This document shows positions 1-64,000 of a stretch of DNA of 64,000 nucleotides, piece after piece. This stretch comes from Hemileia vastatrix. Taxonomy: Eukaryota; Basidiomycota; Pucciniomycetes; Pucciniales; Zaghouaniaceae. The stretch lies in contig JASXTE010000014.1 in assembly GCA_030280995.1 (NCBI GenBank), forward strand, positions 7,871,656-7,935,655, given 5' to 3'. The position numbers were made by a program, and so were the translations under genes. The stretch's first letter is position 1. Every line of letters starts with the position of its first letter. The notes below the pieces were generated by a model. The model made no database searches. It saw only the letters and a list, made by a program, of their open reading frames with translations, and was not told the origin of the DNA.

Positions 1-132
1 CAATTTCTTCATATTTAAAACTCAAATAAATTAAATAAAACCCTTTTATAAAAAATAATAGCGCCAATCTTGCACACCATAATAACTCCAGTTACGTATT
101 TTAGGTGCCATACTAAACTTTAGGTTACCACA
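1..132 (-). repeat. Outer end of a family B Gypsy LTR, cut by the window edge
   Basis: Read on the minus strand from 132 downwards, this stretch begins TGTGGTAACC and follows the first ~130 bases of the LTRs at 22923 and 33684, including the TTTTTTATAAAAGGG box, with roughly a dozen differences. It is the start of a third, older copy of that LTR in reverse orientation. It abuts the gag reading frame of the family A element at 133, so a family B element (or its solo LTR) was inserted into family A; the rest lies outside the window. Confidence 0.85.
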
Positions 133-877
133 ACGTGTAAAATTGTCTTTTTCAAATGTAAATGATACCTTAACTCATGTACCTGTAATAAAAGATAGGT
201 TACAAAGAGTAGAAATTGAAGTAGTTAACATTTTGAAAAATACTGAAAGAATAAAAGATAATACCTCTTATGTGGAAAGAGTACCAGTTTTTATGAAACA
301 CTCTGATGATAAACCAATGATTGAACAAGAACATAGTGTCATGGGCTCTGAGAATATAAAATCAGTAAAAGATGAAATAAATGATCATCTTTCTAAAGTA
401 AGTGAATTACTCAATATTCCTCAGGTTATGGAAGCAAAAACTAGCCAAAAGAACTGGCCTAAGTTAGATCAATACCCTTCTTTTGATGGGGATTCAAAAT
501 ATGATTGGCAGAAATTCATACAAAGAATTGATAACTTAAAATTTTCATACAAATTACCTGATGAAGAAATTACTTCAAAGTTAATATCTTTATTTACAGA
601 TGTGGCCTTATTATGGTTTGAATCTGTATTGAGTGAGGGAATTAATTACTCCTGGAATGAATGGAAGGCACTAATTGAAAGGCAATTTGGTGGCCCAAAA
701 CTTAGAATCACTCAGAAAAGATTGTATGAAAGGACCAGATATAATCCAAATTCTGGAGATAAACCCATGGTCTTCTTAATGAATTTAATAAAAATCATGA
801 AAGATATGGATCCAAAAATGGATTATGAGGAGTGGGAAGAAAAAATAATATACATACAAGTTGCCTATATCAGTTAG
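133..877 (+). pseudogene. gag: Gag N-terminal and middle part, family A Gypsy
   Basis: The reading frame is open back to the LTR junction at 133 and has no upstream ATG, so the true N-terminus was lost when the family B LTR landed here. The protein has a charged, coiled-coil-like first ~90 residues, then a retrotransposon gag domain (FDGDSKYDWQKFIQRIDN, later WNEWKALIERQFGG). The frame ends in TAG at 875-877, but gag clearly continues one frame over from about 861 (IRDTSGFINICNEILL and then a zinc knuckle). The break is therefore a disabling frameshift inside gag, not the normal gag-pol boundary. Gag would form the cytoplasmic particle of the retroelement. Confidence 0.85.
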
Positions 878-2357
878 AGACATTATTGTAGCTATAACTG
901 AAACCATCAGAGATACCTCTGGGTTCATTAATATATGCAATGAGATATTATTAAACCACAAGTATGAAACCAAGTATAGTAATTACAGACAGAGTGTTGA
1001 CGTGATAAAACCTACTACAAGTAAGTTACCTGTGGAGAAGAAAAAACCTTCAGCTCCCCTTTTCCCTAAGAGACAAGAGAATAACACTTGTTACAAATGT
1101 AATGAACCTTGGGTTAAGGGTCACATTTGTAAGAAGAGAATAAATGTTATTGAAACCTCACAGAATTCTGAACCAAGTAATCATGAAGATGAGAACGTGG
1201 AATCCAGTGAGGATGGTAAAAGTAACATATCTTACAGTGATGATGAAAATGAGATATTTGTATTAGAACAAGATATTATGTTCCTGAATGATGCTATACC
1301 TCATACAGACACATCTTTAACTTCCATTGAGGAAGCTGAAATAATTAAAGTTGTATCTCATGATACTTACAAAATAACACCTATAAGAGCACCTGTTATC
1401 ATATGTGGAAAACAAATGAATTCCATTCTTGACACTGGGGCTGCAGGTAGTGTAGTTTCAAATAATACATTAATGAAACTTGATAGTAAGTACCAGGAAA
1501 AACTAGAACCTGTTCAGACAAAGAACTGGAGGGGTTTTGGTTCAGTATTAAATCCAATTGGCAAGTACAAAACTGCTGTACTCTTTAAATATAATAATGG
1601 ATATGTTAGAGCAGTTTGTGAATTTGTAGTAATGGATAATAATAATTGTAGTGATTGGTTTATTATTGGCAATGATTTAGTGACAAAATTTGGCATTAAA
1701 CTAGATCCTGCAAACAGTTGCTTCACTATAGGCGTGAATAATAAGAGAAAATTCAAAATATTTTCTGAAAATTCAGTGTATGCCATTTCTCCTAGAGAAG
1801 AACAACTGCTATGTGGAAGAGCCACCACTGAAATGGTTGAATTGGACAATGAAATCCAAAAGGCCTCTTTCAGTCCTCAACTGTCAAAAATTGAAGAAGA
1901 AAATACTTTGAGATTGATTAAATCATATCCTATGGCATTTGCTCATGGTTCAAATGAACTAGGATTGGTCAAACACCATGAGATTAAAATCTCATTAAGC
2001 TGTGATTTGGATAATATTCCTGGCAGCCTAAAAAAGAAACCTTACCCAGAATCTCCTGCAAAAAGGAAAGATATTGAAGACAATATAAAAATGTTGTTGG
2101 AAATGGGTATTGTTGAAAAAGTGGACACAACACCTAAGTATTGTGTCATTTCACCAGTATTTATCTCTTATGAAAAAGATAAGGCAAGGTTATATGGTGA
2201 TTATAGATCTCTGAATACATACACTGTAGATGATATTTACCCTCTACCAAGGATAGCTTCTATCCATGCTACTTTACAAGGAGCAAAATATATTTCCTGT
2301 CTGGATGGAAACAAGGGTTACCACCAGATTCCTGTGGAAAGAAATTCTCAAAATTAA
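861..2357 (+). pseudogene. pol: Gag zinc knuckle, protease and N-terminal RT, family A
   Basis: This frame begins with the C-terminal part of gag. It carries a zinc knuckle of the chromovirus type (CYKCNEPWVKGHIC, about residues 80-93), an acidic linker, then an aspartic protease with the active-site motif LDTGAAGS (about residue 190). The reverse transcriptase starts near residue 370 with fingers motifs (ARLYGDYRSLNTYT, YPLPRI, CLDGNKGYHQIPVE). It stops at an in-frame TAA at 2355-2357 immediately before RT block C, and homologous RT sequence continues in the same frame. That stop is a nonsense mutation inside RT. The second copy at 59176-61923 shows the same order of motifs. Confidence 0.88.
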
Positions 2358-3754
2358 TTATTAATAACCACACATATGGGCATATATAAGTATTTGAAAA
2401 TGCCATTTGGCTCAAAGAATGCACCTTCAGTCTTCCAAAAATTGATGGATAGTGTTTTTCATCAGGAAATGGTTGAAGGATGGCTATTGGTCTATATTGA
2501 TGACATCATAGTGTTTTGAAAAACATATGATGAACATTTAAATCACCTGAAAAGAGTCTTTCAAAGGATGGATGAAATTAATATGACAATTGCATTAAAG
2601 AAATGTAAATTTGGATTTCAATCCTTGAAAGTACTTGGACATGTTGTATCTGGATTACAAATTTGTGTTGACCAGAATAAGGTGGCAGCAATTAAAAACA
2701 TTGGGATACCTAATAAAATTTAAAAGAGGTTCAAAGTTTTTTGGGTATGTGTGGATATTATAGACAATATATTAAAAATTACCAATACATTGCAGCTCCT
2801 TTAACAACATTAATCAGGAAAAATGAGGCTTTCATTTGGAATAATGAAAGACAACACGCCTTTAATAAATTAAAAGAATTTTCAATGTCAGCTCCAATAT
2901 TGGGACTGCCAGATTTCACCCTACCTTTTATTATGTACACTGATGAAAGATTCATAGGTTTAGGTGCTGCTTTACAGCAGAAAGAGATAATAAATGGAAA
3001 ATTATCTGAAGTAGTTATCTGTTATATATCCAGAACCTTAAGAAAAACAGAATTAAGGTATGGTGCCACACAGCTAGAATGTTTAGCCGTGGTGTGTGCT
3101 TTGGAGAAACTTCATTACTATCTGGAAGACCAGAAGTTTGAACTTATCACAGATTGCAGTGCAGTAAAATCATTACTAAACATGAAAACACCTAATTGGC
3201 ACATGTTTAGATGGAAACTAGCTGTACAGGAGTACAGAGGAAGAATGACAATCACTCACAGAGTAGGAACATTGCACTCTAATGATGATTTATTATCCAG
3301 AAGTCCTTTGCCAAATGATGCTGACAACCCAGCTTATGTACCTGAAAATGAGGTTATACATATATTTGGGATTTATATAGTGGATTTAGAAGAAGAGTTT
3401 ATGAAAACTATATTAGAAAATTATTCATCTGATAAAGATTTGTCTAAACTATCTACCATTCTTAATGATCCAACAAATGCCTCCATGAGTGCATTAATTA
3501 AAAACTTGCCTCCAAAGGATAGAAATGCGTTGGAAAAAGGTAAATTATCAATTGAGGATGGATATATATATTACAGGAAAAAGTTAAGTAATGTAATAAT
3601 GATACCACCTTCTATGAAAGAGTTAATGTTGAGTACTTGTCATGATGACATCTTAGCTGGTCATTTTGACTTTAACAAAACATTAACCAGAGTTAAAAAT
3701 ACAGCCTGGTGGATAAACATGAAAGAAGATGTACAAATATACATTGAAACATGA
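2358..3754 (+). pseudogene. pol: RT palm, RNase H and integrase zinc domain, family A
   Basis: Translation continues past the stop at 2355 with MPFGSKNAPSVFQKLMD and the RT catalytic box YIDDIIVF. It is then interrupted by TGA at 2517-2519. Near 2710-2722 the frame shifts into KEVQSFLGMCGYYRQYI, the normal RT-RNase H connection. RNase H follows from about 2935 (MYTDERFIGLGAAL, TDCSAVKSLL), and then the integrase zinc domain with its histidines (HDDILAGHFD). The frame ends in TGA at 3752-3754, exactly where the first zinc cysteine should be: the related copy reads ESCDSCQKSK there. RT, RNase H and integrase are therefore all broken. Confidence 0.88.
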
Positions 3755-4927
3755 GACTCTTGTCAGAAATCTAAAAGATTAACTGGGAAGAGAGCTGGGT
3801 TGTTACAACAAATAGAGCAGCCAAAAGCTCCATGGGAAATTATAAACATGGATTTTGTAACTGGCTTTCCACTAGCAAGAAAAGAAAGTTTCAATTCTTG
3901 CTGGGTAATAGTGGATAGATTAACAAAAATGTGTAAATTTATCCCTACCCATAAGGAGGTATCTGCAAAAGACTTAGCATTACTATGGTGGACTCAGATG
4001 ATGAATAATGCTGGGCTCCCCAAAGCCATAACATCTGAAAGAGACCCTAAATTTACTTCAGAGTTTTGGACATCTTTGATGGAAGTATCAGGTTGTCAAT
4101 TGAAATTTTCTACAGCACACCATCCACAAACTGATGGGCTGGCTGAGAGGATGATACAAACTCTAGAAGACATGATCAGAAGATATTGTGCCTTTGGATT
4201 AGAATACAAAGACAATGAGAAATTCACACATGACTGGGTAACATTAATTCCTGGCCTTGAATTTGCTTATAATAGCACAACTCATTCTGTAACAGAGAAG
4301 AAACCATTTGAACTCTGGCTGGGATACGTACCAAATACCCCAGTAAATCATTTAAATAAACTACCAAGGTTGGATATACACCCTGGTACTAAATCCTTTA
4401 TTCATATGCAACAAATGTGTAGAAAGCATGCTGAAGAATGCATCCAAAAAGCATTTGAATATGAAAAGAAAAGGTGGGACAAATCTCATAAAGAATTTGA
4501 ATTCAAAAAGGGAGATGAAGTCCTAATATCAACACTACATTTTAACTTACAAGGTAATGTTAAATTAAAGGATCCCTTTGTAGGACCATTTGTAGTCAGT
4601 AAAATGGTTGGTAATAATGCAGTGGATGTCATATTATATGCTCCATATGATAGGAAACATCCAGTTTTCCCTATCTCATTACTGAAACCTTAACATGCAA
4701 ATGATCCTGACTTATTTCCAAAAAGAAGGGGAAGGCCTAAAAAGCAACCTGAAGAAATTGTGGAAAAAGCAGAGATTTAAAAAATACTCAAGAAAAGAAT
4801 CCTTACTGAAGAAAAAGGAACTGAGTATTTACTAAGATTTAAAGTGAAATCAAATGAATTTGATAAATGGATACCTGAAAAAGAAATTTCTAATTTATCC
4901 ACCCTTCTTAAAAAGTTTAAACAGAAA
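3755..4927 (+). pseudogene. pol: Integrase core and chromodomain, family A
   Basis: The same frame resumes after the TGA with DSCQKSKRLTGKRAGL and the integrase core. All three catalytic acids can be seen: D in MDFVTGFP, D in SERDPKFTS and E in TDGLAERMIQ. A C-terminal GPFVV barrel region ends at TAA 4691-4693. Beyond it, the frames still encode a chromodomain-like tail to about 4927 (KGTEYLLRFKVKSNEFDKWIPEKEIS), with another in-frame TAA near 4778. A chromodomain after integrase marks the chromovirus branch of Ty3/Gypsy; such domains steer integration to modified chromatin. The piece cannot be expressed as a whole because of the upstream stops. Confidence 0.87.
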
Positions 4928-5108
4928 TAAACTTCTGTTCAACCAGCTGAGGGCTTAAAAACCAGTACTAATAATATTTTATTATGTTTTATTTCTTTAA
5001 AGTATAATCTTTAATGCTACAGAATTAATCCGAATCACTGAAAAGTACAAATAAATAAATAAAATGTATAACTTATCATTTTTTTATTGTTTTTTTTGGG
5101 TGGGCAAG

Positions 5109-6609
5109 TGTCAGCCTGTATATCCCCAGGACTGAGTAAATAGTGCTTATAAGTTATGTTAAAAACATGAATTATACATGGGAACAATAAATATGAGTAC
5201 ACAAACAGTATACATAAGTAAAATTATGATAATACACAAAAAATGCCATTATAACACCTTATATACACGCATATATTCACCTTTTATAGGTCTTATGTAC
5301 TTAATATTAAGTTGAAATATGTTAGGGTAATCTTAAGAACCTTAAGTATAAGGATACATAATTTTTAAGTACACTTAAAGCTGTTATATTCATTGTTTTA
5401 CACAAAAAACAAGAAATGCGCTTTATTTCATTTAAAAGTTGACTATATGCGCTATAAAATTGAGAATATCAAAATTGCGCTTTGACAGATCAATTTGTCT
5501 CATTTAAAACTATTTATTTGGCTATTTAAATGCATAAAAATAATGCTTTTCAAATTTGGTGTTTTTTATGCCAGAAATGGCTTCTGTGTACTGGCCACAT
5601 ACTGCCTGCTTTTTTCCCGTGTGAATAGCTTCATTTTTAGCAAATTTAGCTTTTTCACACTATAATTACCCCACATTCTATTCCCACTGTGGGGAAACAC
5701 GCTAAAATAGGCAACAGGCACTTATTTAGTGTCCTAGCTTAATTAATAATGCATAGACCTTGTTTATATGCACTAATTTCATTAATAACCTCACTCTTGG
5801 TGTCTTATTTCATCACCACACTTAAATTCACCTAATTTTAGTCAAGGATTTACCCATGCAAGCGCCTGCCAAGGACTGCATGTAGTTACCCCACATCTCA
5901 CGCTCTTTTTTTGAGTTTTTGGGTGGTTTCTCAGTCAATATTGGTTATTTTTGGATGTGAATTTCATGTAGTATAATTTTAGGATTAGCCCCTCCATTTC
6001 TACAGTAAATCACCCTTATTATTAAGCTATTATTAACCTTAAAAAGTCTCCTTTAGTCTTTTAAATTATTGTTTTATACGCATATACTCTCTTTTTTTCT
6101 TTTTCTTTAACTTTGATGGATTTCCCTTATTATCACAGGATTTTGACGGTTGTTACTTGTCTAATTATGTCATGGGTCACTAGGGATGTTGATGGGCAGG
6201 TCTACTAGTTGTTTTGAGGCGTCATTAACTGTGTATTGGATGGTACATCAAGGGATTTATTGGGGAACTCAGTGTGTATAAAAGGAGGAGGTTTTTGGGT
6301 CTTGTTTCTACATTCTTTATCATTACAATTTAACCAATATAACCAAATATATTACAATACATATCAATTAGTACTTATATAAGACTTTTGAATAGTATCT
6401 GAATTATTAAAATCTATTTTTCTACCAACTAAAAAGATTGTAAGCCACATATAAGAATAGTGAGAATTATATTACTGAAACCTTTATTCTGAATTATATT
6501 TTACAATTTGTTGGATTTATACTACAGTATTCATATAGGACCATTTAAATCTTCTAGACAAAGACTTTTCAAGCTAGTTCACGTCCATTTAGTTGATCTT
6601 AGCCTGACA
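5109..6609 (+). repeat. 3' LTR of the family A Gypsy element
   Basis: The start TGTCAGCCTGTATAT at 5109 follows a G-rich purine tract and matches the starts of the LTRs at 48884 and 61924 (TGTCAGCCTAAATAT, then AGGACTGAGTA). The proposed end is CTGACA at 6604-6609, the inverse of the start. The end is less certain than the start because no second copy of this LTR is in the window. It contains a TATA box at 6277. Confidence 0.6.
6277..6285 (+). promoter_or_regulatory. TATA box in the family A LTR
   Basis: TATAAAAGG lies within the LTR about 330 bp before its proposed end and is followed by a pyrimidine-rich stretch (TTTTTGGGTCTTGTTTCTAC), as expected for the U3-R junction. Confidence 0.5.
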
Positions 6610-7740
6610 AAAATGAAATAAGCTAAATACTGGAAGAGACTCTGATCTAGAAACTCACATTATTTCATTTTCACCCTAGACATTTCCCATATATCAAAAT
6701 ACTGGACAATAAGAGCTTCTCAGCCAAGAGACAATCTCATATCATGATATGCAGAAATTACTATTTCCCACTCAAGAGAGAATTTTTTTTTCAACATATT
6801 TTAATTTATACTCAAACATTAAAGTTAAATGCACAAACCAATTCCTTTTAAAGCTGAGATTTTTGTTGTAAGTATTAAACTTATTAAGGGAATATACCTG
6901 TGTGTCAGTAAAGAATAAGTATATAATTGCATTCTACTTGGTAATTTCATAATGAATTTCAATATTCAACCACCCTGTGCAGTATCTTTTACTAATCACC
7001 ACATTTAGTTAATATTCAACCCTGGTACTTTGGAAGTCATTAGGTAAACCTTGACTGCTTATTTTTTATGCATGTCATTCAATGTTGTCAATGAATTACT
7101 TGCTACAATGAATAAGAGTATATTATTTCCTATGTGTGTTTAGAGAGCACATTTTCCAGTGGTCGCTTGGCATATCTTATTAATTGAGGCTTGGAGTGTT
7201 CAGCCAGTAGTGTAAAATAGTGAAAATCAATAAAATTTGGTGATGAGTAGTGAGATAGTGAATTGAAAAGATAATTTGTGAAACAGTAGTGGAATAAAGT
7301 CTGTGATTAAGTATCTTGATGAGCAATGCAAAATGAAAAAAATGGCAGGGAGAGGTGCAATTTAATGATGCAAAGTAAGTATCTGTAAGTATACATACTT
7401 ACTTGTACTCAAGATTTACCAAAATGAATATCTAATGTGAGGTGTAAATGAAATGGTGCTGGAATATGCATCAAAGTAATAACTAAGTATGCATGGAGTG
7501 GGGTGTTACTAACACAATGGCAGATTCCCTAAGTTAATTTCATAATTAAAATTCTGAGGCCTGCTAGTAAGTATCACAAATTTATAAAACTTATTAAGTA
7601 ATTACTATAAGTAAAGCTCCTAGGTTTTTCTCCTTTATTCATAGTTTCTGGCTGATGGTTTGAGGGAAATAAGTGGAGCCTTAGTAATAGATCAATCAAT
7701 TCAGCTTTATACACTGTGTATATTAGGGAGTCTCACAATA
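6610..7740. other. Intergenic, AT-rich, no gene seen
   Basis: About 1.1 kb between the family A LTR and the outer element H. No reading frame with recognisable content; there are short runs of AGTGA-type repeats near 7220-7270. Confidence 0.6.
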
Positions 7741-7788
7741 GGGGGTGTCAGTTCTGGCAAATCTGCACTTAAATTAAGTGCGGATTTC
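7741..7788 (+). repeat. Left terminal inverted repeat of H
   Basis: Forty-eight bases from GGGGGTGTCAG to GCGGATTTC. They match the inverse of 51197-51243 except for a C/T change and one extra base in the internal palindrome. A degenerate copy of the first part recurs at about 7840 (GGGTGTCAGTTCTGACC). Confidence 0.85.
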
Positions 7789-8151
7789 AAACCAAATCAG
7801 CACTTAAATTTTGCAAAAAAGTCACTTATTTCAAAAATGGGTGTCAGTTCTGACCTCAAATCAGCACTTTTTTTGTGATTTTTTTTTCAAAACCACATGT
7901 TGGCCACATCATCTTTTTCTTTCCCATACCATTTTGTACTCTCCAAATGTCCTCTTTGTGTACTTCATTCACTTGGGTTGGTATTTTGGTTTGTTGCATA
8001 TTCATTTTTTTTTTGGAATTTACAGTGAAAATCTTTTTTTTGGATGGCTCATTGGTTTTCTTTCACCAGCTCAACATGAAATTGCATATTTTCTGAAATT
8101 GCATATTTTGTCAGTGATTTTTTTTTCATTCATCCCTCATATCCTTTTCCT
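7789..8151. other. Left arm of H, no gene
   Basis: Subterminal repeats are followed by T-rich sequence. The overlapping small reading frames here are low-complexity Phe/Leu-rich products of T runs and resemble no family. No Harbinger transposase C-terminus was found in this arm on either strand. Confidence 0.55.
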
Positions 8152-8195
8152 ATTCACCACAGAAAATTTGGGGGGGTATTGCTAGCAATACCCCT
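8152..8195 (+). repeat. Left target duplication (ATT) and terminal inverted repeat of the giant transposon
   Basis: ATT at 8152-8154, then 41 bp: CACCACAG, AAAATTT, seven G, TATTGC, TA, GCAATACCCC, T. The inner 22 bp (8173-8194) form a perfect palindrome with half-site GGGGTATTGCT. Inside the repeat the sequence no longer resembles the right end. Confidence 0.85.
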
Positions 8196-9049
8196 CATTT
8201 AAAAATGTTGGGAAGTGGTTGGAAAGCTGTTGGAAGGCTGTTGGGAGTTCATTGTGAAACCAGATTTAAATTAATTGGACAAAGATTTGGTAATCAGTTA
8301 GACCTAGGTTCAACCAAACTCAATCACAGGTTTCTTGGAGCTTGGTGATTACTTTGATTTTGAGCTGAGCACAGATTGAGCAAAGCTTGAACATATCACT
8401 TAACATATCATAATATTCACTTTCCCATCTTGTGGAAAGCAAAATTTGATATTCGTTCTAAGAATATCTACATATATTTTCTTGCCAAGTTGGTAACAGA
8501 AGGTTAAACTGTAGTATCTCAATTATTACACTAGACTACATAGATATTTGATAAAACATACAATTCAAATCAATTTTAATATTATTGAGATCACCATAAG
8601 TGTCTTTCCAAAGACTTACAAAAAGTATGTTAGTATCAAGATATCGTTCTAGGTAGTAGTTTCAATTTGGATTTTGAACTGACATCTAAAGCATTTTACT
8701 ATTAGACAGAAACATAAATAAGTGTAATAAGAGTGAAATTATTCTATTTTGTGATTATAATGTAACAATAATGCACATTTTTATTGAGAAAATTTTTCTT
8801 CCTCCACAAACCAAAATTTACTCTATAGGCTCAAGATTTATTTTTAAGACATATTATTCATTTCAGTTATCATTGATTTACTTCCAATATTTATTAAAAA
8901 GATAATAATAATACATGTGAAAGAATTATGAGCTTAGCATAGCATATGCTAAAAAGTTATTTTGTTGTTTTATTCAAAACTGATTCTTCATTTTTTGCTT
9001 CAATTCATCTTTTAACAACCACTATCTTCAGATACTATTCTTACTTAAT
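8196..9049. other. 5' flank of the Snf2 gene inside the giant transposon
   Basis: AT-rich noncoding sequence of about 850 bp between the left terminus and the first gene. Near 8200-8245 it holds short direct repeats of the type GGAAAGCTGTTGGAAGGCTGTTGG. No gene seen. Confidence 0.6.
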
Positions 9050-11478
9050 ATGTCAAGTCTCAGATGTGTTGGAAAGTTCTCAATAACAATCGATCAAATT
9101 TATATGAATGTAATTTCAAGATTTCAAAACTCACCGACCCCCACAATTTTACAGCGAGGCCATTCGAACGTTCATATTTTTGGACTATTTGAAGAAAGAA
9201 AACCAACCCTTGTTGGTAATCTTTCTCAAGTGCAGAGTCAGCACATTGGACCACTATTGGGTGACATTGGCTCTGGATCTCACCATTTAAACCAAAGAAG
9301 TGCCTTGAATCCTATGAAGCCTTTCTATTTTCATGCTTACTTGGTTCCAGTTTTTGGTAATCAGTATCAACTTTGGGGATGCCTCTTTTCTTCAAGTACA
9401 CTAATCAGTCTTGCTAAAGAAGCATTTTCTTCTGCACAAATTGATTTATGTCCAATCCTGAACTACAACTCCACTATCTTTTTTAATATCCCGCATGTAA
9501 TTTTTGAAGGCTCTTTCCAAATATCTCAGAGTACTCAAGATTGGAAAGCTGATCAACTTATCCGAGGAATCAAAACAGTTCTCAAAACACATCAACTTCA
9601 AGCAATAAATTTTATGATTGACAATGAACAAATGTTAAAGGAAAAGTTGGATATCATGTGGAGGCACCAGGACAACCATTGGCTTAGAACTGGATTCGAT
9701 GACTATAAAGATCAGTTTCCTAACAATCAATTGCGGCCTTAAGGAAACGGGTCAATACTTGCTGATGATATGGGTTTGGGAAAGACACTTTCAACTCTTT
9801 CTCTTATAAGTGCAACTCAAGGTGAAGCAAGACAATTCCAGGTATCAGAAAATCAAGAAGGTATTGATCGGAGTTCAGCCACACTGATTATATGCCCCCT
9901 GGCAACACTATCAAATTGGATCAATGAAATAAGTGTGCACTTTGAAGATAATGCACTTCCTTTCAAGGTTCTTTATGGGAAGGATTGTCAAAATACTAAT
10001 GTCAATGAGCTACAGGACACTGCTATTGTTTTAACGACCTATGAAATAGCTAGCCCAACGATGTCAAAAAATCAAAGCCAAAAAAAGATACCGGTGACTC
10101 AAATTCTCTTTTGGTATAGAGTTGTTTTAGATGAAGCTCAGTTAGTGCCCATTTCTATATCTAAAACTTAAAACTTAATTTTTATAATCAATTTTTATAA
10201 ATATTCTTTTAGTTACATTAAAAATCCTTACTCGCAGAGGGCTCAAACAATATTTGACTTGGAATCCCAACACCGACTATGCTTGACTGGAACTCCACTT
10301 CAGAACAGGCCCACTGACCTTCAAAGTCTCATATTTTTTCTTAGAATCGAAAAGTGGCAAGAAGACTGGTTATGGAAGAATTTCCTTTTTCCAGGTTTGC
10401 AAAAAGGAAAGGCTAATTCTATTAAATCAATCAATCACTTAATGAAAGTCATAAGCCTACGTAGAACAAAGGATGCAATTTTGTCTCTTCCAAAAAAGAT
10501 TCAAAGGGGGATATCGGTTCAATTAGCAGATCCATGGAGGTCTAAACTTGATGTGCTTCAAGAAGGATTCACTGAGCGATATGGGCCCTCCAGAAGCACT
10601 GACTTCCCTTGGGACTCATCTGAGTTTCTAAGAGAGCTGATGATTTTAAGAAAATTCTGCAACCATCCAATCTACGAAAATCTGGATGAAACTCCAACTT
10701 TTGATTTCACCTGGCAGCATTCCGCAAAGATCTGTCATCTTATAGGCCACTTAAAAAACTTTTTGTCTGGTGAAAGGGATATAAATTTTCCAAAAGCTGT
10801 TATATTCTCCAACTTTGCAGACTTTTTGCAGATGTAAGTGATTCTATAATGAATTGTTTTACAAAATTGTGTTGGCTTATTAAAAAAAAATTTCTAATAT
10901 TTCAAAATAGAATAAAAATGGCTTTAGATGACCACAATATTAGGTATACCCAGCTTATGGGTGAACTCAGCCGGACAAAGCGAGACAAAAATATGCATGA
11001 ATTCCATTTTAATAAAAATTGCCAAGTTTTGGTTGGAACGATTCAGGCTGCAGGAGTGGGTATAGATCTGAGGTGTGCTCAAAATGTATATATAATGGTG
11101 AGCTCAATGTCTTTTATTTCATATTAAGAACAAAAATATTAAATTTTTTATATGTTCAATGTTGAAATAGGAGCCAAATTGGAATCCAGCAGTTGAGCAA
11201 CAGGCTGTTGATTGGCTGTATAGAATGGGGCAGCAAAATGAAGTAAATGTTTTGAATTATTTTGTACAAGGAAGTATAGAATTCAGCATGTATAAGATTC
11301 AAAGGAAAAAAATGGAGCTAACAATGTAAGCCAAATTTCATTTCTATAAATTTTAATGATAATAGTAATCATTAAAATTATGTTTTTGTTTTCAAGGCTA
11401 AGTGTCCCAAACAGTGGAAATGAGGAGTATGAGTGTGCAAACCTATTATTAAGGGAGTTTGTCAATCACTCACATTAG
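9050..11478 (+). pseudogene. Snf2-family ATPase, Rad5/Rad16-like, five exons, one premature stop
   Basis: Nuclear DNA translocase that would remodel chromatin using ATP. Exons 9050-10140, 10213-10833, 10911-11097, 11171-11325 and 11397-11478 join in frame through introns of 71-77 bp and give 711 codons. Motifs in order: LKTHQLQAINFMI, the Walker A box DDMGLGKT, LIICPLATLSNW, a DEAH box, LCLTGTPLQNR, KAVIFSNF, GTIQAAGVGIDL and the motif VI region QAVDWLYRMGQ. The DEAH box is split by the first intron: unspliced it reads DEAQ, spliced it reads DEAH. One in-frame TAA at 9740-9742 (codon 231) lies between the N-terminal part and Walker A; everything else is intact. There is no RING finger, unlike Rad5 and Rad16 themselves. 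It is the first gene inside the giant transposon and converges with the gene at 11554. Confidence 0.85.
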
Positions 11479-11553
11479 AGGAAGAAAGAATTTCAAGGAG
11501 AGCAGGTAAATTTATGGGATTTTGAGGATTTAAAAGTCTGAGTTGTTGAGGAT

Positions 11554-12580
11554 TTAGAGATGCAAGATATAAGGGAGAATAACAGTCATTCGGCAAACCG
11601 GGGGGACATGAGAATGATTAAGGTTAGGGGATAATGTTGAAACCAAACTGATTCTTTTGTACAAGGCCAAGTCCTTTAGCACACTTCCAGAGTAGGTTGA
11701 ATTATCTCGAATATCAAAGTGTTGTTGGTCAAGATATTGTGCAACTTTAGAAAAATCTTCAGACCTCCATTGCATTAAGATACGTCTTAACGATCCATCA
11801 TTATCAATTTCGGTGTCTGAACAACATTTGATGTTTGTGAAAAGGTTGTGATAAGTTTCACAATGTGGAAGTTGTTTAAGAAGTTTAGTTCGGTTAACTG
11901 AATTCTAAGAATCTTTGTTATTTGAAATAAAGGTCATAAATAAAAACGGTTGAAAAAAAAGGGATTTTCATACTTTTTTTTATTCTATATTTATGCTTTC
12001 TCACTTTGATTATTTCTTGAGAGCTATGAGAATCCTTCCCAAGTCTTAATCTATCAGCATGACCTAAAAACCAACGGTGAAGAACTCCTATTTGATTTGA
12101 GAAGCTAATTTGAGTTGAGTCAATTGGATATGCAATCAAATTATTGGTTTTTAAGGTATTGTCCCAGTGTTTAATGAGAATATTTGCCAAGACCTGGTTC
12201 CATTTGTCAAACCAATCTAGGTTCCAAGCGAAAGTTGATCCTGGGAAACCACACATGCAAAGGTGCTCAATAAAAGATTCACGGAAAATTGGTGGAAACT
12301 TTTCTGAAACCGTTGAATTTGATTCTGGATGAGGTAGTTCAAAGGCAATGTTGCAAGAATTCATGTCGAATGATGAAAATCTGTCTAATTGCTCTTCAGT
12401 AGGGTTTTGTTTCCATCCATTTGATTCTGGTGACATATCCAAAAGTGAACGACAAAAATTGTGTATAGATCTACAAAAGTGAGAATTGAATGGAGGCAAA
12501 GTCTCATTAAAAATTCTATTAAGTGTTCTTGTGTTTGTGGGCAGGTTTCCATGAGGAAAGTAAGAGCTACTAGGGTTCAT
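11554..12580 (-). CDS. Unknown two-exon protein, 316 residues
   Basis: Exon 1 runs from 12580 to 11974 and exon 2 from 11897 to 11554, with a 76-bp GT-AG intron (11898-11973) that joins them in frame. The product starts MNPSSSYFPHGNLPTNT and has no signal peptide or membrane segment. It is rich in aromatic residues in the middle (FAWNLDWFDKWNQVL, VLHRWFLGHADRLRLG). I do not recognise the family. No internal stops were found, in contrast to the neighbouring Snf2 gene, which ends 76 bp away on the other strand. Its start is about 1.1 kb from the transposase start on the opposite strand, so a shared control region is possible. Inside the giant transposon it is either a companion mobility gene or cargo. 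Confidence 0.7.
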
Positions 12581-13655
12581 AAATAATTAGATTAAGAAAG
12601 TGTTCAATTAAATTAAACAAAGAGGAAGGATAAATTGTTGAGCTCCAAAACTTTATGATCAAAGTTGATTTAAGGAGAAATATCACAAAAATTAAGAATA
12701 AGAAATATTTCGACTTTATGGAATTATAATATGCATAAATTATATTTTTATATGCAACTTGAACTCAAAAGGAATGGTATAAAATAAAGAGAATGATTAT
12801 GTGATAAAAGCAGACTCATTTAAGAAACGGATTTTTTTTTCTTTTCAAAAAATTCTTCCACAAAAATAATTTGTTAAATGTGAGGCTATGTTCATTTTTT
12901 TATTACCAAAAAATTATTTTTGGTCCAATATGATAGTAATACATATTCTTTTGAGTAATTTTTTTCAACCTGAATAAATAGACTAGAGTTTCACTTCATC
13001 ACATTTATGTATGAAAAGTTATACAAGGTTTCAGCTTTTATGTAATTCTTTAAGGTTTACACTTTTGTAGCATCTATTATTTGAGTATTTTTGATTTTTT
13101 CTTTATAGAAAATTCTACCTAGTACAGACCAATTTTCAAATTGAAAGAAATATGTTTGTGATTGTTTTTTACAAAATATTAAACTTATTTTTGGGTTTAA
13201 CTTTGATTTTTGGGGTAATTTTTTAAATAATTATGTTAAAAATATGGATTACTTTTCTTATAGTCCATAACTAAGAATTTTTATCAAAATCAAATAATTA
13301 TAGGGTAGTTAGATATAACTCAGAAGGCATTTGATAGAAAAATAATTAAGATGCTTGTGCGTACAACAGAATTTTTTCTATGATAGAAAATATTCTGATA
13401 AACATGCATGCATTGTTGTACAAATGCAGAGAGTATACAGAATACAAATAAAGTAGACTGCATAACTTTAAATTAATATATAATTTATCTGATTAAAAAT
13501 TAAACATTTAAACTTAAATAATTTCAACACATATTCCATCATATTCTTTTGATAAAAAAATGTAGCTTATATTAGCTAGTGCCTTTCAAAAAAAGGAATA
13601 CCTTCAATCGGTAACTTTGAATAGCTAACTTATTCCTACAATTATCACAATTACA
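12581..13655. other. AT-rich divergent intergenic region
   Basis: About 1.07 kb between two genes transcribed away from each other. No reading frame of note. It could hold the promoters of both 12580 (minus) and 13656 (plus); no clear TATA box was singled out. Confidence 0.5.
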
Positions 13656-16600
13656 ATGCCTCCATTTTTTCATGTATGTCAATGTCAAGATCTTGGATGT
13701 GTCAATAGAAAGTATCAAACTTCTTCTGGGTCCTTTGAAGTTGGTATGGCTTTCAAAAGCTCTAATTCTTATGCAAAACATCAAGAGGAAAGAAATAGGA
13801 AGGCCCAGATGGTTATTTCTTCCAACAATCCACTTAACATTGGAAGTTCCCGCTCCACAGAAACAGTAAGCTGTATATCTATAGTTCAATGTGAGAATTA
13901 AAGTCTTTATGATGTTTCAATGATTTATTACATAGGGGCAGTTGCTATTGGGGGCAGAAGTATCTTCAACAGTCTCTAGAAACTCAAATCTTGGGGAACA
14001 GTATAGCCAAATAATTATGTGGCAGGCAGCAAAGCTTTCTCTGATTCATCATTTGAGCAAAGAAGGTTGTACTCAATTTTTGGATGAAGAAATTAAGAAG
14101 CTCAAACTTCTAGGTGATAGTGGAATACTGGATTCTGATAGCATTGTCCGCCTGGTCCCACGCTCAATAGATACAGTTTTTAGTCGATTAAAGCTCAATC
14201 AATCATTTTTCACTAAAACATGCTGTCCTAAATGCTTTGCTCTTTATGAGTATAACTCTGAATCTCAACCATCTATACTATGTTGCAATCAACCATTTCT
14301 TTCATCATCAAAGCGCTATTTAAAAATGTTTGGAGCAGGACAAATTGCAGTTAAATGTGATGAAAGGCTGTATTTGATGGAGGAACATCAAGAACATGTA
14401 AAATACTTATCTCTTAAAACATTTCATCACCATTCTTTTATCGACTGGCTTAAGGAAAAGATCAAACTGTTCAAATTTGAGCTTCTGATTGAGAAGAAAA
14501 CCCCTGTGGCAGAACGTGTAGAGTGTGATTTGATGAAGGATGTTTGTGATGGTTCAATTTGGAAAAACTTTCCCATAACCACTCCAGCTCTGGATAGCAA
14601 TGATGATGAATATACGATAACTTCAGGCAACTTAATGTTTACTTTATATGTCGACTGGTTTAGGCCTGGTGGCAATAGGATTGGAGGTCATCAGAAGTCT
14701 GTAGGCAATATTATGATGGTGTGTATGAACCTACCTCAAGAAGATAGATACAAAATGGAAAATCTTTTTTTGTATTCTATTATACCCGGACCAAAAGAAC
14801 CCACAAGTGAACAGCTTAATCACCTTCTAAAACCACTGTTTAATGATCTACAAACTCTATGGGATGGTATATTGATTGAAAAGACACATCTTTATCCACG
14901 AGGCCGGAAATTAAGAGTTGCATTGTTCTCTTTGATAGGTGACATTCCTGCAATACGAAAATTTGCTGGCTTTTCGAGTCACTCTGCAAAAATGTTCTGC
15001 TCTTTCTGTAATATCTCTAAAGATGAAATTAGTGAAAAGAATGTGGGAAATTTTTCATTACGGAATCATGATGATCATATGTGCTGGGCAACAAAGTGGA
15101 AAAATTCTAAGTCACATTGGGAGCGCGTATCAATTGTTCAAAATCATGGGGTACGATGGAGTGAGCTGAATAAACTTGAATATTGGCGTCCAACTGAATA
15201 TTGCTCAATTGATGTTATGCATTCACATATGCTTGGCAACCTAAAAGATCACAGTATAAGCTATTTTCAAATCCAAAATGCAGCAAAAGATCTAGAAAGA
15301 AAGCTGGAAAAGGATAAAAATTGGCATGTAAGAGAAGAAGATGATGATTTCTTTTCTGATACTTCACTGCACAAACATTCAAAAAAACGTAGAAGTAGCT
15401 TAAGCACCACGAATAATGATGATGATGATACAGGACACACGAGACAGCACAAGCGGCAAAGACGTACGAGTTCAAGACAGTCATCAAGTCATCATGGACT
15501 AGATAATGAAGGATTGGGAACAAATCGATCAAGAAGCCAGAGTAGGTCATCCAGCTCCAAATTTATTCCTCCATATAGCGATGTGGCCTCAATACAGTCT
15601 CACAGCAGTGACAGTAGGAATTCATTGTATAACTTAAGGCAAAGAAGCATTAGCATATCACAGAGTGAAGGATCTCACTCATCAAATGAGACAGCTAGAG
15701 ATGAAGAAAATAAAAGGAAATGTAAGGAGAAAGAAAATGAAGGTAGTAGTAATCCACGAATCACAGCAGCAGAGCTACAGGTTGTATGGAAGATGATTGA
15801 TCAAGTAAGAAGACCTTCCTGGCTAACACGAGTTCCAAAATCAGTAGGATCTAAAAAGGCAGGATCCCTCAAGGCAGCAGAATGGCACATGCTGTATACT
15901 CTCTACTTCCCTTTGTCACTTATACCCCTTTGGTTTGAAAAATTTAAAGAATCTGAATCTTCAGCTTCCTCAGCTGATAAACCAAGAGAATATTATCTTC
16001 TCAAGTCACTTGTAACATTATGCTCGATCACCAATTTTTTGACATTAAAAAATATACAGACTAATGAGCTTAAAGATCTAGATCAATTTCTGTTAGAGTA
16101 TCGTGAGTGCCTTGAAGAGGGTTGGAAGAATATTAATGCAAAGCCAAATCTGCATATCACTCAACATTATCCTGAAATGATAAAGCGTCTTGGTCCACCA
16201 TCAGGTACAGCTACTTGGTCTGGAGAGAGGGTGAATCATATATTATCTGAAATTCCAAACAATCACCATCCACGTATGTAATGTTTGTAAGCAATGATTT
16301 AAAAACTCAGCTGTGCTAATTTATTAATATTTACCACAGGAGAGATACCGCTAACAATGCTCAAACATTGGTATCGGAAGTCTAGGGTATTAGATCTTGG
16401 TGAAGCTGAAGATAATGATCAATGTGAGACTAAAAAAATCCATATTGATCTCGATAAACAAAACAAATGGATCCATCTAAGTATGGCATTATTTACTAAA
16501 TGGGTAAGGGCACGAATGGGAAAAGAAACTTCAAGACGGGCTTTGAAACCATCGGAGAAAAGTGGGGATAGGGTAGTTGAAAATGTAGCAAGCATATTGA

Positions 16601-17034
16601 TACATGGAAAGAGGTTTACTAGTTACCATCGACACATTGCTAATTCAACAATTGAATTCTACTATGGAAAAGATAGCCAGTTTGGGCAAATTGATGATCT
16701 TTTCAGATCAAAGGAAGAGATTGATCAAATATATTTAATAGTAAGTCCTTTCAAAGAGCTCCGTCCAGAAGAAACATCAAAGGATCCCTATGAGCTTTTC
16801 CCACAAGTGCATTGTCGGTTAGTAAGAGTAGCCAAAGCAACTCAAATTGTGATTAAGAAAGATGCAATAATTGGACATGCAGCTACTGTCGAGCACAAAA
16901 AAGGAATGTTTGGAATCAAAGACGAGGTTGTCACTGCCATTGGACTGCAGAAAGTAGTGAGTGAAAAAATTAATCAAATTTATTTTCTGTTGACTAACAT
17001 CTTTGTGTTAATTTGGGATTGGGGAAATTTGTAG
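13656..17034 (+). CDS. Plavaka-type (CACTA superfamily) DDE transposase
   Basis: Exons 13656-13865, 13936-16273 and 16340-17034 join in frame through introns of 70 and 66 bp, giving about 1080 residues with no stop. The N-terminus has a Cys cluster (CQCQDLGC), and a second one (CCPKCFALYEYN, later CC) lies near residue 165. The core matches the fungal Plavaka transposase: YVDWFRPGGNRIGGHQKSVG (first Asp), then NLFLYSIIPGPKEPTSEQLN, SIDVMHSHMLGNLKDH (second Asp, DxxH) and SGERVNHILSEIPNNHHPRE (Glu). Between the second Asp and the Glu lies a low-complexity insert of about 150 residues rich in Ser, Arg, His and Asp with basic runs (KKRR, KRQRR) that look like nuclear signals. It would cut and rejoin the 41-bp ends at 8155 and 47001. 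A late intron (about 16957-17033) could give a slightly shorter C-terminus. Confidence 0.85.
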
Positions 17035-17460
17035 GATTGGTGATATTTGTAAATGGTGAAAGAAATAATTCAATGCTCGATTAAAAAATGCAATTCATCC
17101 AACTTACCTTATCATAAACCAGTGAACAATTACTTTGGTTGCTTTTATTGCGAGAGAACCCATGCTTTCAATGAGTCATTTTTATCTTAAATGTAAGAAT
17201 GAAAGAAATAAAATCATGATAATGAGAAATATGATAAAATTTTTACTTAATGAATGATCTTCTTGCTCATTCATCTACTATAAATAGTTTGACCTTCCAA
17301 CTTTAGCTGATAGCTATATATTATTCACTTTATTTTTCGACAAGAGAACATACACGTTTACAAGACTATATACATAGTATCTTTTTTTACTTTAGCTTTG
17401 ATAGGTATAAATTTTAACAACTGATTATTTTTATTTTATTTTATTTTATTACAGTTCATT
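17035..17460. other. Gap between transposase and second gene
   Basis: About 425 bp, AT-rich, ending in a T-rich tract (TTTTATTTTATTTTATTTTA) just before the ATG at 17461; it probably contains the 3' end of the transposase transcript and the next promoter. No coding content seen. Confidence 0.5.
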
Positions 17461-19138
17461 ATGGATGATAATTTTGAAGGGATGTCTGTTGACCCAACCG
17501 ATTCTGATTGTTTTCCGCCTCAACATACTAATACTGGAAATACTCCTCCACCACCCTCTGCTGATCCACCTCCAGATGCATCTCAATCTGTACCACCTAA
17601 TCCTAACCCACAACCTAATCCCAATCCAGGCCAAGAGTCTCATTCAGAACCGAGAAATTTTAATCCCAATCATCCTTCTGCTTCTGAAAGTGCTGATCAG
17701 CAAGCTGATCAGCTAGGAAGAGATTGGGCTAGTGAAGTATTGAGGGAATTTTTCGGAGACCAATCATCATCTGCTCAGCCTAACCAAGGAGCAAGCACAA
17801 GTGGAGCAGGTAAGTCAAATTTGTAGTGTATTCTTTTATTGAAAAATAACCAATTTAATTAACTTATTTGAATTGTTAGTGAATCCCTCAATCATTATGG
17901 GTATCAGTGATTACCACAGACTCAATTCAGCAGAGTCTCATGAGCGAGAACAGGGGTTAATGGCTGTAAGAGGCTTAGTTAGAAGGAATGATGATCCCAG
18001 GAGCTCGGACAGTCTAAATAGAAATATTTACCACTTTCTGAAGTATTGTCTTGGGGGACCAACACAAATATCAAAATATCCTGCGAGCCCAACACCTTTG
18101 GAGATTGAAAATTGGAAAGATTGGAGCCAATTCAAACTAAAAACCATTCAAACTGTCCTAACCCAAGTCCAATCTTCTAACCATGCCAATTCTGCAGCTG
18201 ATCGACAATTTCTGATAACCAATTCTATAGCCTTCTTGCGTTCCAAAATTCAACTACCCGAATTTTTTCCAGCACCTGAGCCTCGAGGACTAAAAGGAGG
18301 AGCACCGATCCCACTTTCTGTAAAAAGAAACTTAGAGCGTGAATTGCAAGAAAAAGGTTTTCGGAAATTCGCGTTTGATTGGACTTGCCGTGATTTTTCA
18401 GAATCAACTTGGAATCAAGTCATGGGAAGCATAGTATGCGACCACTGTTCCAGATGGCTTACCACCTTGAATACAATCGATCAGTCAAAGCTTCAGTTCA
18501 CTCAATGTGTTATTGAGAAATGGGTAGTTAATAAGGGGAAGGAGATGATATGGTTGTTTGGGCAAGAAGAGGAAAGGGTAGCAAGAGAAAAGATTGAAAA
18601 GAGGGCAAGGGCACAAGTAAAACGTTATCGGACCAAGGTAAGTTTTTTATTTTACTTTGCTTTTTGTTATTATGAAGCTGATTTAGTTGGAATTCAGATT
18701 GCTAGTGCACGCTACAAGTTAGCAAGAGATCTCTGCAGTGATGTTCCAGTTTTTGTTGTGCTTTTTCATGATACTAGGTGCATCTCTGATATCGAGGAAG
18801 GCCCAGCACCAGCCCCAACTGCACCTATCAGAGCTATTCCTGGATGGCGAAATCCTGAACTCAATGATTTGTTTAAAAAAATGGATAAGATGACAAAGGA
18901 CTTAGCCCATACACCAGCTCAAAAAAAATCAGCATTAAAAACATATTCACGGTCATCAGAAAGGACAGTTGCACAAAATGGTATATTCAATGTTCCCAAA
19001 TACCTCCCCAAGAATTGCTATTCAGCAAAATTTTTGCAAGGATTATCTGTGAATGAACGTGAGTCACTTGGGGTTGGATCTGATATTGATCTGGTAAAGA
19101 TTCGGGAATCAATTAATAGAGCATCAACATCATCATAA
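17461..19138 (+). CDS. Second gene of the giant transposon, unknown function
   Basis: Exons 17461-17809, 17880-18637 and 18698-19138 are joined by introns of 70 and 60 bp (GTAAGT donors). The 60-bp intron is in frame and stop-free, so its retention would add 20 residues. The protein starts MDDNFEGMSVDPTDSDCFPP. Its first ~115 residues are a disordered Pro/Asn/Ser/Gln-rich tail (PPNPNPQPNPNPGQ). A globular part follows (WKDWSQFKLKTIQTVLTQVQ, FAFDWTCRDFSESTWNQVMG), then a basic coiled-coil-like helix (EEERVAREKIEKRARAQVKR) and a C-terminal segment (LPKNCYSAKFLQGLSVNERE). I do not recognise a catalytic motif. It is intact, lies 430 bp after the transposase on the same strand and directly precedes the palindrome array. 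A DNA-binding accessory role is a guess from position and the basic helix. Confidence 0.8.
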
Positions 19139-19353
19139 CTTAGGTATAACGGTGATCTTCTGTGTAATATAGCTATCTTATATTGAATTTTGTGTATTCT
19201 GTTTTTTTTCAAAGCAGCTTGGTAAATGTTATAAAGTGATATTGAGAGAGAGTAACATTTTATTTAAGAAAAACAAATAATGTATGAGATATAAAAATGT
19301 ATTTTCAACAAATTGATGGTCCATACCTCTTTATGTCACATTTATGTATCCAT

Positions 19354-21291
19354 ATTAATTTCAATCGAATTTAATGTTGACCAATACATAGTGAATACAC
19401 GCTATTCCACTTATACTTGCCAGGCATTGCTACCATTAAATATGCCAGTATCAAAAATTAATTTCGATCAAAATTAATGAGCATGATAATCATGAATTTC
19501 TGGAGTCAACTGCTTATTTTTATGCATGGTGCCTTGCCAACATTAATTTCGATCGAAATTACTTTTGATACTGGCATATTGCATGGTGTCTATTCCTGGA
19601 AAGTGTAAGTGGCATAGTGTGTATTCATTACGTATTGGTCAACATTAATTTCAATAGAATTTAATATTGACATTTTCATATTGAACCCAAACCAGCAAAC
19701 GACCCAAAAAATTCTTCATAAAACTGCTCATTAATTTTGATCGAAATTAGTGAGCACCATATACATATTGAATGGTAGTTATATCTGGTGTGTGTAAGTT
19801 GTAAAGCTTGTGTTCAATGTTTATTGGTCAACATTAATTTTGATTGAAATTAATATTAATGTGTAAATGATATTTACATGCTCAATATGCATTGTAATGT
19901 GTTTACTTAACAATAGAGTGCCCTACTTTTCATCTTACATAAAAATGCTTGGTAGCATGTCAAATTAAATTTTTATTAAAATTAATGTTGACATGTTACC
20001 ATGCATAACAGTAAGCAACTGACTGAATAAATTGATGATAATCATGAACCTTAATTTCGATCGAAATTAATGTTGCCAAGTGCAGATTGAAAAAAAGCTA
20101 TGCCACTTACACTAGCCAGGCATATTTACTATTTATTATGTATTGGTCAACATTAATTTTTATAGAAATTAATATGGATATGTAAATTTTATATTTACCC
20201 TCAACATGTATAGTAAATTTCAATACTTAAAAATACTTGCCGTCTTTTACATGTCATGCAAAAAAGCATTATATCATTTCAACATTAATTTTGATCAAAA
20301 TTAATGTTGAAATGCCATTATGCATTGGAACAACTAACTGACTGAAAAATTTCATGATCAAAATGCTCATTAATTTTGATCAAAATTAATGTTGACCAAT
20401 ACATATTGAATATAAGTAATCTACACTTACTCAGACCAGATATAACTACCATTCAATATGTATATGGTCAGCCTTAATTTCGATCGAAATTAATGGGAAG
20501 TTCTATGAAGAATCTTCTGGGTTGTTTTCTGGCTTGGGTTCAATATGCAAATGTCAACATTAAATTCGATCGAAATTAATGTTGACCAATACATAATGAA
20601 TACACACTATGCCACTTACACTTTCCAGGCATATATACATGCAATATGCCAGTATCAAAAGTAATTTCGATCGAAATTAATGTTGGCAAGGCACCATGCA
20701 TAAAAATAAGCAGTTGACTCCAGAAATTCATGATTATCATGCTCATTAATTTCGATCGAAATTAATTTTTGATACTGGCATATTTAATGGTAGCTATGCC
20801 TGGCAAGTGTAAGTGGCATAGCATGTATTCATTATGTATTAGTCAACATTAATTTCGATTGAAATTAATATGGACATGGACTATGCATAAAATTCCTATA
20901 AGTATAGGTAAGCTAAGCAGTTAGATAAACTGGTTTGATCAAGTACACCATATAAAAATTGATGTTTTAATGCCTTGGTTAATTTCGATCAAAATTAATT
21001 TTAAGCCATGCATGTTGAATTTTATCTATGTCTGTGTAGTCCATGTGAAATGGCTTGTATTCAATATGCAGGGGTCTATATTAATTTCGATCGAAATTAT
21101 GAGGTTCATTGCCTCATAAATTTGATGGTTTCTGTCAGTGTTTCATGCATGGTGCCATCTGATACTTGTTGATTCCTATCAAAATTAATTTCAACACCAA
21201 TATATTGAATACAAACCATGGCACTTACAGTACTTGGTCATAGCTAAAATTCAATATGCTAGTCTCAAAATTAATTTCGATAGAAATTAAT
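19354..21291. repeat. Array of about 20 palindromes in nested inverted repeats
   Basis: The 20-bp palindrome TTAATTTCGATCGAAATTAA, or close variants, recurs about 20 times every 70-120 bp. Examples: 19354, 19457, 19542, 19644, 19730, 19833, 20050, 20152, 20284, 20369, 20473, 20559, 20660, 20745, 20848, 20978, 21080 and 21270. Spacers are also related. The stretch 19354-19854 is matched in inverse by about 20369-20869, so the array as a whole is a 1.5-kb imperfect palindrome centred near 20111. About 215 bp (19833-20050) recurs as a direct copy at 20152-20370. There is no coding capacity. Confidence 0.9.
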
Positions 21292-22324
21292 CAGGATCCA
21301 TGAAGTTTATCAATAGTGTATGAGTTAAGTTTCAAGTCATATGTTTCATCATTTTCATGCACCCATTTCTAGGTTATCTCAACAATTTTTTTCAAGTTTT
21401 ATTATATTAATCAAAACTGTGGTAAGTTGTGAAAAATTAGCTAATCCAAATCTCAAATTGAATATTAATATTTTAATAATTTTGAATGTTGCTTAAGGTA
21501 TTTCATTGGGTGATTCATAATAATATTTTATCAACTTAGTAGTCCTATAACTTTTGAAAAGTAACAATTTTGGTATAGTTAGGGACAACAATGCAATATC
21601 TTGTGCAGACTAAGATATATTGCAAAATAAAACTATTCAATTTTTTTTTCCCTTAGTTGTATCCAAGTTTATCAAAGGTTTGGTCACGGTGCCCACAACC
21701 TAGCCTGACACTCCTCCTGTCACTTAAAAAACAAATTCTTATCTTAAATTCTAATGTTACCAATTTTATATTTATAATTCATTTCTTGTTTGATGAGGCA
21801 TATCAGTATATATGTGAATCTCGCATTGTCATCTGAAATTAAATTTAACAAATATTCATAAAGGATTATCCTTTTTTTTCATATAATATACTAATTAAGT
21901 GTATCTCCATTGTTTAGGAGTAAATTCTAATTTAAAAAATTTTGTATTTACCCGTGGAAATTTGAATATGGGATATAAATTTGTTATTATTTGTTTTTCA
22001 CACTAAAAGTCCCCAAAGAATTACTAGTATTTTCTGTTAGCTACATCAAATTTTGCTTCAATATAAACAGATTGTGATTTAGCATGTTACTCAGTTTACC
22101 ACACTATGAATAATACATGTTAAAAAAAGCTCAAATAATATAAAATCCCCCTCTTTATGTTTTCTGTTTCTTTCATCCTCACTTTAATTTTAATCTTATT
22201 CAATTTTTTATCCTATTAAAATATCAACTTCAATTTTCTAGAATAGAGTTTCTTATAATTATTCATCATATTACATCATAATTTTTTGATATCGAATACT
22301 TTTTTTTAATATTCATTAATCAAT
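21292..22324. other. AT-rich 5' flank of the unknown split gene
   Basis: About 1 kb without coding content between the palindrome array and the gene starting at 22325. No repeat of the array motif remains. Confidence 0.55.
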
Positions 22325-22922
22325 ATGTCTAGTATACAAAATCCTACACCTCCACTTTGTATGTATATCATGTTCCTCTCTCTTAATTTATATATTTCAC
22401 TTATGTTCTATATCTTTTTTTTTCAAAAATTTGATTTTCCAGCACCCAAATGTGTTTCATCCCACTCTCTGATTGATACTCGCTTTGAAGCTTTTGAGCT
22501 TGCACCATGTCTGCCACATGGCATGGCACCTAACCCTCCTGTACTTAGCAATGAGAGGCAGGAAATAACAAGATTTCAGTATTGCAATTTACTTGAATTG
22601 GCTAGAGATAAAACAGAAGAGCTTGTCAAGATCCTTAACAATAATCCTTCTCCTTCATATTTATCTAACCCTTGTAATGAATTACTCCAATATGTGAAAA
22701 GCCTTGAAAAATGTATGTTCATCACCTTTTTTGTCTCCTTTTAAATTAGTAGATAAGATTATTAATATTTTTTTTTCTTCATATATATTTGTAGCTTATG
22801 AGGAGGTTATGATTCCTCCTGATGAAGTCATTGTCATTAGGGATGATGATGAGACAGATGAACCATCAGCTTCAACTCATGCTTCAACTTCTAAGGAAAA
22901 TCTTGAAACACCTGTTATCCGC
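22325..22922 (+). pseudogene. Unknown gene, 5' part, cut by a Gypsy insertion
   Basis: Exons 22325-22358, 22443-22712 and 22795-22922 are joined by introns of 84 and 82 bp (GTATGT donors). The start is ATG at 22325 (MSSIQNPTPPL). The encoded part is about 144 residues, with an acidic stretch (VIVIRDDDETDEPSAS) before the break. The frame is interrupted at ATC-CGC by the LTR start at 22923 and continues in the same frame after the second LTR at 34816. CCGC is duplicated on both sides. The gene was therefore complete across this point before the insertion. I do not recognise the family. Confidence 0.75.
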
Positions 22923-24032
22923 TGTGGTAGCCTAAAGTTTAGTGCAGCACCTAAATATGTAAATGGAGTTATTACGGCGTGCAAGATTGGCGTTATTATT
23001 TTTTATAAAAGGGTTTTATTTAATTTATTGGAGTTTAAAATATGAAGAAATTGGTCACGAGTGAATGACTACACAAATACAATTTATTTTACAGAGAAAA
23101 CTTATTTTTACGGTCTGAAAAATTTATAAGTATCAATTCAAGTCACTCAAGAACCTTGGGAAATTTTCCCATGATTTTTACTATTTTTCTTATATTTTTA
23201 AATGAATTTTAAAGTTTTATAGAAATATTTACGTTTTCAAAAATTACTTAACTTTGATGAATTTTCACGGGGTAATTAGAGCTGCGCAGACTACGAAAAT
23301 TAGTTTGGTATGTAAAGGGGAAGTAGCTCTATTATTTGTAATTTTTCTAGATTTTTTAATATAGTTTTAAGGTTCTAATTGAGTCCGGAAGTCCGGACGG
23401 ACTCCGTTTCGACTCCGTACGGACTCCGTACGGGCTCCGGATTGACTCTGGAAGAGCTCTGGAGGGGAAAATTTAGGCACGTGACTAGGAATACTTAAGC
23501 GCTTCTCAAACTCGAAATTGAGAGAGGGGGACACATCATACAGCTTAATCATTAACTACCACAGTCTCATTTTTTATTACTCAACAAATTAAATAAATTC
23601 GTAATACCCTTATAACTTTATATTTTATATATAACATTTTAGAAATACTACTCAACAATTTAAATAACACTTCATATAGGGTATCTTTAGAAAGGTCTTC
23701 ATCACTGGGACTTGATTATTGCTGTCTCATAAAAATTTAAATTATTATAAAAACATAAAAGTCAATCTTTTCAGATCTTTCACTGGTACACCTTAATTGT
23801 TGTTATCAGTATTTCTTTCCTCAACAGCCACAATCATTTAATCTCAATAAGCGTTAATTATTTTAGAGTTTCATTATTTTTATCAATCAGATTCAAGTAG
23901 ATTGGTTAGCTTAGTGATTTAGAATTCCCATTTTGTTATTTTTATTGGAAGGACGGGGTTTTCAGCTAAATCCACACATCTCCTCCGGATTCTGCTTACA
24001 GCAAGGCGACTGTAAGAGTTTACCTTACCATA
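22923..24032 (+). repeat. 5' LTR of the family B Gypsy element
   Basis: It begins TGTGGTAGCC and ends CTTACCATA, 1110 bp. The same end points are found in the 3' LTR. A TATA-like TTTTTTATAAAAGGG lies unusually close to the start (about 23000). At 23380-23450 is a CCG-rich tandem of GGACTCCGTAC units. Confidence 0.92.
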
Positions 24033-24034
24033 GT

Positions 24035-24051
24035 TGGCGCCCAACGTGGGG
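24035..24051 (+). promoter_or_regulatory. Primer binding site of the family B element
   Basis: TGGCGCCCAACGTGGGG lies two bases after the 5' LTR. It starts TGG, the complement of a tRNA 3' CCA end, where reverse transcription would be primed. The donor tRNA was not identified. Confidence 0.7.
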
Positions 24052-24209
24052 TTCGATTTCTCTAGCTTTCTTTAAAAGACTTACTTGGATCAAGAACGTT
24101 ATTAGCCTGCAAGAGGCTTATTTTCTGGAACTCTAATCGGATTTTTGTTATTGGCCTGCAAGAGGCTTGTTATTTTATCGATTGTTAACGCTTTTCATTA
24201 CTTATTGGG

Positions 24210-26819
24210 ATGTCTTCTTCTGCTGTTGCTTCTGGATCTTCTAACCCTCTTACTCCCTCAGTTAGAATTGTTTCTTGGGATGGCCCAAAGTTTGATGGGT
24301 AGGAGGTTAAATGGTTCATTAGCAGGTATGAAGCTGCTGCTGCTGTTGATGGTGCTTCTCATGTGGATATGGTGAAGCAAGTTAGATTTTTTATTGCCGA
24401 TAGAGAGGTGGAAAAAGAGGTTATTGCTATGCAGGCATTCAAGGACAAGGATTGGGTTAAGCTTTCTAAAGCTATGGTTGATAGATGGGGTGTTAGGTTT
24501 ACTATGATGGACCTCAATAAAATTGTTGGAGACTGGCAAGCAAAAGGTGGTGTTTCTTCTATGGCTGACTTCAAAAAGCTCTGTGTTCAGTTTGATGAAG
24601 TGGTGGAATATCTCATACTGGTGGACGAGTTAGTGCATGAGAACCAAGCAAAAGATTTGTTTTGGTCAGCATGCAGCAGGGATATTCGTATGGATGTCTT
24701 GAAGGATCTTTCAAGAAAAGATTTGATGAAGGAACTGCCTAATGGTGAGCAGAAACTGCCGGCTCTGGAGGTTATCAAGGACAACATTCAAGCCCATCTA
24801 AAGTTATTGGCGTTGGACAAATATCAAGAGTCATGCACTCAATATGTTAGCAAGGTTAGCGAAGTTTTGGCCGAAAACAATGATATTATGGTCAAAGCCC
24901 AGGAGGCCAAGAAGGCTCAAATGGGATTACCTGCTGCTAAAGTTGAGGGTAATGTAGATAATAAGATGGTCGATCACCTGGCCGATTTAACTAAACAATT
25001 AAAAATATTTGTTCAAGAAACCCAGAAGGCCAACAAGGCCCCAATTGCTTCTTCGTCGACGTCGACTTCTTATCAGTCTAGAGGTTATGAACGTCGAAAT
25101 TATAATGGCAATAACAACGGTAACCGCTTCCCAGGCAATGGGAGAAATGGTGGGAATGGTGGTAGTAATTATAGAGGTGGCTATGATGAGCCAAAGGTGT
25201 GCTCCTATTGTAATAGGAGGGGTCACAGAGCAACAGTTTGTTTTGCTCTTGATAAGGATATGGATGCTGGGCAAGTTTTATTTGATGGTAAAGTTTATAA
25301 ATTTCCTGATGGTTCGTTCATCAAGCCCAGTGATGGACAGTCTCCTTCTGATTTGGTCAGAAGAAGTTTAACGGCTGAAAGAAGAGCCAGATTTGAAGAG
25401 GTGACGGATGAAGATGCTAATGCCAAGGGTGGCAAAAATGGTAACGGTAATGGTGGAAAAGCTGACAAAGGTAAAGAGAAAGAGGTCAGTAAAGCCACAT
25501 TTTCTACTTCTTTTGGTGGTTTAGAGCTGGCGACGGTTGCCCAGGTGGAGGGTAGCTGTATGGCTGGCGAATACGATGTTAATGCTGCTAGAAGAGCAGC
25601 CGCTACTAAGGCGAAAAGTAGCATTCAGAGCCAATTGAGGGCTAATCCTGGCAAGGCCAATAACAAAGTGAACCCTTACTCTAAGGACAAGATTTCTAGT
25701 GCTCAAACTGCCGCCAACAAATTGAACCCTTACTCTAAGGACGAATTATATAAAATGCAGAAGGGGATTGCTGATATGGGGCCCCCTAGTTATGGCAAGT
25801 TTGATTTAAATGGTGAGCCTATGCCAGAGGATGATTCGGATTCTGAGGAGGACGTACCGTTGGCGTCTCTACCCAGACCAAGTTTTAGCGGTCCCATCCC
25901 AATGGAGGGTGTAAGAAGGACTAGCGATGGATCAGGATTAGTGCAAGAAGCTGGTGACGGAGTTAGGGTTATAGAAAGTGAAGATGTTATAATGGGGGGT
26001 GAAGATGGCTCGGTTGGACCTCAAGAGGTACCCAGGGCCAAGGTTGTTAAATCAAAGGTCCAGTATGAGCGGCCAGTAGTTTCTGGTCAAGCTAATGCGA
26101 TGGACGCAGTTTTGAATAGGGTGAATCAACTTCAGATTCCCTTATCTTTGGGGGAGTTATTTACGATTAGTCCGGCGCTTGCTGAAAAGCAAAAGAAGCA
26201 TTTGACGAGGCGTCGGGTTTCCACTGGAGAGGTGGAATATATTTGTGAAAATGTTGAAAAGTTTGGGGAAGATGTAGATACACATTTTTCCGCTCCCCTG
26301 GGTTACCTGGTGGTAACTCTAAACGGTAAAGAAGTAAAGGCCTTGGTTGATTCAGGGTCTCAAATTAATTTAATTTCATTGGAGCAAGCGACGAGTATAG
26401 GCTTGCCAATTAAAAGTGGAACTGGGGGAAACCTCAGAGGTATTGGAGGGCATGCAACAGAGCTGATGGGTACTGCTGAGCATGTCAGGTTAGGCATTGG
26501 TGGATCTGTTGGTAAGGTTCACTTTTATGTGGCCAGAGGAGCAGTCAAAACTGTTCTTGGTGGTCCTTTTTTGATGGATTTTGAGGCCAGGATAGGGTAT
26601 CAAGCTGGCATGGGGATTAGTTTGGAGATCACTGGTGAAGATATGCGGAGGTTACATATGCGGTTAGCACCTCCTGGAGATGAAGGTTGGGAAACATGGC
26701 CAGGGATTACTACTCTGTGCCAGTGTTGTGTTTGCACCAAGAAGCGGCATATAAAACGGACGGCTTCTGGTGAATTATGTTTGTTGGAAAGGGATGAATG
26801 CCCTCATTTTTTGGGGTAG
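24210..26819 (+). pseudogene. gag: Gag and protease, family B Gypsy
   Basis: The natural start is ATG at 24210 (MSSSAVASGSSNP), 178 bp after the LTR. An in-frame TAG at 24300-24302 (after KFDG) breaks the frame, and the rest from about 24303 is open to 26819. The protein contains a gag domain (VKWFISRYEAA, later WVKLSKAMVDRWG), a Gly/Asn-rich stretch and a CCHC zinc knuckle (CSYCNRRGHRATVC, near 25200). A long acidic linker follows, then an aspartic protease with VDSGSQINLIS near 26345. Gag would package the RNA and the protease would cut the polyprotein. The frame ends in TAG at 26817-26819, 22 bp inside the start of pol. Confidence 0.9.
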
Positions 26820-29800
26820 CAGGGGCTGATCGCTCTAATGTTGTAATCTCTCCTCAGGATGAGATCCCGGATTGCAATAGGTCAGCTCACTTGGAGATAA
26901 TTCAAGTGGATTCTCAATTATTTTCTGTTAATATTACTTTGGAGTGCAAATACGTTTTGGACTTTTCTATATGTTTATTGGATTTACCCGGTTTTTCTAT
27001 TAAATTTAAAAACGGTGAAAAAGGCAAAATGGGCCAAATTAGGTTGGATAAAAATTGGAAGGGTATGTATATGGACCTCCAGCAAGAGGTTAAACTGCAA
27101 TTATCTCCTTCTATTTTGGACCTCCAGCAAGAGGGTAAACTGCAAAAATTACATCAAAACTCGATTAAAAATCTCAGTATAAGTAAAACACAAAAAAATA
27201 ATTTTTGTGAAAATTCAATTCCGGACCTCCAGCAAGAGGTTAAACTGCAATTATCTCCTTCTATCACGGACCTCCAGCAAGAGGGTAAACTGCAAATATC
27301 ACATCAAAATCCGATAAAAAATCTCAGTATAATTAAAACCCAAAAAAATAATTTTTGTGAAAATTCAATTCTGGTCCTCCAGCAAGAGGGTAAACTGCCA
27401 ACTTTCTTTACGGGTGATTTACTGTTGGATAAGGGAAGCAAAGGTGTTGGAAAATCTGTTTATAAATTAGACGAGGGAAAGGAGAAAAGGGTAAAATTTA
27501 AAAATGAAATAAAATATTTTTCTAATTTTTCTTATTCTGATTCTGGCGATGAAGAAGATTCATTTGATGAGAGTTTTAATGGCAATGTTTTACCTCAAGT
27601 TAATTTAGATGTGGACGCAGCCAAATATAAGAAAGTAGCAAATAAAGTTCGACCTATTAATGAACCGCTACCTGCTGAATTAAATCCACCTTTGAGAAGA
27701 CCAAGGTTATCAAGAAATCCTTATGAAAGTCCCTTGGTAAAGAATCCGCCTGAATTTTCTGAGACTTCAAGAATCACTTTTGAGAGACTGGGTGTTGTTA
27801 ATTTTGGACCTGATGGTTGGTTGTCTGGAGAAGAGAAGAAGTTGTTGTTGGATGTGATGGTCAAGCGAGAGAAGGCCATTGCTTTTGAAGAAGAGGAGAG
27901 GGGTGTGTTGAAGCATTCCTATGGGGAGCCTTACAAGATTCCTGTGGTATGTCATGAACCGTGGCAGCAGAAACCGATTCCTATTCCGGCTGCATTAAAA
28001 GAAGCCTATATTGAAGTTGTCAGAGAACGGATACGCACTGGACTGTATGAGCAATCAACGTCAAGTTATTCTAGTCCTGTATTTTGTATCAAGAAACCGA
28101 ATGGCAAGCTTAGAGTTGTTCATGATCTTAGGGAATTAAATAGGGTTACAATAAAGGATGCTGGGATACCACCTAGTGCTGAGGAGTTTGTTGAAGCGTT
28201 TGCAGGGAGAGTGTGCTATGGTTTGGGAGATATTATGGGTGGATATGATGAGAGAGAGTTACATCCGGACTCAAGGCCTCTCACTACATTTGATACACCA
28301 CTTGGACGCTTACAGTTAACAAGATTACCTCAAGGAGCAACAAATTCGGTTGCAGTTTATCAAGCTCAGATGGCTTGGATCCTTCAAGACGAAATTCCAC
28401 AATATGCTGGAATCTTTATAGATGATGGAGGAATTAAGGGACCAACAACCGACTATGATAACCAGGTGTTGGAAGAGAATCCCGGGATACGCAAATTCAT
28501 TTGGGAGTTTGCAATTACTTTTGAAAGAATCTTGTTTCGAATTGAAGAGGCTGGTTTAACTATTTCAGGTTCAAAATTTTCATGTTGTGTGCCAGCCTTA
28601 GAAATATTAGGCCATGTGGTATGTAGAGAGGGTAGGATTATGTCCAAGAAGAAAGTTAACAAAATTCAGTCCTGGCCAAGACCCAAGAATACGACCAAAG
28701 TTAGAGGGTTTTTAGGCGTTTGCGTATATGTTAGAATGTTTATCAAGGACTTTTCTTCATTGGCAGCTCCATTGAGACGGTTAACGAGAAAGGATGCAGA
28801 CTGGGAGTGGGATGAAGAGTGTGAGAAGGCGTTTGTGAAGTTGAAGGAGGTTGTAGGGAAGGATTTAGTCCTGCACAAGTTAGATTATGGAAAAGATGCT
28901 GGTAGAATTTATTTAGCAGTTGATTCAAGTCAGGTTGCAGCTGGGGCGGTTCTGTCTCAGATGGATAAAGCTGGTTACATCAGGCCAGTTAGGTATGAAT
29001 CTGTAGTATTTACTGAGGTCGAATCAAGATATTCTCAACCAAAATTGGAATTATGTGGTGTGGCGAAAATACTGAAGAAAGTTCAGCATATTTTGTGGGG
29101 GCAACATTTTGAGTTGCAAGTGGATGCGAAATCGTTAATCCAGATGATTAATTCCCCAAGTTTACCGAACGCACCCATGACGAGATGGGTAGCTTTTATT
29201 CAACATTTTTCGTTTGATTTAGTTCATAAGCCTGGCAAAACTTTTACTATGCCAGATGGTTTATCAAGGAGACCACCCACTGAAGAAGATTCAGACTCAG
29301 AAGAGTTCAATGAAGATATACCTATTATCAAAGCCAGCACTAAAGGAGCTGAAGACTTTCCATACCTCCCCCATGAGGTTAAACTGGCAGGACTATTGTG
29401 TTTAGATTATGATGATGATGACCTCCACCAAGAGGATAAACTGGAAAATAGTTTTTATGTTAATAAAGGTGTTGGAAAAGGTGTAGATAAATTCGGCAGA
29501 GAGGAGGTAGGAGAAGATGTGGTGTATGTAGAGGAAGATGGATTGGTAGTGTGGGATAGTAGTAAATTAAGGAATGGTGTATATGTTGGAGAATTAGAGA
29601 ATTTAAATAAAAAGGTGGATAAAGAGAAAGAGGTATTTTCAAATACGGTTTTCGAAGGATCCAAAGGTTCAGAAGAAAAACGTCGACATAGCTCGATTAA
29701 AAATTTATTTAGGGGTCAACGATTATTGGCTCATTCATGTGCAGGTGATATTGGTGATAGAGAAGTCCCTATTGATGTTATATTAATCGATTTTCAAGAT

Positions 29801-31102
29801 GAAGTCTGGGGTCAGACTGGTTTTTATTTTTTGTTAGTCAAATATTTGTTGACTTTAGAGAGGCCAGAAGATTGTGAAGACGATGAATGGGTGGCTATCA
29901 AGAGGAAGTCATCTACGTTTTACCTATCTGGTCGACGTTTAATGAGGAGGAGGTATCCAAATCCTCAAGTAGTTATAACTCAACAGAAGGGGCAAGAATT
30001 AGTTTTGAAATCACTGCATGAAGATCTCGGGCATAGAGGCGTTGGAGAAACGTTTAGAAGAATTTCTGATCGATTTTGGTGGCCTGGCATGAAGATGGCT
30101 GTTAAACAGTGGGTTCAGTCATGCGAAGAATGTCAAAGACGAAGTTATTTAAGGCCAAAAGAACCTGGACGCGCGACCGGTGAATATACGCTCTTTGGAA
30201 GAGTTAGTTTAGATGCCGTTCATATAAAAGAGGGACGGTATAAATATTTAATTGTGGCCAGAGATGATTTATCTGGTTGGGTAGAGGCAGCGCCTCTTAT
30301 TAATTTAACTGCCAAAAATGTGGCAGAATTTTTTTTGAATAATTGGGTATATAGGTATGGGGTGATGAAGTTGGTAACGGTAGATGGAGGTCCTGAATTT
30401 GGGACAGAGTTTAAAGAGGCCGTATTGAAAGTTGGATCAAAGGTTAGGGTAGCAACCCCATATTATCCTGAAGCTGAAGGAATGGTTGAAAGAGGGCATC
30501 AAGTTATTAAGGATGCTTTAGTTAAAATGTGTGGGACAAGTGCCGAAAAGTGGAGGCACTATTTACCTTTAGTTTTATTTGCTGATCGAATCACTGCCAA
30601 AAGGACGACCGGATTTTCACCTTATGAACTTGTTTTTGGACAGAAAGCAGTTTTACCGGTTGATTTAGAAGCTGAATCATATCTTTGAGTTGACTGGGAC
30701 ACGGTCAAAACTTTTGAAGAATTATTGTGTGCAAGAATGATGCAGCTAGAAAAGAAAGAAGAATATTTAGAAAAGGCATATTCGCGGATGATGAAGATCC
30801 GAAATCAATCAGTTAGATATTGGGATGAGCGGTTGGCACATCGATTAAGGAAACCTTTGAACCCAGGAGATATGGTCCTGGTGTATAATAGGAGTTTGGA
30901 AAGTCAGTGGGGAAAAATGTTTACAGATAGGTGGAATGGACCGTATAAAATCAAGGAGCAAGTTTCCGGTGGTTCATATGTGCTAGAAGAGTTGGATGGA
31001 GTAGTATTGAAGAAGAGGGTAGCAGCCGATCAAGTGAAACGGTTCTATCCTAGAGGCACCAGGAGTGCCAAAGTCTTCCTCCGCAATGAGGATAAACTAT
31101 GA
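26798..31102 (+). pseudogene. pol: Pol: RT, RNase H, integrase, family B Gypsy
   Basis: The frame overlaps the gag end by 22 bp and runs to TGA at 30686-30688, then continues in the same frame to 31102. One nonsense codon is the only break seen. Order: an N-terminal region with five copies of a DLQQE-V/G-KLQ unit (27075-27400), RT (CIKKPNGKLRVVHDLRELNR, LPQGATNS, FIDDGGIKG as the catalytic box in place of YADD), and RNase H (YLAVDSSQVAAGAVLSQ). Integrase follows with its zinc domain (HEDLGHRG...CEECQ), D in VSLDAVH, D in VDGGPEFG and E in EGMVERGHQ. The C-terminal part has a barrel-like domain (PGDMVLVYNRSLESQWG). FIDD with Gly-Gly after it marks a distinct fungal branch. Confidence 0.9.
26807..26813 (+). 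promoter_or_regulatory. Candidate -1 ribosomal frameshift site between gag and pol
   Basis: The heptamer T-TTT-TTG is read in the gag frame just before the gag stop (CAT TTT TTG GGG TAG). It fits the X-XXY-YYZ pattern, and pol lies in the -1 frame. The last base G is less favourable than A or C. No downstream pseudoknot was worked out. Confidence 0.45.
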
Positions 31103-33016
31103 TATCAATGATACTTTATGGATTCCTCCGCAATGAGGATAAACTATGATATTGATGAAATTTTACGGATTCCTCCGCAATGAGGATAAACTATGACATT
31201 TATGAAATTATATGGACGAACTCCGAAATGAGGATAAACTACAATTTTAAATGACATTTATCAAATTTTATACCTCCGCAACGAGTATAAACTATCTTCT
31301 TATTTTTATCAAAAATACTTTACTGTCGTTACACTGCTTATGGGCGACGAAACTATGATGAAACTTAACGAAATTCAAGAAGACCTTCTTTGAAATTTTC
31401 AAAAACTTAAAATTTCTTAAAATATGGGTGAAGATAGTGTTGGAAAAATTTTAAAATTTATTGGAAGAAGTGTTCACAGGGGAACCTTCTTAATTTAATA
31501 TTGGCAAGTGTGGGGGTAATTGATGGGCTGGCTGCTCTATACACAATTACCCCATAATGTTCGTTTCCAAAATTTTCCCTGTTTCTAGTTGAATCCTGGC
31601 TTTGTCTTTTAATTTTAGGAAGTCCACTAAGACTATAAACTGGAACAAATCAAGAGACACCGCTCTCAACGCCGGATTCAAGATTTTTTTTATTTTATTT
31701 TGTTTTTGATTTTTTTATGTTAGATTGTGATTTCTTTTCTTTAATATATATTATGAATTATTGTAAAGGTGATGCTCACTGGTGGTCTCTAATCATTTTT
31801 ATAAATTGGAGGGAGCCCACCCAGTGATCATCATTATAAAAATTATCTTTTAAAAAAATAACTTTCATTTATTTTCTTTTCTTTTCAATTTCTCAAAATT
31901 GTGTAACCACATCAAGTTGCACTTGGATGTGGGTATGATGTCGAGGGTACGGCTCATCAAATGGCCGGGGGGCATCTTTTAAAATTTTAATTTTAATAAT
32001 TTTTTTATTATTACTTTTTTATCTTTCTTTAAAAATTAAATTTTAACTTTTATTTCAAAACTATCTTTTCTAAATCTTATATTTTAAATTAAAAACAAAT
32101 TAAAATAAAATAAATAAATAAATAAAAATAAAAATAAAAATAAAAATAAATAAATAAAAATAAAATAATAATATAAAAAAAAATATAATAAAAAAAAAAT
32201 AAAAATAAAAATAAAAATTAATTAATTAAATCAAAAATTATTATTATATTTCTTAGTTTTATTTTTCAGTATTCCTTCTTTTTTAGTTTATTCATATACT
32301 TTAGACAGGAAACAGGGTCTAGGGAAACTCAATACCTATGGGATTTTACTTCAAGACATCTGTTAGTCCTCCAAGACTTTAAACTGGCTACTGTTCAAGA
32401 CTTTCCTTAAGGTTTTATACGAATTTTGGAGCTGTTAGTCCTCCAAGACTTTAAACTGGCTAATTTTCAAGACTATCGTTAAAATTTTTTTTATTGGATT
32501 TGTTAGGTCCACCAAGACCTTAAACTGGAGTGTTATCAAATTTTAGGTCCACCAAGACCTTAAACTGGACTGTTATCAAGCTGTTGGGTCCACCATGACC
32601 TTAAACTGGATTTCTTATCGATTAAATGTTTGTTCCACCATGACTTTAAACTGGTAGTTCATTCATTGTTTAGTCCACTATGACTTTAAACTGGAAAATT
32701 AATATCTGCAGGATAATTCAACATTCATTGGACCACTATGGCCTTATACTGGATTACTTGTCGATCAAATGTTTGGTCCACTATGACATTAAACTGGATT
32801 ATCAAATTTATTCAATCTTTGGTCAAGCCTAGGCCTTACTTAGGAATATATCAAGATATTTATGCACTTAAACGATCTTTGGTCCACCAAGACCATAAAC
32901 TGGCAATCGATTATATGTTTGGTCCACCAAGACTTTAAACTGGAATGTCAATCTTGTTTGGATAACTCAATTCAATCTTTTAATTTATCACTGTCCACTA
33001 AGACTCTAAACTGGTT
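27075..33016 (+). repeat. About 25 dispersed copies of a small hairpin followed by TTAAACTGG
   Basis: The unit is a 4-bp stem, a 6-base loop such as CACCAA, the second stem arm, and then (T/A)TAAACTGG. Stems differ between copies but keep pairing: CCTC/GAGG (27078, 27118, 27228, 27268, 27376, 29366, 29421, 31080, 31128, 31173), AGTC/GACT (31620, 32358, 32437, 32671) and GGTC/GACC (32507, 32547, 32585, 32881). Weaker copies lie at 31218, 31272, 32632, 32729, 32778, 32921 and 32995. Seven copies are inside pol, always in the same reading phase (DLQQEVKLQ and similar); one encodes the pol C-terminus (FLRNEDKL); the rest are noncoding. Two similar units occur in the leader (24104 and 24154, AGCCT/AGGCT). 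Confidence 0.85.
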
Positions 33017-33683
33017 ATTCAATTATTTCTGGAATTGGGTGCTGATAGCTTTAGGAGGTTAAAATTTTAGGTTGTGATGATGCTAAGGAAAGCATAATGG
33101 TTAATTAGGTGAAATTTGTGGCGCTTTAACATGGTCTAAAGTTAATATTATTATTGGAAGCCTGGCAAAAGTATTTTATGGGTTTGCTGTATAGCAAAGT
33201 TTGAAAATTGTGATGAAGGAATCAGAAGTTAGGATGGTAGTTGGATTTTAGGGAATGATTTTTTTAGTGCCTCATAGTTAGGCCATTTTTTTTTTGGTGT
33301 GAAGCTTGGAGGACCTTATGGCCAGATTGGAATCATAGAATTCGGCTCAGTGGGGGGCCCTATGAGGTTGGAATCAGGAGTATTCGGCTCATAGGAAGAT
33401 CCACTCTCTCAATGCTGTGACAAGAAGGAAGACTGGTATATGGGAGTCTGAAGGGATTCAAACCTTGCTCTCGTAGTGGAATCATCACAAGATTTATTTT
33501 ATTTTATTTTATGTTATATCAAGCCAGAGAAGAAGAAACAACGTTTTTATTATAAAGATTTAAAAGAGGACCAGCTAAAACAAATTTATCAAATTATTTT
33601 ATTAGAAAAGATAATTCTTTTGGAATTTCTCAACCACTTATGCAAAGTTATAAGAATGGGGACATTCTCGATTGGAGGGAGGA
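31103..33683 (+). other. Noncoding 3' region of the family B element
   Basis: About 2.6 kb between pol and the 3' LTR. It holds most of the hairpin-TTAAACTGG copies, an A-rich low-complexity stretch of ATAAA/AAAAT units (about 32095-32215), and just before the LTR a purine-rich tract (GGAGGGAGGA, 33674-33683) that should prime plus-strand DNA. The small reading frames here are by-products of the repeats. Confidence 0.75.
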
Positions 33684-34815
33684 TGTGGTAGCCTAAAGTT
33701 TAGTGCAGCACCTAAATATGTAAATGGAGTTATTACGGCGTGCAAGATTGGCGTTATTATTTTTTATAAAAGGGTTTTATTTAATTTATTGGAGTTTAAA
33801 ATATGAAGAAATTGGTCACGAGCGAATGACTACACAAATACAATTTATTTTACGGAGAAAACTTATTTTTACGGTCTGAAAAATTTATAAGTATCAAGTC
33901 AAGTCACTCAAGAACCTTGGGAAATTTTCCCAGAATTTTTACTATTTTTCTTATATTTTTAAATGAATTTTAAAGTTTTATAGAAATATTTACGTTTTCA
34001 AAAATTACTTAACTTTGATGAATTTTCACGGGGTAATTAGAGCTGCGCAGACTACGAAAATTAGTTTGGTATGTAAAGGGGACGTAGCTCTATTATTTGT
34101 AATTTTTCTAGATTTTTTATTATAGTTTTAAGGTTCTAATTGAGTCCGGAAGTCCGGACGGACTCCGTTTCGACTCCGTACGGACTCCGTTCCGGCTCCG
34201 TACGGACTCCGTACGGGCTCCGGATTGACTCTGGAAGAGCTCTGGAGGGGAAAATTTAGGCACGTGACTAGGAATACTTAAGCGCTTCTCAAACTCAAAA
34301 TTGAGAGAGGGGGACACATCATACAGCTTAATCATTAACTACCACAGTCTCATTTTTTATTACTCAACAAATTAAATAAATTCGTAATACCCTTATAACT
34401 TTATATTTTATATATAACATTTTAGAAATACTACTCAACAATTTAAATAACACTTCATATAGGGTATCTTTAGAAAGGTCTTCATCACTGGGACTTGATT
34501 ATTGCTGTCTCATAAAAATTTAAATTATTATAAAAACATAAAAGTCAATCTTTTCAGATCTTTCACTGGTACACCTTAATTGTTGTTATCAGTATTTCTT
34601 TCCTCAACAGCCACAATCATTTAATCTCAATAAGCGTTAATTATTTTAGAGTTTCATTATTTTTATCAATCAGATTCAAGTAGATTGGTTAGCTTAGTGA
34701 TTTAGAATTCCCATTTTGTTATTTTTATTGGAAGGACGGGGTTTTCAGCTAAATCCACACATCTCCTCCGGATTCTGCTTACAGCAAGGCGACTGTAAGA
34801 GTTTACCTTACCATA
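33684..34815 (+). repeat. 3' LTR of the family B Gypsy element
   Basis: It begins TGTGGTAGCC and ends CTTACCATA, 1132 bp. It is about 99 percent identical to the 5' LTR apart from one extra 22-bp unit in the CCG-rich tandem near 34180-34210. Confidence 0.92.
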
Positions 34816-34819
34816 CCGC

Positions 34820-36651
34820 TCCAAGAAAAAGAGATTATCCCAAGGCTCCTCTTTTGTTCGACGTATTAAACCGGCTTCTGCTAATGAATTTTCTGATGTA
34901 TCAAATAATAAATCTCAAAAAAAAGCAAAGGTTTTGATAATGAGTATATTCTTGTTTCCTTTTTTTTTATTGTTATTCTTTTATCTTTAAAATTCAATCA
35001 TATATCTCTTTTATTGCTTACATATTGTACTTTTTATCTTTCTTTTGATATTTTGTACCAGAAACTCACCTGCTTTAGATTGTTCCATCCATAAACGCCC
35101 TCTTCCTGATGAAGATGATGAAAAGAGAAATGAAAATAGCGATGATCAACTATCAGAATATGAAGCTATGCTTGTTCATCAAAAAAAGCAAAGTTTAAAA
35201 TCTTCTTCAAGACATGTTGATATGTTTGATAAAGATGATGATTCAAACAGCTCATCACCAAATTCCTTCATTTCTAAGAAGCAATACCCATCACCTCCTA
35301 AATTACCTACTTTGACCTCTTTGAAAGCTTCTCTACCAATGAAATCAACTCCAATCAAGATATCAAAAAAACCTCTAACTTATTCACCCTCAGTTCTAAA
35401 AGAATCTGATTTGCAGGAGGAATTCTGTAAAATTCATAATTTTTATAAAGGTAGAATCAGCACGGCAAAGGTCCTCAGGTCATGGTTGGAAATTGTTACT
35501 CTCCTCGAATTACGCTCTTCTACTTCTTCCCAAGAACCCATGTCAAATATTCCAATGTTTACTTTTCATTGGGAAAAATCTTGTGGAGAAGATTGGCTTT
35601 CAAAACTTACTGAGTTATGTAAGTTACCATAATTTTTAGTCTTGACTTTTGTTCTTTTACTTATTTTTTTTTTCCTTTTGTAGCAAATATTTTTTTAGAG
35701 ATTGATAGCTCACAGCTATGGGTACTCGATAATATTGATTTCAAAAAAATGGAAGATTTATGTGATCCTGATGGTTTAAATACTGAAATTCTTTCCTCAA
35801 CAAAGAAAACGGATCACCCTGAATCCAATCTTATCCGAATGCTCATGAGATTAATGATCCCAAGTGACCACTGCCGTTCTTCATGGGTATCTCTTATATC
35901 ATCTTCACTTTATCTGACCGCACATGAATTCAGCCAGCTTCCATCACATCAAAACATTAACTCAGATTGTCCAATTGAACGTGGTCTTCAGCTTCTAGCT
36001 CACCTTTCAAATCTGAAGAGTCCGATTGCTGATGGCTTAGAAGTTGTTCCCACTGCACTTCAAACCCGTGATATATCAATGTCAACTCTTCTTCAAATCA
36101 GCAATATTATCATTGATATAATTATGTCAATTATCATTCTTAAATCAAAATATTGTGCTGCAACAATATCAAGTGGAAAGACTAGTGAAGCTCAAAAATC
36201 AAGTGAGAAAAACGAAAATACTGAACTGACTATAATGAGAGAGAAACAAAAGGCTGCACTAAACAAAATAAATTCTGAATACTCCCACCACCGATATCAA
36301 TCTTTCACATTCTATATAATTGATGGTGTCCGTGGTTTATTTCTGAGCTCTCAAGATCATAGATTGGCTTCAGCAGCTGATTGCTTGGAGGTAATATCAG
36401 AAGTTAAGTTTCTTAATTTACATGAAAAAAAAAATCATTTGATGGAAGAAATAATTTGGAAAAATTTAAATAACTATATTTTAACATTAATAAAACCTTT
36501 TATAGGCAAGTGTGATCCATTTCCTTTAAAATTTGATACCCCAAGTCCTCCGGGAATTGCTAGGGCTATTTCTGCAGATTTTCTTAATCACTGGAGCTCC
36601 ATTCAGCCAGTATCACCTTTTTTTGCTAAACATAGCCTTTCAATAAATTAA
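34820..36651 (+). pseudogene. Unknown gene, 3' part, continued after the Gypsy insertion
   Basis: The frame continues from 22922 through one CCGC copy into TCC-AAG-AAA and encodes a basic segment (SKKKRLSQGSSFVRRIKP) up to about 34930. The splice to the next exon (starting about 35062-35078) was not resolved. That exon ends at 35618 with a 65-bp intron (35619-35683), and the last exon runs 35684-36651. Parts seen: an acidic, Ser-rich stretch (PDEDDEKRNENSDDQ), then a likely folded C-terminal half (FTFYIIDGVRGLFLSSQDH). A further intron near 36391-36505 is possible but would shift the frame. No domain recognised. The next gene, a TET/JBP-like dioxygenase, converges from the other strand 800 bp on. 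Confidence 0.7.
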
Positions 36652-37450
36652 TATTCCAACATGTAAATAGATAAAGTTCTGTCTATATGATATATCTTGT
36701 ATAATTCAAGTTATTTTCCTTCAAATACGTCAAAAATGTGACCATCTTTGAAATTTATTAAGTAACCTTTGACATGATTTTCTAAATTAATTATTAAAAA
36801 AAAATATTGTAAGTCCAGCAATAACAAAGATTTTAAAATCTACTTATATGATTTCAAATACTTGTATTAAATTCTTAAATATTTTATTGTTTATATAAAA
36901 ATATGATAACTGCTCTAGTTTTGTTACTTTACCTTTAATATTATATAATCTATTAATTATTACAAATATTTTTGTTGATTGTAACATTTTTAATCAGAAG
37001 TAGAAAAATTTAAATAATTAAATGAGTACATTCTTAAAAAAATACAATTTAATCTATTATTGATTCAAAATTCTTTCTTCAACTCTTTATTATTACCTTT
37101 TTTATTAATAAGCCTGTTTGACCTAAAATACTATACAGTTAATTTGGTAGCATTAAAAGCACATTTTTATGGCTAATATATTTCAAATTCTTTATTATAG
37201 TTTTTTTTATTTTAGAACCTTTGCTACCAATTTAATAAAAATGACATTTAAAGATTTCACAACTTATATATTTCCTCAAAAGTAAATCAAATTTTCTTAT
37301 AATATTATGAAAAAAAATTATTTTATTTCACAAATAAAAAAAATAGATAATACTATAATTATCAAAACTGAAAATGTTACAGCTACTCCCAGTATTTATC
37401 ATGTTTAAATTTTCATTAAGTTGTGTATATATAATATAAATTTTTAATAT
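36652..37450. other. AT-rich intergenic between convergent genes
   Basis: About 800 bp, very AT-rich, no reading frame; it holds the 3' ends of two genes that face each other. Confidence 0.6.
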
Positions 37451-38640
37451 TTATATATCTAGATTTTTTAGATTTGTCTTAACATTACATAAATAATACT
37501 GTGCTGATTCTATTTCTTCCTCTATTAAGTAATCTCTTTTCAAAAAAACTCTCAAAGCACTAATCAAATATTCTAACCTAAATTTTTCTTTTTTAATTTC
37601 TAAGTATTCTGAAATATCAATATCAAAAACATTAAGCTTTTCTATAGCATGAAAAAGTCTAGTGCTGATTTGAATAGAAGAACCTATCCTAGTGAAGCCA
37701 GGAATTTCATGACATCTTGAGGTAAAATGCCTTAGTTGATTGGCAGGCCATAATGTCACTGTTATTCCATTAGTTGCTTAAAAGTTGATTTTACTTCGAA
37801 TTTCGGGAAACATAAGTTCTCCACCTATTTGTCGTGGTTGGGTCTTATCATACTTCATATGAATGGTGTTTTTTTCTGTATCTTTAGGAAAAAATATTCC
37901 TAAAGTATACTCACTTGCATCCTTATCGAGATGAACCTCATTAGAGAACCCATTACCATTCCCTCCAGATGTCCAAGTTAAATTACTAGCAAACGGTACA
38001 CCCTCTTCTTCACTAGAAACTTTTGAAAATCCAGGAATACCAAGTTTTGCGCAAAGATTAGTTGCCTCATTGTACTTTACATATGATATTTTTTTAAAAA
38101 AATATTCAAAGTACATTTCAATCCTCTTCATTCGTTTTTTATATTCATCCGTTTTTACAATATCATCAGTGTATTCATCTGCAAGGAAAAGCATTCAAAA
38201 ATTCAGTATTTAAATTAAAAAAAGTGATACTTACGAATATGTAAAGATTTCTTTCTATCTAAAATAAAGCCACCACCAAACATTTTTCCAAAACCACCAG
38301 CTCTTTGATGATAACCATTATTTTTAATTTCATGTTCGCAGTAAGAAAGATCCTTAATGCATCGCACCGTAGCTTCTAACATATCTAGTTCTTTGAGCTC
38401 ATGAATTTCAAAAGTCTGCACAAGAACATTAGGTATTAAGACATCTTTTGGTTTATAAATACTACATCCAGGAAAAAAATTGTAATAATTATTGCAATCT
38501 GTCATATTATTTGCATAAGATCGTGCATAGAAATGTGGCTTCTTCCCGTTTGTATCCATTCCAAGAGCGTTTACAAGTTTCATTCCAGTAGCAATGTCTT
38601 TCGCCCACCTATTGTTAGAGTTCTTCCCTGGCCGTTTTTT
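37451..38640 (-). pseudogene. TET/JBP-like 2-oxoglutarate/Fe(II) dioxygenase, one premature stop
   Basis: Enzymes of this family oxidise methylated pyrimidines in DNA, in the nucleus, using iron and 2-oxoglutarate. The coding sequence runs leftwards from about 38637 (NRWAKDIATGMKLVNALGMD) through a 56-bp GT-AG intron (38179-38234) to 37451. The fold's markers are present: the HxD iron motif in VHLDKDASEYTLGIFF (His at 37931-37933, Asp at 37925-37927), GGELMFPEI, then TVTLWPANQLRHFTS with the distal His (37727-37729), and an Arg in FTRIGSSIQIS (about 37688-37690) for 2-oxoglutarate. One in-frame TAA (37778-37780) separates GGELMFPEI...INF from the distal His. The N-terminus is uncertain because an 11-A run near 38635 shifts the frame. 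Without the stop the active site would be complete. Confidence 0.8.
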
Positions 38641-38911
38641 TTTTTCAAATCGTTACTCATTGATGGTTCAATCCTAAGAGAATTCAATTTTGATTTAAAA
38701 TAGAAAAAAATCAAAAATTAGAAAATAGTAACATAATTTCAATTATCAGTCAATGATACCTTTAACTTTATCATATCTTCAATATTAGAAATACAAAAGT
38801 TAGCATATCTACATATTAGTAAATTTATATACTTTTTCTTTATTTCAAATATTAAGAGAGCGTTTCAAAGGTATACTTTATTAAATTATACATATAAAGA
38901 GTATAGCTTTA
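38641..38911. other. Upstream flank of the TET/JBP-like gene
   Basis: AT-rich. An ATG on the minus strand near 38664 is one frame off because of the A run, so a lost start or a missed intron is possible. Confidence 0.4.
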
Positions 38912-39252
38912 TCCTGTATGCATTCAGCAAGTACGAGATTTGGCTCTACACTTAATATTAATAATATAATGAAAGTATAACTCCAATACACTAGTAATAT
39001 TAAAAAATTTACGGAATTATGATATCCACATATATAAAATGAAAAATCTTGCTCTGATCAATATATTGACTTAGAAAGTTATACTTCAATAAATTATTAA
39101 TTTTTAAATTGTAGCATTGTCCTGTATGCTTTCAGCAAGTACGAGACTTTGAAACAACTTAAAAATCAATAAATTAAAGGTAAAGTACAAACAATCTAAT
39201 TATTATTATGAAAAGCAAAACATTATCCTGTATGCTTTCAGCAAGTACGAGA
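38912..39252. repeat. Three copies of a 27-bp hairpin-forming element
   Basis: TCCTGTATGCTTTCAGCAAG followed by TACGAGA occurs at 38912-38939 (with CATTCA), 39120-39146 and 39226-39252. Within each, TGCT/AGCA and GTA/TAC can pair. The third copy is flanked by longer arms (AAAAGCAAAACAT and ATGTTTTACTTTT) that also pair, and the second by AT-rich arms. The cluster lies in the 5' flank of the TET/JBP-like gene. Confidence 0.75.
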
Positions 39253-40406
39253 TGATGTTTTACTTTTCATATTAATAATATAATGGTTGAGAAAGTATTA
39301 AAGAAATATAGAAAAATGATAAGCAAAACATGAACTTACATGTCTATAAAATCTTCTTCCATTTGTAGCTGATTGATCAAAATTAATTATAAAGTTTATT
39401 TTATAATCACTGTTTTAAAAAATAAATGGTTAGATAAATAAATTGAACATTTTTGATAAGGAATAAAGAAAAGTAAATTGACAAACAAATAAAAAAACTT
39501 TAAGTTAACTGAAAAAGAATTATTTTATAATGAATCGAAAGGGTACAGTAAAAGATACCATAAAAATAAATTCAGAATTAGAATCATTAGATTAACTTGT
39601 CAAAAGTGTAAAAAAGTGTAACAAACCAAAATGATATGAAATGCAATAGCAAGAAAAATTTGCTTACCGGTAATCAGATAAGGTCAAGAAAATAGTACCA
39701 ATAATTCAAAATGATAAAGCAAAAATATGATTGATAATTTTTGAAAAAGGTAAGTGAGAAAGAGAAAGGAAAAATAAATTGGGTGGCAAACAGATGTATA
39801 TATCATGAATTTTCACTGATCACATTTTCAAAAAAATGCAGCTCTCCAAGTCATATGATAAACTTCATCTAAATTCTAAGAATGATGTTGCCAAGGCACT
39901 GTACACAGCATGATCATTTTTTCCTATGCATGTACTAATTCCAGCTAGAATTTACTTGGCTGCATGTTGTACAGATGCACATTTGTGGAACACTGAATTT
40001 CACATCTAAAAAAAATTGATGCCACATAATTCTAGCTAACATGTTTCACGTAGCTAAAAAACATACACTCATCACATTTAAATTTACATTGTGCCAAAAT
40101 TAATTCATTTTTGAATTTTTTTAAAGGAAAATATAATGTGCACCACCTATTTCTAAAATATGAACCTCCGCACCATATTAAATTGGGAGACTTTTAATTA
40201 TGCAATTTTTTTGCCGTGACCTTTTTCCTGATCTTACTTGGTTCAAAATATTGAAACATGGCCAATGTTGATGAAAGAAACATTTGATTTTGTTTCTATG
40301 TGTAACAATGGAAGGCTGTTTCTTACTGGCTGAAGAGTGTTGTATATTTTATTTGAACAAATTTTTATTTTTTTATGTATTTTATTTAAAAAATTTAATT
40401 TTTATT
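39253..40406. other. AT-rich stretch, no gene seen
   Basis: About 1.15 kb without coding content. Words such as TTGCCAAGGCAC and ATGATCAT resemble spacers of the palindrome array at 19354-21291 but do not form an array here. Confidence 0.5.
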
Positions 40407-41125
40407 GCAGCCAGATTTATACTGGCTGCTTTTTAGAAACCTTAATTTATGACCCAAGCCTTTGAAATTGGCTTGGGTCCCTTACATTGCAATTTAGTAC
40501 TTCCAGCCAGGTTTCCCCTGGCTGGAAGTGTCTCTTTCAAGCAATCGAAGTCGCTAAAAGCGACTTCGATTGCTTGCTGTAATGTTTGCCACCCTCCCAG
40601 CTAATTTACTAGGCTGGGAGGTGGCCAAAGCAGTGTGCAACGCGCGTTGCTGCTGCAAGTAACGCGCGTTGCACAATCGCTACCATATTTCATGCAGCTG
40701 ACTTGATATCAGCTGCATGAGATATGCGCAGCATGTGCAATGCGCGCTGCATGCAGCAGAAACGCGCGTTGCATGCAATGCGCATTACTTGCAGCAGCGA
40801 TGCGTGTTGCATGTGCTGCATGCAGTGCATTGCACAGCCAGTTTTTTTCTGGCTGTGCAATGCACACAGAGAAACCAAAGTCCCTGCAAGGGACTTTGGT
40901 CTCTAAAATGGAAGCGACTTTCCCTACCAGGTGCAATCTGGTGGGAAAGTGAGAGAAACGTTAGACCGAAGTTGTTTGAAAGCAACTTCAGTCTTAAAAA
41001 CATTAAAAATCATAAAAAAAAAAATGAGAAATGTAGAAAAAAAAATTAAAAATTAAAATGTGAGTATAAGAAAAAAAATAAGTTCTAGTGATACCAAAAA
41101 TCCAAGCCAATTTCATTTGGCTTGG
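40407..41125. repeat. Run of about 13 consecutive, unrelated perfect hairpins
   Basis: Successive inverted repeats with loops of 3-12 bases: 40407-40429 (8-bp stem), 40451-40479 (10), 40499-40529 (13), 40538-40576 (18-bp stem, 3-base loop), 40588-40625 (13), 40635-40674 (14), 40690-40720 (12), several GCATGCA/CGCGTT types at 40730-40825, 40825-40865 (17), 40874-40900 (12), 40917-40950 (12), 40963-40994 (11) and 41102-41125 (9). Stem sequences differ from one another. Base composition jumps from very AT-rich to about half GC here. The overlapping short reading frames in this stretch are by-products. Confidence 0.9.
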
Positions 41126-43278
41126 TTATTTAATAATTATTTTTTAATACATTAAATTTAAAATTCAAACACCATAAAATATATGAATTTTTTTATATGA
41201 ATATTATAAATTTAATCTACCTCTTTCTCATAATTATATTTATAATTTTGTTTTTTTAATTTTTGACATTTAAGTTTATTTTTTGGAAATACAAAATTAA
41301 ATTTTCAACTAAATTTTTTAGTAAGGTAAAATAAATTATAAATTTGACATTTTGTAATTGAATAATGAAAAAAATTTTAAATTTATTTAAAAAATATTTT
41401 TGTTAGAAGAATACAAATATTTTAAGGGTAGAAATATGGTGCAAATTGTAAGTAAAAAAAATTATATTTTTTTTTGTGAGGGGTTATTTCTATTTTTAAA
41501 AATATTTTTCAAAAACATTCATTAAATACTGAATTAAATTACTTTGAAACTCAAATTTTTTGTAAAATAATTAAAAATGAAATAATAATATTGTTGTATT
41601 TGATATAAAATTTGAATTGGTAATATTAATGTCTCTCTAAGTAAATTTGAAAATCATTTAAAAAGACCATGTTGATAGGTACTTCATTTTTGATATACAA
41701 TGGTTATATATATATCTTATATATATTTCTTGAGTGTTATTTTTATATACATTCAATAAAATTTGTAATATAAAATGCCATTTAATAATTAATTAATGTT
41801 CAACTTAGTTATAACAACTTCATATTTAATACCAGCCACTAGTATTTACTTTTTAATTTAAAACTCCAATGTAATATGAGAGTATCCTTATTTTGTCTGT
41901 ATGTAATGAACAACAATAACAGACCATAAATGAGTGGGTAGTTAATTACAATAAATAGTTGAAGAATAACCTATAAGAAATGATAAGTTTATCAAAAAGA
42001 GTACATTAAAAAAATATACTTTTGAATTTTTTTTGATATAATTTGGGTAGTTAAATGAAAATTTAAATTATCAGACATCAAAATGGATAAAATCTAAAAG
42101 TAGTGTTTATATAATAAGCCTCATATAAAAAAAGGATAAAAAATCTACTATGTAACTAAATTATTAAATATTAAGGTATTATTAAAATTATTGAAAAACT
42201 TATTTTACAGTTATAATGAAATCTAAATGTGAAAATAATGGTGGGATAATAGTAAGACTATGTGGAAACACTTTAATTTATACATACTTTCAACTATGTT
42301 CAGATAAAAAAATTGTTAAAATTGTATAATAACATCTAGTTAATAGTGATGCAATTTTATTTAGATCAAGAATAAATTTTTCTGAGGAAAAACTAATTAA
42401 ATTGAGATATGGCCATCTCCTTTCAAGAGATAGAATAATAATAAAAATTTAAAAAATTATAATAAGTATTCTTAATCACCATTTTTGAAAAGTCTCTAGT
42501 AAAATTCATTATAATATATCATTCATTGATTACATTATATGGAGTTTCATCTTGAAGTAGTGATGTGCAGCTTTGAACTTATGTTATGAAAAACAAAAAA
42601 GTTAAAAAATATATAGTTATACTAATGAAAAAGCCAAAAATAAAAATACTATTATAAATTAAAAAAATAAAACTACATAAATTTTATTCTGCTCTAATGA
42701 TGGAAGGGTACTATGTATGAATTTCCACATGTTAAATCCAAACCTGCTTTAAGGCTAGTTTACAGGTAGAGCTATTAAGTTTCCTTAAATTCTAAAAATA
42801 ACTTATGCATTTTACTAATTATTTTTTTCTTGTTTCTTTCCAAAGTTGTTAGAGTTGCTTAATTAATACTGTTATCTTGATTGTAAGATATATAATTTTT
42901 TTTGAATACATGATTTATTGTTTCAAAAATTATATTATAAATTTAAATCATTTATTTCATTTTCTAAAGCTTCATTGTCAAAGACACAACTCCATTTTCT
43001 GTTACTTAACAAATATATAAAATGTGATAGTAAAATTTGAGGAATTTTCTTTTTGAGAGGGTCAAACTATATTGTGAAGATTTTTATCTAGAAATTCTTG
43101 TACTCTAAAACCAAATAATTTTCTCCCTTAAGTAAGCCATTTCAAAAATATGAGAATATAAACAAGAATATTAACTTATCTTATTTTTATTTTCTTTACT
43201 GAAAGTTTTAGTTCAATCCCTTTTTTTATATGACATTAGTATAAAAACATGGTTAAATGCTACTATATAATTAATTTT

Positions 43279-43317
<39 letters not shown>

Positions 43318-45025
43318 TTAGAACGTCATCCTTTTTTATTTACTTGAATAAATGGCTCAATTATAATACCCAACACTTATTAATGTTTCCCAAACTCAAT
43401 AACAAATTTCTCATATGAAATATTAGCTTCTAATATAAGAAGTTTATCTATAGATGATATTCAACATGTGATTTTACTTTTTAGATTCAGCTAAAATTAA
43501 ACAAAAGGAGAAGTCATGCATATGTGTATAAATGGTAACCATATGTTACTTAGAGGATTGTGAAATTCACTCATCAGAATGGTTTAAGTATTAAAATAAA
43601 TTGAGGTCATTATTTTCTAGTATTTGAAACTAATTAGGAAATTATTCTAAAAATATATTTTAATGTGTATCATGTTTAAAAAGTTGGAAATATGATTTTT
43701 GAAAATTGTGAGTTTCTTATGAGATACCAAGCTTTAGTTTACATTGTTTCAAGTAGAATAGAATTTTAGTATTAGAAATTGAAAGCAATGTACCATTATC
43801 AGATTTTAACTGTGTTCTACTTATAGAATGATTACATAACATTAAACATTATTTAAATCAAAAAGGTTTAAAAGATATTTAGAATTTTACCAAATTTTAC
43901 CATTTATTAATCTTTGATTTGAAAACAAACTATGATGTACACTCACTAGAAATAAGCAATCCCAATTTTAACATAATTTATCAATCCAAAAATAATGAGT
44001 CAATTAACATGAAAATATATATTATTTCAAAACCAATTCTCTAGATTTAAAATATGATGCTTTAATGAAAAATTATTACAAAACTTTAATGCAATGAAGT
44101 CTCTTAAAAAATTCAAAAATAGAATATCAAAACAAGTAATTTCTGCAAAAAAAACTACTAACTATTGTAGATAAAGCATAAAAATAAGTCATATTTTTTA
44201 AAAAAATGATCTAACAATATTTATTTTTGTTAAAAAAATCAAAACATTGTTAAGTTTGCTTGTTATAATAATGTTAAAATCCACTAAACATTATCTAAAG
44301 GTGGTAAAATATGTTAAAAATAAGTTGAATTTTATGAGATAAAAATCAACAATTTTGTATCATTTCCTGTTGTGCTATGACTTTATTCCACCCTTTTTAT
44401 CTGATTCTTCCAGTATTACTTTGCTATGATCACTAGTTTTCAAGTTAAAATTTACAAACGTTCATTATACTTGATAATATGAAAAATAACTCAAAATTTT
44501 ATAACTACAAAATAAGATTTTGTAACTCCTTCTTTCAATCAATATTTGAAGAAATTTTAGTTTATTTGAGTAATGATTTTAAGAATAACAAAAAAATTGA
44601 AATTCACAAGGAATTATTTCCAGAGACTATAATTATTTACTTGTGTAATGCATGAGCTACTTATCAATGATGTAAAACATCAGAAAAGTAAGTTATAGTT
44701 ATAAATCTACAGATTATACTGTTTCTGGTATATATATCTTCAATAAATCTTTTAAACTTATCTTATCCTACATACCACACAATAGAAAATCATTATATTA
44801 AAAAAGGAAAAAATTCTATGATAATATCATAAAGAATGATAACCATGGATTAATATTCCATAAAAATGGTTAATAATATTTTAAGAGAACCTAAATCAGT
44901 ATTCTTTCATCAAAATATATCCTTTTTGTCTTTGTAATTTATTCCAAACAAATTTTTTGAAAGTTGAATCTATATATCTAATGCCAAAACCACTATTAAG
45001 TTCCCTCTTAGACTTTTTAAGAAAT

Positions 45026-45056
<31 letters not shown>

Positions 45057-46960
45057 TATTTATCAAAAATTGAAATAAAGAATAAAAACATAATTTTATT
45101 TACCTTTAATTATTTAAATATAGAGTATTTTCAGAATGCATTGTGGTTACTTGTGAAGGTTAGAAGATTTGAAGTTGGATTTATGAGTTTTTAGAAGGGC
45201 AAATATTGTAAAATTCTTTCATAAATATTTATTTCATAGTTTCAAATGTTGAAATCTACAAACTAATGGGATTTAAAATTATATTGAGATTTAAAATCTG
45301 TTTTCTACTCAAGTAAAATAAAATAAAATGATGATATCAAAATTGAAATTAAGTTTAAACTTTTGATATGCTCTATCTTCAATTTTATTGATAGTGCATC
45401 AAAAATTTAATAATATTTTTTTCCTTCATCACTTTTTACATAAAAGATAGTTTTATCATTTTATGAATTAAAGATTGCTTATATAAATTTAACATCTATG
45501 TCAACTGTTTATGACTATTAATCTATATAATAAATTTTTTAGAAGAAAAAATAACATCAGTATATACTGACTTTGAAATTATTCAATTTAAAATAGTTTA
45601 CAGGTAGATAATGAAGGGTGATTTCATTTTTGAATATGAACTATAGAAGTCTTATTTTATCAATTTTAATTCTTTTTGAGGTCAAATGTATCCACCGCAA
45701 CTTAAGTAAGAATAAAAATTATTTTTATTGAAATTTACATGAGAAAGTATGCCTATTATTCAAAATCAAACTTGCTCTAATGGTGTTTTTCAATCATTAT
45801 TTCCATTCATAACAATAAAAAACATTTCAATTTGCTGATGTTTTAGTTTTTGATATCCCCAAGTTTATATCTCAGGTGTACTATTCACAAAATTATTAAA
45901 AATATAATTTTCGAAATACATGATAAACTTGAAAGTGAGGGGGCATTAAATTTTTAAAAATGAATTCTAAATTCAGGATGGATAGTATTTTTTCTATTTT
46001 CACAAATGAACAATTTTTTGTTTCAATTAATCCAGAAAGAAAATTTTGTTGTAAGCATATTATATTATATTTATTATGATTTTAAATACTATATTTTCAA
46101 GATTTGTGTTTAATATTTACTGTGAAAGTTAATGTTAATGTGAATTTAAAGTAAGCTTGAAGAAATTTAATCAATAGGCATATTGGATATTTAAAATAAT
46201 ATTTTGCTCCAATCTTGAATCATCCTGGGCTAAAAAATATCCCAAATAAGGTTTTTGTGGGTCAATTTGGATTTAAGTAGGATTAAGTGAGGTTTAATAA
46301 AGGACAGATAAAAGGCTAAATTCATTACTAGTGACTTTTTTCTCAAAATAGTTATAAAATATGTATCATTCTGGAATCAAGCTTCAATAAAGTTGAATTG
46401 AAACAGAGATAATTTCTAGCAGCACAACACCATATTTACAAAGGTGTAAAATACCTCAAATATTACTCATAATATAGGAAGGCAAGGAATCTACAAAATT
46501 CACATTTCAAACGAGGATTTATATTTTGAATTTGAAATTGAGAAATGGAATATTATTTTCCAATTTAAATATCTATTAGTCATTTTAACAAAAGTTTTCA
46601 GTAATCAGATTGAATTTTGATGGTATTTTGTTGTAGATTAATCATTTTGATGAGACATTTACTCAAAATTACTGGTTTCATTTCTAATATTCCATGTGAA
46701 ATTCATTACGAATCTTTTTGAAAGTGAATAGTTGACATATTGGATATGCAAAAGCTTATGTTAGATCAAAGTGAGATCAAAGGGAGCTTAACTGATGATC
46801 AAATTAGGATTTTACAAGATCAAACGGTGATCAATGTAGGTTCATCTTGAGCTCAATTTGTGACAAATCTCTGACTAAATGTAAGGCCAAACAATTTCCT
46901 ACATGGTGATGATGTGTGCATAATTCAAGCATAGATTTGTGGCTCAACGGAGCTCAAGCA
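41126..46960. other. Six kb of AT-rich DNA without genes
   Basis: No reading frame of more than 60 codons on either strand and no recognised motif. Simple TA repeats lie at 43282-43310 and 45025-45056. Near the right end, GATCAA occurs five times at 46764, 46775, 46797, 46818 and 46829. This is the right-hand internal part of the giant transposon. Confidence 0.7.
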
Positions 46961-47004
46961 AGGGGTATTGCTAGCAATACCCCCCCATTTTTTCTGTGGT
47001 GATT
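46961..47004 (-). repeat. Right terminal inverted repeat and ATT duplication of the giant transposon
   Basis: Read on the minus strand from 47001, the repeat starts CACCACAG, then AAAAAAT, seven G and the same 22-bp palindrome (46962-46983). It differs from the left end only by two A/T changes before the G run. ATT follows at 47002-47004. Confidence 0.85.
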
Positions 47005-48128
47005 CTCCTCCAACATCCCTCAAACAATTTGGTTTCATTCATTTTGTCATCTCATCTCTCCAGGTAAGTCATTTTATTCTTTTTTTTTTGATTTTTTGAT
47101 TACTAATTATAATTTTTTTGTTTTTTTCTGTTTATTTTATTTTTTTTATCTAAATTTTTTTTGTAAGTGGTTATTTTGGATTTCAATGGTATAATTAACC
47201 TTTTTTTTCTCTCCCTCTTTACTTTCTTTTTTAGCTCCATCACCCTACTCTTCATCCCTCCTTGGCATGGTCATTATCCCCCCTTTCCCTTATTTCACTT
47301 TTTTTTGGCTCCATTTCATTGAAACACATATATTGCACATTCTTTATGCATTTCACTTACTCCATATTCAATTTCCCCACAATTCCAACATCAATCTTTC
47401 TCACTCTATTTTTCTTACTTTTCAATCAAGGTAAGTTTCATCTCCTTTTTTTCATGCCTATATGATATCTCATTCCTTTTATGAAAAGTTCATACTTAAA
47501 TATATGTATGACTCTTATCTGGATAACAGTGAACTTATAAAACTCCTTTTGATCTCATCTTCATTACCACTTTTCAAGTTTTTGTAAAATTTTGAAAATC
47601 AGACTCAGAATTAGGGTTAGGTTTATTCAAATATAATTTTCTTTTTACTGAAGATTCTCCTGAAGGCTACCTTTCATTTCCTACAAACAGATTTGAATTT
47701 GATTCAGTGGTTGCTGAGATATTGACCGTTAAAGTTGAGCCTTATTTTTCCCAATTTAAATTTTTATTTCATTTTTTTATGTAACAAATTAGGGTTAGGT
47801 TTATTTAAATCACATGTCCTTTAACTGAAGATTCTACTAAAGCATATCTTTCATTTCCCACAAACAGGTTTGAATTAGGTTCAGTGGTTGCTGAGATTTT
47901 GACCTTTGAAGTTGAGCCTTTTTTCCAAATTTCACTTGTCTTATTTCACATTTTTATATTGCATATTTAGAAGATAAGGATTCTGAAACTCTTATATGAT
48001 TATTATCTAGGCATTTCAATTATATAGGCATATATTCATTGCTCAAGAATATCACTAAAGCTCAAAAAGATGAAGATTTTTGCTTATGGGACACTCTTCC
48101 TTCCTTTAACTCTTTTCTTGCTCTTTGA
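47005..48128. other. Right arm of H: T-rich leader with likely introns and a tandem duplication
   Basis: Pyrimidine-rich sequence with intron-like donors (CCAGGTAAGTC near 47065, AAGGTAAGTTTC near 47430) leads towards the dioxygenase remnant. A 178-bp unit starting ATTAGGGTTAGGTTTATT is repeated in tandem (47610-47787 and 47788-about 47960), with moderate divergence. Confidence 0.5.
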
Positions 48129-48655
48129 CTCAAAAAGCACTGTAATAAAGCATTTGAAAAAAATCATGAACTTGCAACCAAAGTTGGAATACCGAATTGG
48201 TGTGAATCCAAATGGGAAGATATCAGCCACAAATATCTTTCATTTTCTAATGTTATTATCACTCATTCTGGATTTCACAATAAAATTCACACCGATACCA
48301 ATGACACCAATTTTCTTACTTTTGGTATATTCTCATATATCAAACCGATTACTGGCCAACCAATACCATCTCCAGCTAAAATCAAATGACATGGTTTATA
48401 TTTTCCAGACCACCGGTGCATCATTGATTTTGGTTTGGGAAATGGTATCATCAAAACTATTTGGATTCTTCTAAGGATAATCATCAAACGACCAAAGCTC
48501 CTCCTGGTTTGGAATCCTGTCAAGATTTAACACTTTTTGGTTGCTCATTTCAAATCAGTCATAAGTTGATTCAAAGAATCAATAAGGTAATGAAAGAAGT
48601 TAAAGTTAATCAATTTAAAAAAACTTTATTTAGATCCAAAAAGTATGGGGATTAG
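48129..48655 (+). pseudogene. Second TET/JBP-like dioxygenase remnant, in element H
   Basis: A frame starting near 48129 reads NHELATKVGIPNW, then a segment with the iron motif HTD in FHNKIHTDTNDTNFLTFGIF, a TGA at 48387-48389, and LYFPDHRCIIDFGLGNGIIKTIW. A shift of one base at about 48460 continues with DSSKDNHQTT (distal His) and FGCSFQISHKLIQRI, ending at 48655. Each block lines up with the gene at 37451-38640 (CAKLGIPG, VHLDKDASEYTLGIFF, GGELMFPEI, VTLWPANQLRHFTS, GSSIQISTRLFHAI). The residue matching the 2-oxoglutarate Arg is not Arg here. With a stop and a frameshift the copy is dead. It lies in the right arm of the Harbinger-like element, not in the giant transposon. Confidence 0.75.
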
Positions 48656-48878
48656 AGTTGTCATTGAAAATTTTATATTTTTTTGTAAATTTTTAATAAA
48701 TATTTTTTATGTATCAATTTCCTCAACTAAAGTAATGGGCCAACGACCTTGTGTTGTATAAAAGGTAATCATGATAACATTTATTTGTTTCATGGTGTTC
48801 CTCTAGCCTATACCTGTGGAAAGTCCCAAACTTTTGTTTCTAGATTTGATCTGCATTTTGGCTTGAGGGATTGTCATT

Positions 48879-50065
48879 ACTTTTGTCAGCCTAAATATCC
48901 TTAGGACTGAGTATTTCTTATGCTTAAAATAAGATAACCTTAATTAGATTAAGCTTATATCTTAAAAATAAGGTTAAAATAATAATATATATTATTTTAT
49001 TATATATATATATAATTATTATTCTATTATATAAATTATAATAGTTTAAATAGCTTATCCATGGCCTAATAATACTTATTAAGGTGTTAATGGAGTCATA
49101 ATATACTTATCTTAAGTGATATGAAGTAATTATTGACATACATAAGCTTATATGTATACATAAATCTCATATTCAGTGAAATATGCAGTATATTATGTAT
49201 ATTTAGGTATATAAGTGGGTTTTAGCCCCTTAATAGCCTATAACCTTTGTTTTTCTGCTTATTTTAGGTCATATGGACGAAATCAGTGGACTCACAACGC
49301 CTACAGAAGCATAGACACCTATATCAGGCGCATACACCCAGCTTGGACAACTAAAATTACTTCCTTGGATGGTTATTCACGGATTTATGGGTTGGAAATA
49401 TGTTTTTGGGTTAATGTGGATGCTTGGGGATGTTATTGGGGGCTTGGACATTTTATTTGTTTCCTTTATATACTTTTAGTTTCATTAAATCTCTTTTTGA
49501 TCTTTTATTTTACCTGTTTCTTTATGGTATCCGCTTTTATCTGGGTTTTCTATTTATGGTATGACTCTGTGTTATTATTAATAGTGATGGAGGGTCCTTA
49601 CTGGAGGTCTGGGTGTTGAAACTGCTTGAAGTGGACGCCATGGGGAGGTGATGGGCCCTCACAGTGCTGTAATTGCCGGGGATAGCAGTGACATCATCTG
49701 GATTGAAGGTCTGTGCACTCCAGTGGATTTGGGTATAAGTAAGGAGGGATTTTGACGGTTTATTATCATCATTCAATTACTACACTTCAAATAAACATTA
49801 TACTACAATTATTAACAATCAGAAATATATTATAAAGCCCTTATAAATTGATATTATCTTTATAAAAGCTATAACTATATTTTATTCTTCTATTTTCCAC
49901 CACTAGCACGCATTTAAATCCAAGTATTGTGAGTTTAATTTGAGTATAACTATTCTATTAGTCTTCCCCTGAGGTTTAATAACTAAATCATTTATTAATA
50001 AGTAATAGGACCATAAAATAACACTATTATATCATACTTATATACTAGACTGTACTGACAACTTT
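48879..50065 (+). repeat. Solo LTR of a family A-related Gypsy, with target duplication
   Basis: TGTCAG at 48884 to CTGACA at 50060, 1177 bp, flanked by a perfect 5-bp duplication ACTTT (48879-48883 and 50061-50065). It is closely similar to the LTR at 61924-63101 over its full length. No internal region remains, so the element was lost by LTR-LTR recombination. Confidence 0.93.
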
Positions 50066-50135
50066 AAACTAGGGAAATTGATATATATTAGATATTTATT
50101 TAATATTTTACATATTTATATTAAATTTAGATGAC

Positions 50136-50286
50136 TTCCACCACTTACTTCAATAAAATGCAGGGGGGGGTATTGCCAAATTTTCAAATCTGACATGTGA
50201 AATTGATGACTTAGAAAAATTTTGGTGATATCCACCCCTTGCTTCAATAAAATGCAGGGGAGAGTATTGCCAATTTTTCAAAACAG
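50136..50286. repeat. Two diverged direct repeats, 93 bp apart
   Basis: TCCACCACTTACTTCAATAA, then ATGCAGGGG and TATTGCCAAATTTTCAAA, occurs at 50136-50192 and with changes at 50229-50286. It lies just beyond the broken Harbinger transposase. Confidence 0.6.
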
Positions 50287-50351
50287 ATATAGAATTTTTT
50301 TGACTTGTAAATATTTTGGTGAAAATTTTTGACAAGAATGTGAAAGTAATT

Positions 50352-50972
50352 GTTTCCACCTTAAGCAGGTTTCTGGCTCAAAGGAATAGCAGTACCATCA
50401 ACAAAACCAATACATCCTGGGAAGCCCTCTGCTTGCATAACCTGAGATGATTCAAGTCACTCTTCTTTTGTTGGCCAGGTGAGAAGTTGAGATTACAAGG
50501 AGATGATGGCAGTGATACATTGTTTGGTATAAGTATTAACTGAACCATACCCTAAATCAAAGACATTTTCTAAATGTTTCAAAGAGGCTCCATTACCATT
50601 TGAACCCAAATGACATAGTGTGATGGACAATTGAATTGAAGGATGTCGTTGTTCTTTTTGAGAATTATTGTGAAATATGGGATGATCCTGAATAAGCTCA
50701 AGCAATTTAAGGAAACATTCCTGAGAAGTCCTGAACAGATGTCTAAAACTGGGTGTAGATAGTTTAAGAAGTGTTTGGATGGTGTACTTGGGGGTATGAA
50801 GTACTTGAGGCTTTCTGGGAAGAAGGTAATGTTTCGTGGCCATTTTTGATAAAAAGACAAAATCTTCTTCTAGATCAGAATCAGAATCGCAATCAGAGTC
50901 TAAGAGCAGTTCAAGAGCCATGAAAGTCATTGCTTTATGTAATTTATCACGATTTGAAAGTGAGGAAGGCAT
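50352..50972 (-). pseudogene. PIF/Harbinger transposase, N-terminal half, broken
   Basis: A minus-strand frame starting at ATG 50972 (MPSSLSNRDKLHKAMTF), 271 bp inside the right end of H. After an acidic stretch it has the N-terminal domain typical of Harbinger transposases (FRHLFRTSQECFLKLLELIQ, QLSITLCHLGSNGNGASLKH, VFDLGYGSVNTYTKQC). It stops at 50493, but the same frame goes on through further stops to WPTKEE and EGFPGCIGFVDGTAIPLSQK, the box around the first catalytic Asp. Three in-frame stops are seen; the rest of the DDE domain is missing, and the solo LTR begins nearby. The enzyme would have cut the TIRs at 7741 and 51243. Confidence 0.8.
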
Positions 50973-51196
50973 GACTCTTATATGATATGATATGAAAATG
51001 TAAATGATGTAGGATGTTTTGAGTTATGAAGTGTTATGCTGTGGAGTGCTGCGTATGAATGGGATGATGCTGACAAATCAGTGAAATGGGACTTGATTGT
51101 GAAATCAGCACTTTTGGTTGGGAAAGTGCGGATTTGAGTGAAATAAGTGACTTATTTCATTTTGAAATCCACCAGTATTGGGGCTAGTGTGTTTTG

Positions 51197-51243
51197 GAAA
51201 TCCGCACTTATTTAAGTGCGGATTTGCCAGAACTGACACCCCC
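51197..51243 (-). repeat. Right terminal inverted repeat of H
   Basis: The inverse of 7741-7788, ending CTGACACCCCC, followed by TA. CACTTATTTCA and GCGGATTT-type subterminal repeats lie just inside, at 51105-51165. Confidence 0.85.
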
Positions 51244-53235
51244 TAATTGAGTGACATTTTTTTTAAGTTCTTACAGTCTCACCCAGCTAGGGGCATGAAG
51301 GCATGGTTAACTAATTGGCTAGGTACAAGTGGGGAGTAATGAATGTAATGAGTTAGGTAACAAAAGGGCAATTGAAAGGATAACATGGGTGGGGGAGCAG
51401 CCAGGCGGCTTGAGAACACTGATGGAGTTGTTATGGGGGGTAATCCTTGAGGGGTTGTGGTTTCATGGGCAGGGATTTTAGAAAGAATGTTTGCAGAGTG
51501 GAACTCTGCAGAAGACCCAAGGCAAATGACCAAGCATGTTTGTCCAGAAAATGGGGAGTTTTCAAAGTTGGGTAGGTTGAAAAAGTGGGGTGGGTTTATC
51601 CAGCCTTCACATACATGTCCATCCAATGTAGGTTGCTGAGGGAGAATAGAGATATTGTGGGGATAACGGGACATCAACACCAGCATGAAAACAAGTGTGC
51701 TAACCATGGACGAAGGGTGTGTGTGGTTAAAAAGGGGGGAGGCAGCAGTGATTTGAACCTGCGACACACAAGTCAAGGCAACAGGTGGCCATCCAGGCGA
51801 TGATCTAACCACATAGACCATCTCACCCCATTGAGTGTCATATGAGAAACTGAGACTAGGGCCAAAAGCTGCAGAAAAGGTGCCAGAAGGTGACTTTGAC
51901 CTGTAACTGTAGATGAAGTGAGAGGAGAAATGAAAGGAGTAGATGGTGGAAAGGACTTCTCATTTAGCGGATTCTTTTGAGGTCCCAATGATGATGTTGA
52001 AGAGTACAGGGTACCAAGGAGGTAAGGAGTTTGGACATTTTGTGCCAAAATTATTGAGGGGGGAGGAGGGGGGGAAGATTTGTGAGATGGAGAGGGAGTG
52101 AAGTTGATGAAATTGGGCTTTGGGAAGGGATGGGAGATGAGGTTTCTGGCCAATTTGGCCATATACCAAAGGGGTTTAACAAAATGGGGGTAGATGCTCT
52201 CACTGTTGCACAACTCACTGCAGCAAATGTTCATTTCATCTTGAGGCACAACAATGGTGCAACAATTATGCAACAGTTATGTTACAATTGTTTTTAGCAC
52301 TTCAAGGTCTTAAGTGGGTCTTAAGTGCCAAAAAGAATCCTTGCATCCCACGGAAAAACAAAAATGTGTTGTCGTGACTGTTGCATACTTGTTGCACACA
52401 TGGCAAAAAAAAATTGTCTTAGTGTAAGTTACCAATTCATTTATTTTTTACAATACCGCAAAATTTGATATAAAACAAGACTTTTATAACTCTACAAAGA
52501 AGATTTTTGTTTAATATTGTATGAACAATAGGGAAAATACTTCTATAGAAATTACTTGAGAATATTTTCTTGTTTATGGTAAAAGGCTGCTTCTATCATT
52601 TCTGTTTTTAAATTTCATAATCTTGAAATTTAAAATTTAAAATTTCCATGAGGTAGTTCTTTTTTCTGTACTCAAATAGTTTTAAGAATAAAAAATGCTT
52701 TTCTGATATTTCCAATCAAGTAAAATTAAAATTTAAGAGTCTTTTATAAAATTGGTTTGATTTCATCCATGGCCATTTCTTAATTTTTTTGATCAAAATT
52801 TCCTTTTTGACTCTTACTTTTTGCAACTATCATAATTGGGGTTTTCAAGCATATTTTAAAGAATTTACACTGATTTTCTAGGTGTCAATATAGTATCTGT
52901 TTATTACGCAAAGTTCAATGTTGAAATAGCCATCTGTTTTTTCAAAATCAACCACTATCTTTATTTTTTTGATCATCAGAAAAGGTGAATTCACTTTATT
53001 TGCTATTTACCTTGATTCAAGATGATAAAGTTGAATCATGTTTACTCTGTCAATTTTTATAGAAACTGAAAGCTCATCAATTTTCATCATAGTGGTGTAA
53101 GATACCCACCAATTATGTCAAAAAACCAAAATTTTGGTTCAATAATATTTTTTAATGCATTTCTAGTAAGAAAGTGTCTGTGTATTGTTCCAAGAAAGTG
53201 TTAGAATTTTTTTCATTTCTTAACCAGATATATTT
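51244..53235. other. Intergenic, repeat remnants, no convincing gene
   Basis: The two long minus-strand frames here (51279-51821 and 51773-52273) are Pro/Ser-rich and run through the tRNA-like unit, so they are probably chance. The part from 52440 on is AT-rich and empty. Confidence 0.5.
51729..51832 (-). repeat. tRNA-like SINE unit
   Basis: On the minus strand, GGGGTGAGATGG leads to TGGTTAGATCATCGCCTGG (A-box-like), then GCAGGTTCAAATCACTGC (B box GGTTCAAATC inside a short stem) and a run of T at 51729-51733 that could end RNA polymerase III transcription. A full tRNA cloverleaf does not form cleanly, so a tRNA-derived SINE is more likely than a working tRNA. Confidence 0.5.
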
Positions 53236-54501
53236 TCATTTTTCCTCATCATCCAAGAATTCGCTGGAACCTCCTCCTATGGTGTAGCCAGAGTTGGTGC
53301 TGTTACCACTGATATAAAGTCTATTGGGATACATGCTAGATTCACCTGAATTGAGTTCTGTTTGATCTTCACCATTGTCTTCTATTTGTTTGTCCTCTTT
53401 TGTCTTTTTCTTTTCAGGATATGCAGTTTTACTAAAGTCTGTGGAGCTGCCTTGTAATGTATTATCCAAAGTAGAACGATAATCCTAATCATGAAGGGGT
53501 TAACTATTTTCTTCGGAAGGATATTCGGTTTTATTGTATGGATAACCAGCTTCATTCCAAGTACGGCCATTTTTCTTCGAAGGATAATCACCTTTACCTG
53601 AAGAATTCTCACTAAGAGTCGGTTGAAAAGAACCACTGAAATAGTCATCTTTATTTTCAAGAGATTGGCTGTTACTTAAACCAGGGGAATATCTAGCCTT
53701 TGAACTTTTTTCCCCTCCAGGATAAGCGCTTTGATATGAAAATTCTGATTCGGGGCCATTATTGCCATTTTCTAGGGAGTTATCCGAGTCGTTATTTTGC
53801 ACAAATGCTTGCTCAAGATTCAAGGTTCCACCTTGATCGCCTAATTTTGAACCCGTCATGCTTTCAAACGGACTCGCAGCAAAATTATCAGGAGTCTGGG
53901 GAAGGTTTATACTCCCTAATAGATTTATAGGATGAAATTTATCAGTGGTATATTCATTGTTTTCAAGATTCATCTTCGAGGGGCTGTTTTCTGCGTTTTA
54001 AAAATGAGAATTACTGCCAGTTAGTCTAGAGTTTTCTGGTTTCAACGTGCCTTTATAATCATCCCACTTACCTTTACTAGTAGAATTGTTGTCCAAAGAC
54101 CCAAAATTGTAACTATCCTTAGATGTTAAGTTTGAAGGCGGATCCTGCTCGTCATCTCCCATTAACATATGGTTTCCAGAGCTTGTTTTAGTTGAGCTTG
54201 TTTGACTGGACTTCTGAAATCCCAAAATGCTAACACCAGGTTCTGAATTATCAGTCCAAGTGGTAGTTTTCTCCTCCCCATTGGGAATTTTTTTTGTCTG
54301 TACCTGTCGGTTTGGAGATGACTTGGGGTCAGAAGAATCTAAGCTCAAGCCAAGTTCCTCACGCTTCCAGTGGCGTTGAGTTGCAGCTAATGGCAGCTGA
54401 ATGGGATGACCATACGCATATAATGACTCAGGTGAATATGAAAGAAAAAAGAAAGAAGCGAGTAAAAGAGAGGCAGTTATTGGAATATTTGTTCTAAACA
54501 T
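53236..54501 (-). pseudogene. Secreted Ser/Asn-rich protein with YP repeats, three premature stops
   Basis: The start is ATG at 54499-54501. A signal peptide follows (MFRTNIPITASLLLASFFFL, to about residue 28), then a Lys-Arg site (HWKREELG) of the type cut by Kex2. About 420 codons run to 53236 in one frame, interrupted by TAA at 53998-54000, TAA at 53500-53502 and TAG at 53485-53487. The second half carries six YP units (SAYPGGEK, GDYPSKKN, AGYPYNK, TEYPSEEN, TAYPEKKK, SMYPNRL). There are no membrane segments after the signal. In a rust such a protein would be a candidate secreted effector or cell-wall repeat protein; this is inference. There are no frameshifts. Confidence 0.65.
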
Positions 54502-54800
54502 GACTATAAGCGAAGATTTGTGGATAGTTCTAAATTTTGAATGCAAGGCTGCAAGCCGAATTTCCCGCAAAATTGAAGAACAAAACAATATATAGATAAA
54601 ATGGGTGTCAGAAAACTCTTTAGAATTGAAATGAAAATTGACCATCTTTATACAGGAGATATGGCTAACATATCATGTCTGCAACTTGGAGATAAGTTTA
54701 TTCTACCGGTTGATTGGTATGGACGCTAATAATAGCTCTCGATAATGTCACCACGACTTGAAGAATCAAACGATAAAACACAAAAGTAAGTCACTGCCTT

Positions 54801-55647
54801 TGTTAGTGTTGCGTGTTTTCAATTACCTTGTGGTGACGAGTTTCATCCTCGAAAAGCTAGTAATCTAAGGAAATAAATAAATGAAAGAGTAAATAAAAAT
54901 AAAACCGAATATTGGAACTGTATTCCCGTGATGCCCCTTGCGTTATTTCTTACAATCCTGCCTTCGGCTCAACTCTATCCTCGGCTATTAATACTTCATT
55001 TCATTGATCTTACCTTCTCCTAAGAGATATTTCCATCTGATGACTTTCCTCATCTTGGTCAAAGACTAGCCTCTATTGTTTCAAAATCTTTTATTGCTAC
55101 ACTACCTTCTGTACAGCTCTTACTACAGTATTTGACTCCACATTATTTTCTCTTTCCATAGTCTTGCATCTGTGTCCACCATACTCATCCATAATATTTG
55201 TCCACCTCCACCATGTTCTTCCCATTGCTACTGTTTCCCACTTTCCAGCCAGTATTTCTCTCTCTTTGTAGCATCCATTGTCTTAACTCCTTCTTTCTCT
55301 TATTGCATAATTAATCTCCTCCATGATTGTTTTTCTCCACCTTTTATATTTGCTTCCTTATGTATCGTGTTATCCTTCATGCCCCATGCTAGGTGAGTCT
55401 GTAAGAAATATTTAAAAAAACACCTATTCTCTCCTATATTATAAAAACCGCCCTTACTATTTGCCTCTCCATAATAAGTTACATCTTACCATAGGTAATA
55501 CACTCCTAATATATCTTCTTTTGCTATTTACTCTTTACGGCTTCAGTATTTTTCGACTTGCTGCACTCGTCATTGGTTGCGCTGCTCACCAACCTTTTTC
55601 TTATGAAAATATCTAAAATATTTTGGACTCATCTTGACATTTCAACA
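54801..55647 (+). repeat. Probable Ty1/Copia LTR
   Basis: It starts TGTTAGTGTTG and ends TTTCAACA, giving TGTT/AACA ends, 847 bp. It is followed directly by AATTATGAGACCAGGTTC, in the place of a primer binding site, and then by a Copia-like gag start. No second copy is present, so the ends are tentative. The small frame at 55172 lies inside it and is not a gene. Confidence 0.5.
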
Positions 55648-55708
55648 AATTATGAGACCAGGTTCAATACTCTAAAAATTGAGTAATTAATATCTGAACT
55701 ACCTCAAG

Positions 55709-55807
55709 ATGTCTACTTCCGAAACCTCTAGCCTGAGTGACATTCCCCTCTTCACCAAGAACAATCATCAAATTTGGTCATTCCGCATGAAGAGCTTGAA
55801 AGGTTAA
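55709..55807 (+). pseudogene. gag: Start of a Ty1/Copia gag, truncated
   Basis: ATG at 55709 encodes 32 residues (MSTSETSSLSDIPLFTKNNH, then QIWSFRMKS) before TAA at 55805. The pattern IPLF-TKNNHQIWSFRMKS is the usual beginning of Copia gag, where a Trp follows the first helix. It lies 62 bp after the proposed LTR end. The rest of the element is gone. Confidence 0.55.
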
Positions 55808-56080
55808 GGCAGTAACATAAATGTAAGTGAAGAGGGACTTGGACAGAACTGGATAAGGACTAGAGAGAACTAATAAAATAAAGAGTAAAGACCGATGAAA
55901 ACAGTTAAGGGTAATAGTGAGTAAGAGTGGCTAAGCTAACAAAAGAGATGAGGAAACGATACAGTGTAACGACACTAGTATTAACTCGGAGTGAGTACTG
56001 CTGGGATTATCAATAATGTATAAGAAAAATCAATCTGAGAAGAGATGGAAATTTTTAATAGCGAAGTCACCACAAAAAAA

Positions 56081-56263
56081 CACCTGGCGTCTGTTAGCAG
56101 GTGCCAATCCCTCAATTCATCTTTGATTCAAGAGTAACTCAGATTTGATGCCGTGCGAGCTAGCGTGCTCATTGTTCAGTGCGCGGTCTTTCAAGAATAA
56201 TTACAGCTAAGCTAAAACTGATTTAAATCAAAGATAGGGATTGGCACCTGCTATCAGGTGCCC
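56081..56263. repeat. Short inverted-repeat element (MITE)
   Basis: The left part CACCTGGCGTC...AGCAGGTGCCAATCCCT is matched in inverse by AGGGATTGGCACCTGCT at 56236-56252, with ATCTTTGATT and AATCAAAGAT continuing inwards. About 180 bp, noncoding. A T run follows the right end and an A run precedes the left; no clear target duplication. Confidence 0.65.
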
Positions 56264-56569
56264 ACTTTTTTTTTCTGGTAAGAACTTTATGACTGGATTT
56301 ATGGAGTAGGTCTGTTATGAAGTATATAACTTACACCACAAGAGCATCGATGACGTTTTGTGCTTTTCGCCACCCGATCGTTTGAACTGTCAGTCAAGAA
56401 ATCTATCATTTAGGGCATCTCCACTCGTTTCGGTAAACCCCTTCGGTATGCATATTTTGACCCCGGCAACATCACTCGTTCCATTAAGACCCTCTTCGGT
56501 AAGCCATCAAATAGGCAATTTGTCGATAAGGGTCAGTAACCTTACACTACCCACCAAGTAAGATATCCC

Positions 56570-57289
56570 TTAGAGCATCCACACTCGTGCGGGTGTGTAA
56601 CTCCTGCTTACTTGCACATTAGTTCTGAGTTGCACTAATTAATGAGGCCATTTCACACTCGTTAGTGAAAATCTTCACTATTCGCGAGTTACCCAAAATA
56701 TTCAACACTCATGTTTTTGCATGAATTCAGTAATTTCTAATTTATTTTCTCACATGTCTTTGCACTAACTTGGTATATTCATCATTTTTACACTAAATCG
56801 TTTTTTGCCACAATTAGGCCATTCAACTGCCTCAAAGAATTACTAGACCTAGATGAGGATCACCTTACCTTTACTTACTTGTCAACTACCCTCCAAGTGG
56901 ACACTGATTAGGTGACCTCGTTTTCTTACTTTATGTGGTGATAGGACTATTTAGAGGTGTGTACATTCCACAGAACCTGTAGTAAAATAATATAGAGCTG
57001 GTTTTGGGTGTGATATGATGATGAGAAGTGAGAAAAGTAGCGTTCAGTAAGAGTGAAGTCTTAATGAAATGGAGGTATTGAGGTGTTGCGAGTGTGGTCT
57101 GTTGAGATGAATGACTGAAAAAATGGCGGGGCAGAAAATGAGTTACACAAATGGTTCAATAATTTGTGGAAAGATCCACGAATTACTGAAAAGATTAGTG
57201 ATTTGACCCTTTACCAAATGACTAAAACATGATGAGTGCGGAATATTAGCCGCTATAGCTAATTTGACCCGCAAGTGTGGATGCTCTTA
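56570..57289. repeat. Harbinger-type MITE with TTA duplications
   Basis: TTA, GAGCATCCACACTCGTGCGGGT at 56573, inverse ACCCGCAAGTGTGGATGCTC ending 57286, TTA. The element is 714 bp and noncoding, and TTA is the classic PIF/Harbinger target. A partial relative (GGGCATCTCCACTCG) begins near 56409. Confidence 0.8.
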
Positions 57290-58500
57290 GAGCATCCCCA
57301 GCCGTTTCAGCAAATATTCAGTAGCTATATGCATTTTACTGGCACCATTTGTTACTTAATTGAAATATTCATCAGCCGTATGCAAATTCTTTAATTAAAC
57401 ACGCGTTAAAAAAATATTTATCAATTGTGTAACACATTCAGTAACTACTAGCACATCCATTTCACACTTCAACTCATACACACACATCCCCAATAACATG
57501 GCACAACAATTCATGCACATTATAGATGAACTTCAATCTATTGAAGAAGAAGAAATAATATTTAGAGAACTTTTAGAGTCAATGAATTCAAGTAATAAAG
57601 CCCACAAAAAACATTTATTAATCGCAATCGCATTGATGGACATCACTGGCTTATGAAAGACTACTTTCATCCTAATAGTACCTACAACTCAACCATGTTT
57701 CACTGCCATTTTTGCATTGGTAAAACTCTATTTCTTAAAATTTCTAATGATCTACAGCTACATAATATGTATTGGACACAGAGGACTGTAAGTCAAAAAA
57801 AATGTCTTGTATCCACTCTTTGACTCAATTTAATTTATGACAGGATTGTTGCGGCCAAGTTGGTTTGTTGCCTGAGCAAAAAATCACTTCTGTTCTGTGT
57901 CAACTTGCCTATGGAATCACTGCAGATGGAACAGATGAATATGTCTGAATTGGAGAGAGTACTGCCCCAGAATGTCTAAAACACTTCATCAAGGACATCA
58001 TCACATTGTGTAAGCCAGAATACTTACATGAACCCAACACCAATGAGAAGAAATCAATTCTTAAGGAGTATGAAGATGGTGGTTTTCCTGGGTGCCTTGG
58101 GGCAATAGATGGTAAGCGCTGGGAGGGGAAAAATTGTCTTGGTGCATGGGCAGGTCAGTTCCAGGGAAAAGAATGCACCCCTACAATAATTTTAGAAGCA
58201 GTTGCGTCACAAAACCTGCATTTTTGGCACTGTTTTTTTGGTATTCCTGGAGCTCTAAACAATATTAATGTACTTCATTTAAGTCACTTATTTGACAAAT
58301 TGATCACAGGAACTCAAGATGAGGTGCATTTTAAAATTAACAAACAGAAATATACTAGACCATATTATCTAGCTGATGGTATCTATCCACCTTGTTCAAC
58401 CCTTGTAAAAACAATTAATCACCCTCAGGACAAAGCCTGTCAATGGATTACTTTTGGTCTAGAAGATTTAACGGTGGTCCAATGGCTGTGAAAGGTAGGA
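57290..58500 (+). pseudogene. PIF/Harbinger transposase, second family, broken
   Basis: A left terminus GAGCATCCCCAGCCG at 57290 shares its TTA with the neighbouring MITE. From ATG at 57498 (MAQQFMHIIDELQSIEEEEI) the frame breaks within about 50 residues; other frames continue through an intron-like gap to DCCGQVGLLPEQKITSVLCQ and LAYGITADGTDEYV, a stop, then the open stretch 58006-58491. That stretch has GGFPGCLGAIDGKRWEGKNC (first Asp), AWAGQFQGKE, TIILEAVASQNLHFWHCFFG and PGALNNINVL (second Asp region), YLADGIYPP. This is the plant-type Harbinger nuclease. The C-terminus and right end are missing, probably because the family A element to the right cut them off. Confidence 0.8.
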
Positions 58501-58559
58501 AAGTCAAGATTTCAAAAATGTACATAATTTTTAACTTTATAAGTTTATTACTCAATGAA

Positions 58560-59175
58560 AAGGTAAAGAATAATTATTATTATTACTTTGAAAACTTAGA
58601 AATACGTAGATTTAAGTACTAAGATAGGATAGTAGTAATATATAAATGTTATATAAATAAAATAAATTTTGTGGGGTGAGAATGGAATGATCAAGAACAA
58701 CCAAAATGGGAGGCCTTATATAGGCAAAAAGGAGAGAAACCACAGAGCTAAAATTCTATATACAGAAGTATGAGAGAAGGAAAATTCCAGAATAAGATAT
58801 TTCAAATATTAATAATGTTGTATAAAGAATGAGTCAATAAAATGTATTTCCTGTATGCACCAATTATTTGATTTATTTTAAAGTTTTTCTGTAAATGCCA
58901 TTTTAAAATAATATAATTTGAATTTAAAATTTTGTATTAATATATTTTTATTTCACTCTTGACCTGTCATGAGGACAGTTTTAAGGAATAAAAATATGGG
59001 AAACATAATTTATTTTAAATATTTACTTAATTAACTTATTTTAATTAGTTAAATTATTACAAGTAATTTTTTTAAGTAAATATAATATAATTAAAAATAA
59101 GAATTATAAAGGTGTGGCTTCCTCCCAGAAAATAATTAATTATTTTACTGGGTAAGTCTAGTAGCCTGGCTGACA
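58560..59175 (-). repeat. 3' LTR of the reverse-strand family A element
   Basis: On the minus strand TGTCAGCCAGGCTAC starts at 59175 after a purine tract (AGAGTGAGGGAG). The left limit is approximate: no clear CTGACA end was found before the Harbinger remnant at 58500. Confidence 0.5.
58714..58722 (-). promoter_or_regulatory. TATA box in the reverse family A LTR
   Basis: TATATAAGG on the minus strand, followed by a pyrimidine-containing stretch (CCTCCCATTTTGG); it lies 450 bp inside the LTR that starts at 59175. Confidence 0.45.
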
Positions 59176-60069
59176 CTCCCTCACTCTAAAAAAATCAAAA
59201 CAAAAAAAATGATATGATTTTTTCTTTTTATATTTCTTTAGTAGAGCAGGAAGCTTTGATATATCTTTCCCAGGTATCCAAGAATCATATTCAGAATATT
59301 TATTCTTGAAAATCAATAGGTATTCAGTGCCTTTTTCAGAAGTGACTACTCTATCATTTAGAATCTTATCAATTTCTGCTGTCTCAGTGATTTCATTAGG
59401 GGTCTTTGGTCTTCCCCTCCTTTTGGGAAAAAAATCACTAATGGATGTGTAAGGTTTGAGAAGAGATATTGGAAAAATAGGATGTTTCCTGTCATATGGA
59501 GAATACAGGATAACCTCAACTGCATTATCACCAACCCTTCTTCTGACAACAAATGGACCTAAAATTGGGTCTTTTAATATGTTATTACCCTGTAAATTAA
59601 AGTGGACTGTAGAAATCAGTACTTCATCACCCTTTTTAAAAGTGTATTCTTTATGGGATTTGTCCCACCTCTTCTTCTCATATTCAAAAGATTTTTCAAT
59701 ACATTTTTGAGCATGACTTTTGCAAAGTTGTTGCACTTGAAGAAAAGATTTTACACCAGGATGTAAATCCAATTTAGGTATCTTATTATTGAGAATTTGA
59801 GAAGGAGTGTGTAGAACATATCCAAGCCAGAGCTCAAAAGGCCTTCTTTGAGTAACAGAATGATCAGTGCTATTATAAGCAAATTCCAAACCAGGAAGTA
59901 AGGTGATGCAATCATGAGTGAAGCTGTCATTATTTTTATACTCAAGGCCAAAGGCACAATACCTTCTTATCATGTCCTCTAAAGTCTGAATCATTCTTTC
60001 AGCTAATCCATCAGTCTGGGGGTGATGGGCAGTAGAAAGCTTCAGATCACAACCACAAAAATCCATCAA
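59158..60069 (-). pseudogene. pol: Integrase core C-terminal half and chromodomain, reverse family A
   Basis: The minus-strand frame contains MMDFCGCDLKLSTAHHPQTD and the catalytic Glu in GLAERMIQTLED. The C-terminal GPFVVRRRVGDNAVEV barrel follows, and then a chromodomain (EKGTEYLLIFKNKYSEYDSW, IPGKDISKLPALLKKY). It is separated from the upstream part only by one in-frame TAA at about 60084 (after DPKFTS). The last residues run into the LTR. It is better preserved than the plus-strand copy at 3800-4927. Confidence 0.87.
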
Positions 60070-60081
60070 AGAAATCCAAAA

Positions 60082-60969
60082 TTAAGAGGTAAATTTAGGG
60101 TCTCTATCAGAGATTATGGCCTTTGTAAAACCAGAAGTATTGAAAATATGAGACCACCATAAGAGGGATAATTCTTTAGTGGAAACATGCATGTGAGTAG
60201 GGATAAAATTACACATTTTAGTGAATCTGTCCACAATAACCCAACAAGAGTTATAACTGTCTTTTCCAGCAATAGGTACTCCTGTTACAAAATCAATGTT
60301 TATTATCTGCCATGGTGTATCAGGAGGTTCAATATGTTGCATTAATCCAGCTCTCTTACCAGTAAATCTTTTTGATTTTTGGCAAGAATCACAAGATTCA
60401 ACATGTAATTTGGTGTCTTCAGACATATTAAACCACCAAGAAGTGTTCTTAATTCTGATCATTGTTTTTTTAAGATCAAAATGTCCAGCTAATATGTAAT
60501 CATGACAAATTTTCAAGATGATTTCTTTCATAGAAGGAGGAATAACAATAACATTACTCAACTTTCTTCTATAATATAGATATCCTTCATCTATAGAAAA
60601 TTTACCTTTTTCCAAAGCCTTTTGGTATCTTGGTGAAAGGGTTTTAATTAATGCTTGTATTGAAGCATTCTTTGTATCATTTAATATGGTGCATATCTTT
60701 TTTAAGTCAGTGTCCTTATCATATGAATCCAGAATAAGCTGTAATAGCTCTTCCTCCATGTCAACCACATATATCCCATGAATGTGATTTATTTCATCCT
60801 CAGGATCATATGCAGGATTTGAGTCATCATTTTTCAAAGGTAATCTTGCTAAAATATCCACATTTGAGTGAACAATACCAGCCCTATGAATTATTTTCCT
60901 CCTCCCTCTGTATTCTTCTACAGCTAGCTGCCATCTGAACATATGTATGTTAGGTGTCTCCAAGTTCAA
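60082..60969 (-). pseudogene. pol: RNase H end, integrase zinc domain and core, reverse family A
   Basis: The frame starts at the end of RNase H (IHMFRWQLAVEEYRGRRKII, NVDILARLP). It contains a complete integrase zinc domain (HDYILAGHFD...ESCDSCQKSK) and the first catalytic Asp (INIDFVTGVP) and second (ISDRDPKFTS). It ends at the TAA at about 60084 that splits integrase. This copy shows that the TGA at 3752 in the plus-strand copy replaced a zinc Cys. Confidence 0.87.
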
Positions 60970-61923
60970 GGGAGATATAACTGCACTGCAGTCAGTGACA
61001 AGTTAAAATTTTTGGTTATCCAGATAATAATGTATCTTCTCTAGAGCCCACACTACTGCTAAAAACTCCAGTTGAGTGGCACCATATTTAAATTCACTAT
61101 TTCTCAAGGTTCTTGAAATATAAAAAATTACTACTTCTGATACTTTATCATTCATAACATGTTTTTAATGGAGAGAAGTACCATAACCAATAAAACTGGA
61201 ATCAGTGTATAAACCAAATGGTTGATTAAAGTCAGTCAAAGAAAGAATTGGTGCTGACATCAAACAATGTTTCATAGTTTCAAAAGCTCTTTGTCTTTCA
61301 CTGTTCCATACAAAAGCAACATCTTTCCTAGTTGATAGGGTAAGGGGTAATGCTATGACCTGATAATTTTAAGTATACTGTCTATAGTATCCACACATTC
61401 CCAAAAAACTCTAGATCTCTCTAACTGTGGTAGGATCTTTCACCTGTTGTATGGCTTCCACCTTGTTCTGGTCAACACATATCTGCAAATGATAGACAAC
61501 ATGACCAAGAACTTTCAAGGAATGAAAACCAAATTCGCATTTTTTCAAGGCAAGTGTCATATTTATCTCATCCATCTTATGGAACACTTTACATAGGTGG
61601 TTAAGATGGTCCTCAAATGTTTTAGAGAATATTATTATATCATCAATTTAAACCATAAGCCATCCTTCAATTATTTCTTGATGGAATGTGTTATCCATAA
61701 CTTCTTGAAAAACTGAAGGGGCATTTTTGGGGCCAAATGGCATCCTAACATACTTATAAATACTCATATGAGTAGCTTTCATCAGAAAATTTTGGGAATT
61801 CTTCTCAACAGGTACCTGGTAATATCCTTTATTACCATCTAAACAGCTGATATATTTAGCACCTTGTATGGTAGCATGTATAGAGCTAATTCTGGGTAAA
61901 GAATAGATACCATATACAGTATA
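60970..61923 (-). pseudogene. pol: RT and RNase H remnant, reverse family A, cut by an LTR
   Basis: Minus-strand pieces in changing frames match the RT of the first element (YTVYGIYSLPRISSIHATIQ, LDGNKGYYQVPVEKNSQNFL, MPFGPKNAPSVFQ) and RNase H further on. Several stops and frameshifts. At 61924 the sequence switches abruptly to the LTR of a newer element, so protease and gag of this copy lie beyond it, outside the window, or are lost. Confidence 0.8.
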
Positions 61924-63101
61924 TTTCAGACTAACTATCCTTAGGACTGAGTATTTCTTATGCTTAAAATAAGATAACCTTAAGTATATTAAGCTTATAT
62001 CTTAAAAATAAGGTTAAAATAATAATATATATTATTTTATTATATATATATATAATTATTATTCTATTATATAATTTATAATAGTTTAAATAGCTTATCC
62101 ATGGCCTAATAATACTTATTAAGGTGTTAATGGAGTCATAATATACTTATCTTAAGTGATATGAAGTAATTATTGACATACATAAGCTTATATGTATACA
62201 TAAATCTCATATTCAGTGAAATATGCAGTATATTATGTATATTTAGGTATATAAGTGGGTTTTAGCCCCTTAACAGCCTATAACCTTTGTTTTTCTACTT
62301 ATTTTAGGTCATATGGACGAAATCAGTGGACTCACAACGCCTACAGAAGCATAGACACCTATATCAGGCGCATACACCCAGTTTGGACAACTAAAATTAC
62401 TTCCTTGGATGGTTATTCACGGATTTATGGGTTGGAAGGATGTTTCTGGGTTAATGTGGATGCTTGGGGATGTTATTGGGGGCTTGGACATTTTATTTGT
62501 TTCCTTTATATGCTTTTAGTTTCATTAAATCTCTTTTTGATTGTTTATTTTACCTGTTTCTTTATGGTATCCGCTTTTATCTGGATTTTCTATTTATGGT
62601 ATGGATCAGTGTTATTATTAATAGTGATGGAGGGTCCTTACTGGAGGTCTGGGTGTTGAAACTTCTTGAAGTGGACGCCATGAGGAGGTGATGGGCCCTC
62701 ACGGTGCTGTAATTGCCGGGGATAGCAGTGACATCATCTGGATTGAAGGTCTGTGCACTCCAGTGGATTTGGGTATAAGTAAGGAGGGGTTTTGACGGTT
62801 ATTTATCATCATTCAATTACTACAACTCCAATAAACACTACTATACAATTATTAACCTTTAGAAATATATTATAAAGCCACTATAAATTGATTTTATCTT
62901 TATATAAAGCTATAACTATATTTTATTCATCTATTTTCCACCACTAGCACACATTTAAATCCAAGTATTGTGAGTTTTATTTGAGTATAACTATTTTATT
63001 AATCTTCCCCTGAGGTTTAATCACTAAATCATTTATCAATAAGTAGTAGGACCATAAATAAACACTATTATATCATACTTATATACTAGACTATACTGAC
63101 A
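61924..63101 (+). repeat. 5' LTR of the newer Gypsy element
   Basis: It aligns end to end with the solo LTR at 48884-50060, from TTTCAG (degenerate TGTCAG) to CTGACA. Differences are scattered over about 1178 bp. Confidence 0.92.
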
Positions 63102-63697
63102 ATTGGGGGTCTTTCCTTATATTTTACTTATTAATTAGTATAAGCCTTGGGACGTGATTTTTACCTTAGTACAGCTCAAAATAAACCAAATATTTGGGTC
63201 TGCTGCATATTAGTGGGTCATCATAACTCATTGATTGCGGAAAAGAACCCTTAAAATAATTGTACTAATTTTTTATCATAAAAATTAGATATTTACAGTA
63301 GTAACTGTACCCAATATAAATCCAATTTTACTTAGTATTTGGACACCAATATAACACCCAATTAAATTGGTATTTGGTTAAAGCTTGGTAAGATAATTAT
63401 TCACCCTTATAGAGGTCTAGTTAAACTTATTATTATATTTTTAACAGATTTTTTCGATTTTTTCTTACATTTTATTTAAATAAATAAAGATATAAATTCA
63501 GGGTAAGCTCCATTGCTTTTTTATTAGTAATATAATTGCTAATATCCTTTGTCTACTAATTCCATAGAGTTTTTTACTTTTGTAGACGTAAAATATTGTC
63601 ATTCTTAACAATATAAGTGCTCCTCAGGACATTGTAAGTGAAAAGCCTGCTTATAATACCAGGTCTAAAGCTAACAAAAACTTTCCAGGACATCACC
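63102..63697 (+). other. Leader of the newer Gypsy element
   Basis: About 600 bp of AT-rich noncoding sequence between LTR and gag. A primer binding site was not identified with confidence; the LTR is followed by ATTGGGGGTCTTTCC. Confidence 0.5.
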
Positions 63698-64000
63698 ATG
63701 GAGGGCCAACAGTACCCCCAGCCAGAAAACATGAGTATAGAGGAAAAGGACGCCCTCTTAAAAAAGATAACTATAAAAAAGACATCTCCTCCTCTTCAGG
63801 ATCAACTGTCCCACCTGGCCAAACAGGTTCTGAAGTTGGAGGAATCAAAATCACTCATTTTCAAAGAGGTAGAGCAGTTGAAAAACAATTGCAAGGTAGG
63901 GTTTCAGCAGATGAATCAGGCATTGGCAGAATTAAAGGGAGGCCAGCCCAGTCAGTCAAATCAGCAACCCCCTATCCAAGGTGGGTCAACTCACTCCCAG
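63698..64000 (+). CDS. gag: Gag, N-terminal part, continues beyond the window
   Basis: ATG at 63698 opens a frame of 101 codons with no stop to the window end. It is the first ATG in a frame open from 63638, and it follows CATCACC. The product begins MEGQQYPQPENMSIEEKDAL and has a charged, coiled-coil-like helix (LAKQVLKLEESKSLIFKEVE, QMNQALAELK), then a Gln/Ser-rich linker. Position after LTR and leader identifies it as the gag of this Gypsy element. No stop is seen, in contrast to the family A copies, so it may belong to a working element. Confidence 0.75.
   Translation, partial: MEGQQYPQPENMSIEEKDALLKKITIKKTSPPLQDQLSHLAKQVLKLEESKSLIFKEVEQLKNNCKVGFQQMNQALAELKGGQPSQSNQQPPIQGGSTHSQ

Follow-up and report, generated by a model that had tools for sequence, protein, structure and literature searches.

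Two inverted sequences of 41 bp, 38.8 kb apart in a 64,000-nucleotide stretch of the Hemileia vastatrix genome (contig JASXTE010000014.1; the window, below), raise the question of whether they bound a single mobile element and, if so, what the genes between them do for it. We consider it very probable that positions 8155-47001 represent one copy of a cut-and-paste DNA transposon, 27 kb long and of the EnSpm/CACTA superfamily, into which a Gypsy retrotransposon later inserted; this degree of confidence applies to the entire explanation, i.e. to transposon identity plus the proposed mechanism, including putative anti-silencing.

Extent of the element and its copies

Sequence comparison confirmed the terminal features given in the preliminary description, i.e. 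41-bp ends identical at 39 of 41 positions (E 1.8e-11 in a self-BLAST of the window) with ATT on both sides; the end sequences are CACCACAG..CTGTGGTG (Table 1). A perfect palindrome, GGGGTATTGCTAGCAATACCCC, which was absent from that description, makes up 22 of the 41 end bases. The 38.8 kb comprise an element of ~26.95 kb plus the Gypsy insertion, in agreement with the earlier proposal of a later insertion into a unit of ~27 kb; the Gypsy element is flanked by a 5-bp duplication, CCGCT (22919-22923 and 34816-34820), and is missing from all five other copies read. Subterminal repeats were limited to short families, each with two or three members.

Table 1. Features of the element and of the insertion within it (window coordinates).
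Feature	Position	Strand	Evidence or remark
Left target duplication copy, ATT	8152..8154		Single ATT at paralogous empty site
Left terminal inverted repeat, 41 bp	8155..8195	+	Includes 22-bp palindrome 8173-8194
SNF2-type helicase gene	9050..11329	+	SNF2-rel_dom 1.7e-49, Helicase_C 5.9e-7 (stops read as X)
Candidate TnpA-like gene G2 of two exons	11557..12586	-	Alignment with G4
tnp2-type DDE transposase, 779 aa	13942..16281	+	Open in window copy; Pfam Transposase_21 E 5e-14
Open frame, probable C-terminal transposase exon	16303..17031	+	Frame reading
Candidate TnpA-like gene G4 of several exons	17425..19135	+	Frames, G2 comparison
Internal direct and inverted repeat block	19349..21297		Self-comparison
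Gene G5, inferred model of no assigned function	22310..36648	+	Frames flank Gypsy, inserted within gene
Gypsy LTR retrotransposon, later insertion	22924..34815	+	Protease/reverse transcriptase/integrase frames
Two-exon gene for a TET/JBP-type 2OG-Fe(II) dioxygenase	37454..38652	-	PF20515 2.3e-21, curated cut-off exceeded (stops read as X)
AT-rich stretch	41000..46500		G+C 0.21, CpG obs/exp 0.06; also in five other copies read
Right terminal inverted repeat, 41 bp	46961..47001	-	Palindrome 46962-46983
Right target duplication copy, ATT	47002..47004		Flank and empty site

The preliminary description had pointed to a genome search for the end, which proved productive: a 35-base end pattern occurs exactly 816 + 822 = 1,638 times in the 747.6-Mb genome, and 1101 + 1123 times when up to three mismatches are allowed, with no occurrence of the (reversed) control. 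Extrapolation from these end counts gives an estimated copy number of ~800-1,100, and the family is estimated to occupy some 3-4% of the genome; dozens of same-length copies were observed directly.

On contig C2, 90 exact ends form 35 convergent pairs (<150 kb apart), leaving 20 unpaired; 33 of the 35 pairs join a left with a right end, and the spacing is 25.8-29.9 kb in 27 of them, longer in eight and shorter in none. With variant ends allowed, the first 7.42 Mb of C2 (0-7.42 Mb) hold 26 ends, i.e. two single ends and 12 pairs, all left with right and 26.9-49.2 kb apart, one right end being a one-base variant. For five of the eight loci matched by a query starting with ATT, 40 kb of sequence was retrieved, and all five copies have both ends, 26.9-28.7 kb apart, and are collinear with the window, as expected of the single mobile unit first suggested. 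The case set against it, that each end belongs to an independent small element and is never paired at this distance, did not occur. Short CACCAC..GTGGTG elements of 831 and 887 bp, with 3-bp duplications and ends related to those of the 27-kb family, do exist, but their ends differ in sequence from the family's; the dozens of left-right pairs at ~27 kb spacing on C2, together with the shared interiors of the five copies, refute a chance flanking of unrelated DNA by two such elements, to which we attach a negligible probability.

The five pulled copies differ pairwise by 0.48-0.99% (at most 1.07% including the window copy), and such very high identity across 27 kb would also be found had the copies spread through segmental duplication or recombination rather than transposition. 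However, similarity to the window around the left end stops at 8151-8152 in six of seven other loci and at 8145 in one, and perfect 3-bp target duplications were present in all 10 C2 copies sampled (picked by length, ignoring the flank), each site having its own: ATA, ATT, AAA, TGT, AAA, TAT, TCT, TCT, AAT and AGT. An empty site in a paralogue of the flanking H repeat (L016:740-840) has a single ATT. These breakpoints, duplications and empty site refute segmental duplication for the sampled sites, and we regard it as highly improbable as an account of the family. The empty site had been anticipated at the H repeat; the one found is in a paralogue, not an allele, and the assembly described in the paper on the host genome is a primary one. 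Likewise, the expectation of ATT duplications stands for the window copy and fails as a rule, since the varied duplications on C2 rule out a fixed ATT target; the ATT excess among the five copies read first probably reflects the ranking of matches to a query that itself began with ATT. In all copies checked, 15 of 16 duplications are perfect, the exception being ATT/ATA. As judged from these comparisons between copies, the element is shown to move as a whole, between its 41-bp inverted repeats, and to generate 3-bp target duplications.

Two 831-bp inserts at identical places in three of the five pulled copies imply that insert-bearing copies kept multiplying, i.e. that sublineages exist. CACTA elements usually give way to short deletion derivatives, and the absence of such derivatives of the 27-kb element from the part of the genome examined is unusual among them.

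The transposase and classification of the element

The transposase frame is uninterrupted in the window copy, as described previously, and open in three of six copies. Its motifs are D240, D336, C355/C358, H740/H744 and E764 (numbering of the protein P0001, starting at 13936). D336, C355 and C358 are invariant across the query and the eight of its 12 relatives in the protein collection that were aligned; most of these relatives' sequences lack the stretch with H(3)H and E. Searched against PDB sequences, the transposase had no significant match (best E 0.13).

The assignment to the CACTA superfamily was borne out, whereas the label 'Plavaka-type' was not. The termini are 5'-CAC..GTG-3' with inverted repeats (the literal pentamer CACTA is absent, with CACCA instead), the target duplication is of 3 bp, and the transposase is of the tnp2-type DDE class, its C(2)C and H(3)H following the second D and preceding the E. 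Pfam presumably includes a Plavaka model, PF18759; the only matches of the transposase up to E 1 are Transposase_21 (PF02992) and PF06869, and on this, together with the CACCA..TGGTG ends, Plavaka is rejected. According to PMC12730594, the motif set D, D, C(2)C, H(3)H, E characterises the CMCT clade, rust families whose ends are CAC..GTG and whose duplications are of 3 bp are classed as EnSpm despite Plavaka-similar transposases, and no TET+ Plavaka is reported from Pucciniomycotina. By these sequence features, both the enzyme and the termini agree with EnSpm/CACTA rather than with Plavaka.

Cargo genes and a proposed escape from silencing

At least four non-transposase genes had been predicted; there are five candidates (SNF2, TET/JBP, G2, G4 and G5), of which G2 and G4 are possibly transposition accessories. 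Neither the identity of the SNF2 and TET/JBP cargo nor the copy number had been noticed earlier. The SNF2 gene encodes a Walker A motif, DDMGLGKT, and has a predicted intron (10141-10212, GT-AG; splice sites read from sequence), removal of which gives a DEAH box, as well as further introns. Its exon 1 has a premature stop in the window copy and an open frame (395 aa) in three of six copies, and matches SNF2/Rad54- and RAD5-type chains in the PDB at 7.5e-7 and 1.6e-6. The TET/JBP gene of the window copy also has a premature stop; the exon-2 protein of another copy (P0016) matches PF20515 (2.7e-21) and has the HxD motif at H88-L-D90, and a PDB sequence search with it found nothing significant (best E 0.38). 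Both exons of G2 align in order to the G4 protein (E 1.2e-4 and 0.004, in pairwise comparison only); a Pfam scan of G2 gave no match, and G4 has no homologs in the protein collection at E <= 0.001. G5 has one relative, from a public contig, 98% identical across 67% of its 342-aa frame. Structure predictions for G5 (P0003) and G4 (P0002) were useless, with mean pLDDT values of 35.5 and 35.3.

In the mechanism that we propose, the tnp2-type transposase, perhaps with TnpA-like G2 and G4, would bind the CACCAC and palindrome ends, excise the element and join it to a target with a 3-bp stagger; copies would be gained when excision occurs during replication and is repaired from the sister. Intact proteins would probably be supplied in trans, because none of the six copies read is free of broken frames, and in none are the SNF2 exon 1, transposase and TET exon 2 frames all open. 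TET/JBP would oxidise 5-methylcytosine and the putative SNF2 protein would open chromatin, such that silencing of the element's genes would be evaded for long enough to allow transposition.

Strong TCG/CpG decay in the copies counts against this anti-silencing step: among the six, C>T singletons affect 115 of 566 CpG cytosines versus 69 of 8,305 other cytosines, with TCG hardest hit (65 of 235). The ratio of CpG loss to other changes is 30-47 for the element (15 pairs) and 23 for the LTR pair of the window's Gypsy (just three CpG changes); elsewhere it is 10 for a Gypsy pair, 15 for an H-repeat pair, and 5 and 4 for two flank repeat pairs, values lowered by saturation because these pairs are more diverged. 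The element's ratio is not below those of the comparison repeats, and no lasting protection of inserted copies was seen, so a role of TET as a lasting mutation shield is unsupported by the singleton counts and ratios.

It might be argued from this lack of any sign of CpG protection, and from the breakage of at least one of the three checked frames in each of the six copies, that TET and SNF2 are passive captured passengers with no part in the spread of the element. We consider this unlikely: the TET HxD motif, in a frame inside the terminal repeats, and the SNF2 DDMGLGKT motif are present in all six copies, the predicted splice yields DEAH, and a TET gene with 52% identity in exon 2 is present in a diverged family with a shared end motif (family 2) as well. 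TET has moreover been captured in seven transposon lineages of Pucciniomycotina, as described in PMC12730594. TET is a plausible candidate anti-silencing gene, and TET/JBP and SNF2 most likely serve the element itself, via putative escape from silencing.

The broken frames raise a further alternative, also unlikely in our judgement, that the family is no longer self-sufficient, being either extinct or dependent on a related family with the same CACCAC and TTGCTAGCAA ends, whose transposase would move it in trans. The wider clan with such ends is large (11,635 ends, including 769 exact family-2 ends), and no copy of the six keeps all three checked frames; on the other hand, the transposase frame is open in half of them, and six were read out of the estimated 800-1,100. 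TET was the sole match in 10 kb examined of one family-2 copy (L059), and 6 kb of a second (L060) gave no match. A pair of ACAATAT-type ends 27.7 kb apart (L057, L058) was considered as a possible second giant element and rejected; in the part read, none of eight query proteins matches, and retroelement-like frames are present.

Returning to a function of the cargo in silencing escape, a broader reading can be offered tentatively, i.e. that the element is a self-contained epigenetic-escape transposon, a CACTA with its own putative SNF2 remodeller, TET demethylase and DNA-binding accessories. On this possible reading, the chromatin kit let the 27-kb element burst to ~1,000 copies, the burst helped inflate the genome, and a clan of small elements shares the CACCAC and TTGCTAGCAA ends.

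Significance and relation to known systems

The results suggest that a gene-rich DNA transposon of ~27 kb, not retroelements alone, can make up roughly 3-4% of a fungal genome, even one of very large size. The element is a good place for testing how transposons escape silencing: sister copies that differ in open TET and SNF2 frames, in a family of the estimated size whose six copies read are 0.5-1.1% apart, and in a genome where TCG/CpG decay is visible, make a strong natural test case for the proposal that TET acts against methylation.

Like Starships, the element is a giant fungal cargo element. Starships have a tyrosine-recombinase captain and are not known to have such inverted repeats, whereas here there are a DDE transposase and 41-bp inverted repeats, and no such captain was among the Pfam matches in the element stretches scanned (part of the frames). 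The TET/JBP gene inside the terminal repeats, common to the copies, makes it a TET+ DNA transposon, as are the fungal KDZ elements (Dileera, Kyakuja, Zisupton); these are described as having other transposases, and 8-bp duplications in the Dileera family Zisupton-1_PGr and in Zisupton, in contrast with the 3 bp found here. Enlarged En/Spm families of Chondrus crispus, 16-20 kb long with 4-5 ORFs (cited in PMC6431247), are likewise oversized multi-gene CACTA elements, but are smaller and from a red algal host, and TET or SNF2 cargo is unmentioned in that passage. Plavaka elements share the CMCT-clade transposase motifs, and some carry TET, but their termini as given in PMC12730594 are TGT..ACA (PlavakaA) or CATCA..TGATG (PlavakaB).

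The closest likeness is with the TET+ EnSpm transposons known from Puccinia striiformis (Kojima 2025, PMC12730594), related EnSpm families being reported there from other Puccinia species and Austropuccinia psidii, with no mention in that passage of TET being present or absent in these. In its main-text description, the P. striiformis system has in common with ours a rust host, CAC..GTG ends, 3-bp duplications, an internal TET/JBP gene and a transposase that resembles Plavaka as well as EnSpm; that main text contains no occurrence of Hemileia or SNF2. Set against that description, what is new, besides the lack of short derivatives in the part of the genome examined, is the very large size of the 27-kb unit, the added SNF2 helicase, accompanied by further genes, and a copy number estimated in the range given above (800-1,100).

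Structure, ends and mobility of the giant element

The preliminary description had recognised a 38.8-kb transposon with 41-bp ends in the window, and we confirm this large transposon as such, its Plavaka classification being corrected to EnSpm/CACTA. Positions 8155-8195 and the reversed 46961-47001 are identical at 39 of 41 positions, have ATT on both sides, and each consist for more than half of their length of a perfect 22-base palindrome. Within the giant element lies a Gypsy insertion (22924-34815) with its own 5-bp duplication, CCGCT, and with two LTRs that show 8 differences over 1,110 aligned columns (gaps left aside); with the Gypsy subtracted, the element proper measures ~26.95 kb. 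The right end is preceded by an AT-rich 5 kb (G+C 0.21), which in the window forms a block at 41000-46500 with a CpG observed/expected ratio of 0.06 and is present also in five further copies (below). The flanks of the window hold two repeat pairs, 48886-50061 with 61926-63102 (96% identical) and 2219-4741 with 59405-61924 (73% identical).

Both flanks were sampled at ten pairs of ends spaced 25.8-27.1 kb on contig C2. The 3-bp flanks are identical in 10 of 10, comprising eight different sequences in which the first and third bases are always A or T. Including the window copy and the five further copies, 15 of 16 have the 3-bp duplication, the exception being ATT/ATA. An unoccupied site with a single ATT had been expected, and CCTTTTCCT-ATT-CTCCTCC, matching that expectation exactly, is present at positions 740-840 of locus L016, in an element-free paralogue of the repeat flanking the window copy; this paralogue lies on contig C348, downstream of a copy there. 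As judged from sequence, we regard mobility of the giant element as shown.

Gene content

Genes carried by the giant element (window coordinates)
Gene	Position	Strand	Remarks
SNF2-type helicase	9050-11329	+	SNF2-rel_dom 1.7e-49, Helicase_C 5.9e-7, stops read as X
G2	11557-12586	-	
Transposase	13942-16281	+	Transposase_21
G4	17425-19135	+	
G5	22310-36648	+	No function assigned; in window copy split by Gypsy
TET/JBP dioxygenase	37454-38652	-	PF20515 2.3e-21; HLD motif

The best PDB sequence matches of the SNF2 protein are of the SNF2/Rad54 and RAD5 types, and removal of a predicted GT-AG intron at 10141-10212 would join codons to DEAH. The transposase, for which 12 homologs were found, has residues D240, D336, C355/C358, H740/H744 and E764, and its gene probably has a C-terminal exon reaching 17031. 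G4 is distantly related to G2, both exons of which align to it in order; the two are putative TnpA-like DNA-binding proteins.

Copy number and related elements

The genome searched (747.6 Mb, 791 contigs) contains the window. A 551-base left-end query gave 1,605 first-look candidates, and all 40 places scored were 100% identical (rounded). Eight loci were examined, one being the window itself; in the other seven, likeness to the window ends at 8151/8152 (six) or 8145 (one). Five of these, chosen among the best-scoring places and hence no random sample, were read for 40 kb each; all five are bounded by both ends, share the interior and measure 26,940 to 28,663 bp, and none contains the Gypsy.

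Genome-wide, the 35-base end has 1,638 exact occurrences, rising to 2,224 when as many as 3 mismatches are tolerated (control 0 in both cases). Halving these counts gives an estimate of ~820 to 1,110 copies, on the assumption, checked on C2 (36 of 748 Mb, all exact ends taken in), that most ends sit on full-length copies; at 27 kb per copy, the element would make up ~22-30 Mb, or 3-4% of the genome. The 90 exact ends on C2 form 35 convergent pairs, 33 of them left plus right, leaving 20 ends unpaired. Twenty-seven pairs are spaced 25.8-29.9 kb, none of the 35 is shorter than 25.8 kb, and the eight longer ones (33-102 kb) presumably reflect insertions inside or chance neighbours. With variant ends allowed, 24 of 26 ends in the first 7.42 Mb of C2 form 12 left plus right pairs of 26.9-49.2 kb. 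Because all these pairs are of at least 25.8 kb, no short internal-deletion derivatives with both ends were seen in the part examined, one-ended remnants being beyond recognition. A lack of short deletion derivatives is unusual for CACTA elements.

Smaller relatives lie within the copies themselves: three of the five further copies have two ~831-bp inserts at the same two places (e.g. L010:1366-2196, L011:3582-4412), and one other has a related 887-bp insert elsewhere. Each insert is in turn a CACCAC..GTGGTG element flanked by a 3-bp duplication, the termini of the 831-bp element being CACCACGCAATAT..GTGGTG. Giant and small elements have a pattern in common, namely CACCAC followed by a spacer and a palindrome with TTGCTAGCAA at its centre, for which the genome has 11,635 matches (control 0); among 100 matches listed, 26 belong to the giant-element family, 14 to a second family, F2, and 60 to others. 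Among the matches listed, ACAATATGGGGGG-type ends are mostly unpaired; judging by one case (L057:201-457), they may belong to elements of ~260 bp in which the exact motif is missing from the second end. F2 ends (CACCACGGGAAATCTAGGGGTGAATTGCTAGCAA) number 769 exact occurrences genome-wide, with no close pairs among the 14 listed on C2 0-7.42 Mb. One F2 copy (L059, 10 kb read) carries a TET gene at 8588-9735, 52% identical in exon 2 to that of the giant element; in another (L060, 6 kb read) no query protein was matched. A PF20515 search gave 10,849 first-look candidates, not to be taken as confirmed genes; all 150 places scored were above the cut-off and outscored the giant element's TET gene, with 0 in 14 control genomes. 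TET genes are thus abundant in this genome, the giant-element family being one carrier among several. TET genes were reportedly first linked to fungal transposons in a 2014 paper.

Decay of copies and comparison with known systems

The six copies (window plus five) differ pairwise by 0.48-1.07%. The transposase frame is open in three of six, SNF2 exon 1 in three and TET exon 2 in two; in none are all three open together. Their alignment has 507 singletons, including 184 C>T, with 115 at 566 CpG cytosines versus 69 at 8,305 others, TCG being the worst context (65/235). C>A changes are also common (127/507), on both strands and spread along the copy (window 8155-47001 and the copies in L009-L028), being most numerous in the window copy (48; 50 by a looser count) and in GCA and ACA contexts; this pattern resembles an oxidised-guanine signature. 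According to the main text of PMC12730594, TCG sites are hypermutated in Pucciniomycotina, an effect that the TETs of transposons are suggested to counteract. CpG loss relative to other changes gives ratios of 30-47 in the 15 giant-element pairs and 23, from 3 CpG changes only, in the Gypsy LTR pair; values for a Gypsy pair (10), the H-repeat pair (15) and two flank repeat pairs (5 and 4) come from more diverged sequences, in which saturation lowers the ratio. Lasting CpG protection of the copies finds no support in this comparison with Gypsy, H-repeat and flank repeat pairs. The role of TET could still be transient, at transcription or transposition; the anti-silencing function is an inference.

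No published description of the element was found by title or start of abstract, in searches that for the most part took in the top 8-20 papers and covered few subscription journals; this does not prove absence. According to the text of PMC10652848, a TE library was made for the H. vastatrix assembly, and it may contain the sequence. PMC12210899, which does not mention Hemileia, reports that within Pucciniomycotina CACTA elements are confined to Pucciniales. From Puccinia striiformis, PMC12730594, whose main text names neither Hemileia nor SNF2, describes three TET-positive EnSpm families that end in CAC..GTG and make 3-bp duplications. It also reports EnSpm families related to these from other species of Puccinia and from Austropuccinia, besides many further TET-positive transposon lineages. 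The giant element shares such ends, duplications and TET with the P. striiformis families; red-alga En/Spm elements of 16-20 kb with 4-5 ORFs are cited as enlarged in the text of PMC6431247. Compared with what is known, the giant element is notable for its copy number, its size and its combination of SNF2 with TET, and because the examined part of the genome showed no short derivatives.
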